Source of the DNA: Candidatus Fibrimonadaceae bacterium
GTDB lineage: Bacteria > Fibrobacterota > Fibrobacteria > Fibrobacterales > Fibrobacteraceae
Reading direction: 5' to 3'
DNA: 64,000 bases
Assembly: GCA_031281155.1 (NCBI GenBank)
Contig: JAITFT010000084.1
Coordinates: forward strand, 1 to 64,000
The notes under the pieces are model-generated. The model did not search any database, was not told where the DNA came from, and saw only the letters and a program-made list of their open reading frames with translations. Made by a program: the position numbers and the translations under genes. Below, piece after piece: positions 1-64,000 of the stretch; within the stretch, counting starts at the first letter, position 1; each line of letters starts with the position of its first letter.

Positions 1-833
1 TTCCTGTTTCAAATAAATCGCGAACACGGCTTGCGCCAACGCCCACAAACATTTCAACAAAATCTGAGCCGCTCATGCTGTAAAAATTAACGCCAGCTTC
101 GCCGGCTACGGCTCTTGCCAAGAGCGTTTTTCCTGTGCCCGGCGGCCCAACCAACAGCACGCCTTTTGGAATGCGCCCTCCCAGTTTATCGAATTTCTTT
201 GGGTCTTTTAAAAAAGAAACCAACTCTTCCAAATCGGCTTTTGCTTCGTCGCAGCCCGCTACATCTTTGAATGTGGTTTTGTTTTTATCGTTGTTTATTA
301 AAATCGCCTTGCTTCTGCCAAATGAAAACAAGCCTCTACCACCGAATCCGCCAGCTTGCCGCGCCATTATAACCCAGAACAGAATTATAATTAAAATTAA
401 GGGCAAGAATGCAAAGAGGTGGTGCAGCCAGGTATTTTCCTCGCGCATAACCATTACTATTTTGCCGCTCTCTTCCCATTGGGCAATGGTGGAATCTGGA
501 ATGTATAGCATATTGGAGCGGAATGGCTCAAGGTCTGAGGGCAAGGCTTCCTGGCCAAAGAAACTTGGTTTGGCGGGCTTTGGCTTTTCGTTTGGAGATA
601 GTTTGCGTTTTCCGATTATTTCAATTCCATCTGAAGTTTTACGCAGTTTGAGCGTATCTATTCTAGCTGTGGGGTCTGCCATCCAGGCAATGAACTGAGT
701 GCGGGAAACTTCTCTTATTGGCTCATCGGAATATAGCCTAAGAAGAACAAGAGCAAACAAGCATATTGCCGCTATGAGAAAAAAATTCTTTGGCGGTGGT
801 TTTGGGCTTTTCGGTGGTTCCGGTTTTTGCATG
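1..833 (-). CDS. ftsH: ATP-dependent zinc metalloprotease FtsH (3' part outside window)
   Basis: Only the first 277 codons are present; the gene runs off the left edge. The translation starts at ATG 833 and shows a basic, proline-rich N-terminus, a membrane segment near residues 15-33, a periplasmic stretch, a second membrane segment near 145-165, then the start of the AAA domain ([12 protein letters not shown], Walker A GPPGTGKT near residue 228, and [17 protein letters not shown]). This order is specific to FtsH, the membrane-anchored protease for misfolded and short-lived proteins. The zinc-protease domain would lie outside the window. A -10-like TACATT (complement of 842-847) ends 8 nt before the ATG and there is no Shine-Dalgarno sequence, so the mRNA is probably leaderless. 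Confidence 0.96.
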
Positions 834-840
834 ATAGGGT

Positions 841-862
841 GAATGTAGAAAATTCTACATTC
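841..862. promoter_or_regulatory. Divergent back-to-back promoter pair (ftsH / lipoprotein)
   Basis: Inverted repeat with 10-bp perfect arms and a 2-bp centre. Each arm ends in a TACATT hexamer pointing outward: rightward at 856-861, 6 nt before the GTG at 868; leftward as the complement of 842-847, 8 nt before the ftsH ATG. I infer two overlapping -10 elements that cannot be used simultaneously. No -35 consensus is evident. Confidence 0.65.
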
Positions 863-867
863 TTGGC

Positions 868-1872
868 GTGAAATTATTTTCTTTAATTGCTCTTTTGTTG
901 GCTGGTTGCGTGTCTAATACGGCGAAGCAGCCAATTTCTTTGGCAGAAGCTTTGGATTCTGTTGAATGCAAAAGCGGTGAGTTTCGCGGCGCGGGAATTG
1001 GAGGTAGCGAGAACGAGGCGTTGAGTGTTGCACGTTCTGCGCTTGCGAAGCAGGTGCATTCATCAGTGAAAGTATCAGACGAATACCGCCTGAGTCGGAG
1101 TGTTTCTGGCGGAAAAGAGGATTTGAGTTCCGAATCTAAATCTGAACTTGTGGTGGAAGCTGCTTTGCTGAATGCACACGATGCACGTGTGCAGCATACG
1201 CAACGGAGAGCAAATGAAACAGGCATTGTTGTTTGCATGAGCCGCACAGATGCCGCTAAGGGCTTTACGGAACGGCAACGCTTTATAACGGACTCTCTGA
1301 AAATAGTTTCTGCGATTGTTAGCACCGAACATCCTAAGCGCAAAAATGAAGCTTGGCATAAAACACAAACGCTTTGGTATGAGTTTATGAGAATTCAAGA
1401 TCTGCTGGAAGGCTGGGGCGTTGCGAAAACAGATTTTTTTGTTTCTGCAAATGAAGTTTATGCTAAAACCGAGAACTATTATAAAAACTATTGCAAAAAT
1501 CAGAAAACCTATTGGGAGGCTCCTGCAAGCGAATGCGCTAATATTGTTTTCGCAGGGTTGTTTGAAAGGATAAAAATCACAAAAGAAGATGCCGAGTGCC
1601 AAAACGGGCTGAGACTGCGTTTCTCCTGTAACGATAGATGCAGGTCATCTTCTTTTGGAGTGGAATGTTTACTTGAGCCATCTTTGGCAATTGAATCTTG
1701 CAACGGCGCGCACTACTCTTTGCTAAAAGCCAAGGGGCCTACGACAGGCAACGATATGCACAGCGAAATCAAGGCTAAGGAAAATTTAATGCGGAATTTG
1801 CCCAAAGCGAGTTTTTTTAATGAATGGGAAAAGGAAATTAGGGAATGGGTGCCACAGTGCGTGGTGCAGTAG
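868..1872 (+). CDS. Predicted lipoprotein, LPP20-like N-terminal region
   Basis: 334 residues with a GTG start. The N-terminus is a lipoprotein signal (short basic start, hydrophobic run, lipobox LLAGC near residues 10-14), so it is probably anchored to a membrane facing the periplasm. Residues about 40-75 contain a GxGxGxSExEAxxxARxxLAKQ pattern resembling LPP20-type lipoproteins, where a repeatedly seen alanine-rich helix follows a glycine-rich strand. The rest is Cys-containing and unrecognised. The GTG lies 6 nt after a TACATT hexamer with no Shine-Dalgarno, so initiation is probably leaderless. It is transcribed divergently from ftsH; no function can be assigned from context. Confidence 0.8.
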
Positions 1873-1900
1873 TTCAAAAAAAATAACGATTAATGATAAT

Positions 1901-1910
1901 TTTCTATATT
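1901..1910 (+). promoter_or_regulatory. Promoter of tRNA-Leu and downstream genes
   Basis: TTTCTATATT, with the TATATT hexamer at 1905-1910, ends 20 nt before the first base of the tRNA. Since a tRNA has no start codon, this is the best independent evidence in the window that the TTTCTAyATT motif is a promoter rather than a translation signal. Confidence 0.65.
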
Positions 1911-1930
1911 ACCGCACACACATCAAAAAT

Positions 1931-2014
1931 GCCGAAGTGGTGAAATTGGTAGACGCGCTGGACTCAAAATCCAGTAGAGGCAACTCTGTGGGGGTTCGAT
2001 TCCCCCCTTCGGCA
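1931..2014 (+). tRNA. tRNA-Leu (anticodon CAA)
   Basis: A class II tRNA with acceptor stem GCCGAAG/CTTCGGC, a D-arm, an anticodon stem CTGGA/TCCAG around the loop CTCAAAA (anticodon CAA at 1965-1967), a long variable arm and a T-arm with GTTCGATTC. The discriminator base is A and CCA is not encoded, so a CCA-adding enzyme would be required. The next protein gene starts only 27 nt downstream with no promoter between them, suggesting a joint tRNA-mRNA transcript. Confidence 0.95.
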
Positions 2015-2041
2015 CTAAAGTCTTCTATAGAGAGGTATCTT

Positions 2042-2671
2042 ATGAAATTTTTAGTCCCGGCTCTTTTACTCTGCGCAACGCTCGCCTTTGCCCAATTCGA
2101 CTTCGATGATGATGAATGGGCAAATTTTGACTTTCGCCATGCAGGTCTAACTCAAATCGAATTCCAAAACGTTAAGGAATCCGGAATGGGCAAAGAAAAG
2201 CTTATGTACCTGCTAGAGATAGGTATCCGCCCATCCACTTACCTGCAAGAGCCCTGGAAAAATCTCGGCGTATCTGAAAGCGAATGGCTCTCTCAGCGCG
2301 AAAAGGGAATGGAAGACGCCGACATAGATCGCACATATAGAAACTACGGCGGCGACCAAAGCGCAGCTTATTTATCTTTCTTGATACCATCGTACTACCA
2401 CTGGAAAACGGGTGACATGGCTATGGCTATGGCAATAGATATCTTGTGGCTTACATCCGTAGGCGTAACCGTGTTTTTATGGAATAAAGGAAGCACCGAC
2501 AACCAATGGGTTTACGGAGCTGGGGCAATAGGCCTTGTTCATATATTCTCCGGAGCAACAGCCCTGCTCTCAACTCAATGGGATAACAATCCCGATGCCA
2601 GAAACTTCTCGTGGGGCATTTTGCCAACGGGCAAAAATTCCGTTGCCGCTGCCGCCGCCTTTAGGTTCTAA
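2042..2671 (+). CDS. Exported membrane protein of unknown function
   Basis: 209 residues. The ATG at 2042 is chosen because it starts a clear signal peptide (hydrophobic core followed by AFAQ) and has AGAGG upstream; the reading frame is open further 5' but that stretch runs through the tRNA. The mature protein has an acidic start (FDFDDDEW), a charged middle, and two hydrophobic segments near residues 128-145 and 155-172. The C-terminus ends in an alanine run and FRF, as in small outer-membrane or envelope proteins. No family recognised. It shares a transcript with tRNA-Leu and is followed directly by the oxidoreductase gene. Confidence 0.8.
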   Translation: MKFLVPALLLCATLAFAQFDFDDDEWANFDFRHAGLTQIEFQNVKESGMGKEKLMYLLEIGIRPSTYLQEPWKNLGVSESEWLSQREKGMEDADIDRTYRNYGGDQSAAYLSFLIPSYYHWKTGDMAMAMAIDILWLTSVGVTVFLWNKGSTDNQWVYGAGAIGLVHIFSGATALLSTQWDNNPDARNFSWGILPTGKNSVAAAAAFRF

Positions 2672-3625
2672 GTGGCTAAAAAATTTCGCTGGGGAATCAC
2701 AGGTACAGGCTTTATAGCAAGATCCTTTGCCTCCAGCTTAAAGCTTCTGCCAAACGCAGAACTCTATGCCGTTAGCTCCCGCAATGCCGAAACAGCAAAA
2801 AAATTCGCAAATGAATTCGGAGCGAAAAAGCATTATAATTCAAGAGATAAAATGCTTGAGGATGAAGCTCTAGACATTGTATATATAGCAACGCCGAATC
2901 ACTGCCACGCCCCAGACTCAATAGCTGCTCTTAACGCAGGCAAAGCCGTTCTCTGCGAAAAACCTTTTGCCCTTAGCTCCGCAGAACTGGAAAGCGTGAT
3001 TGCTGTTGCGAAAAGCAAAAATCTTTTTTTAATGGAAGCCCTCTGGACAGCCTTTTTGCCGAGCTTCAAAAAATTTATAGAACTCGCAAACAATGGCTCA
3101 ATAGGTGAACCAACATTATTGAATGCAGACTTTGGCTTCTACTCGCAGTTCAATCCAAACAGCCGCCTTTACGACCCGAAACAAGGCGGCGGTTCCATTT
3201 ACGATATAGGAATTTACCCGCTATTTGCCGCTCTCTCTCTCTTTGGCGAACCCGAAATTTTGCAAACAATAAAAATTCCAAGCCTCACAGGAACAGATGT
3301 TACCGCACTCATTCAAAGCCAGCATAAAAACGGCAAAGTCGCAATGCTCGCATCATCTTTCGCCGTTGACTTAGATACCGAAGCTAAGCTTTACGGCACA
3401 AAAGGCAAGCTTACGCTTCACAAAAGCTTTCACATACCAACAAAACTCACGCTCCAAAACGAAAAAGGAACTTTCGATTTTGAATTCCCGGAACCTGGCA
3501 AAGGCTACCAATACGAGGCCGCTGCAGCAATGGCAGCAATGGAAGAAGGCTTAACGGAATGCCCCGAATGGAATTTGGAACAAAGCAGAGCATTGATGAG
3601 AATGATAGACAGCTGCTTAAAATAA
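2672..3625 (+). CDS. Gfo/Idh/MocA-family NAD(P)-dependent oxidoreductase
   Basis: 317 residues, GTG start immediately after the TAA of the preceding gene (translational coupling likely). The N-terminal Rossmann fold has GITGTGFIA at residues 8-16 and the family motif CEKPF at 95-99, in which the lysine is catalytic. The C-terminal half has the GGGSIYDIGIYPL segment typical of the substrate-binding domain. Members oxidise or reduce sugars, sugar derivatives or dihydrodiols; the trans-dihydrodiol dehydrogenase/YcjS-like subgroup is the closest by pattern. The substrate cannot be told from the sequence. Confidence 0.9.
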   Translation: MAKKFRWGITGTGFIARSFASSLKLLPNAELYAVSSRNAETAKKFANEFGAKKHYNSRDKMLEDEALDIVYIATPNHCHAPDSIAALNAGKAVLCEKPFALSSAELESVIAVAKSKNLFLMEALWTAFLPSFKKFIELANNGSIGEPTLLNADFGFYSQFNPNSRLYDPKQGGGSIYDIGIYPLFAALSLFGEPEILQTIKIPSLTGTDVTALIQSQHKNGKVAMLASSFAVDLDTEAKLYGTKGKLTLHKSFHIPTKLTLQNEKGTFDFEFPEPGKGYQYEAAAAMAAMEEGLTECPEWNLEQSRALMRMIDSCLK

Positions 3626-3626
3626 A

Positions 3627-4052
3627 TCAAGAAAAATCTCTTATAATACACCACCAAGCGATAAAGCCAAATGCTGAAATTCCTGCAAATATGGCAACTA
3701 TGCAAAACCAAACGATGTCAAAATTCAAATTAAAACTCGGCAGACTCCACCCGCTTTCTTTTATAACAGCTTCTGCTGGCCTATGTTTTATAACGGGAGG
3801 CTTATAATTTTGCGGCTTTTTCTTTTCATCTTTATATGGATCTATCCAATCATATAATTCATAGGTCTCGCCATTTTCAAAGCCAAAGGGAATGACGTTT
3901 TTGTTAATGTGATTTATAAATGTTATTTTGCTACCAATTGACTCCTGCAATTCAATCAAATACTTGGATATAGCTTCCACGTATTGCCTGTTTGCATCTG
4001 AACCACCCACTCTGCTAATAAGCGTTCGTTTAATAAACTCCTGACTCACCAT
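3627..4052 (-). CDS. Small protein with a C-terminal membrane anchor
   Basis: 141 residues, not recognised. Residues 1-70 look like a small soluble domain, residues 70-100 are a lysine/proline-rich linker (KDEKKKPQNYKPP), and residues about 112-137 form one hydrophobic membrane segment rich in Trp and Phe, giving a tail-anchored layout. The start is ATG GTG: the ATG lies 4 nt after the -10-like TATATT and the GTG 7 nt after it, so the GTG may be the real leaderless start. It converges with the oxidoreductase gene, 1 nt apart. Confidence 0.7.
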   Translation of the reverse strand: MVSQEFIKRTLISRVGGSDANRQYVEAISKYLIELQESIGSKITFINHINKNVIPFGFENGETYELYDWIDPYKDEKKKPQNYKPPVIKHRPAEAVIKESGWSLPSFNLNFDIVWFCIVAIFAGISAFGFIAWWCIIRDFS

Positions 4053-4056
4053 TGGG

Positions 4057-4076
4057 AATATAGAAATTTCTATATT
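4057..4076. promoter_or_regulatory. Divergent back-to-back promoter pair
   Basis: AATATA-GAAATTTC-TATATT, a perfect 20-bp palindrome. The leftward hexamer serves the small membrane protein; the rightward hexamer at 4071-4076 serves the FISUMP lipoprotein through a short leader. Confidence 0.65.
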
Positions 4077-4093
4077 AGCAACAGGAAGGTAAT

Positions 4094-4123
4094 ATGGCGT
4101 TTAACATTGGAGTTTATTTGTGA
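4094..4123 (+). CDS. Possible 9-residue leader peptide
   Basis: ATG at 4094 preceded by GGAAGG (4084-4089) opens a frame of nine codons (MAFNIGVYL) that stops in TGA at 4121-4123, overlapping the GTG start of the FISUMP gene at 4120. This has the layout of a translationally coupled leader ORF. It could equally be chance, with the GGAAGG serving nothing. Confidence 0.35.
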   Translation: MAFNIGVYL

Positions 4124-4884
4124 TTTTAAGATTTTTCTTTGTTTTGCCTTTCCTGCTTTTAGCGTGTACGCAAGTGGAGCGTGATAATATTTACGATCCT
4201 GGCGGTATTAATTATTATTGTAGAGAGTGCTATTACTCTTCCAGCTCATCTTCATCCAGTAGCTCCTTTAATTATTCTTCCAATTATTCTTCCAGTAATA
4301 ATATTTCATATTGTAGCGGCATTGAATATAATACTTTAACTGAATTTTGCCTTGATGGCATTGTTAAATATAAAGAAGCCATTATTGATTCCAGAGATGG
4401 CAAAGCATATAAAATTACTGTTATAGGTTCTCAAATCTGGATGGCAGAAAATTTACGGTATGAAACTTCAAACACTAAATGCTTTGATAACGATCCAAAT
4501 AATTGCGATATTTACGGCATATTATACGATTGGAATACAGCAAAAATTATTTGCCCGTCTGGCTGGCATTTGCCAAGCGATGCGGAATGGATAGCGCTAG
4601 CATGGTTTGCTGGTAGCAATGCCGGAACAGAATTAAAAGCAAATACCGGGCACTGGATTTCAAACAAAGGAACCGATAATTTTGGCTTTACTGCTCTGCC
4701 AGGCGGGTTTTATTATGATCGTTTTAGACAAAAAGGAGAAGTGGCAGGCTTTTGGAGCGCAACAGCAGGCTCCCAATCAGGCTCCGCTCATTTTCGATAT
4801 TTTACAAATATTAACTCTAGCCTAAACTTAGCTGGTCATTATACAAACAGAGCTTGGTCTTATGTCCGCTGCCTAAAAGATTAG
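4120..4884 (+). CDS. FISUMP-domain surface lipoprotein
   Basis: 254 residues. A lipoprotein signal (LLLACT near residue 13) is followed by a poly-serine linker at about 40-60, then a FISUMP domain (Fibrobacter succinogenes major paralogous domain): QIWMAENLRY, a CPSGWHLPSDAEW block, FTALPGGFYYD, GFWSAT and the terminal VRCLKD. The domain is related in pattern to C-type-lectin/FGE-like folds and is amplified in Fibrobacter; its function is not established. Serine linkers of this kind are common in secreted Fibrobacter proteins. Start is GTG with TTGGAG upstream, overlapping the stop of a possible leader peptide. Confidence 0.92.
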   Translation: MILRFFFVLPFLLLACTQVERDNIYDPGGINYYCRECYYSSSSSSSSSSFNYSSNYSSSNNISYCSGIEYNTLTEFCLDGIVKYKEAIIDSRDGKAYKITVIGSQIWMAENLRYETSNTKCFDNDPNNCDIYGILYDWNTAKIICPSGWHLPSDAEWIALAWFAGSNAGTELKANTGHWISNKGTDNFGFTALPGGFYYDRFRQKGEVAGFWSATAGSQSGSAHFRYFTNINSSLNLAGHYTNRAWSYVRCLKD

Positions 4885-4913
4885 CCTTCTATAAAATGAT
4901 ACTCATCGAAGGC
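4884..4913. terminator. Possible bidirectional terminator hairpin
   Basis: GCCTTC (4884-4889) and GAAGGC (4908-4913) can pair across the convergent gene ends, with ATGAT/TCAT pairing inside the loop. There is no clear T-run, so this is weak. Confidence 0.3.
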
Positions 4914-6705
4914 ATTCCTCCAACTCAACGCTTGCCCTCTCCCACTCTGCAAACAAATCGGCAACTTGATTTTTTGCGAATTCCATCTCTTTCGATATTT
5001 CCGCAATTTTCAAGCCATTGCCTTCTTCGGCAGCGGTGACTATGTTTTTTTCGCACTCGGCAATAAAGCTTTCTTTCTGCTGAATTTCGGCTTCTATCTC
5101 TTTGATTTTTTGCTCCAATGGGCGGACTATGCGAGACTTTTGCTGGATTTGCTCGGCACGCTCTCTTTTGGTCGCTAGCCGCTGATTAACTACCGTTTTT
5201 TTTACTGCCATTTCCGCAGCCCAACCTACACGATCCAAAAAATCCTGATAAGTGCCGTCAAAAAATTTGGCTTTGCCTTTATCAAAAATAATTAAGCGCT
5301 TAGCAAAAGCGTGGAGAATTTCTTCATCGTGGCTAACCAAAATTGCCGCACCTTTGAATTCATCAAGAGCTTCGATTAAGCTATCAACAGAATCCATGTC
5401 AAGATGGTTTGTTGGCTCATCGAGCAAAAGCAGATTGCATGGCTTGCCTAAAATTTTTGCCAGCAAAACTCTGGAACGCTCTCCGCCAGAAAGCACGGAG
5501 ATTTTCTTTAAAGCGTTGTCGCCCTCAAACATCATAACGCCTGCCAAGGAACGGGCTTTTCCCCTAGTTCTGTCTTCGAGCGAAGATTGAATTTCTCCTT
5601 CCACGGTTTTTTGCAAGTCCAAACGATTTACATTTGTTTGACCAAAATAATTTATAACTGTGCTATTGTGAAGTTCAATGCTTCCTTCCTTAGATTTTAA
5701 TTCTCCTGCCAGCAAGTTTAAAAGCGTGGTTTTTCCTTTTCCGTTTGGGCCAATAATAGCGAGGCGGTCTCCTTTGTACAATTCAAAATTTAAATTTTCC
5801 ATCAAAGGCAAATCTGCAGTGAAACCAAAACTCAAATGCTTAACGGTTAACATTCTTTTGGCGGGAAAATCTGCTTCTGTGAATTCAAAATCAAGAGTTT
5901 TTATCTTTTCCAAATTTGCAAGCGGTTCGTGCCGCTCAAGAGCTTTCACCTTGCTCTGCACAGATTTTGCCTTTGAAGCCTTGTATCTAAACCTTTCAAT
6001 AAATTTCTGCAAATGCTCTCGCTTTGCTGCATCGTTTTCCAAGGTTTTTAAATGCACTTCTTCGTCTGCCAAAATTGTTTCTTGAAGTTTTGCCACGCTG
6101 CCACGGATTTTCCGCATTTTTTGCCTGTGAATGCCAAGGGTATGAGTGCAAACGCTATCCATAAAGCGGCGATCGTGAGTTATTAGCATTAATTCGCCTT
6201 GCCAGCTTCTTAAAAATTTTTGCAACCATCGCACGGAAACTATATCTAAATAATTTGTTGGTTCGTCTAGCAAAAGCAAATTCGGTTCAGCAGCCAAAGC
6301 CTTTGCTAAATTGAGGCGAATTTGAAAACCGCCAGAAAGCATTGCGGGTGATTCTTTTTCAACTATATCTTTATCAAAACCCAGCCCGCTTAAAATAGAT
6401 TCTACTTTGTAGCTTTCAACCCAGCCATCTTCATTTGGTTTTAATGCGGAGCAGGCTTCTTCAAAAATCGTGGCATGAGCAAAATTCAAATGCTGTGATA
6501 AGTACCCTATCGAATAATTTTTCGGAATGTTTATACTGCCAGAATCATAGCCTTCTTCGCCTAAAATAACCTTAAAAAGCGTTGATTTTCCGCTGCCATT
6601 TCTCCCCACAAGGCCAATGCGCTCTCCTTTGCCAACCTGAAAGCTTGCATCGCTAAACAGCATTTGCAATCCAAAACTTTTCTGTAAATCTTGAGCTTGA
6701 AGCAT
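4903..6705 (-). CDS. ABC-F family ATPase (Uup/YheS-like)
   Basis: 600 residues with two ABC domains and no membrane segment. Domain 1 has Walker A GRNGSGKST at 34-42, signature LSGGF at 122-126 and LLLLDEPTNYLD near 142-153. Domain 2 has GPNGKGKTT, LSGGERSR and LLLLDEPTNHLD. The charged linker between domains and a C-terminal coiled coil (about 510-600) are typical of ABC-F proteins, which act on ribosomes rather than in transport. Which paralogue it is (Uup, YheS or EttA-like) is not clear; the C-terminal coiled coil favours Uup/YheS. ATG lies 8 nt after a TATCTT hexamer, with no Shine-Dalgarno. Confidence 0.92.
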   Translation of the reverse strand: MLQAQDLQKSFGLQMLFSDASFQVGKGERIGLVGRNGSGKSTLFKVILGEEGYDSGSINIPKNYSIGYLSQHLNFAHATIFEEACSALKPNEDGWVESYKVESILSGLGFDKDIVEKESPAMLSGGFQIRLNLAKALAAEPNLLLLDEPTNYLDIVSVRWLQKFLRSWQGELMLITHDRRFMDSVCTHTLGIHRQKMRKIRGSVAKLQETILADEEVHLKTLENDAAKREHLQKFIERFRYKASKAKSVQSKVKALERHEPLANLEKIKTLDFEFTEADFPAKRMLTVKHLSFGFTADLPLMENLNFELYKGDRLAIIGPNGKGKTTLLNLLAGELKSKEGSIELHNSTVINYFGQTNVNRLDLQKTVEGEIQSSLEDRTRGKARSLAGVMMFEGDNALKKISVLSGGERSRVLLAKILGKPCNLLLLDEPTNHLDMDSVDSLIEALDEFKGAAILVSHDEEILHAFAKRLIIFDKGKAKFFDGTYQDFLDRVGWAAEMAVKKTVVNQRLATKRERAEQIQQKSRIVRPLEQKIKEIEAEIQQKESFIAECEKNIVTAAEEGNGLKIAEISKEMEFAKNQVADLFAEWERASVELEECLR

Positions 6706-6713
6706 TTATGAAT

Positions 6714-6719
6714 AAGATA
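6714..6719 (-). promoter_or_regulatory. -10-like element of the ABC-F gene
   Basis: TATCTT on the minus strand, preceded by TTTAC and ending 8 nt before the ATG. It lies just beyond the mltD stop codon, so the ABC-F gene can be transcribed separately from mltD. Confidence 0.5.
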
Positions 6720-6731
6720 GTAAACGCTGAT

Positions 6732-8672
6732 TTAATCCGAAATTTTGATTTTCATGCCCGGAAAAATTTTCTTATCCAAACCAGGATTCCAATCTAATAG
6801 CTGCTGAACGGTTACATCGTGGGCTCTAGCTATATCCCACAGGTTATCGCCAGATTTCACAATGTAACTTGCACCGCTTATTGCTTTATTTGCGTGGGTT
6901 TGAGTTTGGGTGTCTCTTTGTTGAGTGTTCGTGCTTTGAGCTCTTTTAGGATCTTGCAAAAAAAGCTGTTGACCTGCTCTAATTCTGTTGTCTTCCAGAT
7001 TATTCCAGCTCTTTAAATTTTGCATTGAAACGCCGAACCTTCTGGAAATAGTGCCGAGATTATCACCGTTTTTAACAAGGTAAGTGCGCACATTGCTTTC
7101 GGAACGCGTAGTTTGCGTATTTTCGTTACGCGTACCTGTTGAGGCTTGCCTTTGATTGCCCGGAGGGCTGGCTCCATGAGGCATGGGGATAATTAAAACT
7201 TGCCCAACTCTGAGCCTTGTGTTTTGCAAATTATTCGCTGATTGAATATCGGCGGCTTTTAAACCAAAAACTCTTGCTATGCTGCCAAGGTTATCGCCTT
7301 TTTGCACTTTGTATTGCTGCCAGCGTACCAATTGCGTTTTATCCATTTTTTCGTAAGCGGCAAGAAATTTTTCTCTAGTACCTTGCGGAATATTCATTGT
7401 GTATTGCTTTAGGTTTGGCGGTGTGCTCCAGCGAGTTAGCTCTGGGTTTAAATCGCGCATGGTATTAACGCTTGCACCAATTGCACTGCCAATTTTATCT
7501 AGAGGAATTCCATCTTTAACGGTTACTGTATCAAAAGGAAGAACGCTTCGTTTTTCAACTGTGAATGAATAACGCTCAGGGAAATGCCCTATGATTGTTG
7601 CGGCTAAAATTCTCGGTACGTAGAGCATTGTTTCTTTGGGCAATTGCAAATCCCAATAGGAAACTTTTTTCAATGTGGAGTCTGCAGCCTTTGCTTCTCT
7701 TACAAGCCTGCGAATTCTGCCTTCTCCGCAGTTATAAGCTGCCATTGCCAGGTACCAATCGTCAAATTCTCTGTATAAATCAGAAAGGTATCTCAGAGCG
7801 GCATCGGTGGCGGCTTCGGGATTATAGCGCATATCCCGCCAGAAATCTATCGACAAGCCGTAGCGTTTGCCTGTTGCAGGAATAAACTGCCACACACCTG
7901 CTGCCTTAGCTTTGCTGTAAGCACGCGGTTTAAAACCGCTTTCCACAAGAGCTAGATATACAAGGTCTTCGGGCATATTGCGTTTGCGAAGTTTTGCGAA
8001 GATCATGCTATCTAGCGTGGTTTTTCTAGAAAGCGAGCTTTCCATAAAAGACCTAGCGTTCACGGTAAGAAAGCGAATTTCTCGCATAACGCGATCGTTG
8101 ATTTCAATAGGAAGTGAAAACCTGGCTAAATTCATTGTATCTAAAAAATTCTCAATAACTTTTTTTTCCACGCTATCTAGCGGAGCTTCTTCAAATGAAT
8201 CAAAGCCTTCGTAGTCGCTTAGTATTGAAAAAACGTGTTCTGCTTCTGCCAAATTAATGAGCATTGGATATACTCTCTCCAATGCTGAAATAATGCGAGC
8301 AGGCATTGTGGCAAAATACTCGGCGCTATCCGGGCTTGCCAGAGAATCTGCCTGTTGCTCCGAATGAACTTCGCCCAAAGCCATATCGAAATAGTACATG
8401 GCAGCTAAAGGATCGCCAGTCTCTAGAGCCTGCACTCCAGACTTGAACTCTGCCCAAGATATTTTGCCAGCCGCACCCTTAGGCTCATTTAAGTCTATTC
8501 GCGCTGGCAAGCGCTTTACAGGTGCTTCGGGCACCTGCACAGAAGGAGCTGGCTCCTCTGGCTCTGCAAGTACAATAAGTTCGTTTCCTTTGTTTGTTGC
8601 CGAGCAAGCAACGAATAGAGGAAACATTAACGAAAGTATTTTTAATCTTTTAATCATCATCCTCTTCTTCAT
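6732..8672 (-). CDS. mltD: Membrane-bound lytic transglycosylase D-like lipoprotein with three LysM domains
   Basis: 646 residues. A lipoprotein signal ends in FVACS near residues 20-24. A central SLT domain (about 225-400) shows the catalytic glutamate in ALVESGF (E244), AAGVWQFIPATGKRYGL and MAAYNCGEGRI. Three LysM domains follow, starting near 460, 535 and 602, each with (V/K)xGDNL. It would cleave the glycan strands of murein in the periplasm, LysM modules giving wall binding. The start overlaps the end of the small acidic gene by 23 nt; ATGs four or five codons further in are alternatives, since the frame begins MKKRMMIK. Confidence 0.93.
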   Translation of the reverse strand: MKKRMMIKRLKILSLMFPLFVACSATNKGNELIVLAEPEEPAPSVQVPEAPVKRLPARIDLNEPKGAAGKISWAEFKSGVQALETGDPLAAMYYFDMALGEVHSEQQADSLASPDSAEYFATMPARIISALERVYPMLINLAEAEHVFSILSDYEGFDSFEEAPLDSVEKKVIENFLDTMNLARFSLPIEINDRVMREIRFLTVNARSFMESSLSRKTTLDSMIFAKLRKRNMPEDLVYLALVESGFKPRAYSKAKAAGVWQFIPATGKRYGLSIDFWRDMRYNPEAATDAALRYLSDLYREFDDWYLAMAAYNCGEGRIRRLVREAKAADSTLKKVSYWDLQLPKETMLYVPRILAATIIGHFPERYSFTVEKRSVLPFDTVTVKDGIPLDKIGSAIGASVNTMRDLNPELTRWSTPPNLKQYTMNIPQGTREKFLAAYEKMDKTQLVRWQQYKVQKGDNLGSIARVFGLKAADIQSANNLQNTRLRVGQVLIIPMPHGASPPGNQRQASTGTRNENTQTTRSESNVRTYLVKNGDNLGTISRRFGVSMQNLKSWNNLEDNRIRAGQQLFLQDPKRAQSTNTQQRDTQTQTHANKAISGASYIVKSGDNLWDIARAHDVTVQQLLDWNPGLDKKIFPGMKIKISD

Positions 8673-8868
8673 AGTCTAATCCCAAGCGACGAAAGTGCGG
8701 CTTGTCAAAATTTAATTCTTCATCAAGGGCCTCTTCGTCTTCTACAAAATCATCTTCTTCCTCAACAATATCGTCGAACTCGTCTAGTTCGTCGTCTGGA
8801 TCGGCCACAGACAGAAAATCGTCACGCCCAGCGTTCTTGGAGCGGCGACTCATTTGAAAACCATTCAT
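8650..8868 (-). CDS. Small highly acidic protein
   Basis: 72 residues, starting at ATG 8868 (MNGFQMSRRSK) because a GGGGG Shine-Dalgarno lies upstream; the frame is open further 5' but has no signal there. After a basic start, residues 20-60 are dominated by Asp and Glu (about half), and it ends EEEDDD. Not recognised. It is the first gene of an mltD operon, overlapping mltD by 23 nt, so the two are probably translationally coupled. Similar small acidic proteins are sometimes basal-transcription or ribosome-associated factors, but nothing here proves that. Confidence 0.65.
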   Translation of the reverse strand: MNGFQMSRRSKNAGRDDFLSVADPDDELDEFDDIVEEEDDFVEDEEALDEELNFDKPHFRRLGLDYEEEDDD

Positions 8869-8898
8869 ATCTTTACCCCCATTTTTATAATTATGCAG

Positions 8899-8924
8899 AA
8901 TATAGTAAATAAATTTACTATATT
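8899..8924. promoter_or_regulatory. Divergent back-to-back promoter pair
   Basis: AATATAGTAAAT and ATTTACTATATT form 12-bp arms around a 2-bp centre. The leftward TATATT serves the acidic protein/mltD operon and the rightward TATATT (8919-8924) the repeat lipoprotein. Both mRNAs would have leaders of about 25 nt with Shine-Dalgarno sequences. Confidence 0.65.
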
Positions 8925-8956
8925 TATAAGGTGGTACATTAAAAACTGGAGGCATT

Positions 8957-10069
8957 ATGAAAACAAGCCGTTTTCTCCTTTCCGTGGCAGGTCTTCTGCT
9001 GACCGTTGCTCTAATATTCTCTTGTTCGAACGATGGTTCTAACAATAATCCTAGCAACAACCTTATAAGCTGTCAAACAACAGAAGGTAATTGCATAGCG
9101 AATCAATTTACAATTGAACAATGCGTTGCGTTTGGCACAGTGGTTGCATCTTGCCCTGGAGGTGGAACTGTAGCTTGCCAAGTAATGGGTACTTGCATAC
9201 CAGGTGTTTATACAGCTGAGCAATGCGGCGGCATTGGCGGCACAGTACTTGCATCTTGCCCCGGAGGCGGAACCGTAGCTTGCCAAGTAGCAGGCACTTG
9301 CTTGGCAGGCGTTTACACAGCTGATCAATGCGGTATAGCTGGCGGCACAGTAGTTGCATCTTGCCCCGGAGGCGGAACCGTAGCTTGCCAAGTAGCAAAC
9401 ACTTGCCTTCCAAGCACTTATACGGCTGATCAATGCGGCATAATTGGTGGCACAGTGCTTGAATCTTGCCCCGGAGGCGGAACTTCTTCCAGCAGCAGCG
9501 GCGGTACAGGAACTCCTTCCAGTAGCAGCGGTAGCACTGGAGGCAATGTAAACTGCCAAACTGACTTTGGTTGCCTTGAGGGCATCCCAGCAGCAACTTG
9601 CAATGCGGTTGGCGGCACAGTGGTTGAATCCTGTCCTGGCTTCGGTTTCATTGGCTTTTGTGATTTTGGCTATCCAATGACGGGTGGCAACGGCGGTTGT
9701 TACCCAATACTAGACGCATTAGAGTGTGACCAAGATTACGGTAAAATAGCGGAGAAATGCGGTAGCAGAACCGATCTAGCATATTGCAGCTGGGGACCTC
9801 CAGATGCCTTTGGCGGCGGCTGCTTCGATGTACCCAACACAACTGCTGGAAGGGCTGGTTGCACAAGTGATTTCGGCTCACTTGTCGATGAATGCCCGTC
9901 AAATACGCTAGGAGGCGTAACATTTTATTGCTACGACAGCGATGGCTTTGGAGATTGCGACAGACTTGGCGGTCAATTTGCAGGAAATGCAAGGTGGTGC
10001 GCTCAAGCTGGTGGTGCGATTGTTAAAATAGATTTCTGCAATGGTATTGGTGCGATTGTTAATAATTAA
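8957..10069 (+). CDS. Cys-rich repeat lipoprotein of unknown function
   Basis: 370 residues; ATG with GGAGG 5 nt upstream. A lipoprotein signal ends at FSCS (Cys23). Residues 37-176 are four tandem 35-residue repeats, each with about four cysteines in the pattern xxCQxxxxCxxxxYTxxQCxxxxGTVxxSCPGGGT; a Ser/Gly/Thr linker (177-196) separates a fifth copy and a more degenerate Cys-rich tail. Even cysteine spacing suggests disulfide-bonded modules displayed on the cell surface. The linker type matches secreted Fibrobacterota proteins. I do not recognise the repeat family. Confidence 0.85.
   Translation: MKTSRFLLSVAGLLLTVALIFSCSNDGSNNNPSNNLISCQTTEGNCIANQFTIEQCVAFGTVVASCPGGGTVACQVMGTCIPGVYTAEQCGGIGGTVLASCPGGGTVACQVAGTCLAGVYTADQCGIAGGTVVASCPGGGTVACQVANTCLPSTYTADQCGIIGGTVLESCPGGGTSSSSSGGTGTPSSSSGSTGGNVNCQTDFGCLEGIPAATCNAVGGTVVESCPGFGFIGFCDFGYPMTGGNGGCYPILDALECDQDYGKIAEKCGSRTDLAYCSWGPPDAFGGGCFDVPNTTAGRAGCTSDFGSLVDECPSNTLGGVTFYCYDSDGFGDCDRLGGQFAGNARWCAQAGGAIVKIDFCNGIGAIVNN
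9065..9649 (+). repeat. Tandem 105-bp coding repeats (four plus one)
   Basis: Units at about 9065-9169, 9170-9274, 9275-9379 and 9380-9484, and a fifth at 9545-9649 after the serine linker. Units 2-4 are nearly identical over stretches such as TGCCCCGGAGGCGGAAC, implying recent unequal duplication. Confidence 0.8.
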
Positions 10070-10099
10070 CTATATCAAAACCGCTAATCCTTTGTTGCT

Positions 10100-11695
10100 A
10101 TGAAACAACTACTCCCTATCGGCATTCAGGATTTTGTGGACATTCGCGAGCAAGGTTTTGTTTATGCAGACAAAACCGCGCGTATCCATGAACTTATAAC
10201 TGGCTCCGGCAAACCGTTTTTCCTTTCCCGCCCTCGGCGGTTCGGGAAATCGCTCTTGTGCTCAACGTTAGAAGCTATTTTCGAAGGCAGGCGCGAACTG
10301 TTCGGCGAGATTGCAGGGCGGCCAGCTTTGGCTATTAACTCGCTTGACTGGGCGTGGAAAAAGCACCCAGTGATAAGGATTGATTTGAATGTGGGAGACT
10401 ATATAAACGGGGGAGCGGAAGAGCTTCATGAGACATTGCGCTGTGAATTGCAAGAGCAGGCAGAAAGGCACGAGGTTGAGCTGATAGACACAAATATTGC
10501 CAATCAATTCAAATATCTTATAAGAAAGGTATCTGAAAAGGCTGGCGAAAGGGCAGCAGTGATTATCGATGAATACGATGCCCCGCTGCTCGATACTGTC
10601 AGCAACGCTGCTGCCCATGAAGAAGTCAGAAGCAAGCTCAAAGGCTTTTACAGCGCTTTAAAACCATCCGACAAATATTTGCGTTTTTTATTCTTAACCG
10701 GTGTGACCAAATTCTCCAAAGTAAGCGTGTTTTCAGACTTAAACCACTTGATTGACATGACCCTCGATCCACGCTACGCTGATATCTGCGGCATCACGCA
10801 GGAGGAATTAGAGCGAAACTTTGGCCCGGCGATAGATGAAGTTTTGGAGAAAACCAGCAGGAACAGGGAAGAATACATGGAAAACCTACGCCAATATTAC
10901 AACGGCTACAGATTTTCGGAAAAGCCGCTTAAAGTGTACAATCCTTTCGGTCTGCTCAATCATTTTGACAAAGGCGGTGATTTTTCCCCCTATTGGTATG
11001 AAACCGGCACTCCGAATTTTTTGATAAAATTGATTATGGACCAAAAAATAAACATTGTCAATCTGAGCGATATGCAGGTTAGGCACGAAGATTTCCGCAA
11101 ATACGATGTAGAAAACATGAGAGCAGAACCAGTGCTGTACCAAAGCGGGTATTTGACGATAACAGATTACGATGAAAACAGAAAACGCTATATCCTTGAT
11201 TTCCCTAACACAGAAGTGCGCTCCTCCCTTGCAACATCCATGCTCCAGCAGTACCTTCAAGTTCCGGCAGACAGGTCGCGCGCTCTTATTTTCAAGTTGC
11301 CAGATTCTCTTGAAGACGGCGATATTGAAGGTGCGATAGAGGCTATACGCCAGTATATGGCGGGTGTTCCCTACGACATCATTAAACAAACGGAAAACTA
11401 CTATGAAACCGCAATATTTTTGATGTTCAAAATGTTCGGTCTCAATTGCCGCTCGGAATTACGAATCGCTGATGGGCGGATAGACACGCTTGTCGAGACT
11501 AAAAATTTCGTTTACTGCTTTGAATTCAAAATAGACAAAACCGCCGATGAAGCATTGGCGCAGATAGATACGAAAGAGTATCTGCTGCCATGGACTGGGA
11601 GCGGGAAGAAGTTGTTTAAGGTGGGCGTTAATTTCGACAGCGAGAAACGGAATATTGGGGATTGGAAATATTTATCAAATTTTCAGATTCCGTAG
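10100..11695 (+). CDS. AAA-ATPase-like / PD-(D/E)XK nuclease family protein (copy 1)
   Basis: 531 residues. The N-terminal half is the AAA-ATPase-like domain of the PF09820 type: FVDIREQGFVYADKT, a P-loop FLSRPRRFGKSLL near residues 36-50, and Walker B VIIDEYDAPLL near 155. The C-terminus carries a PD-(D/E)XK nuclease-like domain (PF08011 type) with CFEFKIDKTADEALAQI, where E-x-K is the metal-site motif. The family is heavily amplified in gut Bacteroidota and Fibrobacterota and its function is unsettled. There is no Shine-Dalgarno and no convincing promoter upstream. It is a distant paralogue of the protein at 12754; no flanking repeats were found for this copy. Confidence 0.9.
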   Translation: MKQLLPIGIQDFVDIREQGFVYADKTARIHELITGSGKPFFLSRPRRFGKSLLCSTLEAIFEGRRELFGEIAGRPALAINSLDWAWKKHPVIRIDLNVGDYINGGAEELHETLRCELQEQAERHEVELIDTNIANQFKYLIRKVSEKAGERAAVIIDEYDAPLLDTVSNAAAHEEVRSKLKGFYSALKPSDKYLRFLFLTGVTKFSKVSVFSDLNHLIDMTLDPRYADICGITQEELERNFGPAIDEVLEKTSRNREEYMENLRQYYNGYRFSEKPLKVYNPFGLLNHFDKGGDFSPYWYETGTPNFLIKLIMDQKINIVNLSDMQVRHEDFRKYDVENMRAEPVLYQSGYLTITDYDENRKRYILDFPNTEVRSSLATSMLQQYLQVPADRSRALIFKLPDSLEDGDIEGAIEAIRQYMAGVPYDIIKQTENYYETAIFLMFKMFGLNCRSELRIADGRIDTLVETKNFVYCFEFKIDKTADEALAQIDTKEYLLPWTGSGKKLFKVGVNFDSEKRNIGDWKYLSNFQIP

Positions 11696-11724
11696 CGTGC
11701 GTATCTTTTTGTTCTTTGCATTAA

Positions 11725-11734
11725 TTTCTACTTT
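11725..11734 (+). promoter_or_regulatory. Promoter of trpS
   Basis: TTTCTACTTT with hexamer TACTTT at 11729-11734, exactly 6 nt before the trpS ATG; no Shine-Dalgarno, so leaderless. Confidence 0.55.
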
Positions 11735-11740
11735 TCCTTT

Positions 11741-12757
11741 ATGTCTAAACCAATATCCTTAACTGGCATTAAGCCAACGGGAACTCCGCACCTGGGGAAT
11801 TACCTGGGTGCGATAAAACCCGCTCTGGAACTCAGAGAAAAATACAGCACTGTTTATTTTATAGCAGATTACCACGCCCTAACAACTGTGCACAACAGAG
11901 AAGAAATGCGCGGCAATATCTACAAAGTTGCAGCTACATGGCTTGCCCTAGGGCTTAACCCCGAAGAAGGACTATTCTACAAACAAAGCGATATACCAGA
12001 AATTTTTGAGCTTTCGTGGCTGCTCTCATGCTTCACTCCAAAGGGATTTATGAACCGCGCCCACGCCTACAAAGACAAGGTCGCAAAAAATCAGGCAGCG
12101 GGCTTAGATGCCGATGACGGCGTTAATATGGGGCTTTATTGCTACCCATGCCTTATGGATGCAGATATTCTAATGTTTAAATCAAATATAGTTCCTGTTG
12201 GCAAAGACCAAAAACAACACGTGGAATTTAGCCGCGACATAGCAGAGCGTTTTAATAAACATTACGGCAAAAATATTTTTGTTTTGCCAGAGCCGGTTAT
12301 TCAAGCAGAAACAGATATTATCCCCGGGCTGGACGGCCGCAAAATGAGCAAGTCTTACGACAACACAATAGATATTTTTTTAGGGCCAAAAGAATTAAAG
12401 GCAAAAACCGGAAAAATCGTAACCAACAGCCAGTCAATAGAAGAACCTAAAGAACCCGAACAATGCAATGTATTCGCTTTGTATAAACTTTTCGCAAACA
12501 AAGAGCAAGCAGCTGCCTTGGCAGAACGTTACCGCGCAGGCGGAATGGGCTGGGGGCACGCAAAAGAAACTTTGCGCGAACTCTTGGAAGAGCACCTTGC
12601 AAAGCCAAGGGAAAAATACAACGCTCTCCTAGCAGACACAACGCAAATAGATAAAATCCTCGCTTACGGCGCAGAAAAAGCAAGAGCATTCGCAAAGCCC
12701 TTTATGCAAGAAATCAGAGATACTATAGGGATTACAACTAGTGAGGTTGTGCTATGA
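11741..12757 (+). CDS. trpS: Tryptophanyl-tRNA synthetase
   Basis: 338 residues, the usual length for bacterial TrpS. The class I HIGH-type motif is TGTPHLGNYLGA near residues 11-22 and the KMSKS loop is GRKMSKSYDN near 200; GKDQKQHVE is also conserved. It charges tRNA-Trp. ATG is 6 nt after TACTTT. The last seven codons (TTSEVVL) lie in a 21-bp sequence repeated downstream of the next gene; with the downstream copy the protein would end TTSEAVLT, which suggests its 3' end was displaced by an insertion. The stop codon overlaps the start of the AAA-ATPase gene (ATGA). Confidence 0.96.
   Translation: MSKPISLTGIKPTGTPHLGNYLGAIKPALELREKYSTVYFIADYHALTTVHNREEMRGNIYKVAATWLALGLNPEEGLFYKQSDIPEIFELSWLLSCFTPKGFMNRAHAYKDKVAKNQAAGLDADDGVNMGLYCYPCLMDADILMFKSNIVPVGKDQKQHVEFSRDIAERFNKHYGKNIFVLPEPVIQAETDIIPGLDGRKMSKSYDNTIDIFLGPKELKAKTGKIVTNSQSIEEPKEPEQCNVFALYKLFANKEQAAALAERYRAGGMGWGHAKETLRELLEEHLAKPREKYNALLADTTQIDKILAYGAEKARAFAKPFMQEIRDTIGITTSEVVL
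12734..12754 (+). repeat. Left 21-bp direct repeat (trpS 3' end)
   Basis: Differs from the right copy only at one T/C position (GAGGTTGTG versus GAGGCTGTG). It encodes the last residues of TrpS, and its final A is the first base of the next ATG. Confidence 0.85.
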
Positions 12758-14367
12758 TGCCCAAAAAGAAACCTCGCATAGATTTAAGCAGCAGCGAGTT
12801 TGCTCATTACATAGAGAAAAAATTGCTCTATGTGGACAAAAGCATGTTCATAGAGCATTTTATGGATAACCCAAGCAAGGTTCTCCTAATCACCCGCCCC
12901 CGCAGAATGGGCAAAAGCCTCAACATGAACATGCTTGCGGAATTTCTAGACTGCCAAAAAAACTCCGGGCACTTGTTCAAAGGATTGAAGATTGAAAAAA
13001 GGAAAATGTTCAAGGAGCATTTGAATAAATATCCTGTTGTGTATTTGACTTTCAAGAATTTGCACATAGACGACTATAAGCTGTCTATCAAGCAAATGTT
13101 TATAGATGCCGCAGATAAATACATACCAAAAGAAAAGCGGACCGCTTTCGTGAAAGATTTTATCACAAACAAGAAAAATGTCCAAGTAATGGGCATTCGA
13201 TATATTTTACAAAACATAAGCGAAGTGTATGGTAAAAATCCTGTTGTGCTGATAGATGAATACGATAAAATTTTAATGGACAATATTAAAAGCAAGGAAT
13301 ATGAAAATCTGCGAAACTATATATCTGGCGTTTTCAACTCCGGCTTCAAAGACAATCCCTATTTGCACAAGGCTTTGCTAACCGGCGTTTTAAGAATCAG
13401 CCAGGAGAGCATATTCAGCAATTTGAACAATGTAGAAGTCTTCGATGTATTTGCCAAGAGCGAGTTCGACGAAGATTTCGGATTAACCGAGAAAGAGGTT
13501 AAAGCACTTGTAGAACCGAAAGATTTTAAGATTGTCAAGAGATGGTACGATGGAATCCGCGTAGGAAATTCTTACGTATTTTACATATATTCCGTAATGT
13601 ACTTTTTATCCAAAGGCGAGATTTCCAACTACTGGGGCCAGAGCGGCACCATAAACTTGCTTGGCGATTTGCTCACTCAGAGCAAGGCTCTGTGCCTAGG
13701 CGAGGCTGTAAAGAAGTTCGGCAACACATTCACCACGGAGCTTGATCCAAGAGTCTCGCTGAAAGAGCTTTTTTCCGACAAAGAGGATAAATACTACTAC
13801 GCCCTTGCGGTGCAGGCCGGCTACCTTGCTTGGAGCGAAGCTGCAGGCAGCAAGCCCGGAAAGAGGCTTTACAAACTATGCGTTCCCAACGAGGAGCTTA
13901 TGATGGTTTGGGAGGAGTATATTCTAAGCTCTATAGTAAAGAAAGCAGAGCAGAGCAGGCTTGCGGAGGCTTTCGAGGAAATAGAAGACACAGAATATTT
14001 TGGCAAGGAATTAACGGAGCTTCTTTCTTATAAGCTTTCTTATTTTGATTTGCACGATAATTTGGAAAAAACCTATCATGGTTTTGTTTTGGGTTTAATG
14101 GTAGCTCTTGGCTTTGATGTTCGTTCCAATAACTCGGCTGGCGCAGGCCGTTATGATTTATTTATAGAAACGAAAAAGTGGACCGCCGTTGTGGAGTTCA
14201 AAGTTTCCAAAACTGCAAGGGGCATAAAGGAAGCAATTAAAGATGCTTTAGCTCAAATTGAGCGAAAGAAATACCTTGCCAGCGCAAGCAAAAAGAAGCC
14301 CGCTTATGCCATTGGCGTGGGCGTGCACAAGAATGACGCTGAAGTTTTATGCGAGAGGGCGTGGTAG
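12754..14367 (+). CDS. AAA-ATPase-like / PD-(D/E)XK nuclease family protein (copy 2)
   Basis: 537 residues. Same architecture as the protein at 10100: FAHYIEKKLLYVDKS, P-loop LLITRPRRMGKSLNM near residues 43-57, Walker B VVLIDEYDKILMD near 166, and a C-terminal nuclease-like domain with RYDLFIETKKWTAVVEFKVSKTA, where D and E-x-K are the expected metal ligands. Sequence similarity to copy 1 is limited to these motifs, so they are not a recent duplication. The start overlaps the trpS stop (ATGA; a second ATG follows at once), so translation is probably coupled. The gene is bracketed by 21-bp direct repeats, suggesting it arrived as a unit. Confidence 0.9.
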   Translation: MMPKKKPRIDLSSSEFAHYIEKKLLYVDKSMFIEHFMDNPSKVLLITRPRRMGKSLNMNMLAEFLDCQKNSGHLFKGLKIEKRKMFKEHLNKYPVVYLTFKNLHIDDYKLSIKQMFIDAADKYIPKEKRTAFVKDFITNKKNVQVMGIRYILQNISEVYGKNPVVLIDEYDKILMDNIKSKEYENLRNYISGVFNSGFKDNPYLHKALLTGVLRISQESIFSNLNNVEVFDVFAKSEFDEDFGLTEKEVKALVEPKDFKIVKRWYDGIRVGNSYVFYIYSVMYFLSKGEISNYWGQSGTINLLGDLLTQSKALCLGEAVKKFGNTFTTELDPRVSLKELFSDKEDKYYYALAVQAGYLAWSEAAGSKPGKRLYKLCVPNEELMMVWEEYILSSIVKKAEQSRLAEAFEEIEDTEYFGKELTELLSYKLSYFDLHDNLEKTYHGFVLGLMVALGFDVRSNNSAGAGRYDLFIETKKWTAVVEFKVSKTARGIKEAIKDALAQIERKKYLASASKKKPAYAIGVGVHKNDAEVLCERAW

Positions 14368-14377
14368 TAAAATCTTA

Positions 14378-14398
14378 ACAACTAGTGAGGCTGTGCTA
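14378..14398 (+). repeat. Right 21-bp direct repeat (holB 3' end)
   Basis: Contains the holB stop codon (complement of 14382-14384) and its last codons on the minus strand; on the plus strand it continues in the trpS frame to TAA. Confidence 0.85.
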
Positions 14399-15311
14399 AC
14401 CTAAGCGCCATGTTTTGAATAGCGTGCTCTGCCGTAAACTTTTTCGCAAGCATTGCCTGCAAAAGAAAATGCACATTGTGCATATGGTGCCCCTGCTTTA
14501 TTTTTAGCAAGTAAATAGCCAAGCCCTCTAAAAAAAACGCCACTGTGTTTATAGACTTATCTAAGCTTTGAGCGCATAAAATTGCCGAAGAAACATCGCC
14601 CTTTAAAGCGTAGTTTGCGTATTCAGAGATTTTTTCTTTAAGCGAGGAATAATCGGAATCTATGGCAAACATTGCTTTGCCCGCTGAACCGGCAGCAAAA
14701 TCCAAAATATCATCTGATGCAGAAGAATATCCATAAGTTGCCAGAACTTTCGCAAGCTCTTCGTTGCTTAAAAAAGGAACAGAAAAACATGTTGAGCGAG
14801 AGCGCACGGTTGGCAAAAGAGAATACCTTGAATTTGCCGTTAATATAAAATAGGTATTTGGCGGAACTTCCTCAAATGTTTTTAAAAGTTTATTCGCCGC
14901 TTCTTCATTCATTAAATCTGTATTCGTTATAATCACAGCACGGTTCCCGCCGGCTTTTAGCGTGAAATTCTGGAGCAGATGCAACACCATTCCAACAGAT
15001 ATAATTGCAGATTCCGTGATATACCCAATGTGAAACGGGTTTTGTATAAATTTTTGCGATAACTCGGTTACTTTAGAATCTATTTTCGCAGGAGTGTCTC
15101 TGTCTTCGGCTTTGCCATCTATGGGGGTGAGCCAAATAACAAGCTCGGAGCTATGCTCGCAGAGCATCTTTGCCAACTCCGTAGCGAGAAGTTTTTTGCC
15201 AATGCCAGCTGGCCCATCTAAAAGCAACATTTGCGGAAAACGCCCTTGCTCAAAAGCGTTCTTCAGGGCACCCCAAACCGGCATCATCTGCGCAGGCATA
15301 TTAAATCCCAT
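14382..15311 (-). CDS. holB: DNA polymerase III delta-prime subunit-like clamp-loader ATPase
   Basis: 309 residues. Walker A is GPAGIGKK near residues 34-41; conserved clamp-loader segments are NEEAANKLLKTFEEVPPNTYFIL (sensor region) and LLPTVRSRSTCFSVPF (a variant of the SRC motif, with S in place of C). Delta-prime loads the sliding clamp as part of the gamma complex. The zinc-binding cysteines of many bacterial DnaX/HolB proteins are not obvious here. It overlaps the end of tatD by 11 nt, a familiar holB-tatD pairing, and its 3' end lies in the 21-bp repeat. Confidence 0.88.
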   Translation of the reverse strand: MGFNMPAQMMPVWGALKNAFEQGRFPQMLLLDGPAGIGKKLLATELAKMLCEHSSELVIWLTPIDGKAEDRDTPAKIDSKVTELSQKFIQNPFHIGYITESAIISVGMVLHLLQNFTLKAGGNRAVIITNTDLMNEEAANKLLKTFEEVPPNTYFILTANSRYSLLPTVRSRSTCFSVPFLSNEELAKVLATYGYSSASDDILDFAAGSAGKAMFAIDSDYSSLKEKISEYANYALKGDVSSAILCAQSLDKSINTVAFFLEGLAIYLLKIKQGHHMHNVHFLLQAMLAKKFTAEHAIQNMALRLAQPH

Positions 15312-16089
15312 ACATCCTCCCTGTATTTTCCCTGCATATTTTTAGCAATTCATCTAAAGAAACTTTTTTAATATCAGCTAAAACCTGCGCTGTGTTGGGA
15401 ATCATTGCCGGTGTGCAAATTTTGCCTCTAAAAGGCACGGGAGCAAGGTAGGGAGCATCGGTTTCCAAAAGCATTCTATTTAGAGGAATAAGGCTCGCCG
15501 CTTCTTTTATTGTAACGGTTTTTTCAAAAGTTAAAGCACCGGTAATTCCAAAAAAATAATTCCCCTTCAGCGACAAAACTTTTTCTGCGAAATCCAGCGT
15601 ACCTGTGTAGCAATGGAGATGCACATTTAAATTTTCTTTGTCTATTTTTTGCAAAATATTAAAAGCGTCATTTTCTGCCTCACGCAAATGAAACACAAAA
15701 TTTTTCCCTAATTCTAAACCAATTTCCACTTGCCTTAAAAAAACGGATTTTTGCAAATCGGCGTTATCGCTGTAATAATGATAATCAAGCCCTATTTCTC
15801 CCAAAGCAACAACATTGGGCAGTTTCAAGCACTCAAGCAAAGCTGCCTCGGCTTCTTTGCAATAGGTTTTTGCATTCAAGGGATGCACCCCAAAAGCACC
15901 AAAAATTTGAACTCCATTTATACTTTTTCTCTTTAAAAAATCTTTCCCGAAAGAAAAATCTTTAGGATCGCAGGCAATATGAACAATAGCCTCCGGAAGA
16001 GGATTCATCTGCTCAAACAAAGCCTCTATTGTGCCATCTGTTTTTTCTAGAATTGTATCTATATGGCAATGCGTATCTATGAAATTCAT
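15301..16089 (-). CDS. tatD: TatD-family metal-dependent hydrolase
   Basis: 262 residues, standard length. Metal ligands and signatures are visible in order: FIDTHCHID at the N-terminus, GEIGLDYHYY near residue 97, FHLREAENDAF, HLHCYTG and LETDAPYLAP near 210. TatD-family enzymes are 3'-5' DNA exonucleases or related hydrolases. The ATG lies 7 nt after TATATT with no Shine-Dalgarno (CCACCAA between), so leaderless. It heads a tatD-holB operon. Confidence 0.94.
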   Translation of the reverse strand: MNFIDTHCHIDTILEKTDGTIEALFEQMNPLPEAIVHIACDPKDFSFGKDFLKRKSINGVQIFGAFGVHPLNAKTYCKEAEAALLECLKLPNVVALGEIGLDYHYYSDNADLQKSVFLRQVEIGLELGKNFVFHLREAENDAFNILQKIDKENLNVHLHCYTGTLDFAEKVLSLKGNYFFGITGALTFEKTVTIKEAASLIPLNRMLLETDAPYLAPVPFRGKICTPAMIPNTAQVLADIKKVSLDELLKICRENTGRMYGI

Positions 16090-16096
16090 TTGGTGG

Positions 16097-16132
16097 AATA
16101 TAGTAATTTACCGTAATAAAAAATTCTATTTT
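16097..16132. promoter_or_regulatory. Divergent promoter region tatD / patatin-like gene
   Basis: The leftward TATATT (complement of 16097-16102) is 7 nt from the tatD ATG; the rightward TATTTT (16127-16132, in TTCTATTTTA) is 8 nt from the ATG at 16141. Here the two hexamers are 24 bp apart rather than fused in a palindrome. Confidence 0.55.
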
Positions 16133-16140
16133 ACGTAAAT

Positions 16141-16977
16141 ATGAAGTTACATTACGGCTTGGTTCTAGAGGGCGGTGGTCTGAGAGGCTTGTACACCTCT
16201 GGCGTTATAGATTTATTTTTGGAAAAAGAAATAGAATTTCCTTTTGTAATTGGAGTCTCTGCGGGAGCAGGTTATGGCTGTTCTTTTGTTTCCAAACAAT
16301 ATGGCAGAAATTTAAGGGTTATGAGAGAGTTTAGAAAAGACCCTCGCTACCTGTCTTTAAAGAGTTATATAAAAACAGGAAATTATTTTGGCTTGGATTT
16401 CATATACGATGAAATTCCAAAACACATTCCGTTTGATACGAAAGCTTTTTTAGAATCGCAAACTCGCTTTATAACGGTCTGTTCCAATGTAGAAACCGGC
16501 GAGGCTGAATATTTCGATAAAGAAGAAGATATTTTGCAAGCCTTAAAAGCTTCTTCTGCCGTTCCTTTTATGAGTAGAATTATAGAATACAAAGGCAAAA
16601 AACTTTTAGATGGAGGAATAACAGATGCCATTCCTCTTAAAAAATCCATAGAACTTGGTTTTTCGAAAAATGTAGTTATTCTCACGCACCCAGAAGGTTT
16701 TCGCAGAAAAAACAGGTTTCACCCATCTTGGTTTTTTTATCGCAAATATCCAAAATTTATTAAGGCTATAAACTCTTATGTTGCCAGATACAATGAAAGC
16801 TTGGAATTCGTTGAAGAAGAAGCAAAAAAAGGAAACGTGCTTCTCATTCGTCCAAGCGAAAATTTAAAAGTTAAAAGAACAGAAAGCGACATTTCAAAAT
16901 TGGAACGTCTGTATGAGCTTGGGAAAAAAGATGCCGCCGCATTTTCTATATTTCAAAACGATGTTCCGCATTGCTAA
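16141..16977 (+). CDS. Patatin-like phospholipase (RssA/YjjU-type)
   Basis: 278 residues, cytoplasmic by absence of a signal peptide. The oxyanion-hole motif LEGGGLRGLYTSG lies at 9-21, the nucleophile elbow GVSAGA at about 38-43 and the catalytic DGG (LLDGGITDAIPL) near 159. The Ser-Asp dyad indicates a lipid acyl hydrolase. C-terminal residues are basic and may contact membrane. ATG is 8 nt after a TATTTT hexamer. Its last 17 nt overlap the start of the PorU-like gene, whose promoter lies inside this gene. Confidence 0.92.
   Translation: MKLHYGLVLEGGGLRGLYTSGVIDLFLEKEIEFPFVIGVSAGAGYGCSFVSKQYGRNLRVMREFRKDPRYLSLKSYIKTGNYFGLDFIYDEIPKHIPFDTKAFLESQTRFITVCSNVETGEAEYFDKEEDILQALKASSAVPFMSRIIEYKGKKLLDGGITDAIPLKKSIELGFSKNVVILTHPEGFRRKNRFHPSWFFYRKYPKFIKAINSYVARYNESLEFVEEEAKKGNVLLIRPSENLKVKRTESDISKLERLYELGKKDAAAFSIFQNDVPHC
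16943..16952 (+). promoter_or_regulatory. Internal promoter for the PorU-like gene
   Basis: TTTCTATATT, with TATATT at 16947-16952, within the last codons of the patatin-like gene and 8 nt before the ATG at 16961. It would give a leaderless mRNA independent of the upstream gene. Confidence 0.55.
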
Positions 16978-19900
16978 ATACTTGTTTTTACTTCCTCTTA
17001 GCATCTTCGCTTTTGAAGTACAGCGAGATTTTCAAGACTCGTTTATCTTTACAGACAAGGTTGCAAGTTTAGATGAAAGCCCTTGCGAAAGCGATATTCT
17101 TTTTATAACGGAAAACGTATCTTTTCTAGGTGAATTTAATACGCCCGGAGTGCCTTTTAGAACATATACCATAGCTATTCCAAACTCTACGCCGCCAAAT
17201 GTAGAAGTAGAAAATTTAAAAACAGAAACGCTAAAAGGAAAACCTTGCGGAGCGGAAAAATATCCGCGTGCTTTGAAAATTGGCGAGCCTTATTTGAAAG
17301 ATAATCTATGGAGGGTTGAAGTTAGCGTTCCGCTTGTTTATTCGAGCGGAAATTCCTGGAATTTGCGACGAAATTTTAGAGTGAAAATAAATTTCAACGG
17401 TCAAGCCAGCGGTATTTCAGTTGGTAAAAGAGCATTGGCTTTTGTTGATAATAAATCTGGAGCAAACAGGTTTGGAACAAGGCAAGGCACACGCGCCGCA
17501 ATACTGAGAAAGCCAGATGCCGGCATAGACTGGTTAGCAAAAATAGGTGTTGGCAACCCAGATTTATCTTTGAGCGCAGATGGAATGTATGCAGTATCTT
17601 TTGATGATTTGAAAAGAGCCATGCGCGAGGCTGGCAGAGAAAATGATATAGATGGAATTACAATTTCCCAATTAAGACTTTTCGGTGCGTCACCAGATAC
17701 CGTGCCGGAATTTATTGCAGAAGAGATTTTCCCTAACTGGAAAGAAATTCCTATTCAAGTGAAAGATAAAAATAATAATGGGATTTTTGACAGCGGCGAT
17801 ACAATAGTATTTTTTGGCTATGGAACATCAATTTGGAAACAAAGCAAATCTGCTAGCGGAATGGATTATTATTTTTCGCATTCACCATACAGTTTTTACC
17901 AATACTTCTATCTTGGCGCAGGCGGCCAGGGAAAACGCCTTAATGCTGCGGAACCAAAAAATTTAAATGGCAAAGATATAGCCTGGAAAAAGTATGCTCG
18001 CTCGGCAAAAAATTTGCTTTTGCGAGATAATTATTTTAGCGATCGAGCAATAGAAGAGAATACTGGCAAGGAATGGTTTTGGGTATGGGGCGACATAGAC
18101 AAAACAGTCAGCGTCAATTCGTCCGAATTTCAAAATTCCATTAGAAACTTAAATGGCATTCAAGGAGATTCGGCGTGGATAGGAGTATCATTTTTTCCAA
18201 GACGTTCCACTCGGCCAACTCCCTTGCTTTCCTCAAGACCTTTGAGAGAAAGAATGAGAGGCATAAATTTTAATTTTTATTTTCAAAATCAACAACTGCA
18301 AAACGCAGATATAAAAGATACCCTCTTAGATGGTTCCTTTGTTTTCGCAAGCAATAGAGCAAGAGCAACAGATAATCCCTACAGGCTGGAAATTTTGCCC
18401 GGAGATCAGAACGACAGGTTTACGGGAATATCCCTTGCCTACTATTACAATCCATCTTTAAGCCCAGGCGATGAATGGCTGTTTCCGGGGCAGGCAAGCG
18501 GTGAAGTGAGAATTCCAGTACCGGCAAATATGGAACTTATAAAAACAGAGAATTTTATACCAACGGAAATAATGCCAACAGCAAATAATTATGCACAAGA
18601 TGAAATACCAACAGATAGCGATATTCGATATTTTTTAAGTAGAAAAAACATCTATAAAACTCCTGCTCATATAAATGGAATTGTGAAAAGAGCAGATGCA
18701 ATAAGCGACCCTTTGAATATTCCACATAATACGGAATACATTATTTTAACATCTGAAATTTTGCAAAACTCTGCGATAAAATTAAAGCAATTCAGGGAAA
18801 GCGGCGAGGCATCAACAAGATTAAACACGGCGGTGGTGTTGGTAGAAGATATTTACAAACTTCATGGTGCGCATAGCTCTCCGGTTGCTATTAGAGACTT
18901 TTTAAGATATGCAAAAAAGCATTGCGATGATTTGCGTTATGTTTTACTCGCCGGAAGCGGATACTACGATTACAGAAAAATTCGGCAAGGAGCAAAAGAT
19001 AATATCGTTCCGCCTTACCAAGCAGAAGATACTTCCACCGATGATTTTTTTGTAATTTTAGATCCTGGCGAAGTAGTTAGATTTGGGAATTATCGTTTGT
19101 CTATGGCGATTGGGCGGCTTCCTGTTTCCAGCGTAGCAGAATTTGAAAATTATATCCAAAAAGTAAGAGAGCATGAATCTGTTTCTATTATGAATAATGG
19201 AATTTGGCGAAACACCATTATTTTTACTGCAGATGACGCTTTGCAAGGAACAAGAGAAGATGCTATTCCTCATACAGGGCAAATGGAAGCCACAGCGACA
19301 CAAGTAAATTCGCTTTCACGAGAACAAAATTTTGCCATGGAAATGCGAAAAATTTCCCTGCTTCAATATGACATAGATGGCAGCGGCAAAAAACCGGAGG
19401 CGACTAAGGAATTGCTGCTTCGTTTAAATCAAGGTGCGCTTTTTACATTTTTTTACGGGCATGGAAATGCAGTTATGTGGGCAGATGAAGACTTGCTAAA
19501 CGTCAGTTCTTTAGATGGCTTATTCAATACTGGCAGATACACAATTTTAGGCTCTTTTTCTTGCATGGTTTCCAGATTTGATGACTTTGCCACAATTAGT
19601 TTGTCAGAAGCTTTTGTAAATGCAAAATCCAGAGGGGCCATTGCCTCCATAGGCGCTCTTCGTGTAGCTTATGCTGATCCTAATGTTATTTTGTCGCGAA
19701 ACTTTTTGACTGAAGCTTTATTTACTCCAAATATTCTATTAGGTGAAGCGTTTTTGAGGGCAAAAGAAAAAAATAATTCTCAATATAGATACAACAACGA
19801 AAAATACGTGCTTTTGGGTGAACCTGTTTTAAGTATGCCAAAGCGAGAAATTGAATTAGAATTAGACAATCCGCCAGATACCATTCAAGCTTTGCAAAGG

Positions 19901-20899
19901 CTTAAAATTTCTGGCACAGCTTCTATAGAAACAGGTTTTGTACGCATGCAAATTTTGGAAGGAGAAAAATCTCGTGCTTTAAAACAAAAAAACTGTGAGC
20001 ATCCGCAATGTTCTACAACTATAAAAGTCCCAGGCAGCCCTATTTATAGCGAAGAGCTTCAAATCAGAGACCGTAAATTTTCCACTGAATTTGTAACTCC
20101 GCGTAAATTATCGCTTGGCGATACTTCTGCGGAAATAAGGCTTTGGGCTTATAGGCCAGGAACTTTAGGTATAGGAAAATTTGCCAAAAACGATATTTTG
20201 CTAGATGGAACTTCTGGAGATTTCATTGAGGATAATACTCCGCCGAGCATAAAAATTTATCCTTGTATGCGTTCTGGAATAGCGGCCCCTTTTGAGGAGA
20301 ATGCGCATGTTAGTTTGGAAATCCCTGCCTGCTTGAATGTAGTTATAGAAGATTCTACCGGCTTGGATTACAGAGAAGAGGCCGATGAGGGAATCTTTTT
20401 TCAAATTAACAACGAGCCGCCCTGGCATCCTTGGTCTTTTTCGGAACAAACAGGCAGGCGGGCTGCAATAAGAATGGATTTTGGAAGTTCTTACGACCCA
20501 GGCGAGTATATTTTCAAAGTTCACGCTCAGGATATTTTAGGCAATGCCGCTGTTCGTTCTATAAGAATTTCTCTAAGCCAAGATAATAAAGCAGGCTTGG
20601 CAGATGTTTTCAACATTCCCAATCCTATGAAGCGAAGCGGAACAACATTCTATTTCAAAGATTTATCTGGCGACAGGCAAAGCAATGTGAGCATAAGAAT
20701 TTTTGACCAAAACGGCAAGTTGGTTAAAACCATAAACAACGCAATTTCCGGAGTTACGCACTGGGATGGCAGAGACTCAAGAGGCCGTTTGCTCGCAAAC
20801 GGGCTTTACCACTACGTTGTGCAGAACACGGTTTCTTCCTTAGATGGCAACAGTAAAAGGGTTTTTGAAAAGAAGCAAAAGCTGGTAATTTCAAGGTGA
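16961..20899 (+). CDS. porU: PorU-like C25 (gingipain-family) cysteine peptidase, T9SS sortase candidate
   Basis: 1312 residues from ATG 16961, chosen because it starts a signal peptide (FRIAKYLFLLPLSIFAFE) and follows a -10 element; the frame is open 16 codons earlier. The C25 domain (about 590-960) has FFYGHGNAVMWADEDLL with the catalytic His near residue 834 and LGSFSCMVSRFDD with the catalytic Cys near 867. The C-terminus (about 1225-1312) is a FlgD-like Ig fold: NPMKRSGTTFYF, VSIRIFDQNGKLV and WDGRDSRGRLLANGLYHYVV. PorU in Bacteroidota cleaves the sorting domain from type IX secretion cargo and attaches A-LPS. A plain secreted C25 protease is the alternative, but size and architecture favour PorU. 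Confidence 0.85.
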   Translation: MFRIAKYLFLLPLSIFAFEVQRDFQDSFIFTDKVASLDESPCESDILFITENVSFLGEFNTPGVPFRTYTIAIPNSTPPNVEVENLKTETLKGKPCGAEKYPRALKIGEPYLKDNLWRVEVSVPLVYSSGNSWNLRRNFRVKINFNGQASGISVGKRALAFVDNKSGANRFGTRQGTRAAILRKPDAGIDWLAKIGVGNPDLSLSADGMYAVSFDDLKRAMREAGRENDIDGITISQLRLFGASPDTVPEFIAEEIFPNWKEIPIQVKDKNNNGIFDSGDTIVFFGYGTSIWKQSKSASGMDYYFSHSPYSFYQYFYLGAGGQGKRLNAAEPKNLNGKDIAWKKYARSAKNLLLRDNYFSDRAIEENTGKEWFWVWGDIDKTVSVNSSEFQNSIRNLNGIQGDSAWIGVSFFPRRSTRPTPLLSSRPLRERMRGINFNFYFQNQQLQNADIKDTLLDGSFVFASNRARATDNPYRLEILPGDQNDRFTGISLAYYYNPSLSPGDEWLFPGQASGEVRIPVPANMELIKTENFIPTEIMPTANNYAQDEIPTDSDIRYFLSRKNIYKTPAHINGIVKRADAISDPLNIPHNTEYIILTSEILQNSAIKLKQFRESGEASTRLNTAVVLVEDIYKLHGAHSSPVAIRDFLRYAKKHCDDLRYVLLAGSGYYDYRKIRQGAKDNIVPPYQAEDTSTDDFFVILDPGEVVRFGNYRLSMAIGRLPVSSVAEFENYIQKVREHESVSIMNNGIWRNTIIFTADDALQGTREDAIPHTGQMEATATQVNSLSREQNFAMEMRKISLLQYDIDGSGKKPEATKELLLRLNQGALFTFFYGHGNAVMWADEDLLNVSSLDGLFNTGRYTILGSFSCMVSRFDDFATISLSEAFVNAKSRGAIASIGALRVAYADPNVILSRNFLTEALFTPNILLGEAFLRAKEKNNSQYRYNNEKYVLLGEPVLSMPKREIELELDNPPDTIQALQRLKISGTASIETGFVRMQILEGEKSRALKQKNCEHPQCSTTIKVPGSPIYSEELQIRDRKFSTEFVTPRKLSLGDTSAEIRLWAYRPGTLGIGKFAKNDILLDGTSGDFIEDNTPPSIKIYPCMRSGIAAPFEENAHVSLEIPACLNVVIEDSTGLDYREEADEGIFFQINNEPPWHPWSFSEQTGRRAAIRMDFGSSYDPGEYIFKVHAQDILGNAAVRSIRISLSQDNKAGLADVFNIPNPMKRSGTTFYFKDLSGDRQSNVSIRIFDQNGKLVKTINNAISGVTHWDGRDSRGRLLANGLYHYVVQNTVSSLDGNSKRVFEKKQKLVISR

Positions 20900-21913
20900 C
20901 AATATTTCGCTGAACTCTGCCTTTAACTCTTTATTCCCCGGATACAACGCAAAAATTCGCTCTATGGTTTTTCTGGCATCGCTTATTCGCTTTTTCTGAA
21001 TGTATTCATGCACAATGTTTTGCAAGCCGTAAACAGCTTCTTTGTTTCCCATTCTGCCAGCAAGCAAATAAGCTTCTTCTGCTCTATCTAGCCATTCTAT
21101 TTCAAAAGCTAAATTGCCTAAAAAAATTGCGGCATCGGTAAAGCTGGAATCCATTTGTATTATTTGATTTAGAATGTCTATGGCAAGATAAGGCTTTTTA
21201 TCTTCTGCGAGGCAATCTGCCAATTTATAAAGCAACTCTTTATCGTTTGGGCTAAGAGCTGCCGCTTCTCTATATGCCGCTATGCTTTCTGTAAAATTTC
21301 TATTCAATCTGTGAATATCGCCCAGATAAATAAGAAAATCTATTTCTTCTGGATTTTTTGCATAAGCCTCTCTGACTAAATTTGCGGCGGCATCGAATTC
21401 ACCCATTGAAATATGAATTTCACTCTGCTGATAAACAAGGGTAATATCTACAGAGTCTATTTGCCTTGCTTTTTCTATTGCCCGCAAAGCCCCTATATTA
21501 TCGCCTGTTTTCTGGTAAGCCTCCGACAAATAAATCCAGGCCGAAGCGTTATCTGGATCTAAGTTCAAAGCTCTGCGATATACCGCAATGCTTTCTGGGT
21601 ATTCGCCAATTCTATAAAGCACTGCCGCTAAATTTGCAAGCGCAGGGGCAAATTCGCCGTTTGAGAAATGTACCGCTTTGCGATACGCCGCTGCTGCCTC
21701 CGGCAATCTGTCCAATTGAAAAAAGCTATTTGCCGTATTAAAACTGGTAGCAACAAGATCGGCCCCTCTTTCCTCTGCCTTACGATAAAGCAAAATAGCC
21801 TGAGCATAACGCCCGTTATTATAAAGCAAATTAGCCTGATTCAAAATCTGCTCTGCACTCTGCACCTGCGCATGTAGCATTGAAGTTAAGAGGAATGTGA
21901 GTATAAGTACCAT
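20891..21913 (-). CDS. Secreted TPR-repeat protein
   Basis: 340 residues with a signal peptide (ending SMLHAQ) followed by about eight tetratricopeptide repeats covering residues 20-330, recognisable by YNNGRYAQAILLYRKAEE-like units with conserved A/G/Y/A positions. It is probably a periplasmic scaffold or adaptor. It lies 2 nt after the TonB-like gene and converges with porU, overlapping by 9 nt. TonB-plus-TPR pairs occur in energy-transduction loci, but ExbB/ExbD are not in the window. Confidence 0.88.
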   Translation of the reverse strand: MVLILTFLLTSMLHAQVQSAEQILNQANLLYNNGRYAQAILLYRKAEERGADLVATSFNTANSFFQLDRLPEAAAAYRKAVHFSNGEFAPALANLAAVLYRIGEYPESIAVYRRALNLDPDNASAWIYLSEAYQKTGDNIGALRAIEKARQIDSVDITLVYQQSEIHISMGEFDAAANLVREAYAKNPEEIDFLIYLGDIHRLNRNFTESIAAYREAAALSPNDKELLYKLADCLAEDKKPYLAIDILNQIIQMDSSFTDAAIFLGNLAFEIEWLDRAEEAYLLAGRMGNKEAVYGLQNIVHEYIQKKRISDARKTIERIFALYPGNKELKAEFSEILSP

Positions 21914-21915
21914 AA

Positions 21916-22545
21916 TTAATCCCTAAATTTAATCTCAAAAGGCTGTTCAAGTCCGCAGAAGGGAACTGCTGCGCCGTCTTTTTTTGCGGGAGCGAATTGC
22001 ATTCCCATAACTGCGTCTCTACCTGCATTTGCAAGCCCTCTTCCTGCCGGGCTTTCTTCTATTATGCGAATATCGTAGGGCTTGCCGCTTGTGTTTACGC
22101 AAAACGAAACTCTTAAAATGGAGTTTATTTCGCCGTCTCTTATGGCTTGCGGCGGGTTGAACCTAGGCGAGCTTTTTAGGCTTGGCTTTTCGTCAACATC
22201 GCCGCTGCTCAAATTGCCCGTGCCGCTTTGCATGGCTGCCAAATTGCTCGGAACCATTGCACCGCCGCTGCCACCTACAACATCTAAGTTCATGGCAAAC
22301 CTTGGGCCGGCCTTTGGAGTTCTGCTATTTGCGCTTTGCCTGCTGGGGTTTCTTGTTGTTTCTTTCGGCCTTGGCGGTTCTGGCGGATCTTCCTTAATTA
22401 AGGTTTTTACCTCCGTTGTTGTATATTTTTTTTCTAATGTAAAATTCCCCTTGGTTAACATATTCAAAACAGGAATAGAAAATACCAAAATAACGCTCGT
22501 TAAAGCAGCTAGGATAAGAATAATAAATTTGCGAAGCGGTTTCAA
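21916..22545 (-). CDS. TonB-like energy transducer
   Basis: 209 residues with a TTG start. One N-terminal membrane segment (about 8-28), a Pro/Glu/Arg stretch (DPPEPPRPKETTRNP) as the periplasmic spacer, then a C-terminal domain ending the TonB/TolA pattern (GEINSILRVSFCVNTSGKPYDIRIIEESP, GRDAVMGMQFAPAKKDG). TonB C-terminal domains couple inner-membrane proton force to outer-membrane receptors. Some AglT/GltG-type proteins have the same C-terminus, so the exact partner is open. A TACATT hexamer lies 10 nt before the TTG. Confidence 0.85.
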   Translation of the reverse strand: MKPLRKFIILILAALTSVILVFSIPVLNMLTKGNFTLEKKYTTTEVKTLIKEDPPEPPRPKETTRNPSRQSANSRTPKAGPRFAMNLDVVGGSGGAMVPSNLAAMQSGTGNLSSGDVDEKPSLKSSPRFNPPQAIRDGEINSILRVSFCVNTSGKPYDIRIIEESPAGRGLANAGRDAVMGMQFAPAKKDGAAVPFCGLEQPFEIKFRD

Positions 22546-22555
22546 AATTGTTAGA

Positions 22556-22576
22556 AATGTAGAAAATTTCTATCTT
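22556..22576. promoter_or_regulatory. Divergent back-to-back promoter pair
   Basis: AATGTA (22556-22561), then GAAAATTTC, then TATCTT (22571-22576). The leftward side serves the TonB-like gene with a 10-nt gap; the rightward side serves the pseudouridine synthase with a 20-nt gap and an AAGGA Shine-Dalgarno. Confidence 0.6.
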
Positions 22577-22596
22577 ACTAATAAGGACTGAAATAA

Positions 22597-23103
22597 GTGA
22601 AAATAAAAAACAAAATTTACATAAAATTAAATAAACCGCATGGTTATGAATGCAGTCATGCGCCAACCAGCCATGAATCCGTATTTGCCCTGTTCCCGCC
22701 CGAACTTATAAAAAACGGCTTGCAATGCGCAGGTCGCTTAGACCACGATACCACAGGTTTGATTTTGCTTTCAAATGATGGGCAATTTATACACAAAATA
22801 GAGCATCCGAAAAAAGGAATTGCAAAAACGTATATAGCAACGCTTGCCGAGCCTTTAACAGAAGAAATGCAAAGAAAACTTTTGGCAGGCGTTGAGCTTC
22901 GCAATGAAAGGCGGCCTTGCATAGCGTTGGATTTAAAAATTTGCAGTGAATTAACAGCGGAAATCACAATTAATGGCGGAGTTTATCACCAAGTAAAGCG
23001 AATGTTCGCTGCGGTAGGGAATAAGGTTACCGCTTTGCACAGGAGCAAGGTTGGCGACTACGAGCTTGAAAATTTAAAACCCGGAGAATGGACTTATGTT
23101 TAA
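22597..23103 (+). CDS. RsuA/RluB/E/F-family pseudouridine synthase lacking the S4 domain
   Basis: 168 residues, GTG start with AAGGACTG upstream. The catalytic motif is AGRLDHDTTGLILLSNDG near residues 47-64 with the nucleophile Asp in GRLD; KTYIATL and NGGVYHQVKRMFAAVGNKV are the other family blocks. Substrate would be a single uridine in rRNA (RsuA acts on 16S U516) or tRNA. RsuA and RluB carry an N-terminal S4 RNA-binding domain that is absent here, so the RluE-like subgroup also fits. It overlaps tmk by 8 nt. Confidence 0.88.
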   Translation: MKIKNKIYIKLNKPHGYECSHAPTSHESVFALFPPELIKNGLQCAGRLDHDTTGLILLSNDGQFIHKIEHPKKGIAKTYIATLAEPLTEEMQRKLLAGVELRNERRPCIALDLKICSELTAEITINGGVYHQVKRMFAAVGNKVTALHRSKVGDYELENLKPGEWTYV

Positions 23104-23716
23104 AAATTTTATTTGCCTTGAAGGCATAGATGGTTCTGGAAAAAGCACGCAGATTGCAGCTTTGGAAAACTTATTCAAAAGCAAAGGTTTTGAAATTTTG
23201 CGCGTGAGAGAGCCGGGCGGAACGGAAATTTCCGAAGCGGTGCGGCAAATTTTGCTTGACCCCGCACATAAAGGCAAAATGAGTGACATCACCGAATTGC
23301 TTTTATACAATGCCGCCCGCTCGCAGCTGCTTCACGAAGTAATTAGGCCTGCTTTGGAGAAAGGGGTTATTGTGCTTGCAGACCGCTTTGCTTACAGCAC
23401 GCTTGCTTACCAAGGCTATGGCAGAGGTTTAAGCATAGATATGATAAAAAATTTACTTAATATATCTTGCGGAGACTGCTTTCCGGGTAAGACTTTTATT
23501 TTGGATATACCGGTTTCCCTGAGCCGCGAAAGGCAGGCAAACGATGGCACTAGAAAAGGCAAAGATCGCATTGAACAAGAGAAAAATGATTTTTTTGAGC
23601 GAGTTCGCAAGGGCTATCAAACGATAGCAAGAGAAATGGAAAATTGTTTTCTACTTAATGCTGCCGCTTCGCCTGATGATATTTTCAAGCTCCTTGCTTC
23701 CCATTTTGATAGCTAA
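23096..23716 (+). CDS. tmk: Thymidylate kinase
   Basis: 206 residues, normal length. P-loop GIDGSGKST at 10-18, the DRx motif ADRFAYSTLAYQGYGRGL near 95-112 and the REPGGTEISEAVR segment at about 41-53 are diagnostic. The enzyme phosphorylates dTMP to dTDP; thyA for dTMP synthesis is at 59865. The ATG overlaps the preceding stop, so the two genes are co-translated. The last 66 nt also encode, antisense, the end of an ankyrin-like relic. Confidence 0.95.
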   Translation: MFKNFICLEGIDGSGKSTQIAALENLFKSKGFEILRVREPGGTEISEAVRQILLDPAHKGKMSDITELLLYNAARSQLLHEVIRPALEKGVIVLADRFAYSTLAYQGYGRGLSIDMIKNLLNISCGDCFPGKTFILDIPVSLSRERQANDGTRKGKDRIEQEKNDFFERVRKGYQTIAREMENCFLLNAAASPDDIFKLLASHFDS

Positions 23717-23776
23717 ATCAAGAGGCGTTTTTCCGCTATATGCTTTGAAGTGGTTATGGTAGAATAGAAATTTTCC
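23651..23776 (-). pseudogene. Ankyrin-repeat C-terminal relic, antisense to the tmk 3' end
   Basis: The minus strand reads, without a start, a 41-residue open stretch containing YSGKTPLDLAIKMGSKELE and ending in TAG at 23651. GKTPLDLA plus the following helix is the classic last ankyrin repeat. It is cut by a TGA at its 5' end, where the sorting-domain fragment begins. About half of it lies antisense within tmk. It may be a relic of a convergent ankyrin gene. Confidence 0.45.
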
Positions 23777-23819
23777 TCATATGTTTGCCGTGTTTTTCGA
23801 TGTACACGCCGGGTGACGG
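23754..23819 (-). pseudogene. Fragment of a C-terminal sorting-type domain
   Basis: Directly after the TAG of the next gene, the same frame continues PSPGVYIEKHGKHMRK and stops at 23754. GVYIEKHGK is the last strand of a Fibrobacterota-type sorting domain and is repeated at 54963-54991. There is no start codon or upstream domain, so it looks like pasted debris, or the tail of the small lipoprotein separated by a nonsense codon. Confidence 0.45.
23782..23810. repeat. 29-bp repeat, copy 1
   Basis: Identical over 29 bp to 54963-54991. On the minus strand both copies encode GVYIEKHGK, in the same sense. Confidence 0.8.
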
Positions 23820-24098
23820 CTACTGACTCATTTTGCCATACCAATTAGTTGAACTATTTTCAATGCTAACAGAACCGATTAAATATCCACATGTACGCAC
23901 TAATTTCTTATCAAAAAAAATGGATTTGATAACAAAGCATAAATACTTGCGAAATAGTGCATCTCCAACCCCTTCGGGACAGTCCCAGCCTAGCACTGGC
24001 AATCTTACAACGAGCGATAATTTATTCTCATCAGTTTTTTTGCATGCTACTACAAGAAAAACAACCAACAGCATTATGCTAATCTTTTTCATTTTCAA
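23820..24098 (-). CDS. Small lipoprotein
   Basis: 92 residues, not recognised. A lipoprotein signal ends in FLVVACK (Cys19). The remainder is a short, probably beta-rich domain with three further cysteines (WDCPEGVGD, KYLCFVIKS, RTCGYLIGS). It ends at TAG, after which the same frame runs into the GVYIEKHGK fragment. It is the last gene of a leftward group starting with the outer-membrane protein at 25089; sizes and lack of relatives suggest accessory DNA. Confidence 0.6.
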   Translation of the reverse strand: MKMKKISIMLLVVFLVVACKKTDENKLSLVVRLPVLGWDCPEGVGDALFRKYLCFVIKSIFFDKKLVRTCGYLIGSVSIENSSTNWYGKMSQ

Positions 24099-24106
24099 AC
24101 CTCTCT

Positions 24107-24373
24107 CTATTTCTGATAATAAACAGGACGTTTATTATCTAAAGATATATAACCAACGGGTAATTGCTCTAATTTAAACTTTTCTCTTATTTTTCTGTTT
24201 GTTACGGCAACTTCTCCTGTTCCTTTGCCAACAACAAACATATTATGTTTGAACTCTTTGTTATGGTAATGATCTATATCGCTTGATCTTCCACCGCCAA
24301 GTAAACGAACTTTAGGAGTATTAAGATAGTTAGCGGTACTGCTTATTCTTTTTTTCTGGATTAAATTTCGCAT
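24107..24373 (-). CDS. Hypothetical protein, possibly frameshifted at its 5' end
   Basis: 88 residues, basic (KKRISSTANYLN, NRKIREKFKLEQ), with a glycine-rich LLGGGRSSD turn and DHYHNKEFKHNMF. No family recognised. Upstream, in another frame, ATG at 24407 opens a 25-codon stretch (NEEWMQKQMMNAKF) that reaches a run of seven A and then a stop; removing one base in the run would fuse it to this frame. Either this is a disrupted gene or the longer start is spurious. It lies between the outer-membrane protein and the small lipoprotein. Confidence 0.45.
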   Translation of the reverse strand: MRNLIQKKRISSTANYLNTPKVRLLGGGRSSDIDHYHNKEFKHNMFVVGKGTGEVAVTNRKIREKFKLEQLPVGYISLDNKRPVYYQK

Positions 24374-24426
24374 TCATCATTTGTTTTTGCATCCATTCTT
24401 CGTTCATAAAAACTTCATCAACTCTA

Positions 24427-25089
24427 TTAGAAGTACCAAAGCAAGCTGAAAATCATTTGATTATACTTTCCATCTTCTTTATCGTTAACTTCCAACAAAC
24501 CAAAAACATATTTTAAGTCAACTCCAAAACTTTTGCCGAACATATAGCCAGTTCCAAGAGCCAAGCCAAAATCTAAAAAGGTTCTGCCATCGAAGGCATA
24601 AGAGCATTCAACCGTGTCGTCTATTCCCTCCAGCGCACTGCAGTAATCAACATCGTCAACCTTAATTCTCTGTTTTATTGTAGCCAAGAGAGGGAAATCT
24701 AATTGGATTCCAGTTGAAACATATAAGTTTGGGATAATCTTATACTGAGCCATTATAGGAGCGCTTAGCGCAAGTTCGCTTGCACTGAAATGAATATCTG
24801 CTTCAATCAGGCTAGAGGGTCGAGGGTATTGGGAATATTTATGGTTATATATTTTTCTCCACAGAAAGTTTAGCTCAGGGTTAATGGAAAAGCCGTTTTC
24901 GAGCGGAAAATGCATTGTTAAACCGCCGCCCCAGCCTAGCCCAAAGGAAATATTGTCATCAACTGCCGAAGCTCCGGTAGAATAAAAATTCATGCTTGTT
25001 ATGGTTTTAATGCCAAATTTGAATGAATCTGCAAAGGAATATGTAGCGAAGGATGAGACCAGCATAATTGTTGCAATGATTTTTTTCAT
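24427..25089 (-). CDS. Outer-membrane beta-barrel protein (PorT/OmpW-like size)
   Basis: 220 residues. Signal peptide ending YSFADS, then alternating beta-strands with aromatic girdles (FKFGIKTITSMNFYS, FGLGWGGGLTMHFPL, PNLYVSTGIQLDF, DFGLALGTGYMFG) and a terminal aromatic strand SLLWYF, all typical of an 8-10-strand outer-membrane barrel. Two cysteines sit in one loop (DYCSALEGIDDTVECSY) and may be bonded. Function unknown. ATG lies 7 nt after TAAATT, with no Shine-Dalgarno. Confidence 0.82.
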   Translation of the reverse strand: MKKIIATIMLVSSFATYSFADSFKFGIKTITSMNFYSTGASAVDDNISFGLGWGGGLTMHFPLENGFSINPELNFLWRKIYNHKYSQYPRPSSLIEADIHFSASELALSAPIMAQYKIIPNLYVSTGIQLDFPLLATIKQRIKVDDVDYCSALEGIDDTVECSYAFDGRTFLDFGLALGTGYMFGKSFGVDLKYVFGLLEVNDKEDGKYNQMIFSLLWYF

Positions 25090-25096
25090 AAGGGAT

Positions 25097-25116
25097 AATT
25101 TAGAAATTTCTACATT
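25097..25116. promoter_or_regulatory. Divergent back-to-back promoter pair
   Basis: AATTTA-GAAATTTC-TACATT. The leftward hexamer is 7 nt from the barrel-protein ATG; the rightward hexamer is 25 nt from the M48 protease ATG. Confidence 0.6.
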
Positions 25117-25141
25117 AATCCAAACAACCTATGGATGAAAT

Positions 25142-26071
25142 ATGTCTAAAAAGTGGAAATTTTTTTGGGTAGCCGCTTTGGCTTTTGTGATTTTTTTCCA
25201 AGCATGCGGCTTGGAAAGCGTGCAGGTATTTATATTCGACGCAGACACTGAAAAGAAAATGGGTAGAGAATTTGATAGCTTGGTTGTAGTGCAGGGATAC
25301 GAAGGCGACTTTCTTTTGGAGAGAGGCGGCATGACTCAAGGGCAGCAGGAACTTTACGATTACTACAGAGAAAGAGCAAACGAAGTTTTGGAACAACTCA
25401 GTGATAGCGACTGGAAGAGCCTTTTGCCTAAGGGCAACTTATGCGGCCCTTACCCTTCTAAAACAGAATGCACTAGAGAAAACTTTTTTGAATTTAAACT
25501 CATAAAAAGCAATATCATAAATGCTTTTGCCTTGCCTGGCGGCTACATTTACTTTTATACGGCAATATTAGACTATTTTGAAAGCGAGTCTGAGCTTGTA
25601 ACAGTTTTGGCTCACGAAGTTGCACATGTAGTGCAGCACCACGCTAGAGATAGGCTAACTAAAGCTATTGGAGGCTTGCTTCTTATAGAAATATTTTTAG
25701 GTGATAACATTTTAGGAGATTTAGCTAGTCTTGGTTACTCTGCGAAACTTATGCAAAACAGTCAGGAAAATGAGCACGAAGCTGATGAAATTGCCTTTAT
25801 ATACACCCACAGAATGGGAATATCCTCAGAAGGCTTGGGCGATTTTTTTGCCAGAGGATTAGACTATGATGAGGAAACAGGAAAATGCATTGGCAAAAAA
25901 AGAGATTTTTTGGATAAGATGTTCAGCACGCACCCACCTTCTTGCGATAGAGTAACCAGAAATAGAGTGCAAAGGCTGCTTGCCGGGCAAACTCCTGAAA
26001 CTCATCCGGCAGACATAGAGCGCAATGGCAAAACATTTAAGCAATTGGTTAATGCGGCTAAACCATTTTGA
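25142..26071 (+). CDS. M48-family metalloprotease lipoprotein (BepA/YcaL-like)
   Basis: 309 residues. A lipoprotein-type signal ends in FFQACG (Cys22). The zinc motif HEVAHVVQHHARDR lies near residues 160-173, with the third ligand in NEHEADEIAF near 220. INAFALPGGYIYFYTAIL is conserved in this family. Related proteins degrade or assist misassembled outer-membrane proteins in the periplasm. The upstream GGATG is only a weak Shine-Dalgarno. It overlaps the DCC-family gene by 4 nt. Confidence 0.9.
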   Translation: MSKKWKFFWVAALAFVIFFQACGLESVQVFIFDADTEKKMGREFDSLVVVQGYEGDFLLERGGMTQGQQELYDYYRERANEVLEQLSDSDWKSLLPKGNLCGPYPSKTECTRENFFEFKLIKSNIINAFALPGGYIYFYTAILDYFESESELVTVLAHEVAHVVQHHARDRLTKAIGGLLLIEIFLGDNILGDLASLGYSAKLMQNSQENEHEADEIAFIYTHRMGISSEGLGDFFARGLDYDEETGKCIGKKRDFLDKMFSTHPPSCDRVTRNRVQRLLAGQTPETHPADIERNGKTFKQLVNAAKPF

Positions 26072-26397
26072 AACTTTACTTTGACTCAAACTGCCCGCTT
26101 TGCCGTTCTTTCGTTAAGCTTTTACAAAAGCATTTAGGTGAGCAAGTAGATTTTTTGGAAATGCCAGAGGGCGAGCAGGCAAAAGATTTTAAGCTGGAAT
26201 TGCCAAGCGGCGAGTTATTGCATGGAAAAGCAGCGATAGATGCCTTGGCAAAGGAAATTCCGCGTGTTAGGGATTTTTTCTGGATGCTACCCGAATCTTA
26301 TAAAGACAAAGCTTTGCACGGAACCTACGCTCTGGGCAAGTTCTGGCGGCGAATATTTTATTTTTTGCGGGGAAAGCGTTGCAACGAATGCGATTAA
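26068..26397 (+). CDS. DCC-family (DUF393) thiol-disulfide oxidoreductase-like protein
   Basis: 109 residues with a TTG start that overlaps the preceding TGA. The N-terminal YFDSNCPLCRSFV has the DxxCxxC motif of the DCC family; the middle shows the family's GKAAIDALA and the C-terminus a basic end with GKRCNECD. It has a thioredoxin-like pattern and may be a disulfide reductase, but the substrate is unknown. Co-transcribed with the M48 protease. Confidence 0.82.
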   Translation: MKLYFDSNCPLCRSFVKLLQKHLGEQVDFLEMPEGEQAKDFKLELPSGELLHGKAAIDALAKEIPRVRDFFWMLPESYKDKALHGTYALGKFWRRIFYFLRGKRCNECD

Positions 26398-26418
26398 CCA
26401 TTGCTGCGAAAAAATGCC

Positions 26419-27054
26419 TTAAAAAACTCCTTTACCAATAGTATATGCTTTTTTAGAAGACACTTGGTAAAACTTATTTTCTTCTGGGCAATAACCCGTT
26501 AGAACTTTTCCATAAACGCAACCAGTATCAAGCCCCTTTGCGTGGGGAAAATCCACCAAGCCATTCATGGCCCAATGCCCAAAAATAATCAGCCGTTCAT
26601 TTATTTTCGCCTGCTCATACCAAGGCAACCCGTTCCACATTCTAATTGCCAAAATATTTCGAACATTCATATCTTCCAGCTTTTCTTGCCCAGGCTCCAA
26701 ACCAGCATGTAATAAAAGTTCTCTGCCTGTATCGAGCCAAAGCGGAAATTTTGAAACCTCGCTTGCTATCCATTCCGGCTCTTTAACGCTTTCCAGAAAC
26801 CTTATTTCTTTTGGAGTTAGCTCTGAATTTGCTTTCTTTAAAATATGTAAAAGCTTTGCTTCGTGGTTTCCAAAAACGCATTTTATTTTATGCTTCAAAA
26901 CGAATTTCACTGTGGCAGGGCTGTCTGGCCCTTTGTTGATTAAATCCCCTGTTTGGTAAATTTCATCGCTGGAGTTTGGTGAAAATTTTTCAAGCAATGC
27001 GGCAAGTTCTTCTACGCAACCATGCACATCGCCTATGAAAAATGTTCTGGGCAT
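26419..27054 (-). CDS. Metallophosphoesterase (ApaH/PrpE-like)
   Basis: 211 residues. The calcineurin-type motifs are in order: FFIGDVHGC at 5-13, QTGDLINKGPDS near 34-45, VFGNHEAK near 60-67, LLLHAGLEPG and IIFGHWAMNG. These bind a dinuclear metal centre. Close relatives hydrolyse diadenosine tetraphosphate or phosphoprotein serine/threonine; the substrate is not determined. It follows the biotinyl-domain gene with no gap (stop TAA then ATG), so the two share an operon. Confidence 0.88.
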   Translation of the reverse strand: MPRTFFIGDVHGCVEELAALLEKFSPNSSDEIYQTGDLINKGPDSPATVKFVLKHKIKCVFGNHEAKLLHILKKANSELTPKEIRFLESVKEPEWIASEVSKFPLWLDTGRELLLHAGLEPGQEKLEDMNVRNILAIRMWNGLPWYEQAKINERLIIFGHWAMNGLVDFPHAKGLDTGCVYGKVLTGYCPEENKFYQVSSKKAYTIGKGVF

Positions 27055-27570
27055 TTAAGCGATTTCCAAAATCAAATCGCCTCGCATAACGGTTTGCCCT
27101 TGCTCCACTTTCACTGTTTGGATTTTGCCATCGCGAGGAGCAAGAATTTCGTTTTCCATTTTCATGGCTTCTAGAATGCCGAGCAGTTGGCCTTTCTTTA
27201 CGGTTTGCCCAGGCTGTGCCTGTAAGCTGGATATTTGCCCTGGCAGCATGGCGGCGATTTTCCCGCTAGTCTCCTTTGCAGGCTTGGAGTCGCTATAATG
27301 AGAGCTATCTATTTTGCTGACATCTACGTTGTAGCGCGTTCCGTTTATCTCAACCGAATTTGGAAAACCGTTGCTTTTTTTGCGAACATCAACGGATAAA
27401 ACTTTTTCGTTTATCATCACCAACCTAAGCGAGCCATCGGGCCAGGTTTCCAATATGCGAACTTTATCGCTGCCTCTTTCCTTTTTTATTTTAAAATCGG
27501 AACGAAAGCTTGCTATTTTTGGAATGTCAAAGACATTTTTTTGATTACGAGTTCTAACTGTGCATTTCAT
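27055..27570 (-). CDS. Biotin/lipoyl-attachment-domain protein
   Basis: 171 residues. The C-terminal domain (about 100-171) has the biotinyl-lysine motif EAMKMENEI and the flanking GQTVKKGQLLGI and PRDGKIQTV. The N-terminal 90 residues are an unrecognised beta-rich region. It resembles the biotin carrier of decarboxylases and acyl-CoA carboxylases (as in the gamma or carrier subunit), but no carboxyltransferase gene is nearby. ATG lies 7 nt after TATATT (ACTCCCC between), with no Shine-Dalgarno on the leader side. Confidence 0.88.
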   Translation of the reverse strand: MKCTVRTRNQKNVFDIPKIASFRSDFKIKKERGSDKVRILETWPDGSLRLVMINEKVLSVDVRKKSNGFPNSVEINGTRYNVDVSKIDSSHYSDSKPAKETSGKIAAMLPGQISSLQAQPGQTVKKGQLLGILEAMKMENEILAPRDGKIQTVKVEQGQTVMRGDLILEIA

Positions 27571-27577
27571 GGGGAGT

Positions 27578-27583
27578 AATATA
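27578..27583 (-). promoter_or_regulatory. -10-like element of the biotinyl-domain operon
   Basis: TATATT preceded by TTTC on the minus strand, ending 7 nt before the ATG at 27570. Confidence 0.55.
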
Positions 27584-27602
27584 GAAAAATAATTTCTTAA
27601 TA

Positions 27603-28055
27603 TTACGAAGATAGATTGGTGCGCATTTTAAACCTTCGCACAATAACAATTAATAAAAATGTAAGAGTTGCCGCTGTTGCGCCTATGAAGTCTGAGACCA
27701 CATCGTGTAAGTTGCTACCGGAAATTTTTATTTTTTGCAAATCTTTAGAAAAACAAATAAAGCCTTCGCAGGAGCGACCGGAAACAAATGACTGGTGAAA
27801 CTCATCAAGAATTCCGAAAACCGTGCAAAAAATAATAATCGACAAACACCAAAAAACCGGCTTTTCAAGCCATTTCTTGTATGGAATCCATAAACAAAAG
27901 GACATTCCCAAAGCAAAATAAGCTATAATATGCTTTGCTCTGCTGCTAAGTTTAACCGAATTTAAAAACAAGTCATCTCCAGGCAAGGAAGAGAGATAGC
28001 AAATCCCCACCATAACCAGAATAGCTGGAATTTTTCTTAAAATATTTTTATTCAT
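27603..28055 (-). CDS. VanZ-family membrane protein
   Basis: 150 residues with four predicted membrane segments (about 7-22, 43-58, 69-90, 115-138). GILDEFHQSFVSGRS and SDFIGATAATL are the VanZ-family signature. The family is linked to teicoplanin resistance in one case but is otherwise of unknown role in envelope or phosphotransfer. ATG is 8 nt after TATATT. Confidence 0.85.
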   Translation of the reverse strand: MNKNILRKIPAILVMVGICYLSSLPGDDLFLNSVKLSSRAKHIIAYFALGMSFCLWIPYKKWLEKPVFWCLSIIIFCTVFGILDEFHQSFVSGRSCEGFICFSKDLQKIKISGSNLHDVVSDFIGATAATLTFLLIVIVRRFKMRTNLSS

Positions 28056-28063
28056 TTGGACTA

Positions 28064-28069
28064 AATATA
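28064..28069 (-). promoter_or_regulatory. -10-like element of the VanZ-family gene
   Basis: TATATT on the minus strand after TTTAC, ending 8 nt before the ATG at 28055. Confidence 0.5.
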
Positions 28070-28104
28070 GTAAATAGTTTTATTGAATTAAATGCGCTTT
28101 TTAT

Positions 28105-28114
28105 TTTCTACATT
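28105..28114 (+). promoter_or_regulatory. Promoter of hflX
   Basis: TTTCTACATT, with TACATT at 28109-28114. It overlaps the 5' extension of the open frame, which argues that translation starts downstream, at TTG 28146. Confidence 0.6.
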
Positions 28115-28145
28115 ATACCTATTAAACACAAACGAAAGGTATATA

Positions 28146-29291
28146 TTGGAAAAAGCAGTGCTGGTAGGAGTGGTTACGCCAAAGGTGCGGGTTTCGCAGG
28201 CGCAGGAATATTTGCAGGAATTGCAGCGTTTGGCGGAAACGGCCGGGGCGGAGGTGGCGGAGGTTTTTCTTCAGCGTGTTCAGGCCTTGAACCCAGCAAC
28301 GCTTATTGGTACAGGCAAAATAGAAGAGGTGAAGCTGGCACTGGAAAATCACGATGCTGGCATGGTGATTTTCGATGAAGACCTAAGCGGTTCCCAAATA
28401 CGCAACTTGGAAAAACGCTTGCCAAAAATTAAAGTGCTAGATAGAACGGGTTTAATTCTAGATATCTTTGCCAAACACGCCCGCACAGCCGAAAGCCGCC
28501 TTATGGTGGAGGTTGCCCAAATGCAGTATGTAATGCCGCGCTTAACGCGTGCCTGGGTGCATCTTTCGCGGCAAGCCAGCGGCGAAGGGCCAGGCATTGG
28601 AATGCGCGGGCCGGGCGAAACGCAGCTTGAAGTAGATCGCCGCTTAATTCGCAAACGCATTCAGGAACTCAAAGCGAAGCTCAAAAAAATAGAACGCGAC
28701 AGAGCGTTGCAAGAAAAGCATCGCGAGAATATTTTTCATGTAGGAGTTGTAGGCTACACAAATGCGGGCAAAAGCACTTTAACCAATCGCTTAACCAAAG
28801 CGGGTCTTTATGTAGAAGACAAACTCTTTGCCACCCTAGACAGCACAACTCGCAAATTTCATCTCGCTGAGGGCCAAAACATTATACTGAGCGACACCGT
28901 TGGTTTTATACGCAAACTACCTCACCATTTGGTTGAAACCTTTAAAAGCACGCTCGGAGTGGCTACCAACGCCGATTGCATTCTCGAAATTATAGACTCA
29001 GCAGCAAGCGACTACAAAGAACATATTGAAGTAACCAACAAAATTCTAAGCGACTTGGTACATTGCTCAGTTCCTCGCTTTCGCGTTTTCAACAAAACCG
29101 ACGTCGCCAATGCCACCCGCATAGAAGAGCTAAGCACCGATTATCCCGATGCCATTCAAATCAGCGCCTTGGAGAACACGGGAATGGAAAAGTTAAAAAA
29201 CCGGCTAATGAAAGAACTCGCCAAATGGACTTTCCACCGCACGCAAAAAGTCGCCGAAGAAAAAATGTCATCGCAGAATTTTCTACCTTAG
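28146..29291 (+). CDS. hflX: GTPase HflX
   Basis: 381 residues from TTG 28146. An ATG 18 codons earlier lies inside the promoter and gives an unlikely leader, while TTG has GAAAGG 6 nt upstream and starts LEKAVLVGV, the usual N-terminus. The N-terminal HflX domain (about 1-185) contains NPATLIGTGKIEEV and the glycine-rich ASGEGPGIGMRGPGETQLE; the G domain has GYTNAGKSTLTNRL, DTVGFIRKLPHHLVETF and FNKTD. HflX splits or rescues stalled 70S ribosomes. The promoter of the following gene overlaps its stop codon. Confidence 0.95.
   Translation: MEKAVLVGVVTPKVRVSQAQEYLQELQRLAETAGAEVAEVFLQRVQALNPATLIGTGKIEEVKLALENHDAGMVIFDEDLSGSQIRNLEKRLPKIKVLDRTGLILDIFAKHARTAESRLMVEVAQMQYVMPRLTRAWVHLSRQASGEGPGIGMRGPGETQLEVDRRLIRKRIQELKAKLKKIERDRALQEKHRENIFHVGVVGYTNAGKSTLTNRLTKAGLYVEDKLFATLDSTTRKFHLAEGQNIILSDTVGFIRKLPHHLVETFKSTLGVATNADCILEIIDSAASDYKEHIEVTNKILSDLVHCSVPRFRVFNKTDVANATRIEELSTDYPDAIQISALENTGMEKLKNRLMKELAKWTFHRTQKVAEEKMSSQNFLP
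29280..29289 (+). promoter_or_regulatory. Promoter of the PRPP-synthetase-like gene
   Basis: TTTCTACCTT lies across the last codons and stop of hflX; TACCTT (29284-29289) ends 7 nt before the ATG at 29297. Confidence 0.5.
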
Positions 29292-29296
29292 CGTCC

Positions 29297-30469
29297 ATGT
29301 CAGACAATATCGTAGTAACCGGCGCATTTACAGATGATTCTTTTGCCATGGACGTTGCACAATTTATGGGCGTGCGTGGTGATATTTCAGATACAATTTC
29401 TCTTAAAACTTATGCTAACGGAGAGTTTTGCCCTCGTTATATTTCCGATATAGAAGACCTTGAACGAGTGGGTTGCTACCTTGAAGGCAAGGTTGTAATT
29501 ATATGCTCGGTTTCTCTTTCCACAAGAAGCAGAAACGATTGCGCAATGCGCAATATGATTTTAGCAAGAGCCGCCAAAGATAACGGCGCAAAAAAAGTGG
29601 TTCTAATAGAACCCGATTTATTTTACTCCGCTCAAGACAGAGGCCCTTATCGTTTTGAAGGAATAGAAAAAGACAGAGAAATTGCCGACTTGAAGAAATT
29701 TGACGGTCAGGCCTTCACTTCTTTGCTTTATGCAAAATTATTGAAGGAAGCAGGCGTTGACACAGTTATAACGGTGCATAATCATTCCCTGAATGTTGAA
29801 AATTTATTTAGAGATATTTTCGAAGGCGATTTCCACAACCTCGTGCCTGCAGAAATATACGCACATTACATAAAAAGCTCAGACTTTGTTCAAACGGGAA
29901 AAAACGGAGACAACCTCGTTATAGTTTCTCCCGATAAAGGCGCTGCGCCATTCGGCAACAGAGTTACAGATGCCCTTGCCCTCGCAGATTGCAAGCGCGT
30001 TATCTTAGACAAAAAACGCACAGGCGAGCGTGATGTCAGCATGTCGCTAAACCCCGCCAGCGATGTGGACATAAACTACCTCACTGGCAAAGATGTTATT
30101 ATTTTAGACGATATGGTTCGCACTGGCTCCACAATAGTTGAGTGCTGCGAATACCTAAAAAAGAACGCAAACCCACGCCGAATATGCTTCGGCGTAACGC
30201 ATTTTTATTCCAGCCACGAAGCACGCGAAAAACTCAACAGCCCCTTTATAGACGAAATAATGACAACAAACACCCTGCCCGATATTCTAAACAGAGACTG
30301 CCAAGGCAGGCTACGCCGCAAAATGGTAGTGTTAAAGCTGGGTCAGTGGATAGCTTACTACGTGCTCCGCATGTTCGATATAGAACACGCTCATTCAAAT
30401 AAGCAATTCTATATGGTAGATATGTCTTCTAAAAATCCCCGCTGGCCGCCACCAAGTTTTCAAAAGTAG
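29297..30469 (+). CDS. Ribose-phosphate pyrophosphokinase-like protein
   Basis: 390 residues from ATG 29297; upstream codons in this frame belong to an antisense or alternative reading of hflX. Family signatures are DDMVRTGSTIVE (PRPP-binding loop, near residue 272), DKGAAPFGNRV, VILDKKRTGE and TVHNHSLNVENLF. PRPP synthetase makes PRPP from ribose 5-phosphate and ATP for nucleotide, His and Trp synthesis. At 390 residues it is longer than the usual 315, with a C-terminal extension ending in KNPRWPPPSFQ; a divergent subfamily or paralogue is possible. Confidence 0.88.
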   Translation: MSDNIVVTGAFTDDSFAMDVAQFMGVRGDISDTISLKTYANGEFCPRYISDIEDLERVGCYLEGKVVIICSVSLSTRSRNDCAMRNMILARAAKDNGAKKVVLIEPDLFYSAQDRGPYRFEGIEKDREIADLKKFDGQAFTSLLYAKLLKEAGVDTVITVHNHSLNVENLFRDIFEGDFHNLVPAEIYAHYIKSSDFVQTGKNGDNLVIVSPDKGAAPFGNRVTDALALADCKRVILDKKRTGERDVSMSLNPASDVDINYLTGKDVIILDDMVRTGSTIVECCEYLKKNANPRRICFGVTHFYSSHEAREKLNSPFIDEIMTTNTLPDILNRDCQGRLRRKMVVLKLGQWIAYYVLRMFDIEHAHSNKQFYMVDMSSKNPRWPPPSFQK

Positions 30470-30500
30470 GCACCTTTGTTTTCCTCAATGCGTTGCCTGC

Positions 30501-31253
30501 TTAGACAAAACCCCTAAACACCATAGCCATCAACTCCCACGTGAAATCTAAAGAGTTTTTTTGCAGAGCTTCTTTCAGTTTTTGAATTTCCATACGGTTC
30601 AAAGGTTTTTTGCTTGTGCCTGTAACCCCCATATTGCCGAGAGTTTTCAAGGCAATATCAGGGTTTTCAAAAGTTTGCGTGTAGAGGCATTCGGCGGAAT
30701 CTTCTAGGGCAAAACCTGCTTTTTTGAATATGGAAATTAATTCTTTTTTTGAATAAAACTTTGCTTTTGTTTCTACTTGCCGAGCGGCAACCTCTTTATA
30801 TGCCTTGTGAAGCTCCTGCAAAGTTTTTTCGCCAAATGCGCCAATTGCCAAAATTCCACGCGGCTTTAGCCATCTCTTCAACTTTGCCAAAAAAGCAGGG
30901 AGGTCTTTAAACCACTGAATTGTTGCACTGCAATAAATTGCATCGTACATTATATCTGGCTCAAAATCTTCAGCATCGTTTTCAAAAAGTCGCCATTGAA
31001 TATTTGGAAAATTTACCTGCAATTTCTCTTTGCAAATTTTAAGCATCTCTTTTGAAATATCCAAGCAATCCAAATTCTTGGGAAAAAGGCTTGCCAGTTC
31101 AAGACTCAAATGCCCTGTGCCGCAACCAATATCCAACAAAACCGGAGGAGTATTTGGCAAGTAATCCAAAGACAACTCAAATAATTCTTCAGCAAGCTCT
31201 GATTGAGGCTCAGAGACCGAATCGTATTTAGAGGCTTTTATATTGAAATTCAC
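30501..31253 (-). CDS. bioC: BioC-like malonyl-ACP O-methyltransferase
   Basis: 250 residues, a class I SAM methyltransferase. VLLDIGCGTGHLSLEL near residues 37-52 is motif I, and FSLDIS-like CLDISKEML the acidic loop. The tail FGEKTLQELHKAYKE, and LGNMGVTGTSKKPLN, match BioC, which methylates malonyl-ACP to start biotin synthesis. No other biotin genes are nearby, though a biotinyl-domain protein is at 27055. It follows aconitase by 12 nt in the same operon. A generic methyltransferase is the alternative. Confidence 0.82.
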   Translation of the reverse strand: MNFNIKASKYDSVSEPQSELAEELFELSLDYLPNTPPVLLDIGCGTGHLSLELASLFPKNLDCLDISKEMLKICKEKLQVNFPNIQWRLFENDAEDFEPDIMYDAIYCSATIQWFKDLPAFLAKLKRWLKPRGILAIGAFGEKTLQELHKAYKEVAARQVETKAKFYSKKELISIFKKAGFALEDSAECLYTQTFENPDIALKTLGNMGVTGTSKKPLNRMEIQKLKEALQKNSLDFTWELMAMVFRGFV

Positions 31254-31265
31254 AAAAGACCAATT

Positions 31266-33512
31266 TTATTGCGCCAAAGCGTTAATTGCACTACCCGCTT
31301 TAAACCACTCCCACTGGCTTTTATTGTAGGTGTGGTTTAATTGAACCTCTTCCATTGTTCCGTCTGCATGATGCAATAGAAGGGTGAATTGATTGCTTGG
31401 CTTAAAATTGCGAAGACCTAAAATTGTGAAAGTATCATTTTCTAAAATTTTATCGTAATCGCTTTTATCAGCAAAACTAAATGCAAGCATGCCTTGTTTT
31501 TTCAAGTTGGTTTCGTGAATGCGGGCAAAGCTTTTTACTATAACCGCAACAACGCCCAAAAAACGCGGCTCCATAGCCGCATGTTCTCTGCTCGAACCTT
31601 CGCCGTAGTTTTCATCGCCTATAACTATGCTCGGAACTTTCGCTACTTTATAAGCCTTTGCCGCATTTGGCACAGTCATTTCCTTTCCGCTTGGCTGAAA
31701 AAGCACATTGTTTTTCTTTCCGTTAAATGCATTCACCGCGCCAATCAAAAGATTGCCAGATATATTTTCTAAATGCCCTCTGTATTTTAACCACTCGCCC
31801 GCTTTTGAAATGTGGTCTGTAGTGCATTTGCCTTTAACCTTTATCAAAAGTTTTCCGTTCAAAATATCTTTTCCGTTCCACTTTGGAAAAGGCTCAAGCT
31901 TCTGCAATCTATCGCTGCCATCTTCAATTGCTATTTCAGCGGAGTTATCGCCTGCATACGTTTTAACTATTTTGGAATTGAAAACAAAACCTTTTTCAGG
32001 CAATTCATTGCCCCAAGGAGCGCTAAGTTTTTGCTTTTCACCAGATTCGTTTAGCAATAAATCTGTATCGGGGTTAAAAAGCAAAGAACCTGAAAGCGAA
32101 GCAATAACGGCCATTTCGGGGCTTGCCACAAATGCATGGGTTTGCTCATTGCCATCTGCCCTGCCTGAAAAATTGCGATTAAAGGAATGCACAATGCTGT
32201 TCTTTTCGCCTTTTTTAGCGTCTCTCGCCCACATTCCAATGCAAGGCCCGCAAGCGTTGGAAAATACCGTTGCACCAAAATCCGTAAAGGTACGCAAAAT
32301 ACCATCTCTTTCTGCTGTTGCTTTAACTGCTTCGGAGCCCGGGTTTATATAAAGCGGCGCCTGCGGCTTTATGCCTTTTGCGCGAGCATCTTTAATTATT
32401 GAAGCCGCTCTTGAAAGATCTTCGTAGCTGGAGTTTGTGCAACTGCCAATTAATGCCGTGCTTACTTCTGGAATGCTTTCAAATTCCTCAATGGATTTTT
32501 CCATTTCGTTAACCTGAAAAGCTCTGTCTGGACTAAAAGGCCCGTTGTAATGCGGCTTTAAAGAGCTTAAATCTATTTCTATAACTTTGTCGAAATATTT
32601 TTCCGGCTCAACTTCAATTTCTGCATCGCAACGCAAATAAGAAACTATTTTTTTTGCCGCATCTGCAATTTTAGCCCTGTTGGTGGAACGCAAATATCTA
32701 TCCATTGAAGAATCATAGCCAAACACGCTGCAAGTTGCGCCGACTTCTGCGCCCATATTGCAAATTGTGCCTTTGCCCGTTGCAGAAATGCTTTTTGTGC
32801 CTTCTCCAAAATATTCTATAATAGAATCTGTTCCACCCGAAACTTTTAACATTCCGGCAAGTTTTAATATAACATCTTTCGGGCTTGCAAACCCGCTTAG
32901 GGCACCGCGAAGCTTAACGCCTATTATGCGCGGATATTTCAGTTCCCAAGGCAAGCCAACCATCGCATCAACGGCATCTGCGCCGCCTACGCCAATTGCC
33001 AGCATTCCAAGCCCGCCGGCATTTACCGTGTGGCTATCGGTTCCAATCAGCAAACCGCCAGGAAATGCATAATTCTCAAATACAACTTGATGGATTATAC
33101 CAGCGCCAGGTTCCCAAAAATCCAAACCGTATTTTTTGCAAACACTTTCTAAAAAAGCGTAAACTTCTTTATTTTCTTCACATGCTCTCGGCAAATCTTC
33201 TGCCGCATTTTTGACCGCTTGTATTAAATGATCGCAATGCACGGAAACGGGAACTTCCGAATTTGTTTTGCCTGCTGTTGAAAATTGCAAAAGAGCCATT
33301 TGCGCCGTGGCATCTTGCATAGCAACTCTATCTGGATTAAATTCCGCAAAATCTTTGCCTCTAGCATAAACCTTTGTTTCGCTTTCGTTTGTTAAATGAG
33401 CGTAAAGAATTTTTTCAGTTAAGGTGAGCGGCCTCCCAAAAATTTTTCTTGCATTCCAAACTCTGGACTGAATTTTTGAATAAACATCTTGAACTAGATC
33501 TAAGTTTAACAT
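31266..33512 (-). CDS. acn: Aconitate hydratase
   Basis: 748 residues, the length of the mitochondrial-type aconitase. The [4Fe-4S] cysteines are in IGSCTNSSYEDL near residue 357 and NACGPCIGMW near 418; substrate-contact regions are VSVHCDHLI, GTDSHTVNAGGLG and GEGSSREHAAMEPR. It isomerises citrate to isocitrate. Its first 7 nt overlap the corC-like gene, so it is part of the leftward run from the porin; a separate promoter was not found. Confidence 0.95.
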   Translation of the reverse strand: MLNLDLVQDVYSKIQSRVWNARKIFGRPLTLTEKILYAHLTNESETKVYARGKDFAEFNPDRVAMQDATAQMALLQFSTAGKTNSEVPVSVHCDHLIQAVKNAAEDLPRACEENKEVYAFLESVCKKYGLDFWEPGAGIIHQVVFENYAFPGGLLIGTDSHTVNAGGLGMLAIGVGGADAVDAMVGLPWELKYPRIIGVKLRGALSGFASPKDVILKLAGMLKVSGGTDSIIEYFGEGTKSISATGKGTICNMGAEVGATCSVFGYDSSMDRYLRSTNRAKIADAAKKIVSYLRCDAEIEVEPEKYFDKVIEIDLSSLKPHYNGPFSPDRAFQVNEMEKSIEEFESIPEVSTALIGSCTNSSYEDLSRAASIIKDARAKGIKPQAPLYINPGSEAVKATAERDGILRTFTDFGATVFSNACGPCIGMWARDAKKGEKNSIVHSFNRNFSGRADGNEQTHAFVASPEMAVIASLSGSLLFNPDTDLLLNESGEKQKLSAPWGNELPEKGFVFNSKIVKTYAGDNSAEIAIEDGSDRLQKLEPFPKWNGKDILNGKLLIKVKGKCTTDHISKAGEWLKYRGHLENISGNLLIGAVNAFNGKKNNVLFQPSGKEMTVPNAAKAYKVAKVPSIVIGDENYGEGSSREHAAMEPRFLGVVAVIVKSFARIHETNLKKQGMLAFSFADKSDYDKILENDTFTILGLRNFKPSNQFTLLLHHADGTMEEVQLNHTYNKSQWEWFKAGSAINALAQ

Positions 33513-34384
33513 TTTTTCTCCATCGATACTTCTTCCATTTTAGTACCATCCATTTTATTTACCTTGAATGAATAACCCTGAATTTCAACGCTGGTTCCTG
33601 TTTCCGGCAGCGAACCAAGCGCATGCTGTATAAGCCCAGACAAGGTTTCTATATGTTCACTCTCATCTATCTCAAAACGAATGCCGAGCCTATCTTCCAA
33701 ATCGGAAAGCGTTATTAAAGGGTCGAGCAAATATTGCCCAGCTTGCAATTTAACAATGCCTACGTCTTCTTCGGTGTCGTCTTCATCTTTTATCTCGCCC
33801 ACAATTTCCTCTAAAATATCTTCCATAGTCACAAGCCCGGCTGTTCCGCCATATTCATCTATAACAACGGCAAGGTGATTGTTGCTTTTGCGAAGCTCGC
33901 TCAAAAGCGAATCTATTTTTTTCCCAGCGGGCACAAATATTGCCGGCATAACCAGCTTTTCCAAATTAAAAGGCTCATCTGCTCTTTCAGTGTACCATTC
34001 CAAAAAATCTCTATTTGATAGAATGCCTATTATATTATCTATGGAACCCGAATAAACAGGCATTCGGCTATGCCTTTCATTATTCAAAAGCTTTATCACT
34101 TCAGCTAATGGAGTTTGCACATCTATTGCATGCATCTCAACTCTGGGGGTCATTATTTTGCGCACGGAAGTGTCGGCAAAATCAAAAATATTTCTGATCA
34201 TTTGCTTTTCTTCTTCTTCCAAAGCAGAAGGGCTCTCTTCATCGCTCATAGCCTCGCTCATGGACTCTGACAAAAAGGAGAGCCTGTTATCGTGGCCCAA
34301 TATCTTCAAAATGCCGTTTTGGAAAAACAGCAATATTTTTACGCATGGTAAAAATATGTACTTTAAAATAAAATTGCGAATCAT
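33506..34384 (-). CDS. CorC/HlyC-family CBS-domain protein
   Basis: 292 residues. A hydrophobic N-terminus (about 1-24), then EEEKQMIRNIFDFADTSVRKIMTPR, two CBS motifs (about 75-190) and a C-terminal CorC_HlyC domain with LITLSDLEDRLGI and HALGSLPETGTSVEIQG. VVIDEYGGTAGLVTMEDILEEIVGEI is the family hallmark. CorC-type proteins take part in magnesium/cobalt efflux or tolerance. Full CNNM-like transmembrane domain is absent, so only the membrane-anchored regulatory half is present. It starts 30 nt after tRNA-Gln. Confidence 0.92.
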   Translation of the reverse strand: MIRNFILKYIFLPCVKILLFFQNGILKILGHDNRLSFLSESMSEAMSDEESPSALEEEEKQMIRNIFDFADTSVRKIMTPRVEMHAIDVQTPLAEVIKLLNNERHSRMPVYSGSIDNIIGILSNRDFLEWYTERADEPFNLEKLVMPAIFVPAGKKIDSLLSELRKSNNHLAVVIDEYGGTAGLVTMEDILEEIVGEIKDEDDTEEDVGIVKLQAGQYLLDPLITLSDLEDRLGIRFEIDESEHIETLSGLIQHALGSLPETGTSVEIQGYSFKVNKMDGTKMEEVSMEKKC

Positions 34385-34414
34385 AAAAAATTACTTCACG
34401 TTCAACGCTTTAAA

Positions 34415-34485
34415 TTGGCCTACCAGGATTCGAACCTAGGCTAACAGAGTCAGAATCTGTAGTGCTACCGTTACACTATAGGCCA
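34415..34485 (-). tRNA. tRNA-Gln (anticodon CTG)
   Basis: 71-nt tRNA with acceptor stem TGGCCTA/TAGGCCA, anticodon stem ACAGA/TCTGT around TTCTGAC (anticodon CTG), T-arm CTAGG/CCTGG with GTTCGAAT. The discriminator is A and CCA is not encoded. It begins only 5 nt after the TAA of the porin gene and ends 30 nt before the CorC-like ATG; there is no separate promoter, so it must be cut out of a protein mRNA. CTG-decoding tRNA-Gln is normally accompanied by TTG elsewhere. Confidence 0.95.
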
Positions 34486-34490
34486 GGCCT

Positions 34491-35900
34491 TTAATTTATC
34501 CTGCCTTGCAAACGACCGGCAAAGGAAAAATCCTTTGTATTGTGTTCGTTTTGAACGCCTAGATTCAAAGTGAAGCGATCGTTAAGTTTCTTTTGAGCGT
34601 AAATGGAGCCTTGAACTTTTTTCGCGCCGACTTTTGAGCCATTGTATCTACGCTCGCCATCGTATTCCGCTTCAATCACGAGTTTATCCAAGCCGCGATA
34701 GAATTCGAAATCGAACCCACCGAGAATGGGCAAAGAAGCGTTGTAAGAATTATCTCCTTTTCCGCCATCAGCACGCTCTTCATTGCCGGGCTGATCGTCC
34801 AAGCCTATTAGGGCGGATTCGCCGAATACGCCAAAATTCTTTAACATGCCAACATCTTTAGCTATAGGCAAATGAAAACCTACGGCTACAGTATGCGTTA
34901 CATCTCCGTATTTGGAATATATTTCATCGAATACATTAGAGCGATAACCAATGCCAATATCCATATCTTTTATACCGGCAAGTTCCTTAAAGGAAAAATA
35001 AGCACGCAAATCTCCTCTATTCAAGTGTCTGTCGCTGCTTATTAGGGCTACGTCTAGAGATATATTTTCATTCAAGTTATTAAAGCCAAACTGAATAGCG
35101 TTTTCTGGATCGTAAGTGCTCATAAAGCCCACTCCAACCCCATCGGCTCTAGTGTTAACATTAGGCCTTGGTAAACCAGGTCCGCTAAGCGTTTGATCGT
35201 TTTTGTCTTTTTTAGCGTCTATATAGCCACCAAATGTTTTGCTCCCAAAGCGGGTTGTATTTTCCCAACGGCCTATTTTCAAATTCACATTATCGCCTCT
35301 ATGCCATGCCCAAGCTTCGTAAAGCTGGAATACATCGCGGGGCTCTGCCGACAAGCCGCCGGTTTCGCTTCTTGTCCATGTTTCATTGCCATAGAACTGG
35401 CCAGGGTACATACGCAAGTGGATTTTTCCTACAAAATTTTCCGATTGTGTTAAAACCATCAAATTTGCTCTGCCCCACCAAGTATCCAGATTGTCTTTTC
35501 CCCAATCGGATTTTACAGGCATTACCTTTCTCGCCTGAATTTCAAAATTAGCAGGAACATCTACCATAGCAAAATCTGCTCTAGCACGAGGCGCTTGCCT
35601 TGGCTTTTTTCTTTTTGGCTCTTTAACGATTAAAGTAACGGTAGCGGTAGTGGTGTCGCTTGGTACCAACACTGCTACTGGTGCCTCTTCCGCTACAGGG
35701 ACAGCTTCTGCCACTGGTTCTGCAACTTGTGCAGGTGCTGCCTCTGCTACTGGCTCTGCCTCAGGTGCAGGCACTGCTTCTACTGCAGGTACTGCTTCTG
35801 CCTCGGGTGCAGGAGCTTCTGGTGCAGCTTCCTGCGCGTTAACAATGCCGAAAGCGGCAAAGAAAACCGTAAAAAGGATTGGTTTGAAAACCTTATTCAT
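34491..35900 (-). CDS. Porin-like outer-membrane protein with Ala/Pro/Glu-rich linker
   Basis: 469 residues from ATG 35900, which has AGGAG upstream and starts the signal peptide (FAAFGIVNAQE); the frame extends 54 codons further but runs through the promoter. Residues 20-80 are A, P, E and V repeats (a likely rigid periplasmic or peptidoglycan-interacting linker), then KRKKPRQAPR, then a beta-barrel with regularly spaced aromatic strands to FAGRLQGRIN. Its C-terminal strand layout resembles phosphate- or sugar-type porins, but no specific family is recognised. tRNA-Gln follows after 5 nt. Confidence 0.82.
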   Translation of the reverse strand: MNKVFKPILFTVFFAAFGIVNAQEAAPEAPAPEAEAVPAVEAVPAPEAEPVAEAAPAQVAEPVAEAVPVAEEAPVAVLVPSDTTTATVTLIVKEPKRKKPRQAPRARADFAMVDVPANFEIQARKVMPVKSDWGKDNLDTWWGRANLMVLTQSENFVGKIHLRMYPGQFYGNETWTRSETGGLSAEPRDVFQLYEAWAWHRGDNVNLKIGRWENTTRFGSKTFGGYIDAKKDKNDQTLSGPGLPRPNVNTRADGVGVGFMSTYDPENAIQFGFNNLNENISLDVALISSDRHLNRGDLRAYFSFKELAGIKDMDIGIGYRSNVFDEIYSKYGDVTHTVAVGFHLPIAKDVGMLKNFGVFGESALIGLDDQPGNEERADGGKGDNSYNASLPILGGFDFEFYRGLDKLVIEAEYDGERRYNGSKVGAKKVQGSIYAQKKLNDRFTLNLGVQNEHNTKDFSFAGRLQGRIN

Positions 35901-35928
35901 GAAAAATCTCCTATGGATATATGGCGGT

Positions 35929-35950
35929 AATATAGAAAATTTTCTACATT
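35929..35950. promoter_or_regulatory. Divergent back-to-back promoter pair
   Basis: AATATA-GAAAATTTTC-TACATT. The leftward side drives the porin with a leader of about 28 nt and AGGAG; the rightward TACATT (35945-35950) is 6 nt from the uppP ATG, with no Shine-Dalgarno. Confidence 0.65.
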
Positions 35951-35956
35951 CCCCGC

Positions 35957-36748
35957 ATGTTCGAAGCAATAATAATAGGCCTAATACAAGGCATAACGGA
36001 ATTTTTGCCCATTTCTTCCACTGGGCACATGCTAATTGCCCAATATTTTCTAAAAAGCCCACAAAGCGACGCCTTTAATGTTTTAATACAAGTAGGCTCC
36101 ATACTCGCTGCTGTAGCGGTTTTTTGGCGTGATATTTTAAATTTTTTCCTTAAATGGAAAGAATCCGCCCAAAGAGATTACGTATATAAGCTAGGTGCCG
36201 CCTTCTTGCTAACCTGCGCAGGCGGCTTTATCGCAAAGCTAGCGGGCTTAAAATTACCAGAAGACAACATTTTACCGGTTGCACTTGCTCTTATAATAGG
36301 CGGGCTTATAATTATTGGAGTTGAAACAAGGGCTAAAAAAAGGCAGTTGAGCACAAACATAACTTGGGCGATAGTTTTTGCCGTTGCTGCCGGGCAGCTT
36401 ATAGCAGCCATATTCCCAGGCTCTTCACGTTCAGGAATGGCAATTATGGGAGCCTTGCTTGTAGGCTTGGCAAGGCCCGAAGCAGTTAAATTTTCTTTTT
36501 TGGTTGGCATCCCAACCATGTTTGCGGCGGCTGCTTTGGAACTTTTAAAAGCAGTAAAAGTCGAAGGAATACCACCCGATCTATTCACCCCAGAAGCTTT
36601 TGTTGCCTACGCCGTTGCCGCTGTTTCATCGTGGCTGGCCGTGGTATGGTTGTTGAAATTCGTAAGGAGCAGAAGCTTCATTCCTTTTGCATGGTATAGG
36701 CTTGCGTTGGGGGTGGCGTTGCTTGTGATGATTAAAATCTCATCATAA
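35957..36748 (+). CDS. uppP: Undecaprenyl-diphosphatase (BacA/UppP)
   Basis: 263 residues, seven or eight membrane segments. Catalytic motifs are GLIQGITEFLPISSTGH at 9-25 and PGSSRSGMAI near 157-166, both conserved in UppP. It dephosphorylates undecaprenyl pyrophosphate for recycling of the lipid carrier; uppS, which makes the carrier, is at 60659. ATG is 6 nt after TACATT. It overlaps the convergent phosphatase gene by 17 nt. Confidence 0.95.
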   Translation: MFEAIIIGLIQGITEFLPISSTGHMLIAQYFLKSPQSDAFNVLIQVGSILAAVAVFWRDILNFFLKWKESAQRDYVYKLGAAFLLTCAGGFIAKLAGLKLPEDNILPVALALIIGGLIIIGVETRAKKRQLSTNITWAIVFAVAAGQLIAAIFPGSSRSGMAIMGALLVGLARPEAVKFSFLVGIPTMFAAAALELLKAVKVEGIPPDLFTPEAFVAYAVAAVSSWLAVVWLLKFVRSRSFIPFAWYRLALGVALLVMIKISS

Positions 36749-38627
36749 CGCTCGTTATATCGTCTGTTTGAATTCCATCGCCGCGCCAAGCGTCGAGGGT
36801 TTGAGGTAACAGCTTTTCTATTAAGTCGTCGTCTATTGTTTTGCCTTCTAAAAAGCTTATCAATCTTTCCAAACCGTAAATTTCACCCTTTGGGCTAAAG
36901 GTTTCTGTTATTCCATCTGTGTATAAAATAATCGTATCGCCTTTTTCCACAAGAAGCTCGTTCTCGCTAATGTATGGCTCTATATCGGGATCCATCATAA
37001 GCGCAAGACCACCGGAACGAATGCAGTCCATGGTATTGCTCTTTGCCTTAAAATGCAAAATATGTTCGTGCCCGCAGCTAACATAGCGCAATTTATTATT
37101 GTTGGAATCCCACTCAAAGAACAGCATTGTGATAAACATGCCCGTGCTTATTTTACGCGACATATAAGTATTCAAATCCACTATAAATTTTTTCAAATCT
37201 TTTACGTGCTTATACTCGTTTTGCAAATACGTTTGCATAATAGCTGCCAAAATTCCAGCGGAAACACCTTTGCCGCTTACATCGCCTATGGCAATGCCCA
37301 GCTTGCCTTCGCTCTCTATAAAGTCGTAAAAATCACCGCCAATTTCCTTTGCAGGCTGCATAAGAAAGTTTACTTTTATTCCGTTTACTTGCGGAACTTC
37401 ATTGGTAAACAAAGCAGCCTGAACTGCGTTTCCAGAATTCAATTCCAAGGACATTCTTATATTTTCGTTTTTTTGGAAAGCTATTCTGCTGGAGTTTAAA
37501 ATCATGGTTGCAAAGTTTGAAAGATTCTTTGCCGTATTGAAATCTGTTTCCGTTAAATAATCGCCATCTGTTTTATTTTCCAAAACAAGCACTCCCAAAA
37601 GCTCATCTTCTTGCAAAAGCGGTATGAGTATTATTGAGCTGATTTCCTGTGAAAGCTTGCCGAATATTTCTTCCATATTATGCTGTGAACTATTAAAAAA
37701 TATGCCAGCCCCATTATTATGCCCACACTTCCAAATAATGGCTTTAGGATCTCTTATCTGCTGTTTAAATGTAAGCTCTCGTAACAAATCTGCTCTTGTA
37801 AATAATTTTTCGCTACCTATGCTCAAGGGAAAATACAAGCCCGTAACGCTAACGCATGAAAAGAACTTTCTGCTTTCGTTCCATTCATAAATCGCTGCGC
37901 CTTTTACATTGAGAAAACGGCATAAACTTGCCAAATATGAATTTGAAGCCTCTTCCTTATTTGAAAAATCCTTGATAGACTGCGAAATTTCGTTTATCAT
38001 GTTCTGGAAATATTCCTGCTCGTTATGCAGTCTTTCAACGGTATTTTGAAAACCAGCAAGCTCGCGCTGCCTTTTTTCCATGCTCAAATAGAAAACCAAA
38101 CCAACAAAGAATATTCTAAAAGCATAAAGGTCAAATAAAAGAGTGGGTATTAACAGCAAAATAAGCATATATATGGACATTTTAGATATATACGCCGTTA
38201 AATAGTACTCTCTGCCCATATTCAAGGCAATGTAAATTGAAAATAGCGTAGCAAGCAAAGTCCAAAGTTCTATTCCGTAAATATTGCCAAGAAAATTATA
38301 GAGCGAAATTTGCAGTATAGTACTTATAAAAATAAGAGAAGCGATTTTCAAAAGCCTTTTTTTGTTTATTGAATAAGATAAATCTACTTGAATTACAAAT
38401 AGCAAAAAAACCAAATCTACTATTCTAAGCAGGTATGTATAAGATAATTCTGCATAAAAATGCTGGTAAGTAAAAAAGAAATTAAATGCAAAAAAAGCGA
38501 AGAAGCCTAAAAATTCAATCGCTACAAACTTATCTCTAAATGAAAAATTCTTCCATTTAATAAACGCCATGAAAGCGGGGGGTGCCGCTAAAAACGGCAA
38601 CAGTAGATATATAGCCTTTAATATCAT
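36732..38627 (-). CDS. Membrane-bound GAF and SpoIIE-type PP2C phosphatase (RsbU-like)
   Basis: 631 residues. N-terminal region (about 1-185) has seven hydrophobic segments, followed by a short coiled coil, a GAF domain (about 240-380) and the SpoIIE/RsbU phosphatase domain with PAKEIGGDFYDFIES, AIGDVSGKGVSAGIL and ILYTDGITETF. Such proteins dephosphorylate anti-sigma antagonists or other partners in response to a membrane signal. It lies 16 nt after pilQ in the same direction, so may be the last gene of the pil operon. The target is unknown. Confidence 0.9.
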   Translation of the reverse strand: MILKAIYLLLPFLAAPPAFMAFIKWKNFSFRDKFVAIEFLGFFAFFAFNFFFTYQHFYAELSYTYLLRIVDLVFLLFVIQVDLSYSINKKRLLKIASLIFISTILQISLYNFLGNIYGIELWTLLATLFSIYIALNMGREYYLTAYISKMSIYMLILLLIPTLLFDLYAFRIFFVGLVFYLSMEKRQRELAGFQNTVERLHNEQEYFQNMINEISQSIKDFSNKEEASNSYLASLCRFLNVKGAAIYEWNESRKFFSCVSVTGLYFPLSIGSEKLFTRADLLRELTFKQQIRDPKAIIWKCGHNNGAGIFFNSSQHNMEEIFGKLSQEISSIILIPLLQEDELLGVLVLENKTDGDYLTETDFNTAKNLSNFATMILNSSRIAFQKNENIRMSLELNSGNAVQAALFTNEVPQVNGIKVNFLMQPAKEIGGDFYDFIESEGKLGIAIGDVSGKGVSAGILAAIMQTYLQNEYKHVKDLKKFIVDLNTYMSRKISTGMFITMLFFEWDSNNNKLRYVSCGHEHILHFKAKSNTMDCIRSGGLALMMDPDIEPYISENELLVEKGDTIILYTDGITETFSPKGEIYGLERLISFLEGKTIDDDLIEKLLPQTLDAWRGDGIQTDDITSVMMRF

Positions 38628-38643
38628 TACCGGCCGTTATCTA

Positions 38644-39999
38644 TCATCCATCCCATCCGTCATCGTAGTCATCATCGTCTGCTAATGCTTCGTTGCTCAC
38701 GCTGGTTGCCACAGGGGCTGCGCTGATTGCTGCAGGAGCAGCCAAATAGTTTCGCATTATACGAGGAGTAACAAAGATAACCAAGTCTCTTTTATTTACT
38801 TCTTTGCGAGTGCGCTTGAACAAATTCCCCAAAACAGGAATATCTTTCAAGAAAGGAATACCAACTTCTACTTCCATTTCCTCATTTTTAGTTAAACCGC
38901 CTATAATAACGGTTTCGCCATCGGAAACCACAACTCTTGTTCTAGCTTCTTGCTTGTGAATAACCAATTGGTTGTTGTCCCAGCCATAGTCGTTGTTTTC
39001 GGGGTGAAGCTCAAGCAATATTCTGTTATCACCTGCAACATGAGGCGTTACTGTTAGCTTTATACCGCTTTCAACCATTTGATAAGCAACATTTCCGCTC
39101 TCATCCATAACTCTTAGAGAAACCTGAGAACCCATGAATATTTCTGCTTGCGTGTGATCAAGGGTTGAAATTTGCGGACTTGCCAAAATCTCGGAACGCG
39201 AATCGGTTAAAATACTTGCCAACGTAGCATCCATATTTCCGCCAAAAGCGTTTACGGTAATTTCGGTTGTGGGAGTAACGCTGATTACGCCTTCTTCGAT
39301 CGCCGCGCCTGCAACGCTTGGCCTATTTTGCATACCTGCGCCAAGCCTTGAGCTACCAATGCCAAGCACAGACCAATCAACCCCTAAGTCATTCATTAAA
39401 CGGCTATCTACCACCATTAGCTTAGCAGTGATTACAATTTGCAGAGTTTCAACATCCAGCTCTCTCAGGGTGTTTCTCATTTGAGCCAAGCGCCTTTCTG
39501 TGTCGTAAACTATTATGGCGTTGTTGCGTTCTACAACTGAAATGCGACCGCGCGAAGATTTCATGGACTCCAAAACGCCAGCCATCTCACCAGCTGAGGC
39601 ATGCTTGATTTGGAAATTCTGCCGCACGAGTGGAGCAAGCATATCGCTTTGCTCACGTTTCTCAGACTCTCTTATCACCCTTTGCTGATAAGAGGAAGTT
39701 CTTTGCACGCTTATGTAGTTCCCTTCTGAAATCCAGGTGAGATCTTGCATATCGCATACGATTTGCAGAAGTTCCAGCCACGTTTTTTGCGTAACGTTCA
39801 TGGAAAGAGTTCCTTGAACATCTGGAGCGAGCAGTATATCTATGCCCGCCCGCTGGGAGATTGCGTGAAAGACGGAAGCAAAATCCGCATTCACAAAGCT
39901 AATGTCATATCTCTTCCCATCGCTTCTTACAGCGGAAAAGGAAGAAACTGCCAAGCAAAGGACAAAAAGCTGTACAACAGCTATTATTTTTTTCTTCAT
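38644..39999 (-). CDS. pilQ: PilQ-type secretin, short form
   Basis: 451 residues from ATG 39999, which has GAAAGGGTGC upstream; an ATG five codons earlier is an alternative. A signal peptide is followed by an STN-like domain (ISFVNADFASVFHAISQRAGIDILL, about 30-95), a secretin N-domain (HASAGEMAGVLESM, then VVERNNAIIVYDTE) and the secretin core (ILTDSRSEILASPQISTLDH, VVVSDGETVIIGGL, GIPFLKDIPVLGNLFKRT, VIFVTPRI). It forms the outer-membrane ring for type IV pili. It lacks the N-terminal AMIN domain of most PilQ proteins. Acidic Asp-rich C-terminus (DDDDYDDGWDG). Confidence 0.9.
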   Translation of the reverse strand: MKKKIIAVVQLFVLCLAVSSFSAVRSDGKRYDISFVNADFASVFHAISQRAGIDILLAPDVQGTLSMNVTQKTWLELLQIVCDMQDLTWISEGNYISVQRTSSYQQRVIRESEKREQSDMLAPLVRQNFQIKHASAGEMAGVLESMKSSRGRISVVERNNAIIVYDTERRLAQMRNTLRELDVETLQIVITAKLMVVDSRLMNDLGVDWSVLGIGSSRLGAGMQNRPSVAGAAIEEGVISVTPTTEITVNAFGGNMDATLASILTDSRSEILASPQISTLDHTQAEIFMGSQVSLRVMDESGNVAYQMVESGIKLTVTPHVAGDNRILLELHPENNDYGWDNNQLVIHKQEARTRVVVSDGETVIIGGLTKNEEMEVEVGIPFLKDIPVLGNLFKRTRKEVNKRDLVIFVTPRIMRNYLAAPAAISAAPVATSVSNEALADDDDYDDGWDG

Positions 40000-40014
40000 T
40001 GAGCACCCTTTCAT

Positions 40015-41169
40015 TTAATTACCCCCAAACCTATCGGGTAAGTCCATTGTGTACCGACGACTCACCCCGTATTCTTGCAACAAGAAAAGCACGCCATTTT
40101 GTGTAATTCTAAGTATTCTACCGTTTTTAACGCTATCACCTTCGTATAGCGTATGTGAAAGCCCTCTAACTTTGTTGTTGGAGAGTAGCGCCATTGGCCT
40201 TTCATTTTCATAAAAAATGCCCACGAGAGTTAGATGATCAACGTCTATGCCATCGCTTTCAAGCGACCTAACTTGCACGAAAGGATCTCTGCGGCCATAA
40301 GAACTGTAAACTATATTGTCGATATCTCTCCAGCCGTATTTTTCCACAATTTTATCTACATTGCCTGGAACTTCCTTTCCGCGCCTGCGTATTTCGTCTC
40401 TTTGCGCTGTTGTAAGCCCGCCTTCTATCATTACATCTCTTTGAAATACGTATCCTTCTTTGTTTTTGAAACGAACTCTATAGAAAGGACCTACCCTCGA
40501 CAGCACTTTCAAGCGATCGCCAATTTCCAAAGCTTCCAAAGGAACCCTGCTTTCTGCCGGGCCAGGAAAAAGCGAAGCTATTTCTTCTGTGACTATGTAG
40601 GAGGCATCTGTTCTTTTAACTTGTATGGATTGCATTAAAGACAAGTCGGTTTCTATTCTTCTGTTTTGCATGCTGTCTGCGAAAGCACGAGAACTAAGTG
40701 CCAAGGGTTCAAAACTCGGCAAAAAAAACTGGGAACTTTTTAAGCCAGTTGGCAAAGCCTGCCAATTTTCCAGCCTGCCCGGACTTATATGTTTTTGCAA
40801 AAGAATACGATTATTCGTGAGCAACACAGCTGGCCTTTCACCTCTATTCAGATAGAATACCAGCTTTCCATCTGACCAGGCCAAACCCCTGGCAAAAGTG
40901 CTGTTTGCAGTCTGAAGCATGGTAGAATGCCCATGCGAACCTTCAACGGATAATTCAATGGTGGAATCGGTGATAACGGGCTCGGCACCCTTTGTCAAAT
41001 TTGATTCCAGAACTACCATCAGCCCTTCCCATTCGGAATTTTTCTGCACGGCAACACTGGCTACGCGAGGCGGAAGCAAAGAAAATTCTACTTCAGAATT
41101 ACTCGAATAAGAGGTGCCAACAAGCAAAAACAAGGCTATAACGGAAATGTATGTTCTAAAATTTTTCAT
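40015..41169 (-). CDS. PilP-like pilus assembly protein with AMIN-like and SH3-like domains
   Basis: 384 residues. Signal peptide (GTSYSS), then a beta-rich AMIN-like region (about 25-140; VEFSLLPPRVASVAVQ, LVFYLNRGER), an SH3-like domain near 205-255 (PLEALEIGDRLKVLSRVG), and a PilP-like C-terminus (RRDPFV, LVGIFYENERPMALLS, YEGDSVKNGRILRIT). PilP links the inner-membrane PilMNO complex to the PilQ ring. The AMIN domain usually sits on PilQ, so an exchange between partners is inferred. It sits 2 nt upstream of pilO in a compact operon. Confidence 0.75.
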   Translation of the reverse strand: MKNFRTYISVIALFLLVGTSYSSNSEVEFSLLPPRVASVAVQKNSEWEGLMVVLESNLTKGAEPVITDSTIELSVEGSHGHSTMLQTANSTFARGLAWSDGKLVFYLNRGERPAVLLTNNRILLQKHISPGRLENWQALPTGLKSSQFFLPSFEPLALSSRAFADSMQNRRIETDLSLMQSIQVKRTDASYIVTEEIASLFPGPAESRVPLEALEIGDRLKVLSRVGPFYRVRFKNKEGYVFQRDVMIEGGLTTAQRDEIRRRGKEVPGNVDKIVEKYGWRDIDNIVYSSYGRRDPFVQVRSLESDGIDVDHLTLVGIFYENERPMALLSNNKVRGLSHTLYEGDSVKNGRILRITQNGVLFLLQEYGVSRRYTMDLPDRFGGN

Positions 41170-41171
41170 AG

Positions 41172-41780
41172 TTACCTACTCCTTGAGGTAAATGTAGTTA
41201 AATCAAAAGAGACATTCATGGTTATAGCCTGCCAACCATGGTCTTCCGCCCTTCTTACCTCTTGACTTATTATGCCAGAACGAGTCAGCTTTAAGTTATC
41301 TATGGAGGTGGGGTAATTGAAACCAGCAATTTCTGCAAACAGATAGCCAAGCATGTGATAACCGGCATTAATGTTAAAGGTGTAATTATTTCTAATAAAA
41401 TGCTCTTCCTCTTCTGTGCCATTTGGCCTAAATGCCTGTATATTAACACCAGAGGTTCTGACTGCGGTATATAGATCTCTCAGACGATTTGGAACCTTTT
41501 CCTCTTCTGGGAACATTTCCTTCAATCTTTCGAATTCCATCTGCGCATTCTGCAGTTCTGTTTCAAGCATTGGTATGCGAGGCCTCTGTGCATTTATTCT
41601 ATCTAGCTCTTCTTGCGCAGCATCCCTGTTAGCCACCAATTCATGCTTTTTGTTCTGGAAATCTGTCCAGGTAAAATCGTAAAAGTAATAGCTGACGCCC
41701 ACGCAGAAGATAATAGCAACCGCCGCATAGACGTTCTTTAGGTTCTTTTTATCTCTTATGTCAAAAATACCTATGTTCAT
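41172..41780 (-). CDS. pilO: PilO-like pilus assembly protein
   Basis: 202 residues from ATG 41780, preceded by CAGGAG and overlapping nothing; ATG 9 codons earlier is within the pilN end. Layout is PilO: one N-terminal membrane segment (about 17-36), a coiled coil (RDAAQEELDRINAQRPRIPMLE and following, about 45-100) and a ferredoxin-like C-terminal domain. It pairs with PilN to form the periplasmic alignment complex. The sequence is poorly conserved, so the call leans on the gene order M-N-O-P-Q. Confidence 0.85.
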   Translation of the reverse strand: MNIGIFDIRDKKNLKNVYAAVAIIFCVGVSYYFYDFTWTDFQNKKHELVANRDAAQEELDRINAQRPRIPMLETELQNAQMEFERLKEMFPEEEKVPNRLRDLYTAVRTSGVNIQAFRPNGTEEEEHFIRNNYTFNINAGYHMLGYLFAEIAGFNYPTSIDNLKLTRSGIISQEVRRAEDHGWQAITMNVSFDLTTFTSRSR

Positions 41781-41781
41781 A

Positions 41782-42372
41782 TCAACGCACTCCTGTTTCC
41801 ATACCATACCCTAGATCGAAATTAACGACCAAAGAGAATCTGTATGCATCTTCGCCTTCTACTTTATCTGCACTTATATTTGATAGACTTACGCCAGTAA
41901 TAACATTCGTTTGCTGTTCTAGTTTTAACATATACATTGCTACTTCAGAAAAATCCCAAGTTACACAGTCCACATCCATTTTGCCTTCCCTTTGAGTTAT
42001 GCTTGTTATCCAAGTGTTGGGCATAAGCGCAGTGGACAATTCTTCGAGCAGTACAACCCAGCGCCTGCGGCTAACCTGTATGGAGCGAAGAGCATCGCTT
42101 CTCTGTTCTATCATTCTTAAAGTTTCTTCCAGTTCTTTTATTTTTTCCAGCAGAGGACGCTCTTTTTCAACAGCCTCATTTATTTGCGCAACTGAGCTTT
42201 CCAGTTCGTAAGTAGTTTTAACTATGTGGGAGTAAAGCACGGATAAAGTCAATGTTACCAAAATTACTGCGATGGTGGACAAGACAACCTGCGTGCTCGA
42301 AAGCCACGATAAATCCCGCTTTTTACGCCTGAACTCAAGAGGTAGAAGGTTTATTTCAAGTTGATTTACCAT
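41782..42372 (-). CDS. pilN: PilN-like pilus assembly protein
   Basis: 196 residues. The conserved N-terminus QLEINLLPLEFRRKK binds PilM; one membrane segment follows (about 29-49), then a coiled coil and a ferredoxin-like domain. This is the classical PilN layout. ATG overlaps the pilM stop (TAATG). Confidence 0.9.
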   Translation of the reverse strand: MVNQLEINLLPLEFRRKKRDLSWLSSTQVVLSTIAVILVTLTLSVLYSHIVKTTYELESSVAQINEAVEKERPLLEKIKELEETLRMIEQRSDALRSIQVSRRRWVVLLEELSTALMPNTWITSITQREGKMDVDCVTWDFSEVAMYMLKLEQQTNVITGVSLSNISADKVEGEDAYRFSLVVNFDLGYGMETGVR

Positions 42373-43499
42373 TAGAATCTCCTTAGGGCAAGACCCATGG
42401 CTACAGGGTAGATGCCAGACACGGCGTTAAGATCTGTTCCACGAAAACGAACAGGATCTACTTCTACTGTCTTAAAAGGATCCAGCAGAAGGATATCCAT
42501 GGAGAACCTGTCTGACAGGAACTGAGTTAATCCTTTTATATCTGCACCGCCGACTACGACCATTTTGGAAGGCCTCTTGTAATTATCTGAAGAACTGAAA
42601 TAGCGAATTGCGGTGTCTATTTTCATGGATATTTCATCAAAAACAAATTCCATCGCAGATTTTACTTTTGGATCTTCCATGTCGATTTCTTCGTTATTGG
42701 TTCCAGTTAATAAATCGCCTGCTTGTTCGGTTGAAATTTCCAAGGAACCGGCAAGCTGCTCTTGAAAAGATTGAACCGAGCACCCTGTGATGGAGCGAGC
42801 TGTGCTAAAAGTGCCTTTGCGCAGGAATGCCAAATAAGATTGGCTGTACCCCAAGTTCAAAAGCAAAGCGGGATCGTCGTCGTCGCCGCCGTAGCCGGCT
42901 CCGTAGTCATCGTGTTGTTGTTGCTCCACGCTAAGGGAGTATATATTGCTTAAAGCAAAGACATCTACATCTATGGCTGCCAAGTCTATACTCAAGGCTT
43001 GAAAGAGATTTACCCAACTGGCGAGCACGTCTTTTTTGGCGGCTACAATCATAGCCTCTATTCCTTCTTCTCTGCGCTCCATAACGGCATAGTCGAGCAC
43101 GTTGCCAGAATCGTCGAAGGGGCTTCTGCCCATGGCAGCCTGTAGTATAAGCTCGTTTTCTGGAATTTTAGCGGCCTTTACAGGCTGAGGCTTAACTAGA
43201 ATTCTGTCGCATAAAATGCCAGAAGTCCAGTTAACTGAAATCACAAAGTCGCCATCCGCGCCTCCAGGCAAGGCTCTCATAAGCATTCTTTGCACACTAT
43301 CTATGAAAACAGCAGGGTTCTTTACTTCGTTATCGACTATGACACCTTCGGGTATAGACTCCTGTTCCAAAGCAATCAAGGTGCTTCTAGAGCCCTTTTT
43401 ATGCTCAACAACGGCCAACTTCAGCAGGCGATGGCCTATGTCCAAGCCAAGTGTCCTGCTCTCGCCGCGAATTCTTGAAATTATATTGTGTAGCTGCAC
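42372..43499 (-). CDS. pilM: PilM-like cytoplasmic actin-like ATPase
   Basis: 375 residues with GTG 43499 as start, chosen because TATATT ends 6 nt upstream, as at many other genes here; the frame extends 19 codons further, with ATG 43514 as alternative. RTLGLDIGHRLLKLAVV is the phosphate-1 motif of the actin-like fold and KMVVVGGADIKGL the adenosine motif. PilM binds PilN on the cytoplasmic face of the pilus complex. First gene of the pilMNOPQ operon. Confidence 0.88.
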   Translation of the reverse strand: MQLHNIISRIRGESRTLGLDIGHRLLKLAVVEHKKGSRSTLIALEQESIPEGVIVDNEVKNPAVFIDSVQRMLMRALPGGADGDFVISVNWTSGILCDRILVKPQPVKAAKIPENELILQAAMGRSPFDDSGNVLDYAVMERREEGIEAMIVAAKKDVLASWVNLFQALSIDLAAIDVDVFALSNIYSLSVEQQQHDDYGAGYGGDDDDPALLLNLGYSQSYLAFLRKGTFSTARSITGCSVQSFQEQLAGSLEISTEQAGDLLTGTNNEEIDMEDPKVKSAMEFVFDEISMKIDTAIRYFSSSDNYKRPSKMVVVGGADIKGLTQFLSDRFSMDILLLDPFKTVEVDPVRFRGTDLNAVSGIYPVAMGLALRRF

Positions 43500-43505
43500 G
43501 GAGGT

Positions 43506-43511
43506 AATATA
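43506..43511 (-). promoter_or_regulatory. -10-like element of the pil operon
   Basis: TATATT on the minus strand, ending 6 nt before GTG 43499. It is embedded in the longer open frame, which is why the downstream GTG is preferred as the start. Confidence 0.45.
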
Positions 43512-43575
43512 CATTTTTTTTTTGCAAATGAACAAAAAAAAGAGCTTAAATGCCAATAAAAGTGAAAAAAGAGCC

Positions 43576-43605
43576 TAATTTTGCTTAATTTTGCTTAATT
43601 TTGGC
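43576..43605. repeat. Three tandem 10-bp repeats at the PilZ gene end
   Basis: TAATTTTGCT, twice, then TAATTTTGGC. The repeat contains the stop codon of the PilZ-domain gene, so its copy number changes the C-terminal AKIKQN tail. Confidence 0.75.
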
Positions 43606-44694
43606 ATCTTGACGTTGTTTTTCGAACACGTACTGTGTTACTTGTTCCTGGACTTTTACAACGTCTCCGTCAAAAGCTACGCTATGAATAATTTTTGAGG
43701 GGTCATTTTTAAAGGAACCTGCAACCCGGACAACCTTCACTGCCAGGTCGGCTATTGGACCTTGACCTGGAAGCTCGAAGTTCAGTTTCAAGGTAGTCCC
43801 ATTAGACAGCTTAGCCGGAAGAGCCATGCCAAAGCCTCCACCCGACATATCTACTATGGTGCCGTAGAACATATCGCCTATGCGGTCATCTGCTACTTGT
43901 ATCACCTCTACAGGTATGTTTACATCTACTCGCACCCAATTCCTTTGCTGTGCTCGGTTGAGCTTACAGGCGTGGCTTAGGACAAGTTGACCATCTGAAC
44001 TGCTAAGTACCTGAGATTTAAAGGAATACTCTGCATCGCCGCCTCTGGTTAAGTTCATTTTAGCCCAAGTTCCAACGGGAATAAGAGAGCCTTCGGGGTG
44101 TTCGATAGACCACTTTTTTTCCTCTATGCTTAATATAGCGCATAAGCCCTTATGACTTGGCGGCCCACTATCCGGGACCAATACAAAGCATTTCTCGCCA
44201 ACTTCAAATTGCCTTGTTGATGTGAAAGCTATTTCTCTTGAAAGAGGCAAAAACTCAAGCACCTTCCTAAGCTCTCTTATACTCGCAAGCGTTTCGTTCG
44301 ACATTGAAGAAATTTTCTCGCTTTCGTAAAAATTTTCGAGAGAACTTTCGAATACATGCGGAGATTTAACTATGGAATAAGGATCTTGAAGGTTGGCTTT
44401 CCCGGCAATGTCGCTTAATAAGGATATGCTGCTCGAATTCAGCTTTAAGCGGCCAACATGCTCATTAAACCTTTGCCAAGCCAAATTCAGCAACTTTAGC
44501 CTGGCTTTGTTTGAGCGGTGTATTTCGTAAAGCACTAGCGATATAACGAGTATAATAACTAAGAATACAAATATTAAAATTGTTTCTATTGAAAAATTTT
44601 TACTAAACCCTTGATGAAGCGATTGCGAAAACTTATCAAATTTTAGCACGCTATCCATTGAGTTTGAACCCTGACTTTGCAAAATGTTTGACAT
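43585..44694 (-). CDS. PilZ-domain protein with membrane anchor
   Basis: 369 residues from ATG 44694, 7 nt after TACATT; an earlier ATG in frame lies upstream of the promoter. One membrane segment (about 28-50), a helical region, a middle beta-rich domain (FEVGEKCFVLVPDSGPPSHKG), then a C-terminal PilZ domain: RNWVRVDVNIPVEVI (the RxxxR-like part is weak), TIVDMSGGGFGMALP (D/NxSxxG). PilZ domains bind cyclic-di-GMP; a GGDEF protein is at 53163. It is next to, but transcribed separately from, the pil operon. Confidence 0.85.
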   Translation of the reverse strand: MSNILQSQGSNSMDSVLKFDKFSQSLHQGFSKNFSIETILIFVFLVIILVISLVLYEIHRSNKARLKLLNLAWQRFNEHVGRLKLNSSSISLLSDIAGKANLQDPYSIVKSPHVFESSLENFYESEKISSMSNETLASIRELRKVLEFLPLSREIAFTSTRQFEVGEKCFVLVPDSGPPSHKGLCAILSIEEKKWSIEHPEGSLIPVGTWAKMNLTRGGDAEYSFKSQVLSSSDGQLVLSHACKLNRAQQRNWVRVDVNIPVEVIQVADDRIGDMFYGTIVDMSGGGFGMALPAKLSNGTTLKLNFELPGQGPIADLAVKVVRVAGSFKNDPSKIIHSVAFDGDVVKVQEQVTQYVFEKQRQDAKIKQN

Positions 44695-44701
44695 TAATGG
44701 T

Positions 44702-44721
44702 AATGTAGAAATTTCTATATT
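44702..44721. promoter_or_regulatory. Divergent back-to-back promoter pair
   Basis: AATGTA-GAAATTTC-TATATT. The leftward hexamer is 7 nt from the PilZ-protein ATG; the rightward hexamer (44716-44721) is 11 nt from the recJ ATG. Confidence 0.65.
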
Positions 44722-44732
44722 ATATATCCTAC

Positions 44733-46400
44733 ATGGCAAAAAGTTTATCATTGGAAATAGCGAAAAGGCATAAGGTTTCTATACTTCTGGCTCGGCTTTT
44801 GGTTTTGCGGGGAGTTAAAACTCCAGAAGAGGCAGATAATTGGCTGAATTGGGATATGCCTTGCGAGCACAGCCCATTTTTGCTTAAAAATATAGACAGA
44901 GCAATAGAGCTTGTTGTAGAGGCTAAGAAAAATAAAAAAAATGTTTGGGTTTATGGCGATTACGATTTAGACGGTATTTCTGGCACGGCTATTTTAGTCG
45001 GTGCACTTGGCGATTGGGGGTTGCCTGCAAGCTGGATGCTTCCAAACCGCTTTAACGGAGGCTACGGGCTTTCAACAAACGCTCTTCAAAAAATGAAAGA
45101 TGCCGGAGCCGACTTTTTAATTTTAGTAGATACCGGCATAACTGCAAGAGAAGAAATAAAGGCAGCAAAAGAACTCGGAATGCAGGTTTTGGTTATAGAC
45201 CACCACAAGCCCTCCGGTGAGGGCTTGCCAAATGCAGATGCTATATTAGATCCCTTTTTAGAAGGCTGCGAATACCCAAATAAATCCCTGTGCGCCGCAG
45301 GGGTAGCATATAAATTTTTAGATGCCCTCTACCAAAAAACAGGCAAGCCTTTAAGCGATTTAGAGCGATATTTGCCCATGGTTTCGCTTAGCACTCTTGC
45401 AGATATTGTTCCTTTAAGCCCAGAAAACATTTCTTTAATTCGAAAGGGAATGATTAAATTTTCAAACTCCGATTGCCTCTCTATTCAAGTGCTATACGAA
45501 AAAATTGCAATAGATAAAAATTTTGTAACCAGCAACGATATGCACTATCGCATGGCTCCGCTTTTGAATGCTCCAGGCAGAATGGAAAGCCCCGATGCCG
45601 CTCTCAATTTTCTCTTGTGCAAAAGCAAGGAAGAAATAGAGAGCCTGTATAACAAGCTCGTAGAGTGCAACACAGAACGCAGGGTAATGGAACTGGACAT
45701 TCATAAATACGCAATTAAAAGGCTTGGAGAAATTTACGGCGATAATTTGCCAAAGGTTTTGATAATAGACTCACTGGAATGGAATATAGGCATTATAGGA
45801 ATAGTAGCGGCACGCATGGCGCAAGAACACAGGCGGCCAACGGCTATAATTTCCGTTCAAAGCGATGGAATCGCCACTGCAAGCGCTCGCTCTGCCGGCT
45901 CGTTTAATTGGCACGGAGCACTTTATCCATGCAGAGATATTTTCATTCGCTGGGGCGGGCATGTTAAAGCCGCAGGCTTTAACATAGCGGCAGAAAAAAT
46001 AAACGAGCTTAGAACCCGCATGGAAGAACAAGCCGATATTCAAGATTTTGTGCCTTCGCCAGAAGAAGCCAGCCATTACGATTTGGAAGTTTCGCTCGCT
46101 GAAATCAATATGAATTTCTTGAACGAGTTAAGAAAGTTGGAACCCTTTGGAAACGAAAATCCCTACCCTATATTCCTGGCAAGGCAGGTTTTAGTGAGAA
46201 ACCTAAAGCCTTTAACAGGCGGCCACCTGCGCTTTTATGCGGTGCAGGGCCGCACCTCAATTGTCGCTATTGCCTTTAACAAACCTCATTTGGCAGGAGC
46301 ACTCCAAAAAGGCACTGTAAATTTAGTCTTTGAAGCTCGTCGCAACATTTACAAAGAAATAGAAAGCGTTCAGTTGATTGTGCATGGAGTGATGGAGTAA
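44733..46400 (+). CDS. recJ: Single-stranded-DNA exonuclease RecJ
   Basis: 555 residues, typical length. Motifs of the DHH phosphoesterase fold: VWVYGDYDLDGISGTAIL near 71, LILVDTGITAREE, VIDHHKPSGE near 158 and the DHHA1 region with ARSAGSFNWHGAL and RWGGHVKAAGFNI. It degrades single-stranded DNA 5' to 3' in recombination and repair. No Shine-Dalgarno; -10 element 11 nt upstream. It ends in a convergent junction with a small lipoprotein. Confidence 0.95.
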   Translation: MAKSLSLEIAKRHKVSILLARLLVLRGVKTPEEADNWLNWDMPCEHSPFLLKNIDRAIELVVEAKKNKKNVWVYGDYDLDGISGTAILVGALGDWGLPASWMLPNRFNGGYGLSTNALQKMKDAGADFLILVDTGITAREEIKAAKELGMQVLVIDHHKPSGEGLPNADAILDPFLEGCEYPNKSLCAAGVAYKFLDALYQKTGKPLSDLERYLPMVSLSTLADIVPLSPENISLIRKGMIKFSNSDCLSIQVLYEKIAIDKNFVTSNDMHYRMAPLLNAPGRMESPDAALNFLLCKSKEEIESLYNKLVECNTERRVMELDIHKYAIKRLGEIYGDNLPKVLIIDSLEWNIGIIGIVAARMAQEHRRPTAIISVQSDGIATASARSAGSFNWHGALYPCRDIFIRWGGHVKAAGFNIAAEKINELRTRMEEQADIQDFVPSPEEASHYDLEVSLAEINMNFLNELRKLEPFGNENPYPIFLARQVLVRNLKPLTGGHLRFYAVQGRTSIVAIAFNKPHLAGALQKGTVNLVFEARRNIYKEIESVQLIVHGVME

Positions 46401-46418
46401 TTTTTCAGAGCCGAGTGC

Positions 46419-46760
46419 TCAATTAATAAAAAACCATTCCTTAAAATACCTGTCCCAGTAACGACGGCGAGCATCGTAACGGAATTTGCGTTTTTCAGCT
46501 ACTTTTATGTTTTTAAAATAATAAAAATCAACTTCTGCGTAGGCAGAGTAGATTTTGGCGGTATCGCCACGAAACTCTCTTAAATCTCTTATAATAAAGT
46601 AGGGGGTATCTAAAACATTTTCTTTACTGGAACCCTTGATTATCTGCGCTACCATGCTCTCTAAATCGGCCTGCAGAGCGCTTTCTAACCGCTCGTGCAC
46701 CCTAAAAGAAGGGTCTGCGCAAGAGGCTAATAATAGTGCGAAAATAGCGATTCTAAACAT
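46419..46760 (-). CDS. Small lipoprotein
   Basis: 113 residues with signal ALLLASCA (Cys14). The mature part is charged and has an aromatic C-terminus (YDARRRYWDRYFKEWFF), with a central DUF-like beta pattern (YSAYAEVDFYYFKNI). Unrecognised. It follows the outer-membrane protein gene by 14 nt, so probably co-transcribed; a possible accessory or chaperone for that protein. Confidence 0.7.
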   Translation of the reverse strand: MFRIAIFALLLASCADPSFRVHERLESALQADLESMVAQIIKGSSKENVLDTPYFIIRDLREFRGDTAKIYSAYAEVDFYYFKNIKVAEKRKFRYDARRRYWDRYFKEWFFIN

Positions 46761-46774
46761 TCGCTACGAAATGC

Positions 46775-48100
46775 TTAGAACGAGTAAGTTGCAGAAATTC
46801 TGCTTAGTATGCGGCTGCCGCCCTGGAAAGGATTGCGGAACAGCAAATCTTCTGTTACAGTGGCATCGATTTTCAGTTTTTCTTCGATGTTAACACCAAA
46901 GCCAAAACCTACGTTATCGTCTATTGTGCCATCGTTAACAGGATTGGTGATAAAGAAGTTTCCAGGTCCATCGCAGCCGGCATTGTCTTTACCTCTGGCT
47001 GGGCACAGAATGCTCAATGAATTAGCTTTATTACCTGCGTAATCTGCATAAGCGATTGTCTTTTGGCCGCCAACGCGAATTACGAACCAATCCCACCAAA
47101 TATTTCTTTCGATACCAAAGCTGATTGTTCCACCGATTTTATCTAAAGTGGTTCTGCTATCGCCCCATGCATCCTTGCCTATATCTTTGTAATTGCCTTC
47201 ATCGGTATATACGGTAAAGCCATCTATGTATTGCCAAGTTGAACCAGCGCGTTGCTTATTGTAAAAGCCATTCAAGCCAAGCCAGAAAAAACCTCTATCG
47301 AAAGCGGCGTCTACACCCATACCCAAATTAACTTCGAACTCATCGCGACCAGGAGCGTTCATATTATATACAGAAGCGGCTGGGATTAGGTTGCCGTTTA
47401 TAGCGTTTACCCTTGAGAAAAGTCTTGTGCGACCAAAGAAAGACATTAAGTCGGTGTCGAAGAGGCCATCGGAACGGCTTGAACCGTACTGAAGACGAGC
47501 AGCGCCGCCAGAAAGCTCAAAAGACATGCTATTTGAAATTTCAATGTTTGTACCCAAATCGGTTTGAAGAGCAGAAACAAAAGCAGCGTTATTCAAGCGA
47601 CCTTCTTTATCTACGCCATCTTGGTGAGCTACGTATATATGTGCGCCTAACGCTACTCTGCCAAGGCTTGCGCCCAAAAAGCCATCGAAATTTGTAGCTG
47701 GATCTGGAGCATTCAAGACATCGTTTGGCCCATCTCCTATTCTTATTCTATCTGGAAAAAATCTTAATAGCCTTTCATCTCTGCGGTTCAAAACGCCGCC
47801 GATAGAAATGGATTTTTCAGCACCTATGCCCAAAGCAAAAATACCTCCGAACCAGGGATCGAAAGGATCGTGATTTTCACCAGCGCCTACGGCATCTGCC
47901 GCAGGGCCCATGTAATGACCTAGTTCTCCTATGAGGAAATTCGGATAAAGGTTCATATTTGCAGGGTTATCGAAAATGGATATATCGTCCATAATAAACC
48001 TGGTACTCTTTCCCATTGATTCCACACGGGCATTCGTAGCAAAAGCAGAAACACTGCCTAAAGCAACAGCAGCAGCAACAACAAAACGTAAAGTTTTCAT
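46775..48100 (-). CDS. Outer-membrane beta-barrel protein, PorV/FadL-like pattern
   Basis: 441 residues. Signal peptide ending SAFATN, then the conserved start VESMGKSTRFIMDDISIFDNPANMNL, which resembles the N-terminal DDxxxxxxNPA of PorV and FadL barrels; the rest is an amphipathic beta pattern ending in ISATYSF. In the Fibrobacterota, several such proteins are abundant. It may be a T9SS shuttle-type barrel or a transporter, which cannot be decided here. GGAG Shine-Dalgarno and a leader of about 30 nt. Confidence 0.8.
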   Translation of the reverse strand: MKTLRFVVAAAVALGSVSAFATNARVESMGKSTRFIMDDISIFDNPANMNLYPNFLIGELGHYMGPAADAVGAGENHDPFDPWFGGIFALGIGAEKSISIGGVLNRRDERLLRFFPDRIRIGDGPNDVLNAPDPATNFDGFLGASLGRVALGAHIYVAHQDGVDKEGRLNNAAFVSALQTDLGTNIEISNSMSFELSGGAARLQYGSSRSDGLFDTDLMSFFGRTRLFSRVNAINGNLIPAASVYNMNAPGRDEFEVNLGMGVDAAFDRGFFWLGLNGFYNKQRAGSTWQYIDGFTVYTDEGNYKDIGKDAWGDSRTTLDKIGGTISFGIERNIWWDWFVIRVGGQKTIAYADYAGNKANSLSILCPARGKDNAGCDGPGNFFITNPVNDGTIDDNVGFGFGVNIEEKLKIDATVTEDLLFRNPFQGGSRILSRISATYSF

Positions 48101-48130
48101 AATATCTCCATAAAGGGTATCGCAGGGTCA

Positions 48131-48136
48131 AATATA
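48131..48136 (-). promoter_or_regulatory. -10-like element of the outer-membrane protein gene
   Basis: TATATT on the minus strand, followed by a 30-nt leader carrying GGAG. Confidence 0.5.
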
Positions 48137-48178
48137 GAAAAATATTTTCGACTTGTCTAGTGTTAATTCTTAAAAATC

Positions 48179-51124
48179 TTAATTTTCGCTAATTTCTTCC
48201 AAACGCACAGAGCCAACCTTGCTTATACCCTTCATTTCCTGGCTTATTCCATAGAGCATATCGCAACCAGCCATGGTTCTTTTATTGTGGGTAATGACTA
48301 CAAACTGGGTTTGGTGGCTAAAACGGCGCAAAAGAGCCAAAAAACGCCCAATATTGGCATCGTCCAAGGGTCCGTCAATTTCGTCTAGTATGCAATAAGG
48401 GGAGGGTTTTACCATATAAAGGGCAAAAAGCAGGGATGTGGCAGTCAAAGCTCGCTCTCCACCGGATAAAGCCCGGACACCGCGCATTTTTTTGCCTGTA
48501 GGCCTAGCGTTTATTTCAATTTCTGCTTCTAGAGGGTCAAGGTCGCTTTGCATGGCGAGGAGAGCTTCGCCCCCGGGCATTAAACTTGCGAATACTTCTT
48601 GGTAATTTCGCTGTATTTTGCGGAAAGTGTCTAAAAAACGGTCACGAGCTACTATATCTAGCCTTTCTATTGCTGTGGATAACGAAGTTTTAGCTTTCGC
48701 CAGATCGTTGAATTGAGCCTCTATTGCCAGCACTCTTTCACGTTCTGCTTCAAAATCTTCTGCAACGGTTGCATTAACTGGACCTATTGTCTTTATTTTT
48801 TCCTGCAAATCACGCATTTCAAAACCGGCATCTCGTTCATCAGTGCTTATGGGTGTGAAGGCTTGTTCCCCAGGCTCCTTTTCCAAATCAAATTCGTATT
48901 CCTGGAATATACGCTCACGCACCCTTTCCAAAGAAGTGCCGGAAGCCTGTATAGCAAGTTCCAATTCGTGCATGCTTCTTTCCTTATCGCGCAGAGAATG
49001 GTTTATTCCTCTAACTTCGCTTCGCCATTCTTCCAAGTCTCCAGACATAACGCTATACTTTTCGCGAGCCGCATCTCTGAGCTTTTCCTTAGCACTCAAA
49101 AGTTCTTGCTGCCTTTCTATTTGAATAGCCTTTTCCTCAAGCTCTTTTTCCAAACTTTCTTTTTTGCTATTTATAGCCTCTAACTCTTCGCTTCGCAAAA
49201 CAAGGACACTGTTAAAATTTTGAATTTTTTCTTTAATAATGCGCAAACGGTTTTCTTTTTCAATAAGCGAACTGAGCAAGCGTTCTTGCTCTCCAAGCTC
49301 GGTGTCTATGCGTTCAAAATCTTGTTCTACCCTATTAAGCTCGCTTGCCGCAGCACTCAACTCCGCATTTGAATCCTTGGAACTTTTTAATTCCTGCAAG
49401 CGATTTTCAAAAACTGAAACGCTTTGCTCCAGCCTTTCTTTTTGCTCTGCAAGCGCATTGCTTTTTACCTTTGCAATTTCCAGTTCCGAAATAGCGGTTC
49501 TTACCTGAGAATCTGCCTGCTGCTTTTCTTCTGCGGCATTTGCTATTAGAATATCTATTTCTTTGCTTCTTTCTTTTGCCGCAGTTATTTGAGAGTTTAT
49601 TAAATCTGCTTTTTTGCGTTCTTCTTCTAGGCTTACCTTTAAAATATTCAATTTATCGCTTGTCGCTGAATTTAGGTAATCAATAAATTCGCAATTTTCT
49701 GTGCAAGACTGCAAGCGGTTAACGCGAGACATGGACTCTATTTTTTGATTTGTCAAAGATTCCAGAGCTTCGCCTAAGTCGGCTTTTTCGTTTGCTAAAA
49801 CGCTTTGCCTTTCTTGCAAAATTTCCGACTCGCCTTTGCTTTCGCCAAGCTTGCTTTCCTTGCTTTTTTTAAGCGATTCCAATTCTTCAATTTGAGAATT
49901 TAAATTTTGAATTTCCTTTGATGCTTGAGATATTCGCTCGCCCAGCATTTCTATTTCTGCATCGGTGCGCTGCCATGCGCCTTTGAGCTTGCTTTCTTCT
50001 TGAACAAAGAGCAGTCTCTTGTTGGAAAGCTCTCTATGGCTTGCGCGCAATTGCTCCACGCGTTCTCTTGTATCTTGCAAAATTGATTCGCTTTCCAAAC
50101 TTTGCAGTTCTTCTTTCAATGCCGAAATGCCGCTCTCGCTTTCGCTGATTTCACGCTCGCAATGTTCTGCGTTTTCTTCCAGTTCCTTGTTTCTGTTTTG
50201 CTGATATATATATGCTTCGTTTAGTTTTGCGACTTCTGTTGAAACAAGGGAGACTTCACGCTCGCTTTCGCGCCAGTCCTCTTCTTCGCTTGTTATTAAA
50301 AGCCGTTTTTCCTCTATTTTGGTTTCCAATTCGGTTAGCCTTGTTTTCAAGGTCTCCAGTTCGGTTCCGCTTTTTGTTTTGGTGGCGGAAAGCGTGTGCA
50401 GCGAGGCTTTGCTTTCTGCGTATTTCCCTATATTGATTGAAACATCAATTTCCTTTAAGCGGTTTTTTAATTTGCGAAGCTCCTGCGCTCGAGTGAGCAT
50501 TCTTTCCTGTTGCCTAAACTGGTTTTTTGCATATTGCAAATCTACAGCTATGCGATCCATGTCTATTTGAACTTTTTCGAGTTGCGATGCGGCTTCTTTT
50601 CTTTGCTTTTTATATTTGCCTACGCCTGCGGCTTCTTCGAAAATCGATCTGCGCTCATCTGCTTTGTCGCTGAGCAGGGCATCTACCATTCGTTGGTCCA
50701 TTTGCGAGTAGGAGTTTGCGCCCATGCCTGTGTCTGCGAAGATGTTTCTTATGTCTGCGAGGCGGCATGCCTGGTTGTTTATTAGGTATTCGGATTCGCC
50801 GTTGTTGAAAAGGCGCCTGGTGATTACTACTTCGGAGTACTCAGAGGGTAGAAGCCCACGGTCGTTTTCAATTACCAAGGAGACCTCTGCCATGCTCATG
50901 GCTGGCCGTTCTTCGGTTCCGGAAAAAATAACGCCCTGTATTTTATCCATTCTCAGTTGCCCTGCGCGCTGCTCGCCCATAACCCAGCGAATGGCATCTA
51001 CTATATTAGACTTGCCACAGCCATTTGGGCCTACTATGGCGGTTAACCCATTGCCTTCAAACTGGATTTCCACTTTTTGCGCAAAGGACTTAAAACCGAA
51101 AATTTTTAGCTTCTGTATTCTCAC
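48179..51124 (-). CDS. smc: Chromosome segregation ATPase SMC, apparently without a hinge domain
   Basis: 981 residues, shorter than the usual 1150-1200. N-terminal head: Walker A GPNGCGKSNIVDAIRWVMGEQ at 32-52. C-terminal head: LSGGERALTATSLLFAL at 886-902 and CILDEIDGPLDDANI at 911-925, and GPVNATVAEDF near 781, which is a bacterial SMC signature. Two coiled-coil arms of about 290 residues each flank the midpoint. There the canonical hinge (about 170 residues) is not visible; instead, about residues 470-495 form a short turn with two cysteines, C474 and C478 (CTENC). GTG start at 51124, 9 nt after TACATT. Alternative: the hinge has diverged beyond recognition. Confidence 0.9.
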   Translation of the reverse strand: MRIQKLKIFGFKSFAQKVEIQFEGNGLTAIVGPNGCGKSNIVDAIRWVMGEQRAGQLRMDKIQGVIFSGTEERPAMSMAEVSLVIENDRGLLPSEYSEVVITRRLFNNGESEYLINNQACRLADIRNIFADTGMGANSYSQMDQRMVDALLSDKADERRSIFEEAAGVGKYKKQRKEAASQLEKVQIDMDRIAVDLQYAKNQFRQQERMLTRAQELRKLKNRLKEIDVSINIGKYAESKASLHTLSATKTKSGTELETLKTRLTELETKIEEKRLLITSEEEDWRESEREVSLVSTEVAKLNEAYIYQQNRNKELEENAEHCEREISESESGISALKEELQSLESESILQDTRERVEQLRASHRELSNKRLLFVQEESKLKGAWQRTDAEIEMLGERISQASKEIQNLNSQIEELESLKKSKESKLGESKGESEILQERQSVLANEKADLGEALESLTNQKIESMSRVNRLQSCTENCEFIDYLNSATSDKLNILKVSLEEERKKADLINSQITAAKERSKEIDILIANAAEEKQQADSQVRTAISELEIAKVKSNALAEQKERLEQSVSVFENRLQELKSSKDSNAELSAAASELNRVEQDFERIDTELGEQERLLSSLIEKENRLRIIKEKIQNFNSVLVLRSEELEAINSKKESLEKELEEKAIQIERQQELLSAKEKLRDAAREKYSVMSGDLEEWRSEVRGINHSLRDKERSMHELELAIQASGTSLERVRERIFQEYEFDLEKEPGEQAFTPISTDERDAGFEMRDLQEKIKTIGPVNATVAEDFEAERERVLAIEAQFNDLAKAKTSLSTAIERLDIVARDRFLDTFRKIQRNYQEVFASLMPGGEALLAMQSDLDPLEAEIEINARPTGKKMRGVRALSGGERALTATSLLFALYMVKPSPYCILDEIDGPLDDANIGRFLALLRRFSHQTQFVVITHNKRTMAGCDMLYGISQEMKGISKVGSVRLEEISEN

Positions 51125-51133
51125 GGGTAGGGT

Positions 51134-51154
51134 AATGTAGAAAAATTCTACATT
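51134..51154. promoter_or_regulatory. Divergent back-to-back promoter pair
   Basis: AATGTA (51134-51139), then GAAAAATTC, then TACATT (51149-51154). The leftward hexamer is 9 nt from the smc GTG and the rightward one 6 nt from the ATG at 51161. Confidence 0.65.
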
Positions 51155-51160
51155 ATATAT

Positions 51161-51478
51161 ATGCTGTTCAAAAAAATATTATTTGCGTATGGGTTGCTGG
51201 CTTTCAGTGCTTGGGCACAGAATATTAAAGAAGACCAAAAAAAAACAGCAATAGACCTTATAGATTCCGTGCATTGGAGCGGCAAGACCTTAATTATAAG
51301 CAGCAATTCAGTGCTAGACGAAATTTTGCTCTTCAACGCAAGCCTTCACAAAATAGCATCTCATGCCGGGAGCAATACCGAAATTCACTTGGGCTTGCAA
51401 GCCTTGCCCACTGGGGTGTATCTTTTGAAAGTCAGATCTGGCCCTACAAGCACGGCCCGCTTGATTGTTGTGAAATGA
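51161..51478 (+). CDS. Secreted protein consisting mainly of a T9SS-type sorting domain
   Basis: 105 residues. Signal peptide (about 1-19, ending SAWAQ), then a short spacer and, from about residue 40, the pattern of a T9SS type A C-terminal domain: SGKTLIISSNS, EILLFNASLHKI, QALPTGVYLLKVRSG and a terminal RLIVVK. There is no cargo domain. ATG is 6 nt after TACATT with no Shine-Dalgarno. It might be a decoy, a competitor or a remnant of a larger gene, but it is intact and has its own promoter. Confidence 0.75.
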   Translation: MLFKKILFAYGLLAFSAWAQNIKEDQKKTAIDLIDSVHWSGKTLIISSNSVLDEILLFNASLHKIASHAGSNTEIHLGLQALPTGVYLLKVRSGPTSTARLIVVK

Positions 51479-51488
51479 CTAAAGTTTT

Positions 51489-51498
51489 TTTCTATATT
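51489..51498 (+). promoter_or_regulatory. Promoter of the flgM-like gene
   Basis: TTTTTCTATATT; TATATT at 51493-51498 with a 29-nt leader and AGAGG before ATG 51528. Confidence 0.55.
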
Positions 51499-51527
51499 AA
51501 CCGATAAGTTGCAATAGAGGTAATATT

Positions 51528-51830
51528 ATGCAGATTTCTAACATTTACGCACAAAACAGCGCAGAGCAGGTTAAGAGAACCGGCGATTCTGCTATTCAAA
51601 TTAAAAAAGAAACTCAAAAAAACAAAGCCGCCACCGAAAACGCTTCAGCCAATGTTTCAATATCTGGCTCCGGTCAAAGCTCCATAGAAGCCTTGGTGCA
51701 AACAAGAGCAAATGCCCTGCCAGAAATTCGGGAAGAAAAAATTAGCTTGGCAAGAGAACGAGCAGAAAGCGGCTATTACAATACACCTGAGTTCAGCAAA
51801 GAGCTTTCAAGCCGCTTAGTAGATGGCTAA
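51528..51830 (+). CDS. FlgM-like anti-sigma factor
   Basis: 100 residues. The C-terminal 35 residues (LPEIREEKISLARERAESGYYN, then FSKELSSRLV) match the sigma-28-binding helices of FlgM, and the N-terminal half is polar, Ser/Asn/Gln-rich and probably disordered, as in FlgM. FlgM holds the flagellar sigma factor until hook completion. It overlaps the next gene by 8 nt. flgG and flgA occur at 56-58 kb. Because short FlgM-like sequences are weakly constrained, confidence is moderate. Confidence 0.7.
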   Translation: MQISNIYAQNSAEQVKRTGDSAIQIKKETQKNKAATENASANVSISGSGQSSIEALVQTRANALPEIREEKISLARERAESGYYNTPEFSKELSSRLVDG

Positions 51831-52473
51831 ACTCCTCTTATTTTTTTTGGCTTTTGGCTTAGCGCAGGCCAAAGATGCCTGGTTTTCCGCAAGTCTTCCA
51901 TTAAATGGCAAACTTTACCCCATAACGGCTAGAATCCACGTTAGTAAAAACGGAGATAGCCTAAGGTTCTCATCTGAAACGCAATATCGCGCCATAGACA
52001 CTTCCTTTTCAATGCACACAACAGGAGTTTACGACTTGGCAAAAAACACCCCTGTTTGGCAAAATACCATAAGAAGCGGCTTATATTCAGTAGAATGGAG
52101 CTTTAGAGATTACACAGAGAAACCTGCCGCAGTTTACTGGCGGGGCGAACAAAGCCATGGCCTCATCACCTTTGAAAACGATGCTCTCCCAGAAGAGTTT
52201 TTTTACTTTTTAACCGAAAAAATAGATTCCACAACTCCAAACAAAGAACTCAAAGTGCTTTCGCCAGCCTGGGAAATATCATTCAAGCCAGAAGCCTGGG
52301 TAGTAAACGCCAGATACACCGGCCAACGCCGCCGCATTCAAGGCGTTGACTGCTACCAAGTTGTTTACACCAGAAGCGACGGTGCAAAAGCAGAATATTA
52401 CATAACCATAGAAGGCAGGCAAGTTTGGCGTTTTCAAACGTTCAGAGGCGTATGGTTTGACAGGGTGCAATAA
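51823..52473 (+). CDS. Exported protein of unknown function (DUF3108-like pattern)
   Basis: 216 residues. Signal peptide (FLAFGLAQAKD), then a beta-rich domain with repeated YxxxVYxL-type strands (TTGVYDLAKNTPVWQN, GLYSVEWSFRDYT, and VDCYQVVYTRSDGAKAEYYITIEGRQVWRF), similar to DUF3108 or other lipid-binding-like outer-membrane-associated proteins. Not firmly recognised. It overlaps flgM by 8 nt and so is translated from the same mRNA, though no functional link is known. Confidence 0.65.
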   Translation: MAKLLLFFLAFGLAQAKDAWFSASLPLNGKLYPITARIHVSKNGDSLRFSSETQYRAIDTSFSMHTTGVYDLAKNTPVWQNTIRSGLYSVEWSFRDYTEKPAAVYWRGEQSHGLITFENDALPEEFFYFLTEKIDSTTPNKELKVLSPAWEISFKPEAWVVNARYTGQRRRIQGVDCYQVVYTRSDGAKAEYYITIEGRQVWRFQTFRGVWFDRVQ

Positions 52474-52483
52474 TTTCTACATT
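52474..52483 (+). promoter_or_regulatory. Promoter of the 52491 gene
   Basis: TTTCTACATT, with TACATT at 52478-52483, immediately after the upstream stop and 7 nt before ATG 52491. Confidence 0.6.
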
Positions 52484-52490
52484 CCCACCC

Positions 52491-52772
52491 ATGACAGAAA
52501 ACACAGAACCTACAGTCGAACAGATAGATGAAAACGGCGAAATCATCGTAAAAGAACTCGCTAAAGAATACCTCTCAAAAGGCGCATGGTCCACCATTGC
52601 TTTCCTATACCAGGAAAAAGGGCCCGACGGCAATTTTGGCGAGGCAAAAGTAACTCTGCGCCGCTACCAAAAGGTGCAAGGCGTGCAGAAACAGCGCAGC
52701 AAATTCAATGTTAGCAACAAAGCGCAAGCTGGGCAAATCATTGACGTATTCAAAAAATGGTATGAGCTATAA
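52491..52772 (+). CDS. Conserved small protein of unknown function
   Basis: 93 residues, with no signal peptide. The acidic start (TENTEPTVEQIDENGEIIV) is followed by AKEYLSKGAWSTIAFLYQE, KVTLRRYQKVQG, and RSKFNVSNKAQAGQIIDVFKKW, which looks like a small beta-rich single domain; I recall similar unnamed proteins in several phyla but give no function. It overlaps ybeY by 11 nt and lies under a leaderless-type promoter (TACATT, 7 nt). Confidence 0.75.
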   Translation: MTENTEPTVEQIDENGEIIVKELAKEYLSKGAWSTIAFLYQEKGPDGNFGEAKVTLRRYQKVQGVQKQRSKFNVSNKAQAGQIIDVFKKWYEL

Positions 52773-53166
52773 AATTTCTTTTTTCTCAGTTTCAAATAAG
52801 AAATTTCCCTGGCAAAAATTGCTGGAGCCTCTAGCCGAGGCTCTATTAAGAACTGAGAAAAAGAAAGCCTCAGTAAACGTTATCCTCTGCGATAACGCAA
52901 CACAAAGAGAGCTTAACCGCAAATACCGCAAACTGGACTGCGTTACAGACGTGCTCTCCTTTGCTTTAAACGAGCCTGGGCTCCTGGGTGAAATTTACAT
53001 TGCCGAAGAGCATGTTAAAAAACAAGCACCAGCTTATGGCAATTCGTATTACAAGGAATTAAAGCGAGTGCTTGTGCATGGCTTGCTGCATTTATGCGGC
53101 TATAATCACCGCACAGCGAGTGAACGCAAGGCAATGCGGGAACGCGAAATGTTTTATTGCGGTTAG
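52762..53166 (+). CDS. ybeY: Endoribonuclease YbeY
   Basis: 134 residues from ATG 52762, which overlaps the previous stop; an ATG 18 codons earlier lies in the preceding gene. The zinc motif is HGLLHLCGYNH near residues 109-119, followed by TASERKAMREREM, as in YbeY. It acts in 16S rRNA 3' end maturation and ribosome quality control. The conserved NRKYRKLDCVTDVLSF segment is present. It converges with the diguanylate cyclase gene, overlapping by 4 nt. Confidence 0.94.
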   Translation: MSYKISFFSVSNKKFPWQKLLEPLAEALLRTEKKKASVNVILCDNATQRELNRKYRKLDCVTDVLSFALNEPGLLGEIYIAEEHVKKQAPAYGNSYYKELKRVLVHGLLHLCGYNHRTASERKAMREREMFYCG

Positions 53167-54929
53167 CAACACACCCTGTTGCGGCCCAAAAATTTTGCTT
53201 CGTAAAGCTTTTTATCTGCCTCTTCGAGGAATTGCTTTAAATTTGCAGAAGAGTGCGGAACAGCAGAATAAACGCCTATGCTCACAGTTATTTTGATTAT
53301 TTCTTGAATGCCGCCAATTTGGAAAGCTCTGTTTTCAATCTCTGAGCGAATTTTTTCTGCCACTGTTTTTGCACCGCCTAAATCGGTACTGTGAAGCATT
53401 ACGGCAAACTCTTCGCCGCCAACTCTGCCAACCAAATCTGTTTTGCGCTCAACTACTTGAGCCAAAACATTTGCTATTTCCTTTAAAATTTCATCGCCAG
53501 CCAAATGCCCGAATTTATCGTTAAATTTTTTAAAAAAATCTATATCCAGCATAAGAAATGCTATGGACATTTTATCTCTCTGACTGTTGTTAAATTCTGC
53601 TTTCGCTCTTTCATTGAAATATCTTTTATTGGCAATGTTCGTTAAAACATCGGTATTTGCCAAATACATCTGCTCGCTCACATCCAATAGGTATATAATA
53701 GAATTCTGTTCATCGCTTTCCTGCTGTTCCATATCCATTTTGACTATTTTAAAGTAATTGCTTTTGCCATTGTTCACTCCAAATTCTTTTGTTGCCTCGT
53801 AAAAACCTTTTTTGCTCCTAAATTCTTCTAAGATATCGCCTTTGCACAGCAGGTCGCTCATATGGCGGCTTATAAGAGTTATTTTGCCGCTGCTGTCGAA
53901 AACCGCTATGTAGATTGGAACTTCTTTTAGAATAGTGTTGGTTAAACTGCTAAAATAATGCAAGGGGCTCAGTATGGTCTTTATGAATTTGTACAGAATA
54001 ATCAAGAATGTTGAGGTAACAATAAAAAGCAACAAAATGCCAATAAGGTAAAATTCTCCTAAACCCACTATAAAATCGGTTTTTGCGCTTGCCACAAGAT
54101 AGCTAGACATAAATGGAACTCTGTTTATAATATATGCTGTGTCGCCTTTGAAAAGCAAGTTATAATCTTTTGTTTCTAAAAGCTCCAAAAGTTCATCAAC
54201 AAGTGTTTCCGGCAAAATAGACAGCACACTACTTTTGTTTTTGATATGATCGTGGCTTTTGTAAAGCAGTAACTCTTTATTTTCATTAAATATTATAAAG
54301 TTTCTCGCTATTCCCGAAGTCTTTTCCATTTCGCTTGCAAAACTGTCTATATCGATCCCAACGCCAAGCACCCCAACCGATTTGCCCTCGTGAAAAACCG
54401 GAAAATTAATCCACATAAGGGTTGTATCCAAGTCTTTGTCGAAATCTATGTTAAAATTGTATAAAGGCGTTCTATACAAGGTGGAGTCGTACCAATAGGA
54501 ACCTGGATCTTTTGCGTTTACAACATAAGCGTAGTTTGTGTCAAAATAAAAACGGTTATCTGTGTTGCTTACGAAAAATATTTTTCTGTGTTCTTGCAGC
54601 AAATTTTTATAGCTTTGCAATTCTTTCCAATAGTAGCTATGAATGCTTGTGTCGTTGGGGTTTGCCATAAAAGCAGTTATTATGGGAGATTTGCTCATCA
54701 CTTCTAAATGCGCCAGGTCAGCCTTAAAATAATCATTCAGCAGCACGGACTTGGTATAGGCGGAGCTTCTTAAAGCGTCTTCGTGATATTTATGGCTATA
54801 TCTTTTTTGCGCAGTAATATAAATAACAGAAAAGGTCATTACTATAACAGCCATAAAGGCATAGAAGCCAAACTTCACCATGCGCAAAATTGAAATTTTG
54901 CTTTTATTTATAATCCTGCCTTGCAGCAT
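53163..54929 (-). CDS. Membrane-bound diguanylate cyclase (dCache-like sensor, GGDEF)
   Basis: 588 residues. Two membrane segments (about 18-38 and 280-300) bound a periplasmic dCache-like sensor (FVSNTDNRFYFDTNYAYVV, GVLGVGIDIDSFA). A PAS-like region (about 325-410) is followed by GGDEF: VLTNIANKRYFNERAKAEF, DIDFFKKFNDKFGHLAGDEIL and active site GGEEF. It makes cyclic-di-GMP in response to an unknown periplasmic ligand; a PilZ protein is at 43585. ATG 54929 lies 7 nt after TATCTT, so leaderless. Confidence 0.93.
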   Translation of the reverse strand: MLQGRIINKSKISILRMVKFGFYAFMAVIVMTFSVIYITAQKRYSHKYHEDALRSSAYTKSVLLNDYFKADLAHLEVMSKSPIITAFMANPNDTSIHSYYWKELQSYKNLLQEHRKIFFVSNTDNRFYFDTNYAYVVNAKDPGSYWYDSTLYRTPLYNFNIDFDKDLDTTLMWINFPVFHEGKSVGVLGVGIDIDSFASEMEKTSGIARNFIIFNENKELLLYKSHDHIKNKSSVLSILPETLVDELLELLETKDYNLLFKGDTAYIINRVPFMSSYLVASAKTDFIVGLGEFYLIGILLLFIVTSTFLIILYKFIKTILSPLHYFSSLTNTILKEVPIYIAVFDSSGKITLISRHMSDLLCKGDILEEFRSKKGFYEATKEFGVNNGKSNYFKIVKMDMEQQESDEQNSIIYLLDVSEQMYLANTDVLTNIANKRYFNERAKAEFNNSQRDKMSIAFLMLDIDFFKKFNDKFGHLAGDEILKEIANVLAQVVERKTDLVGRVGGEEFAVMLHSTDLGGAKTVAEKIRSEIENRAFQIGGIQEIIKITVSIGVYSAVPHSSANLKQFLEEADKKLYEAKFLGRNRVCC

Positions 54930-54936
54930 GGCATAT

Positions 54937-54942
54937 AAGATA
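54937..54942 (-). promoter_or_regulatory. -10-like element of the diguanylate cyclase gene
   Basis: TATCTT preceded by TTTC on the minus strand, ending 7 nt before the ATG. It sits in the tail of a sorting-domain fragment. Confidence 0.5.
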
Positions 54943-54962
54943 GAAAATTCAGTAGGGGTGTG

Positions 54963-54991
54963 TGTTTGCCGTGTTTTTCGATGTACACGCC
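54963..54991. repeat. 29-bp repeat, copy 2
   Basis: Identical to 23782-23810; encodes GVYIEKHGK on the minus strand. Confidence 0.8.
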
Positions 54992-55052
54992 TGGGGCGGT
55001 GGGTTTTTGGGTGCCGAGCGGTTGGCCGTGGAGATTGTAGTAGAGCGGAGGG

Positions 55053-55072
55053 GGACGCGATGAATCGCGTCC
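55053..55072. repeat. REP-like palindrome
   Basis: GGACGCGAT and ATCGCGTCC form a 9-bp perfect stem with a 2-base loop, flanked by TAC on one side. It resembles repeat palindromes with a GACGCGAT core that I recall from many genomes. It lies in frame inside the fragment, encoding YGRDSSRP. Confidence 0.6.
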
Positions 55073-55327
55073 GTACAGCGGCTGCTGCGGCGGCTGGAGG
55101 ATGGGGGTGGCTTGGCAGGATTGGGTTATTTCGCCGTTTATGGCTAGGCAGGTGTTTGCGCCCATTTCTGCGTAATTGGAATTCTTTTGGCAGAATATCT
55201 GCGGAACGCCTTCTTCTTCGGCTATGGCTTCAAGCACGATTATGTTTCTTATGCCGAGGGTGACGGTTTAGGCATTTTTGCCACTTCTACATTGGCCTGT
55301 TGCTGTTTTTCATATATTTTTATCCTG

Positions 55328-55429
55328 CTGGAAATGCGGCAGAGCGAGCTTGCCGCCAAGATAGGGGTAAAATCTAGGCAGATTTCAGACATGGAGCATG
55401 GCCGTGCCCTCATATTAACGCCTGAATAA
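55328..55429 (+). pseudogene. XRE-type helix-turn-helix relic
   Basis: The plus strand encodes LEMRQSELAAKIGVKSRQISDMEHGRA, then stops at TAA. This is the core of an XRE/HigA-like DNA-binding domain, but no valid N-terminal start or partner gene precedes it. The last 20 nt overlap the 3' end of rimM antisense. It is likely a truncated antitoxin or regulator. Confidence 0.5.
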
Positions 55430-55922
55430 ACTCCAGATTTACCGTTATCTTTTTGTTTTCCATATCAACGTTCAAAATGCAATCGTCTATCCATGGGGCG
55501 ACTATTTCTTTTTCTTTGATAAGCAGATGAAAAACATTTACAGATGGCATTTCGGTTGCTTTTAGAACCTTGCCTACCAAGCTTCCGCTGCTATCTATTG
55601 CCACGAAATCTTCAAAATCGCTAAAATAAAACTCACCCTCTGGTGCAGGCAGTCTTTCAGATTCTGGGATTAGAATATAAGCACCAACAAAAGGCTGAAC
55701 AGCCTCTGGCGAACCTAAGCCCTCAAAACGAAATCTCCACAAATCGCCATAAATTTCAGAATGCGAAATTCTTGCCTCTTTAACATTACCGTTTGAAAAT
55801 TCCAAATAAACCTTTTTTAATAGAGAATGCCTCTCTAAATTATGAGTGAGAGGCTTGCACAAAATATCGCCAAAAATACCGTGAGTTCGCATTAAGCGCC
55901 CCACAGCCACAAAGGAGCTCAT
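55410..55922 (-). CDS. rimM: 16S rRNA processing protein RimM
   Basis: 170 residues. Conserved VAVGRLMRTHGIFGDI at the N-terminus, WRFRFEGLGSPEAVQPFVGAYILI in the first beta-barrel, and a PRC-type barrel at the C-terminus (FEDFVAIDSSGSLVGKV, PWIDDCILNVDMENKKITV). It assists maturation of the 30S head and binds S19. It follows rpsP by 1 nt, the standard order, but trmD, normally next, is absent; gene debris occupies its place. Confidence 0.93.
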   Translation of the reverse strand: MSSFVAVGRLMRTHGIFGDILCKPLTHNLERHSLLKKVYLEFSNGNVKEARISHSEIYGDLWRFRFEGLGSPEAVQPFVGAYILIPESERLPAPEGEFYFSDFEDFVAIDSSGSLVGKVLKATEMPSVNVFHLLIKEKEIVAPWIDDCILNVDMENKKITVNLEFIQALI

Positions 55923-55923
55923 T

Positions 55924-56343
55924 TTAGCTTTCGGCTGGAGCTGCTGCTGCCGGTGCCTCTGCTGGAGCCGCCGCTGCTGCTTTTTCAGCCTCTATTCTAG
56001 CCTTAGCCTTTGGGCCTAGCTTTGCCTTTTTAGCTTTCAAAGGCTGCGGAACCGGGGTTTTGCCTTCAATGCTGCGACCTGCGCGTTTTTCGTGAAAAAG
56101 AGCCATGATGCCCTGCTGTTTTAGCAAAGAGCGCACGGTATCGGATGGTTGGGCGCCAACACCAAGCCAATGCATAACCCTTTCAAATTCAAAACGAACA
56201 TCTGGTGTTTTTAAATTTGGGTTATAAAAGCCGAGTTGCTCCAAAAAGCGACCGTCACGAGCCTTGCGGCTGTCTGTTACCACAACCCTGTATGTGGGAT
56301 AGTGGCGTTTTCCGAACCTTGCCAAGCGAATTACTGCTGCCAT
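55924..56343 (-). CDS. rpsP: 30S ribosomal protein S16 with an Ala-rich extension
   Basis: 139 residues; the S16 core is the first ~80 residues (VIRLARFGKRHYPTYRVVVTDS, ARDGRFLEQLGFYNP). The C-terminal 55 residues form a Lys/Ala-rich tail (KKAKLGPKAKARIEAEKAAAA, then PAEAPAAAAPAES) found in several phyla with longer S16. AGGAAA Shine-Dalgarno and leader of 27 nt, in line with other highly expressed genes here. First gene of rpsP-rimM. Confidence 0.95.
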   Translation of the reverse strand: MAAVIRLARFGKRHYPTYRVVVTDSRKARDGRFLEQLGFYNPNLKTPDVRFEFERVMHWLGVGAQPSDTVRSLLKQQGIMALFHEKRAGRSIEGKTPVPQPLKAKKAKLGPKAKARIEAEKAAAAAPAEAPAAAAPAES

Positions 56344-56370
56344 AAATATTTCCTATTAAATTCAAACCTA

Positions 56371-56376
56371 AATATA
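56371..56376 (-). promoter_or_regulatory. -10-like element of rpsP
   Basis: TATATT on the minus strand, followed by a 27-nt leader with AGGAAA before the ATG at 56343. Confidence 0.45.
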
Positions 56377-56463
56377 GCAATTTTTTTCCAAAAAAACAAG
56401 GGTAAAGATGAAATTTTGTCGTTTCTGCTCCTTTTGTGTGGTTGTTGGGGGATTTGCCGATTT

Positions 56464-57426
56464 CTAATTAACCCACGCTTCGCCCTTTTCAGACACCGTG
56501 GCTAAAATATCCCTGCCGGTGTCTAGGTTTCTCAACGAAATGGTTTGCCCTTTGAATGCATTTCTTTGAGCGACTGCGTTTGTTTGAACAACTGCCCCGC
56601 CAATGCGCACAAATACCCGAACAGATTCGCCTTCTTTAACAGCATAGGGGGCGGTTAAGGCGTTGTCAACCAAAATATCACCGGCTCTTAACTGGCGAAT
56701 TGCCGTTCTGCCTATGGCTTCTTCTGCTTTTTTTATAACTTTCCTTTTTTGGAAAGTTGTTTCCTGCCACACCATTTTAAAATCATTTTCGGCAATCATT
56801 TCACCTTTGCGAATTCCGTTTTTTAATTCTGCCACATGGTCAAAACGGCGAATTGTAAATGAAATACTGTGCTTTGAAATAATTTTTTTCCCATTGAAAA
56901 CCTGCACCGTTGCTATTTCCTGCCCGATACCTGTGAAATTCGGAGAAAGAGTTAGCAAAACTTTACTGTTATGTTTTGGGACATCAAGACTATTCGGAAC
57001 TTTTGAAGTTTCAAAAATCCAATCTTTGCCCTCTTCCAAATTCGCAGGCATTCGCGAGCGAACTTCCCTTAGCAAAAGAGTTCTTAGAGAATCCGCCGAA
57101 ACTAGCTCGGAACGGGCTACTACATCGCAAAATTTTGCCCCGTTAAAAACCGCATTTTGGCTACCGGCAACAGACTTTATAAAAAAATCTCTTACGGCTC
57201 TTTCTGTAACTCTGGTTTTTCGCCCCGGCTCCATAACCTTGCCAACTTCCACAGCGGCAATCCTCTTTACAAGCTCTGGCTCTCCTTTAATATTCGCAAT
57301 TTGCCCCAAGTAAACAACGCCTGGTTCAATATCTGCTTTAGCTTTTAGCGTGATGGTAAGCTGCGCTGAGAAAGATGTCTGAACCCCAATTATTAGGATT
57401 AACAGGATTTTCCAAATGCGAGACAT
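56464..57426 (-). CDS. flgA: Flagellar P-ring assembly chaperone FlgA-like protein
   Basis: 320 residues. Signal peptide (GVQTSFSAQ), a long N-terminal extension (about 20-210), then a C-terminal SAF/FlgA domain: NGIRKGEMIAENDFKMV, AIGRTAIRQLRAGDIL, AVKEGESVRVFVRIGGAVV and NAFKGQTISLRNLDTGRDILATV. FlgA chaperones FlgI into the P ring. It follows flgG by 4 nt, a common flgG-flgA order. The N-terminal extension is longer than usual; flgH and flgI are not in the window. Confidence 0.88.
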   Translation of the reverse strand: MSRIWKILLILIIGVQTSFSAQLTITLKAKADIEPGVVYLGQIANIKGEPELVKRIAAVEVGKVMEPGRKTRVTERAVRDFFIKSVAGSQNAVFNGAKFCDVVARSELVSADSLRTLLLREVRSRMPANLEEGKDWIFETSKVPNSLDVPKHNSKVLLTLSPNFTGIGQEIATVQVFNGKKIISKHSISFTIRRFDHVAELKNGIRKGEMIAENDFKMVWQETTFQKRKVIKKAEEAIGRTAIRQLRAGDILVDNALTAPYAVKEGESVRVFVRIGGAVVQTNAVAQRNAFKGQTISLRNLDTGRDILATVSEKGEAWVN

Positions 57427-57430
57427 TTTA

Positions 57431-58219
57431 TTACCTCTTTAGGTTATTTGCTGTTTGTAGCATTTCATCGCTTGTGGTTACGGCTTTTGAGCTTATTTCG
57501 TAGGCGCGTTGAGCTATAATCATGCCAACCATTTCTTCTATCATTTGAACATTTGAGCTTTCTAAAAACTGGTTTCTTAAACGCCCAAGATTTTCTTCGC
57601 CCGGCAAGCCTATTACAGGCGTGCCGCTGGCATCGCTTTGGAGATAAATACCGCCGCCTTCTGAAAGCAATCCTGATGGATTCACAAACCTGGCAAGCTC
57701 TATTTGCCCTAAAACTTCCGATGTGTTTTGCCCCGACCTGTAGCAGGTCACTTCGCCTTCGGCGGTTATGGTTAGGTAAGTTTTATCGTTTGGAATATTT
57801 ACCGGAGGGTCTAATAGATAGCCTTGGCTTGTGGTTAAGTAGCCTTCATCGTTTATTTTAAATGCTCCGTTTCTGGTGTAGCCTATTTCGCCGTTGGGTA
57901 AGCGTACTTGGAAAAAACCGCTGCCTTCAATGGCAACATCGGTATCATTGCCGGTTTGCTCTAAGTTACCTTGCATAAAGGATCGAGTTATGGCCACAAC
58001 GCGGGAACCCAAGCCCACTTCTATGCCAACCGGAGCGCGGTTTCCGTCTTCCATTTCGCCGCCAGGCTTTTGCAGGCTTTGGTAAATTAAGTCTTCAAAT
58101 TCAACTTTCTGCTTTTTAAAACCAATTGTATTTACGTTAGAAAGGTTATTAGCAATGGTATCCACAAAGGTTTGGTTGCCTTTCATGCCGGTGGCCGCAG
58201 TATAAAGAGAACGAATCAT
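57431..58219 (-). CDS. flgG: Flagellar distal rod protein FlgG
   Basis: 262 residues from ATG 58219, the standard length. The N-terminus MIRSLYTAATGMKGNQ, ANNLSNVNTIGFKKQKVEF and the C-terminus VQMIEEMVGMIIAQRAYEI, then SDEMLQTANNLKR match FlgG exactly in layout. The open frame extends further 5' through the GH8 gene end, which is spurious. It sits 29 bp after the GH8 stop; that gap is filled by a sigma-54-type promoter. Forms the distal rod of the flagellar basal body. Confidence 0.96.
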   Translation of the reverse strand: MIRSLYTAATGMKGNQTFVDTIANNLSNVNTIGFKKQKVEFEDLIYQSLQKPGGEMEDGNRAPVGIEVGLGSRVVAITRSFMQGNLEQTGNDTDVAIEGSGFFQVRLPNGEIGYTRNGAFKINDEGYLTTSQGYLLDPPVNIPNDKTYLTITAEGEVTCYRSGQNTSEVLGQIELARFVNPSGLLSEGGGIYLQSDASGTPVIGLPGEENLGRLRNQFLESSNVQMIEEMVGMIIAQRAYEISSKAVTTSDEMLQTANNLKR

Positions 58220-58230
58220 ATACTGCAGAT

Positions 58231-58247
58231 TGCAAAAAGCGTGCCAA
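58231..58247 (-). promoter_or_regulatory. Sigma-54-type promoter of flgG
   Basis: Minus strand TTGGCACG-CTTT-TTGCA, an exact fit to the sigma-54 consensus TGGCACG-N4-TTGCW. With the usual 12-nt offset from the -12 C (58232), transcription would begin at about 58220, next to the ATG at 58219. No enhancer-binding site was identified. Confidence 0.7.
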
Positions 58248-58248
58248 G

Positions 58249-59847
58249 TTAGTGTATGGCTATGCGTTGGGGAGCAAAACCCTGGACATGGACTATATAT
58301 ATGCCTTTTGTTTGGATTTGGATTGATAAGGGAGTGGGGAGTGGGGAGTGGGGAGTGGCTGAGTATATGCGCTTGCCGTTGAGGTTGTACACTTCCACTT
58401 TTGCGTTGGGTGGGAGGTTTTCTAGCGCTATGCTCTTGTTGGTTATGTGTATGCGGGGCTTGTTGGTTGTGGCATGTAGCGTTGGGGTTGGAATGCCGTC
58501 TTTTAAGTCTTCCCATATATTTCTTTGAACGCCAGCCAGCATTGATGCGCCGAACCATGCGAGGAATTGGTCGAAATACGTTTCGTTGCGCAAGGTATCT
58601 TCTGGCACTAATGTAGGCACGCCGCTGATGTTGATTGTTCTTCCGCCTCCGGGAGTTGGGTCTATTGCGTTGCCCCAGTAGTCACCGCCTTCGTAGAAAG
58701 ATATTAGCCGTTCGCTGTATTTTTCGGCTAACTCAACGTTTCCTGTGCCTATTGCCGCTGCCGCCCACATGCCTACAGTTAGGTGGCTATGCTCACGGCG
58801 CGAGCGGACTATGGTTCTGTCTGCTATTCTCTCAATGTCGTTTTCGGGGAGTAAGTTCCCGTTCATCTCAAAAAAATTCGCTGCTGCTGGCCCGCCTAAA
58901 CCTTCCAAAAAGGCGATGGCTTTGTCGAGAAATTCTTTAGCGCGCGGTTCGCCGTACCATAAGTAATCGGTTCCAAGCCGCCAATATACGCGTATGGCAT
59001 CTCTGTATAGCGCATCTCCGGCACGGTAGGCATTGTAGCCCGCCCCGCCAGTGGATGTACCGTTTCTCCTAATCCAGTCGGGAATAAGCCCCCTTGCGGC
59101 TCCGGGCGATCTATTGATTAACGCATAAGAGCTGTCTATGACTCTGTCCCATGTTGCTTTATGATTTGGCTCAAATTCGCCAAAAACGCGATAGAATGCG
59201 GGCGCAAAATAGCCAGGATTTTTTGTGCTGCCTATTTGGCTAGAAGATTGACCCCAAGTACCCGGAAGCAAGAAATGCTGTTCGAGCATTGTAGTTCTGA
59301 TTACCTGCAGTAGGCTGCGAGCGCGCCCTTCGTAGGTTGCGCCTCTCGTGCTTGTAAACGGTTCCCAAATTCCGTTTTTCACCAGTTCATCAGCAAAGAT
59401 AAGCAATAGCGCAATGTCTTGGTCGGCATCGGATGCGGGGCCAGTTCCAATCGTTGCGCCCGTTGAGTTTGTGCGCCAGTTATAGTGGTTTCGTGCGGTT
59501 GCCCACATATGTCTCTCGCCAGCATCCCATACGCTATTGAAGTATTCTTGATCGTTGCTATAAAGGGCCAAAAACATTCCGTAGCTAATCCCTTCGCTAA
59601 CAGCATCTCCAGGCACTTCTGATTTAGGCCTATGCACCATTCCCGTGGTATATGCATCGATATTGCGTTTTTTTACCCCTTCCCACGTTTTAAGCAGTAT
59701 GGTATCGTAAGGCATTGTTCTGTTTAGTGCGGGAACGTAAGGGTCTGCCACTTTCGGCAGTTCAACTGCGGGTGTGTAGGGTAGCAGCAGGGCGAAGGCC
59801 GCCGAGGCGGCAAGGAGGGTAGCAAGTAAGATTGAGAATGGGCGCAT
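58249..59847 (-). CDS. Glycoside hydrolase family 8 with C-terminal sorting-like domain
   Basis: 532 residues. Signal peptide (ATLLAASAAFA), GH8 catalytic domain (about 40-430) with the acid-bearing VSEGISYGMFLALYSND (Glu near residue 84), a motif SDADQDIALLLIFAD with the catalytic-base-type Asp near 138, and later GDYWGNAIDPTPGGG. GH8 enzymes cleave beta-1,4 links in cellulose, xylan or lichenan with inversion. The C-terminal tail (about 460-532; AKVEVYNLNGKRIY and KGIYIVHVQGFAPQ) is a T9SS type A-like sorting domain, interrupted by a Ser/Pro stretch encoded by heptamer repeats. ATG is 6 nt after TATTTT. Confidence 0.9.
   Translation of the reverse strand: MRPFSILLATLLAASAAFALLLPYTPAVELPKVADPYVPALNRTMPYDTILLKTWEGVKKRNIDAYTTGMVHRPKSEVPGDAVSEGISYGMFLALYSNDQEYFNSVWDAGERHMWATARNHYNWRTNSTGATIGTGPASDADQDIALLLIFADELVKNGIWEPFTSTRGATYEGRARSLLQVIRTTMLEQHFLLPGTWGQSSSQIGSTKNPGYFAPAFYRVFGEFEPNHKATWDRVIDSSYALINRSPGAARGLIPDWIRRNGTSTGGAGYNAYRAGDALYRDAIRVYWRLGTDYLWYGEPRAKEFLDKAIAFLEGLGGPAAANFFEMNGNLLPENDIERIADRTIVRSRREHSHLTVGMWAAAAIGTGNVELAEKYSERLISFYEGGDYWGNAIDPTPGGGRTINISGVPTLVPEDTLRNETYFDQFLAWFGASMLAGVQRNIWEDLKDGIPTPTLHATTNKPRIHITNKSIALENLPPNAKVEVYNLNGKRIYSATPHSPLPTPLSIQIQTKGIYIVHVQGFAPQRIAIH
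58331..58358. repeat. Four tandem copies of a 7-bp repeat
   Basis: GGAGTGG four times on the plus strand (CCACTCC on the coding strand), preceded by G. It encodes HSPLPTP in the sorting domain of the GH8 protein. It resembles the heptameric short tandem repeats known from filamentous cyanobacteria. Confidence 0.75.
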
Positions 59848-59853
59848 TTGGGT

Positions 59854-59859
59854 AAAATA
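59854..59859 (-). promoter_or_regulatory. -10-like element of the GH8 gene
   Basis: TATTTT after TTTC on the minus strand, ending 6 nt before the ATG; lies in the gap after the thyA stop. Confidence 0.45.
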
Positions 59860-59864
59860 GAAAA

Positions 59865-60659
59865 TTACACCGCTACCGGTGCCCTAATGCCTGGCCATGA
59901 ATCGTAATTTTCCAAAACAAAATCTTCCAGTTTAAATTCAAATAGATTTTTCGCATTTGGATTTATATTCATTCTCGGCAATGGCTTTGGCTCTCTTGAA
60001 AGTTGCAGCTCGGCTTGATCTATGTGGTTTTTGTAGAGGTGAAGGTCGCCGAAGGTGTGGATATACTCGCCTGGCTCGTAGCCGAGCACTTGGCATAGCA
60101 TTAGGGTTAGCAGGGAGTAACTTGCTATGTTGAAAGGAACGCCTAGGAAAATGTCTGCGGAGCGTTGGTAAAGCTGGCAGCTCAGTTTGTTGTTTGCTAC
60201 GTAGAATTGAAAAAGGCAGTGGCATGGCGGCAGGGCCATTTTGTCTATTTCGCCAACATTCCATGCGCAAACTATGTGCCGGCGGCTATCGGGATTGTTT
60301 TTCAATGATTTTAGGAGTTCGGAAATTTGGTCTATTTTTTCGCCGCTGGTGCTTTGCCAACTGCGCCATTGCGCACCATATACAGGGCCTAAATCGCCGT
60401 TTTCGTTTTGCCATTCATCCCAAATGCTAACATTGTGCTCTTTTAGGAATTTTGTATTTGTGTCGCCTCGCAAAAACCAAAGCAATTCCACAATGATTGA
60501 TTTTAAATGAACCTTCTTTGTGGTTACAAGCGGAAAGCCTTTGCTCAAATCAAAGCGAATTTGCCGCCCGAAAACGCTCCATGTCCCGGTGCCTGTGCGG
60601 TCGCCTCTTTCCACGCCGTTTTCCTTTACATCTCTCAGCAAGTCTAGATAACTTTTCAT
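59865..60659 (-). CDS. thyA: Thymidylate synthase
   Basis: 264 residues, the E. coli ThyA length. Catalytic Cys in [13 protein letters not shown] near residue 147; [39 protein letters not shown] and GDLHLYKNH are all family motifs. Converts dUMP to dTMP with methylene-tetrahydrofolate. Stop-start overlap with uppS (TAATG). It is the third gene of the rubrerythrin-uppS-thyA operon. Confidence 0.97.
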
Positions 60660-61360
60660 TAAACCTTCCCAAACCTTCTTTGTCTTGTATTATAAAATTC
60701 AATGGCTTTTGCAAAATCTTCTTTAGTGAAATCTGGCCATAACACATCGCTAACGAAAAATTCGCTGTAAGCTGCCTGCCATAATAGGTAATTGGAAAGC
60801 CTGTATTCGCCGCCCGTGCGTATAACAAGGTCGGGATCTGGCGCTCCTCGCAGATACAGGTGCTTTGCAAACTCCGTTTCGTCTAGGTCTTCTAGGTTTA
60901 GCTCGCCATTTTTCACCGCCTCTGCAATTTCGCGCGCAGCATTGACAATTTCCATTCTCCCGCCATAAGATATTGCGAGGTTCAGTTGCATTCCGCTATT
61001 TTGCGAGGTTTTATCTATTGCTTCTTGAAGCTTTTTGCGAGGCTTTTCGGGTAATTTATTTAAGTTGCCGATAACGTGCAGCTTAACATTTTTTTCCATT
61101 AAGTGAGGAAGCTCCTGCGCTACCATTTCAACGAGTAAATTCATTAAATATTCTACTTCTATTTTTGGGCGTTGCCAATTTTCGGAACTAAAAACAAAAA
61201 GGGTCAAGTGCTCAAGACCTAAATCTACGCCTACCTCAACGGTAGCAATGGTAGCCTTTGTGCCTTGCCTGTGCCCTAAAAAACGCTCAAGGCCCCTGGA
61301 CTTTGCCCAGCGGCCATTGCCGTCCATTATCACGGCAATATGTTTTAGATTTTTTACCAA
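60659..61360 (-). CDS. uppS: Isoprenyl (undecaprenyl) diphosphate synthase
   Basis: 233 residues. [17 protein letters not shown] at about 7-23 is the catalytic Asp and P-loop region; [20 protein letters not shown] and [26 protein letters not shown] are diagnostic. Makes the C55 lipid carrier that UppP (35957) recycles. It overlaps the rubrerythrin gene by 7 nt. Confidence 0.96.
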
Positions 61361-61932
61361 TTTTCGCCCAAGACTTCAAAGTAAGCCTGCGGGTGCATGC
61401 ATGCCGGGCATAGTTTGAGAGCAGCCTCAGCTTCGTGCAGATAGCCACAGTTTAGGCAACGCCAAACTATTTTGCCATCTTTTTTGAACACCTTGCCGTC
61501 TTTCAGGTTGTTGTACAAATCGCGGTAGCGTTTGCCGTGCTGTTTCTCGGCAATGCTGATAAGGTCGAAGCAGGTGGCTATGTCGTTAAAGCCCTCTTCT
61601 CTCGCTATCTTTGCGAATTTCGGGTAGATATCTTTCCACTCCTCTTCTTCGCCGTTTGCCGCAGCATCCAGGTTTTCCAGGGTTGTGCCGCTAGTGCCAG
61701 CAGGGTAAGCAGCGGTAATTTCCACTACTCCGCCTTGCAAAAAACTCCAGAAACGCTTTGCGTGCTCTTTTTCTTGAGAAGCAGTTTCCTCAAAAATAGA
61801 AGCAATCTGCACCAGCCCTTCTTTTTTGGCAACACCCGCCCAATACGTATAACGATTGCGCGCTTGCGATTCGCCAGCGAAAGCAGTAAGCAGATTTTTC
61901 TCTGTTTGCGTTCCTTTAATGTCCTTTGACAT
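61354..61932 (-). CDS. rbr: Rubrerythrin
   Basis: 192 residues. The N-terminal ferritin-like di-iron domain carries the glutamates in FAGESQARNRYTYWAGVAKKE, EETASQEKEHAKRFW and EKQHGKRY; the C-terminal rubredoxin site is CLNCGYLHE and CPACMHPQAYF. It reduces hydrogen peroxide in anaerobes, which fits a gut anaerobe. AGGAGG Shine-Dalgarno and a leader of 24 nt. First gene of an operon with uppS and thyA. Confidence 0.96.
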   Translation of the reverse strand: MSKDIKGTQTEKNLLTAFAGESQARNRYTYWAGVAKKEGLVQIASIFEETASQEKEHAKRFWSFLQGGVVEITAAYPAGTSGTTLENLDAAANGEEEEWKDIYPKFAKIAREEGFNDIATCFDLISIAEKQHGKRYRDLYNNLKDGKVFKKDGKIVWRCLNCGYLHEAEAALKLCPACMHPQAYFEVLGENW

Positions 61933-61956
61933 ATTTCCTCCTATGAATTTATAGAT

Positions 61957-61962
61957 AATATA
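61957..61962 (-). promoter_or_regulatory. -10-like element of the rubrerythrin operon
   Basis: TATATT after TTTC on the minus strand with a leader of 24 nt and AGGAGG. Confidence 0.5.
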
Positions 61963-61971
61963 GAAAATACT

Positions 61972-62433
61972 TTAATTCAGCGTTATTTTCCCAATCGCTT
62001 CTAAAATGTCGGCTTTTCGGGCGTTGAATTTATCGCTTTCAGCCGAGGCTTCTACTACAATCATTTTGTTTTTGGCAGGAACTGCCGCTACCAAATATAA
62101 ATCGGAGCCTAAATTGGTTGCGAAAGAGAATATATAAGCTATGGTTGGCTTGCCGTTAATGCTGATATTCAATTCTTCTTCCTGCTTGTAGTTTGAATTT
62201 CTCATTTTCAGCAAAAAGGCTTCTCTCCAGAAATCAACTGAAGCTTCTGACTTTTGCTTGTATTCGGAAACTCGGTAAAGAACGCCGTCGGAGCTAATTG
62301 CTCTGAATTTTTTGTTGTCGTCATCGTAAGCGGCAAAGTTGTTCGGCGCAGAAGCTTTGAATGAAGCGCAGGAGCTTAGGAGCCCGATTATCAAGATTAA
62401 CCCGATTTTTATTTTTGCGTTTGTGTATAGCAT
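61972..62433 (-). CDS. Lipoprotein of unknown function
   Basis: 153 residues. Signal with lipobox GLLSSCA (Cys near residue 22). The mature part looks like a small alpha/beta domain (SISINGKPTIAYIFSF-like strands, AVPAKNKMIVVEAS, and a final helix ADILEAIGKI). It directly follows a DUF4349-type gene and probably belongs to the same operon of cell-envelope proteins. The end of the same operon is the promoter of rubrerythrin on its downstream side. Not recognised further. Confidence 0.65.
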   Translation of the reverse strand: MLYTNAKIKIGLILIIGLLSSCASFKASAPNNFAAYDDDNKKFRAISSDGVLYRVSEYKQKSEASVDFWREAFLLKMRNSNYKQEEELNISINGKPTIAYIFSFATNLGSDLYLVAAVPAKNKMIVVEASAESDKFNARKADILEAIGKITLN

Positions 62434-63024
62434 TTAAAAATCCTCCCTTAGTGTGTTTAGGTTTGTGGAGTTTATCCATACGAATGGGGAACCGTGGTTT
62501 ATTAGGCGAGGTGGCGGCGGTTGCATTGTGTGCGCCTGAACTGAAATAAAAGCTAGGGCGGAGCGGCGTTCTATTGCTTGTTTTTGACCTTGCAAACGTT
62601 CTATTTGCGAATTCAAGCCTACCATTTCGCGTTCAACGGATTGCAATTCTGCAAACGGAGCGTTCTTCACTAAATCGATATAGGTTTCTAAAAGCTTTTT
62701 CCTAGATTCTATTTGCGAATTTAATCTCTCCAATTCGTTGCTTCTGTCTATGCTTGAAAAATCTCTTCCTTGAATTTCAGCTAAACCGCCCAGCATGGAT
62801 TGAAATTCCGGCAAAGCTTCAACAGGGAATCTGAGGGAAATGGAGCGTTCAGTGAAGTTCATAAAGTAACCATTTTTGGTTTCTGCCATTTCTATTATTT
62901 TTTGAAATGCACTATCTATGTTTGAGGTTCTGATACGGAAATCAAAACGCTGTTCGGTTGTTTGGGCAGAAATTGCCTGAACCCCGATAAGCCAAATGGC
63001 CAGGAGTTTTAGGATTTTTTTCAT
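62434..63024 (-). CDS. DUF4349-like exported protein, short paralogue
   Basis: 196 residues. Signal peptide (GVQAISAQT). It has the DUF4349 layout: a beta-rich start (RFDFRIRTSNIDSAFQKIIEMAE, NFTERSISLRFPVEALPEF), then a coiled coil (SNELERLNSQIESRKKLLETYI, about 95-150) and a short C-terminal strand. It lacks the C-terminal membrane helix usually present in that family. Overlaps the next upstream gene by 4 nt, so it is co-translated with the larger paralogue. Function unknown. Confidence 0.7.
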   Translation of the reverse strand: MKKILKLLAIWLIGVQAISAQTTEQRFDFRIRTSNIDSAFQKIIEMAETKNGYFMNFTERSISLRFPVEALPEFQSMLGGLAEIQGRDFSSIDRSNELERLNSQIESRKKLLETYIDLVKNAPFAELQSVEREMVGLNSQIERLQGQKQAIERRSALAFISVQAHTMQPPPPRLINHGSPFVWINSTNLNTLREDF

Positions 63025-64000
63025 TTCGCTCTCCTTAGGGTTTCAAGTACGGCTTCGGAGTTTTTTTCCTCGGCTTCTTTGGTTGGGAAATAGGCTTGGG
63101 CTATTCTTAAAGTTTTTTCGTTGGTGCTTTTTAGTATGGCTATGTAGTAGATTTGAGGATCTGAGTGGGAGGTTTGCAGGCGCACCAAGGAGAAATTTTC
63201 TTCGGTTTTTAGTTCGGTGGCGAAACTGAATTTGAAAAAGTAGAGCATTGCGTTTGCCCAGAAATCTGGGGTGCCTTGGGGTTTGTTTTGTTTTTCAAAA
63301 GCCCAGAATTTTGCGTTGAGCGCTGATGCTACATTCCATCTGTTTTTAGAATTTTCGGTTTCTATAAAATTTTTTGGGACTTCAAGTTTTAGTGCTTTGT
63401 GCCTATTGAAGTTTAAGTTCTCATTGGGTAACATTGCAAGCCATTCAAAGGCTCTTATGTTTATGCGTTGCGGAAGGGGTTTTGCCGGTATATTGCTAAC
63501 CCGGAGGGTTATTGTGGAGAATGCGGCTTGGCGCAGCAATTCTTTTTCCTGAATTTTTCTTTGCTCAATTTCTTCGCTGATTCTTTGGATTTCTTTTAAG
63601 AGAGCAATTTTTTCTTTTTCGGTTTTGGCAAGGGCTAAAAGTTCTCTGTACCTGGCAAGCGTGTTTTCTGCTATGCGGAGGCGCGCGGCGTTGTCTGAAT
63701 AGGCATCTGTTATGTCGCTTGCAGAAATGCTTTTCCTTGCTACGTTCCCAAGCGTTAAGATATAATCGAAAAAGGCTTTGAATTCTGCCACAGGGATTTG
63801 CAGCGAGACAAAGCCGTTTCTGCGATTGCTGACAGAGCCGCCTTTTGCTTTGAGCTGTTCAACAACGGTATCTATAACGGCTTCTGGTTCTGCGTTTTGC
63901 AGATGGATATCGCCATTGTAGTTTATCATTCTGCCTCTAGCTGGCGTAGCAGGCTCATTTGCGCTGGAGCCATCCATCCATTCAGCGGATTCCATCATGG
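63021..64000 (-). CDS. DUF4349-like protein (5' end outside window)
   Basis: At least 325 residues; in-frame ATGs occur at 63995-63998 but the true start is probably upstream of the window edge, since no signal peptide is visible. Visible part: a DUF4349 domain (GDIHLQNAEPEAVIDTVVEQLKAKGG, GFVSLQIPVAEFKAFFDYIL), a coiled coil (TLARYRELLALAKTEKEKIALLKEI, continuing IQRISEEIEQ) and STITLRVSN. The remaining C-terminal half (RINIRAFEWLAMLPNENL onward) is a second, unrecognised domain. First of three adjacent envelope genes. Confidence 0.75.
   Translation of the reverse strand, partial: MMESAEWMDGSSANEPATPARGRMINYNGDIHLQNAEPEAVIDTVVEQLKAKGGSVSNRRNGFVSLQIPVAEFKAFFDYILTLGNVARKSISASDITDAYSDNAARLRIAENTLARYRELLALAKTEKEKIALLKEIQRISEEIEQRKIQEKELLRQAAFSTITLRVSNIPAKPLPQRINIRAFEWLAMLPNENLNFNRHKALKLEVPKNFIETENSKNRWNVASALNAKFWAFEKQNKPQGTPDFWANAMLYFFKFSFATELKTEENFSLVRLQTSHSDPQIYYIAILKSTNEKTLRIAQAYFPTKEAEEKNSEAVLETLRRAK

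Follow-up and report, generated by a model that had tools for sequence, protein, structure and literature searches.

The sequence TTTCTAYATT very probably serves as the main -10-type promoter element of this bacterium's genus (we put the probability at about 0.86): about a quarter of the genes would be expressed from it as leaderless messages, others would carry leaders with a Shine-Dalgarno (SD) sequence, and divergent pairs would use two copies placed back-to-back. The window, that is, the whole analysed stretch of 64,000 nucleotides, belongs to an assembly of 2.57 Mb in 219 contigs (92% complete), and contig pieces together with the window made up an own-genome sample of 761 kb. Gene starts were placed with a simple caller of our own, which combines a coding score with a start-codon prior and is blind to upstream signals; it overlooked a few short genes, for example 27603-28055 (gap 8 by eye, the gap being the number of nucleotides between the hexamer TAYATT and the start codon). 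In an annotation-free test with the window excluded, an ATG stood at gap 6-9 for 76 of 145 TTTCTAYATT sites, compared with 12.2 +/- 2.9 in dinucleotide shuffles (maximum 21 in 300). The ATGs at gap 6-9 open reading frames with a median of 282 codons, while six ATGs stood at gaps 0-5, with a median of 11 codons. Exact counting found TTTCTAYATT-N(3-14)-ATG 334 times genome-wide and the reversed pattern 2 times; eleven congeners had 177-338 occurrences each. When gaps were counted from the signal-blind starts, the motif occurred 1, 1, 0, 0, 0 and 2 times at gaps 0-5 and 45, 39, 22 and 11 times at gaps 6, 7, 8 and 9, with an abrupt lower limit at gap 6. Counts then tail off over gaps 8-12, drop to ~2 per gap at 13-19 and form a second mode of ~4 per gap at 24-32; the shuffled expectation was 0.28 motifs per gap. 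Because the position weight matrix (PWM) behind this histogram was trained on gap 5-9 matches of the same sequence, the annotation-free test and the exact-consensus test, which is free of that training, carry more weight. An earlier note on this DNA had called the distribution bimodal, as the histogram bears out, and had named the lack of a genome-wide excess of the TAYATT hexamer at 6-9 nt as a result that would refute its idea; the excess is present, and the idea was not refuted. Chance, or an artefact of start choice, might be suspected in an AT-rich genome in which two starts (pilM and PilZ) were first chosen by the pattern. This explanation, to which we give practically no probability, was rejected, since the annotation-free, reversed and shuffled controls refute it; the independent congeners also argue against it, and the genome-wide result does not need the pilM and PilZ starts.

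Genes with the motif at gap 5-12 were classed as leaderless-type (133 genes) and those in which 20-60 nt separate the motif from the start codon as leadered (73 genes). The leaderless-type share was about 133/524 genes (25%) in the sampled genome. Among divergent first genes, 62/130 (48%) were leaderless-type and 34/130 were leadered with the same motif, so the initial statement that the element precedes most transcription units was too strong, and leaderless translation as a "major mode" holds for about a quarter of the genes, SD-led initiation being used as well. SD tetramers were detected in 2/133 leaderless-type and 55/73 leadered genes (p about 1e-31), confirming the near absence of SD sequences that had been noticed in short-gap genes. 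The 3' end of 16S rRNA, which holds the anti-SD, was looked for and found only in G016; it is absent from this assembly. Start codons were 129 ATG, 4 GTG and 0 TTG in the leaderless-type class and 342, 28 and 21, respectively, in the other genes; the difference in TTG starts (0/133 vs 21/391) had p = 0.003.

In the leadered promoters, A was found in 15/73 at position +6 after the hexamer, then in 41/73 at +7 and 40/73 at +8. This preference gives an estimate of the start site that is independent of the leaderless genes because it comes from leadered promoters only. The A of the ATG is +7 in gap 6 genes and +8 in gap 7 genes. In gap 7-9 genes a purine was present at +7 in 18/72, compared with 48/73 leadered promoters (p = 1e-6), a depletion as would be expected if start sites upstream of the ATG are selected against. 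In the 761 kb sample, C accounts for 45-55% at positions +2 to +4 of the 6-9 nt spacers of the leaderless class, and G is scarce immediately before the start codon; both biases are stronger than in leadered promoters. We propose that TTTC adjoining the TAYATT hexamer would constitute an extended -10 working without a conserved -35, and that RNA polymerase would begin at a purine located 7-8 nt beyond the hexamer. For about one gene in four, the start codon would coincide with that purine, placing the mRNA 5' end at or 1-3 nt from the ATG or GTG, and these leaderless messages would be translated without SD pairing; the remaining motif-driven genes would be transcribed with SD-containing leaders of roughly 15-50 nt. 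Alternatively, the element could be a promoter from which transcription starts a few nucleotides upstream of the start codon, leaving very short leaders of 2-6 nt. The tail of gaps at 8-12 and the gap of 9-10 kept before smc in congeners would fit such leaders, but the mode at 6-7 puts the A of the ATG at the start site estimated from leadered promoters, and purines are depleted at +7 when the ATG lies further on; we regard this alternative as unlikely. Under the leaderless reading that we prefer, a leader of 1-3 nt is possible for smc and other genes with gaps of at least 9.

No -35 signal was found: at single sites, positions farther upstream than 5 bp from the element never rose above about 0.13 bit, and TTGAC at its best position was present at only 4/160 single sites, unlike a canonical sigma70 promoter with its -35 at about 17 bp. 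An AT preference immediately before the 10-mer was the only other signal around single sites. Back-to-back pairs, AATRTAGAAA-TTTCTAYATT, occurred 36 times in 761 kb with offsets mostly of 10-13, and the opposite arrangement of two sites within 60 bp occurred 2 times. Exact palindromes whose halves lie 0-5 bp apart numbered 4-20 per genome across the genus, against 0 for the reversed pattern. In divergent pairs, a distance of 32-58 bp between the two start codons is frequent. Both the missing -35 partner and the back-to-back pairs are features beyond the earlier note. In compact divergent pairs, the 32-40 bp between the start codons would form a complete two-way promoter, at which polymerase binding to the two elements would probably be mutually exclusive. 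Many divergent pairs show perfect symmetry over 20 bp, and the palindrome AATRTAGAAATTTCTAYATT could instead be the operator of a dimeric regulator controlling hundreds of targets. This is hardly credible, as the distance between the halves ranges from 0 to 5 bp and beyond, paired sites (44) are outnumbered by single ones (91 leaderless and 69 leadered), the sites keep a fixed position with respect to start codons, and they are carried by housekeeping genes such as smc and trpS.

Among 51 window genes, the signal-blind caller yielded 13 leaderless-type and 10 leadered motif genes. The individual gaps first read from the window proved correct for the genes examined: 6 for 868, trpS, uppP and 51161, 7 for tatD, 25089 and 27570, 8 for the patatin-like and ABC-F genes and 9 for smc. 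The palindrome AATGTAGAAAATTCTACATT (842..861) contributes its right half as the predicted -10 of gene 868 (GTG, gap 6). A perfect palindrome, AATATAGAAATTTCTATATT (4057..4076), lies between the divergent genes 3627-4052 (-) and 4120 (+); the left gene has gap 4 to its ATG or 7 to the next codon, a GTG, as originally described, and the right gene is leadered. Putative -10 elements on the + strand include TTTCTACTTT (11725..11734) with gap 6 to the trpS ATG (11741), ATTCTATTTT (16123..16132) with gap 8 to the ATG of a patatin-like gene (16141), a copy at 16943..16952 within the end of the upstream gene with gap 8 to ATG 16961, and TTTCTACCTT (29280..29289) with gap 7 to ATG 29297. On the - strand, TTACTATATT (16097..16106) has gap 7 to the ATG of tatD (15301-16089), TTTCTATATT (27578..27587) and TTTCTATCTT (54937..54946) have gap 7 to ATG 27570 and ATG 54929, respectively, and TTTCTATTTT (59854..59863) has gap 6 to the ATG of a GH8 gene (58249-59847). 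Back-to-back elements occupy 25097..25116 (gap 7 to ATG 25089 on the - strand, gap 25 to ATG 25142 on the + strand), 35929..35950 (AATATAGAAAATTTTCTACATT; gap 6 to the uppP ATG at 35957 on the + strand, gap 28 with an SD sequence to ATG 35900 on the - strand) and 44702..44721 (gap 7 to ATG 44694 on the - strand, gap 11 to ATG 44733 on the + strand). A further back-to-back pair, AATGTAGAAAAATTCTACATT (51134..51154), lies between smc (GTG 51124, -, gap 9) and 51161 (ATG, +, gap 6), whose two start codons are 36 bp apart. No motif was found before the ORF 6732-8672. The small gene 51161-51478 (+), whose promoter region is common with smc, has a weak Por secretion tail domain match, under the curated cut-off. 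The SMC protein itself (981 aa; 48179-51124, -) is without a hinge domain; the SMC of most congeners has 1145-1189 aa and includes, beyond residue ~487, a segment matching Pfam SMC_hinge (as seen in G002), and the segment is also missing from the SMC of G004 and G010 (987-988 aa).

The contrast class is represented in the window by putative leadered promoters, all reading TTTCTATATT, at 51489..51498 (+, gap 29 to ATG 51528), 48131..48140 (-, gap 30 to ATG 48100) and 61957..61966 (-, gap 24 to ATG 61932), each with an SD sequence. Such promoters bear on a further explanation, in which the motif is an AU-rich translational signal, of S1 type or a non-canonical ribosome-binding site (RBS) of FCB bacteria, on a longer leader from another promoter upstream. 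FCB genomes have been described with AT-rich non-SD RBSs (PMC9581028), and the motif is T-rich and near the start codon, but the same motif stands 20-60 nt before SD-led genes. In addition, DNA palindromes lie between start codons 32-40 bp apart, too close for a further promoter to fit in without entering coding DNA, a second motif further upstream was found in only 4/133 leaderless-type genes, and the hard edge at gap 6 fits the geometry from a -10 to +1. We consider a translational signal very improbable.

The boxes are conserved in orthologs. Eleven species of the genus have TTTCTAYATT or a close variant 9-10 nt before the GTG of smc, and G012, which represents a second genus, has a TATCTT box at equal distance. 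The box was found 6-9 nt (mostly 6-7) before the ATG of trpS in 10/12 species and 6 nt before the ATG of uppP in seven species; it was missing from trpS of G005 and G008 and from uppP of G006. The DNA further upstream of the smc, trpS and uppP boxes is unalignable between species. The best named relative of uppP, from "Fibrobacterales bacterium MS499-38" (64% identity), has TAAACT 6 nt before its ATG. The edge at gap 6, the few SD cores, the absence of TTG, the pyrimidines at would-be start sites and the spacing in orthologs all fit the leaderless reading of the earlier note, and together they support the prediction that transcription of the short-gap class would start at or adjoining the start codon.

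To follow the motif across the phylum, TTTCTAYATT-N(6-9)-ATG was counted in 151 genomes against a control. Counts greatly exceeded the control in this genus and in a second one (G141, 132 matches), and amounted to about 7-47 per genome in nearly all other genomes of the family, with G119 at control level; outside the family they were near control. Two genera stand out by extreme motif use, the family as a whole shows it in weaker form, and the rest of the phylum is near background. For G141 (genus g15, 81+51 matches), extreme motif use arose either once for both genera or twice. Comparison DNA came from G012 (same family, 395 kb), G019 (same class, 400 kb) and G014 (same order, 293 kb), the last of which (GC 67%) gave too few called genes for use. 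In G012, roughly 10% of genes (26/270) were leaderless-type with TATATT at gap 6-9, and 21 TAnATT sites stood at gap 6-9 compared with about 2 expected. G019 had a weaker excess, with 21 TAnnTT at gaps 6-9 compared with about 4 expected.

In the genomes of the family that were searched, RpoD_Cterm gave no match above the cut-off. This genome has four sigma-like proteins, and the closest sigma factor is L219 (G000:C77), a protein of 279 aa in which Pfam recognises only regions 2 and 4, somewhat like the short primary sigma of Bacteroidetes. The Bacteroidetes promoter is TAnnTTTG with a -33 TTTG; here the base after TAYATT is mostly A, C or T, the next bases are C-rich and no -33 signal was found. 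Tentatively, the family as a whole might have a promoter system free of the -35, in which sigma reads TTTCTAYATT alone, start codons double as start sites and 32-40 bp make up a two-way leaderless promoter; the short 279 aa sigma factor may underlie it, a possibility that we find plausible without favouring it. Any link between this factor and the absent -35 is no more than a lead.

Leaderless genes preceded by a -10 box are already known, and it is the phylum, the promoter type and the geometry that are new. TA-led leaderless genes have been listed for many bacterial groups, Fibrobacteres not among them (Zheng et al. 2011, PMC3160421), and we found no report of leaderless initiation in Fibrobacterota in the open-access literature. 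As in those TA-led genes, a TAnnnT-like box stands about 10-12 nt before the start codon, above the shuffled control, SD sequences are lacking and SD-led genes coexist; unlike theirs, the present element is a 10-mer that hardly varies and has TTTC instead of TG before the hexamer (PMC3160421). The proportion of ~25% is in the range of Actinobacteria (about 20%) and Deinococcus-Thermus (about 40%) (PMC3160421). In Deinococcus-Thermus, a -10 adjoining the ORF was shown by experiment to drive leaderless mRNA (PMC12340547); the arrangement predicted here is similar, but TTTC is part of the motif, in contrast to TANNNT, and back-to-back pairs are common. The extended -10 leaderless promoters of Lactococcus likewise have a strong extension just upstream of the -10 and probably no -35, although there it is TG and not TTTC (PMC3160421). 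Bidirectional promoters of E. coli and Salmonella are also short symmetrical DNA driving both strands, an activity that is predicted here, but they have one common -10 and start sites usually 18 bp apart (PMC10268837, PMC12825309). Whereas those promoters share a -10 and their divergent start sites are spaced by about 18 bp (7-25 bp), the pairs here consist of two separate back-to-back 10-mers; start codons are mostly at least 32 bp apart, and the predicted start sites, both often start codons, would be about 32-36 bp apart.

The Fibrobacteraceae are fibre degraders of animal guts. If our reading is right, their gene starts could be annotated anew with the promoter as a guide, gene finders that seek SD sequences would misplace some starts in the family, and expression tools for Fibrobacter should adopt leaderless designs. 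The compact pairs would offer a natural two-way promoter for probing polymerase competition. One more phylum would join those with abundant leaderless genes, and the series of two extreme genera, a moderate family and little outside it would provide graded material for studying the spread of leaderless initiation.

Follow-up and report, generated by a model that had tools for sequence, protein, structure and literature searches.

How did a single gene encoding an AAA+ ATPase / PD-(D/E)XK nuclease come to lie between trpS and holB, enclosed by a 21-bp direct repeat and with both neighbouring genes preserved? The locus belongs to a window of 64,000 nucleotides, the whole stretch of DNA that was analysed, from a Candidatus Fibrimonadaceae bacterium. 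The first-pass annotation had proposed that the gene entered the junction singly, with duplication of its target, and that members of its family may spread as mobile units. The repeats that it described, of consensus ACAACTAGTGAGG[T/C]TGTGCTA, were recovered with 20 of 21 positions identical and clean edges (Table 1). A pattern search of the whole genome allowing up to three mismatches returned the two sites as sole matches, neither occurring on the other strand, and 21-bp repeats were absent from 100 shuffles of the window. Since the genome holds two copies only, the repeat is ruled out as the end of a dispersed element. Comparison of the 60-bp flanks gave a similarity score of 18, as against a best score of 13 among 20,000 simulated pairs. 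The 21-bp repeats are real and not a product of chance. Chance similarity or an assembly artefact is scarcely credible as an account of the locus: although the assembly is a draft metagenome and several copies of the family are located at contig ends, the observed score was never reached by simulation, the repeat copies are unique and both sit within an 83.7-kb contig, and trpS and holB are both intact, as the first-pass annotation had maintained.

Table 1. Coordinates of features at the trpS-holB locus, and other genes flanked by local repeats.
Feature	Location	Strand	Description
Distant family member	10100..11695	+	26% identical to the ORF at 12757-14367; adjoins trpS on its upstream side; no flanking repeat
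trpS, intact	11741..12757	+	C-terminal tail TTSEVVL encoded by left repeat
Left repeat copy	12734..12754	+	ACAACTAGTGAGGTTGTGCTA; contiguous with native trpS
Inserted unit	12755..14377	+	1623 bp: TG, ORF and TAAAATCTTA
AAA+ ATPase / PD-(D/E)XK nuclease ORF	12757..14367	+	PF09820 and PF08011, from domain matches; start possibly 12754
Right repeat copy	14378..14398	+	ACAACTAGTGAGGCTGTGCTA; one mismatch; contiguous with holB; holds holB stop (14382-14384)
holB, intact	14382..15311	-	DNA polymerase III delta' subunit; convergent with insert
L142 (G000:C2)	181-832		32 bp around truncated DUF1016/PDC-S02 gene
L215 (G000:C31)	1812-7719		28 bp exact around 5.9-kb island: type II RM pair and Mpi-type serine recombinase
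L222			21 bp exact around PIN gene, between hom and lipoprotein-like gene
L233			33 bp around DUF559 gene
L117 (G006)			34 bp exact, from truB start, around YafQ toxin-antitoxin pair
L107 (G006)			44 bp from mnmG end
L186 (G026, control genus)			36 bp from hsdS start (5' end), around PDC-S27 ATPase gene

Both repeats finish with (T/C)TGTGCTA, 8 bp that match the native end of holB when read as the reverse complement. In the left copy, these bases are TTGTGCTA, which on the holB strand read as the 3' codons ...(T)TA GCA CAA. All 10 congeneric genomes with holB share the end ...(L/M/I)AQ, with CAA as the last shared codon, and have recJ next in order, within a few bases of that end. The left repeat, located 1.6 kb from holB, keeps the CAA codon of the relatives, and the right copy has CAG. 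Because holB of the congeners shares this end, including CAA, the TTGTGCTA bases of the left repeat derive from holB. Comparison with congeners also showed that the left repeat runs directly on from the native trpS end, ...GI. The native end of trpS thus runs straight into bases derived from holB, which indicates that the ends of the two genes were joined before the insertion, and we therefore infer that joining came first and insertion second at trpS-holB. A source was thereby found for 8 of the 21 bp of the repeat and none for the other 13 bp.

The trpS-holB neighbourhood was unique to the source genome among the genomes compared, no congeneric genome that gave a match to trpS or holB having the two genes side by side; an empty trpS-holB site was accordingly absent from the relatives. 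The predicted join for the empty trpS-holB site is GGGATTACAACTAGTGAGGYTGTGCTAACCTAAGCG. If the unit and one repeat were removed, trpS would end with GITTSE(A/V)VLT, followed by a TAA stop at 14402-14404. The tidy convergent junction foreseen by the first-pass annotation was correct for this trpS ending and incorrect for the stops, which do not overlap: TAA is separate from the holB stop, and it is the two genes that would overlap, by 23 bp. At present, the trpS stop TGA (12755-12757) is made up of TG from the insert plus the first base of its start codon.

Gene order is strongly scrambled in the genus, and the genes downstream from trpS are many and varied among congeners. The recJ gene, otherwise a constant neighbour of holB, was located at 44733-46400 in the window, about 30 kb from holB and in the opposite orientation. 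It is unlikely that the repeat was itself born in the rearrangement that united trpS and holB, by duplication associated with an inversion or a break, the ATPase gene being carried along. Such an origin would be in keeping with the new neighbourhoods of both genes, with the displacement and opposite orientation of recJ, and with the inversion-associated duplication known in Helicobacter (cited in PMC3874152 and PMC3120642). However, copies would then be expected at the two far ends of the inversion rather than as a tight direct repeat around one gene, no holB remnant was seen beside recJ, and trpS is already joined to holB-derived bases in the left repeat, implying that the junction came first.

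The repeats enclose the ORF plus 2 bp on its left and 10 bp on its right, in agreement with the earlier description of an ORF and about 10 extra bases. The unit harbors no transposase, integrase, or recombinase, its single ORF being devoid of a transposase domain, and no terminal inverted repeats were seen at its ends. It is very unlikely that an integrase supplied in trans brought the unit in by site-specific integration at a shared att core represented by the repeat. The position of short direct repeats at the 3' ends of genes does recall attL and attR, but each site compared has its own repeat sequence, the one at trpS-holB does not recur in the genome, and the unit is without integrase or recombinase.

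The ORF comprises 536 codons from the ATG at position 12757 and matched AAA-ATPase_like (PF09820) and PDDEXK_9 (PF08011) above the Pfam cut-off, with 124.7 and 53.3 bits, respectively. The Walker and PD-(D/E)XK motifs are present, as RPRRMGKS, DEYD, and D...EFK...Q, read by eye against the description in PMC1913061. DNA homology to paralogues begins at the ATG and runs to the stop codon only. Comparison with three paralogues gave dN/dS ratios of approximately 0.09-0.17 (dN of 0.14-0.25 and dS of 1.0-2.0, the latter near saturation); on the basis of these low ratios, the ORF behaves as a working gene. Similarity among paralogues was much lower in the AAA region at 13061-13345 (ORF bases ~308-592) than elsewhere, which suggests mosaic exchange or a fast-evolving specificity region.

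Close copies of this ORF, fragments included, number about a dozen in the source genome; there are also a few distant ones, one of which is located on the other side of trpS, so that trpS is bracketed by family members (Table 1). The approximately 10 close paralogues have unrelated flanks, DNA similarity being confined to the ORF. Outside the source genome, close copies were detected in just two congeners, G004 and G010, and include a tandem pair in the latter (L125, G010:C136) with the stop/start overlap TGATG. In several copies, the ATG is immediately preceded by a sequence similar to TTTTCTATCTTATCC, which resembles a motif preceding many other genes of the genus. TTTTCTATATT or TTTTCTATCTT occurs a few bases before the ATG of many genes (44712-44740; L035, L013, L097, and others). 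This arrangement suggests leaderless transcription from a promoter typical of the genus.

The first-pass annotation had called for a search for direct repeats at other copies of the family. Flanks were compared for 42 family copies in two genera, one tandem case being set aside to leave about 41 non-tandem copies with readable flanks. Clear flanking repeats were detected at two of these, the window copy and L284, and possible ones at L280. The remaining copies, about 38 of 41, showed none, although old repeats would have decayed. By chance, 28 bits were attained in 4 of 1722 flank cross-pairings, corresponding to ~0.1 expected among 42. In Fibrobacter G081 (L284), the gene is preceded by a degraded duplicate of the ~200-bp start region of the secretin gene that comes after it; the duplicate now consists of two stretches, one of 64 bp and one of 51 bp. 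In G096 (L280), an exact 14-bp repeat is located 10 bp past the stop and about 50 bp ahead of the likely start. A 16-bp repeat at L106 (G004) was discounted as part of a GGGCGAAA palindrome with a further copy nearby, and the repeats at L125 and L130 were rejected as target duplications since they belong to tandem paralogues. Target duplication was also rejected as a family-wide rule, most copies being without repeats. Thus, the family can be inserted with target duplication, but this signature is not its rule.

Isolated direct repeats were sought in three sets of sequence: ~1 Mb from the source genome, 0.27 Mb from its congeners, and 0.4 Mb from a control genus. Each set gave about 20 per Mb, and the density was no higher in the source genome (22 per Mb) than in the control genus (20 per Mb). 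Raw counts were therefore rejected as a sign of a lineage-specific process: with an equal density in the control, counts alone prove nothing. Many matches of the scan were coding repeats, palindromes, or contig-end effects; the cases listed in Table 1 were picked by eye and read singly, most repeats from the automatic scan being something else. Several repeat pairs surround a gene-sized unit and copy the end of an adjacent gene; BLAST detected no further full copies of the repeats read first. L204 was not counted as a clean case, its repeat falling within one chimeric PDC-S01 gene; L174 is uncertain, further dispersed similarity following its repeat; and L144 was set aside, part of its repeat partially matching another contig.

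The truncated DUF1016 ORF of L142 ends with EKRTLRVAVR, a duplicate of MRTLRVAVR, the apparent secretion-tail end of the upstream gene. At L215, the repeat duplicates the 3' end of a phosphopantetheinyl transferase gene. The two genes that flank the PIN gene of L222 adjoin directly in G010 and are near each other in some other congeners. For L186, the joined-flank query matched G039 without interruption, with one copy of the 36 bp and ~99% identity across the join; judged by sequence, G039 is a true empty site for this hsdS insertion. Duplications span 21 bp at trpS-holB, 21-52 bp at most other sites, and ~200 bp at L284. These duplications of target sequence around single accessory genes of this bacterial family are real. 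They represent an insertion mode common to many accessory genes and are not specific to the PF09820-PF08011 family.

It is quite unlikely that the AAA+ / PD-(D/E)XK protein moves its own gene, by cutting the target with a long stagger and having the gene copied in, as a one-ORF transposon-like element. The confinement of homology to the ORF among close paralogues, the target duplications at two, perhaps three, independent copies, and the AAA or PD-(D/E)XK nature of several other genes with the signature are points in favor of such an element. However, repeats are absent at most copies, the duplication length varies widely (from 21 to ~200 bp), there are no conserved ends or terminal inverted repeats, and PIN genes, YafQ toxin-antitoxin genes, and an RM island carry a like signature. 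Slightly less probable still is the general proposition that the PF09820-PF08011 protein catalyzes its own insertion, the family being a class of one-ORF transposons without terminal repeats that generates duplications of 20-200 bp. The idea that the family spreads as mobile units is therefore supported in part only: two or three of about 41 copies are flanked by repeats, most have none, and unrelated genes share the signature.

The single ATPase-nuclease gene was probably inserted into an existing trpS-holB junction by 'insertion with long target duplication', the machinery being most likely generic. A rearrangement would first have joined the ends of trpS and holB into a convergent junction. 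The single AAA+ / PD-(D/E)XK gene would then have entered this junction with duplication of 21 bp, leaving each neighbour with a complete 3' end, the insert providing a new stop for trpS. The anatomy of the repeats, the holB bases in the left copy, and the proven empty site for a similar insertion all agree with the single-gene insertion and duplicated target put forward at the outset. The insertion machinery would not be encoded by the ATPase-nuclease gene: a generic process is likelier than self-mobility of the nuclease because different sites carry unrelated cargo and no ends are shared among the units.

The same mode of insertion is known from Helicobacter pylori, in which RM genes were inserted 'with long target duplication' (Nobusato et al., 2000, Gene 259:99; as reported in PMC1643837, PMC3874152, and PMC4978471). 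The Helicobacter inserts and those described here are gene-sized units lacking a transposase and terminal repeats, enclosed by a direct duplication of the target that varies in length among our sites, with selfish or defence-type cargo and rearranged surroundings. The L215 island carries a type II RM system, the original Helicobacter cargo. In contrast to Helicobacter, for which duplications are of the order of 100 bp, the duplication was 21 bp at trpS-holB, mostly 21-52 bp elsewhere, and ~200 bp at a single site; the cargo is an AAA+/PD-(D/E)XK gene, and the host belongs to a termite-gut Fibrobacterota lineage. In Arabidopsis, too, non-transposon genes that have moved often lie between direct repeats of host sequence, which are also present at the orthologous empty site (PMC2869330), although this is a eukaryote with another recombination background. 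Insertion sequences and DNA transposons also duplicate their target; unlike them, the present unit has neither a transposase nor terminal inverted repeats, and its duplication is longer than usual and of variable length. Expansions of the DUF1703, or PF09820-PF08011, family have been described in Cardinium cCpun (PMC6387759) and in PMC1913061. These reports indicate the same domain architecture, multiple copies in one genome, recombining or mosaic copies, and many copies at contig ends; recombination and horizontal transfer are discussed for Cardinium (PMC6387759), and neither an insertion mechanism nor flanking repeats are mentioned in the sections consulted of the two reports.

As to how a target might be duplicated over variable lengths, template switching during replication or repair, or fill-in of a staggered break, would suffice, and selection in such compact genomes would retain those insertions that leave the ends of neighbouring genes unharmed. 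This combination is our guess at the mechanism. No Ku gene was found in the genus (12 genomes), which argues against classical non-homologous end joining; Ku-dependent end joining thus looks unlikely.

The trpS-holB insert is best read as another instance of an established mode of gene insertion, not as a new transposon. The PF09820-PF08011 family joins the genes that enter genomes singly by duplicating their target, and toxin-antitoxin, RM, PDC, and nuclease genes of one bacterial family have this insertion signature in common. If self-insertion were true, the large PF09820-PF08011 family, including some single-gene phage-defence candidates, would be a one-ORF transposon class. A flanking target duplication provides a simple mark by which recent acquisitions of single genes can be found, and it makes an old question testable, namely, which machinery, in bacteria lacking Ku, introduces bare genes while duplicating a long piece of the target.
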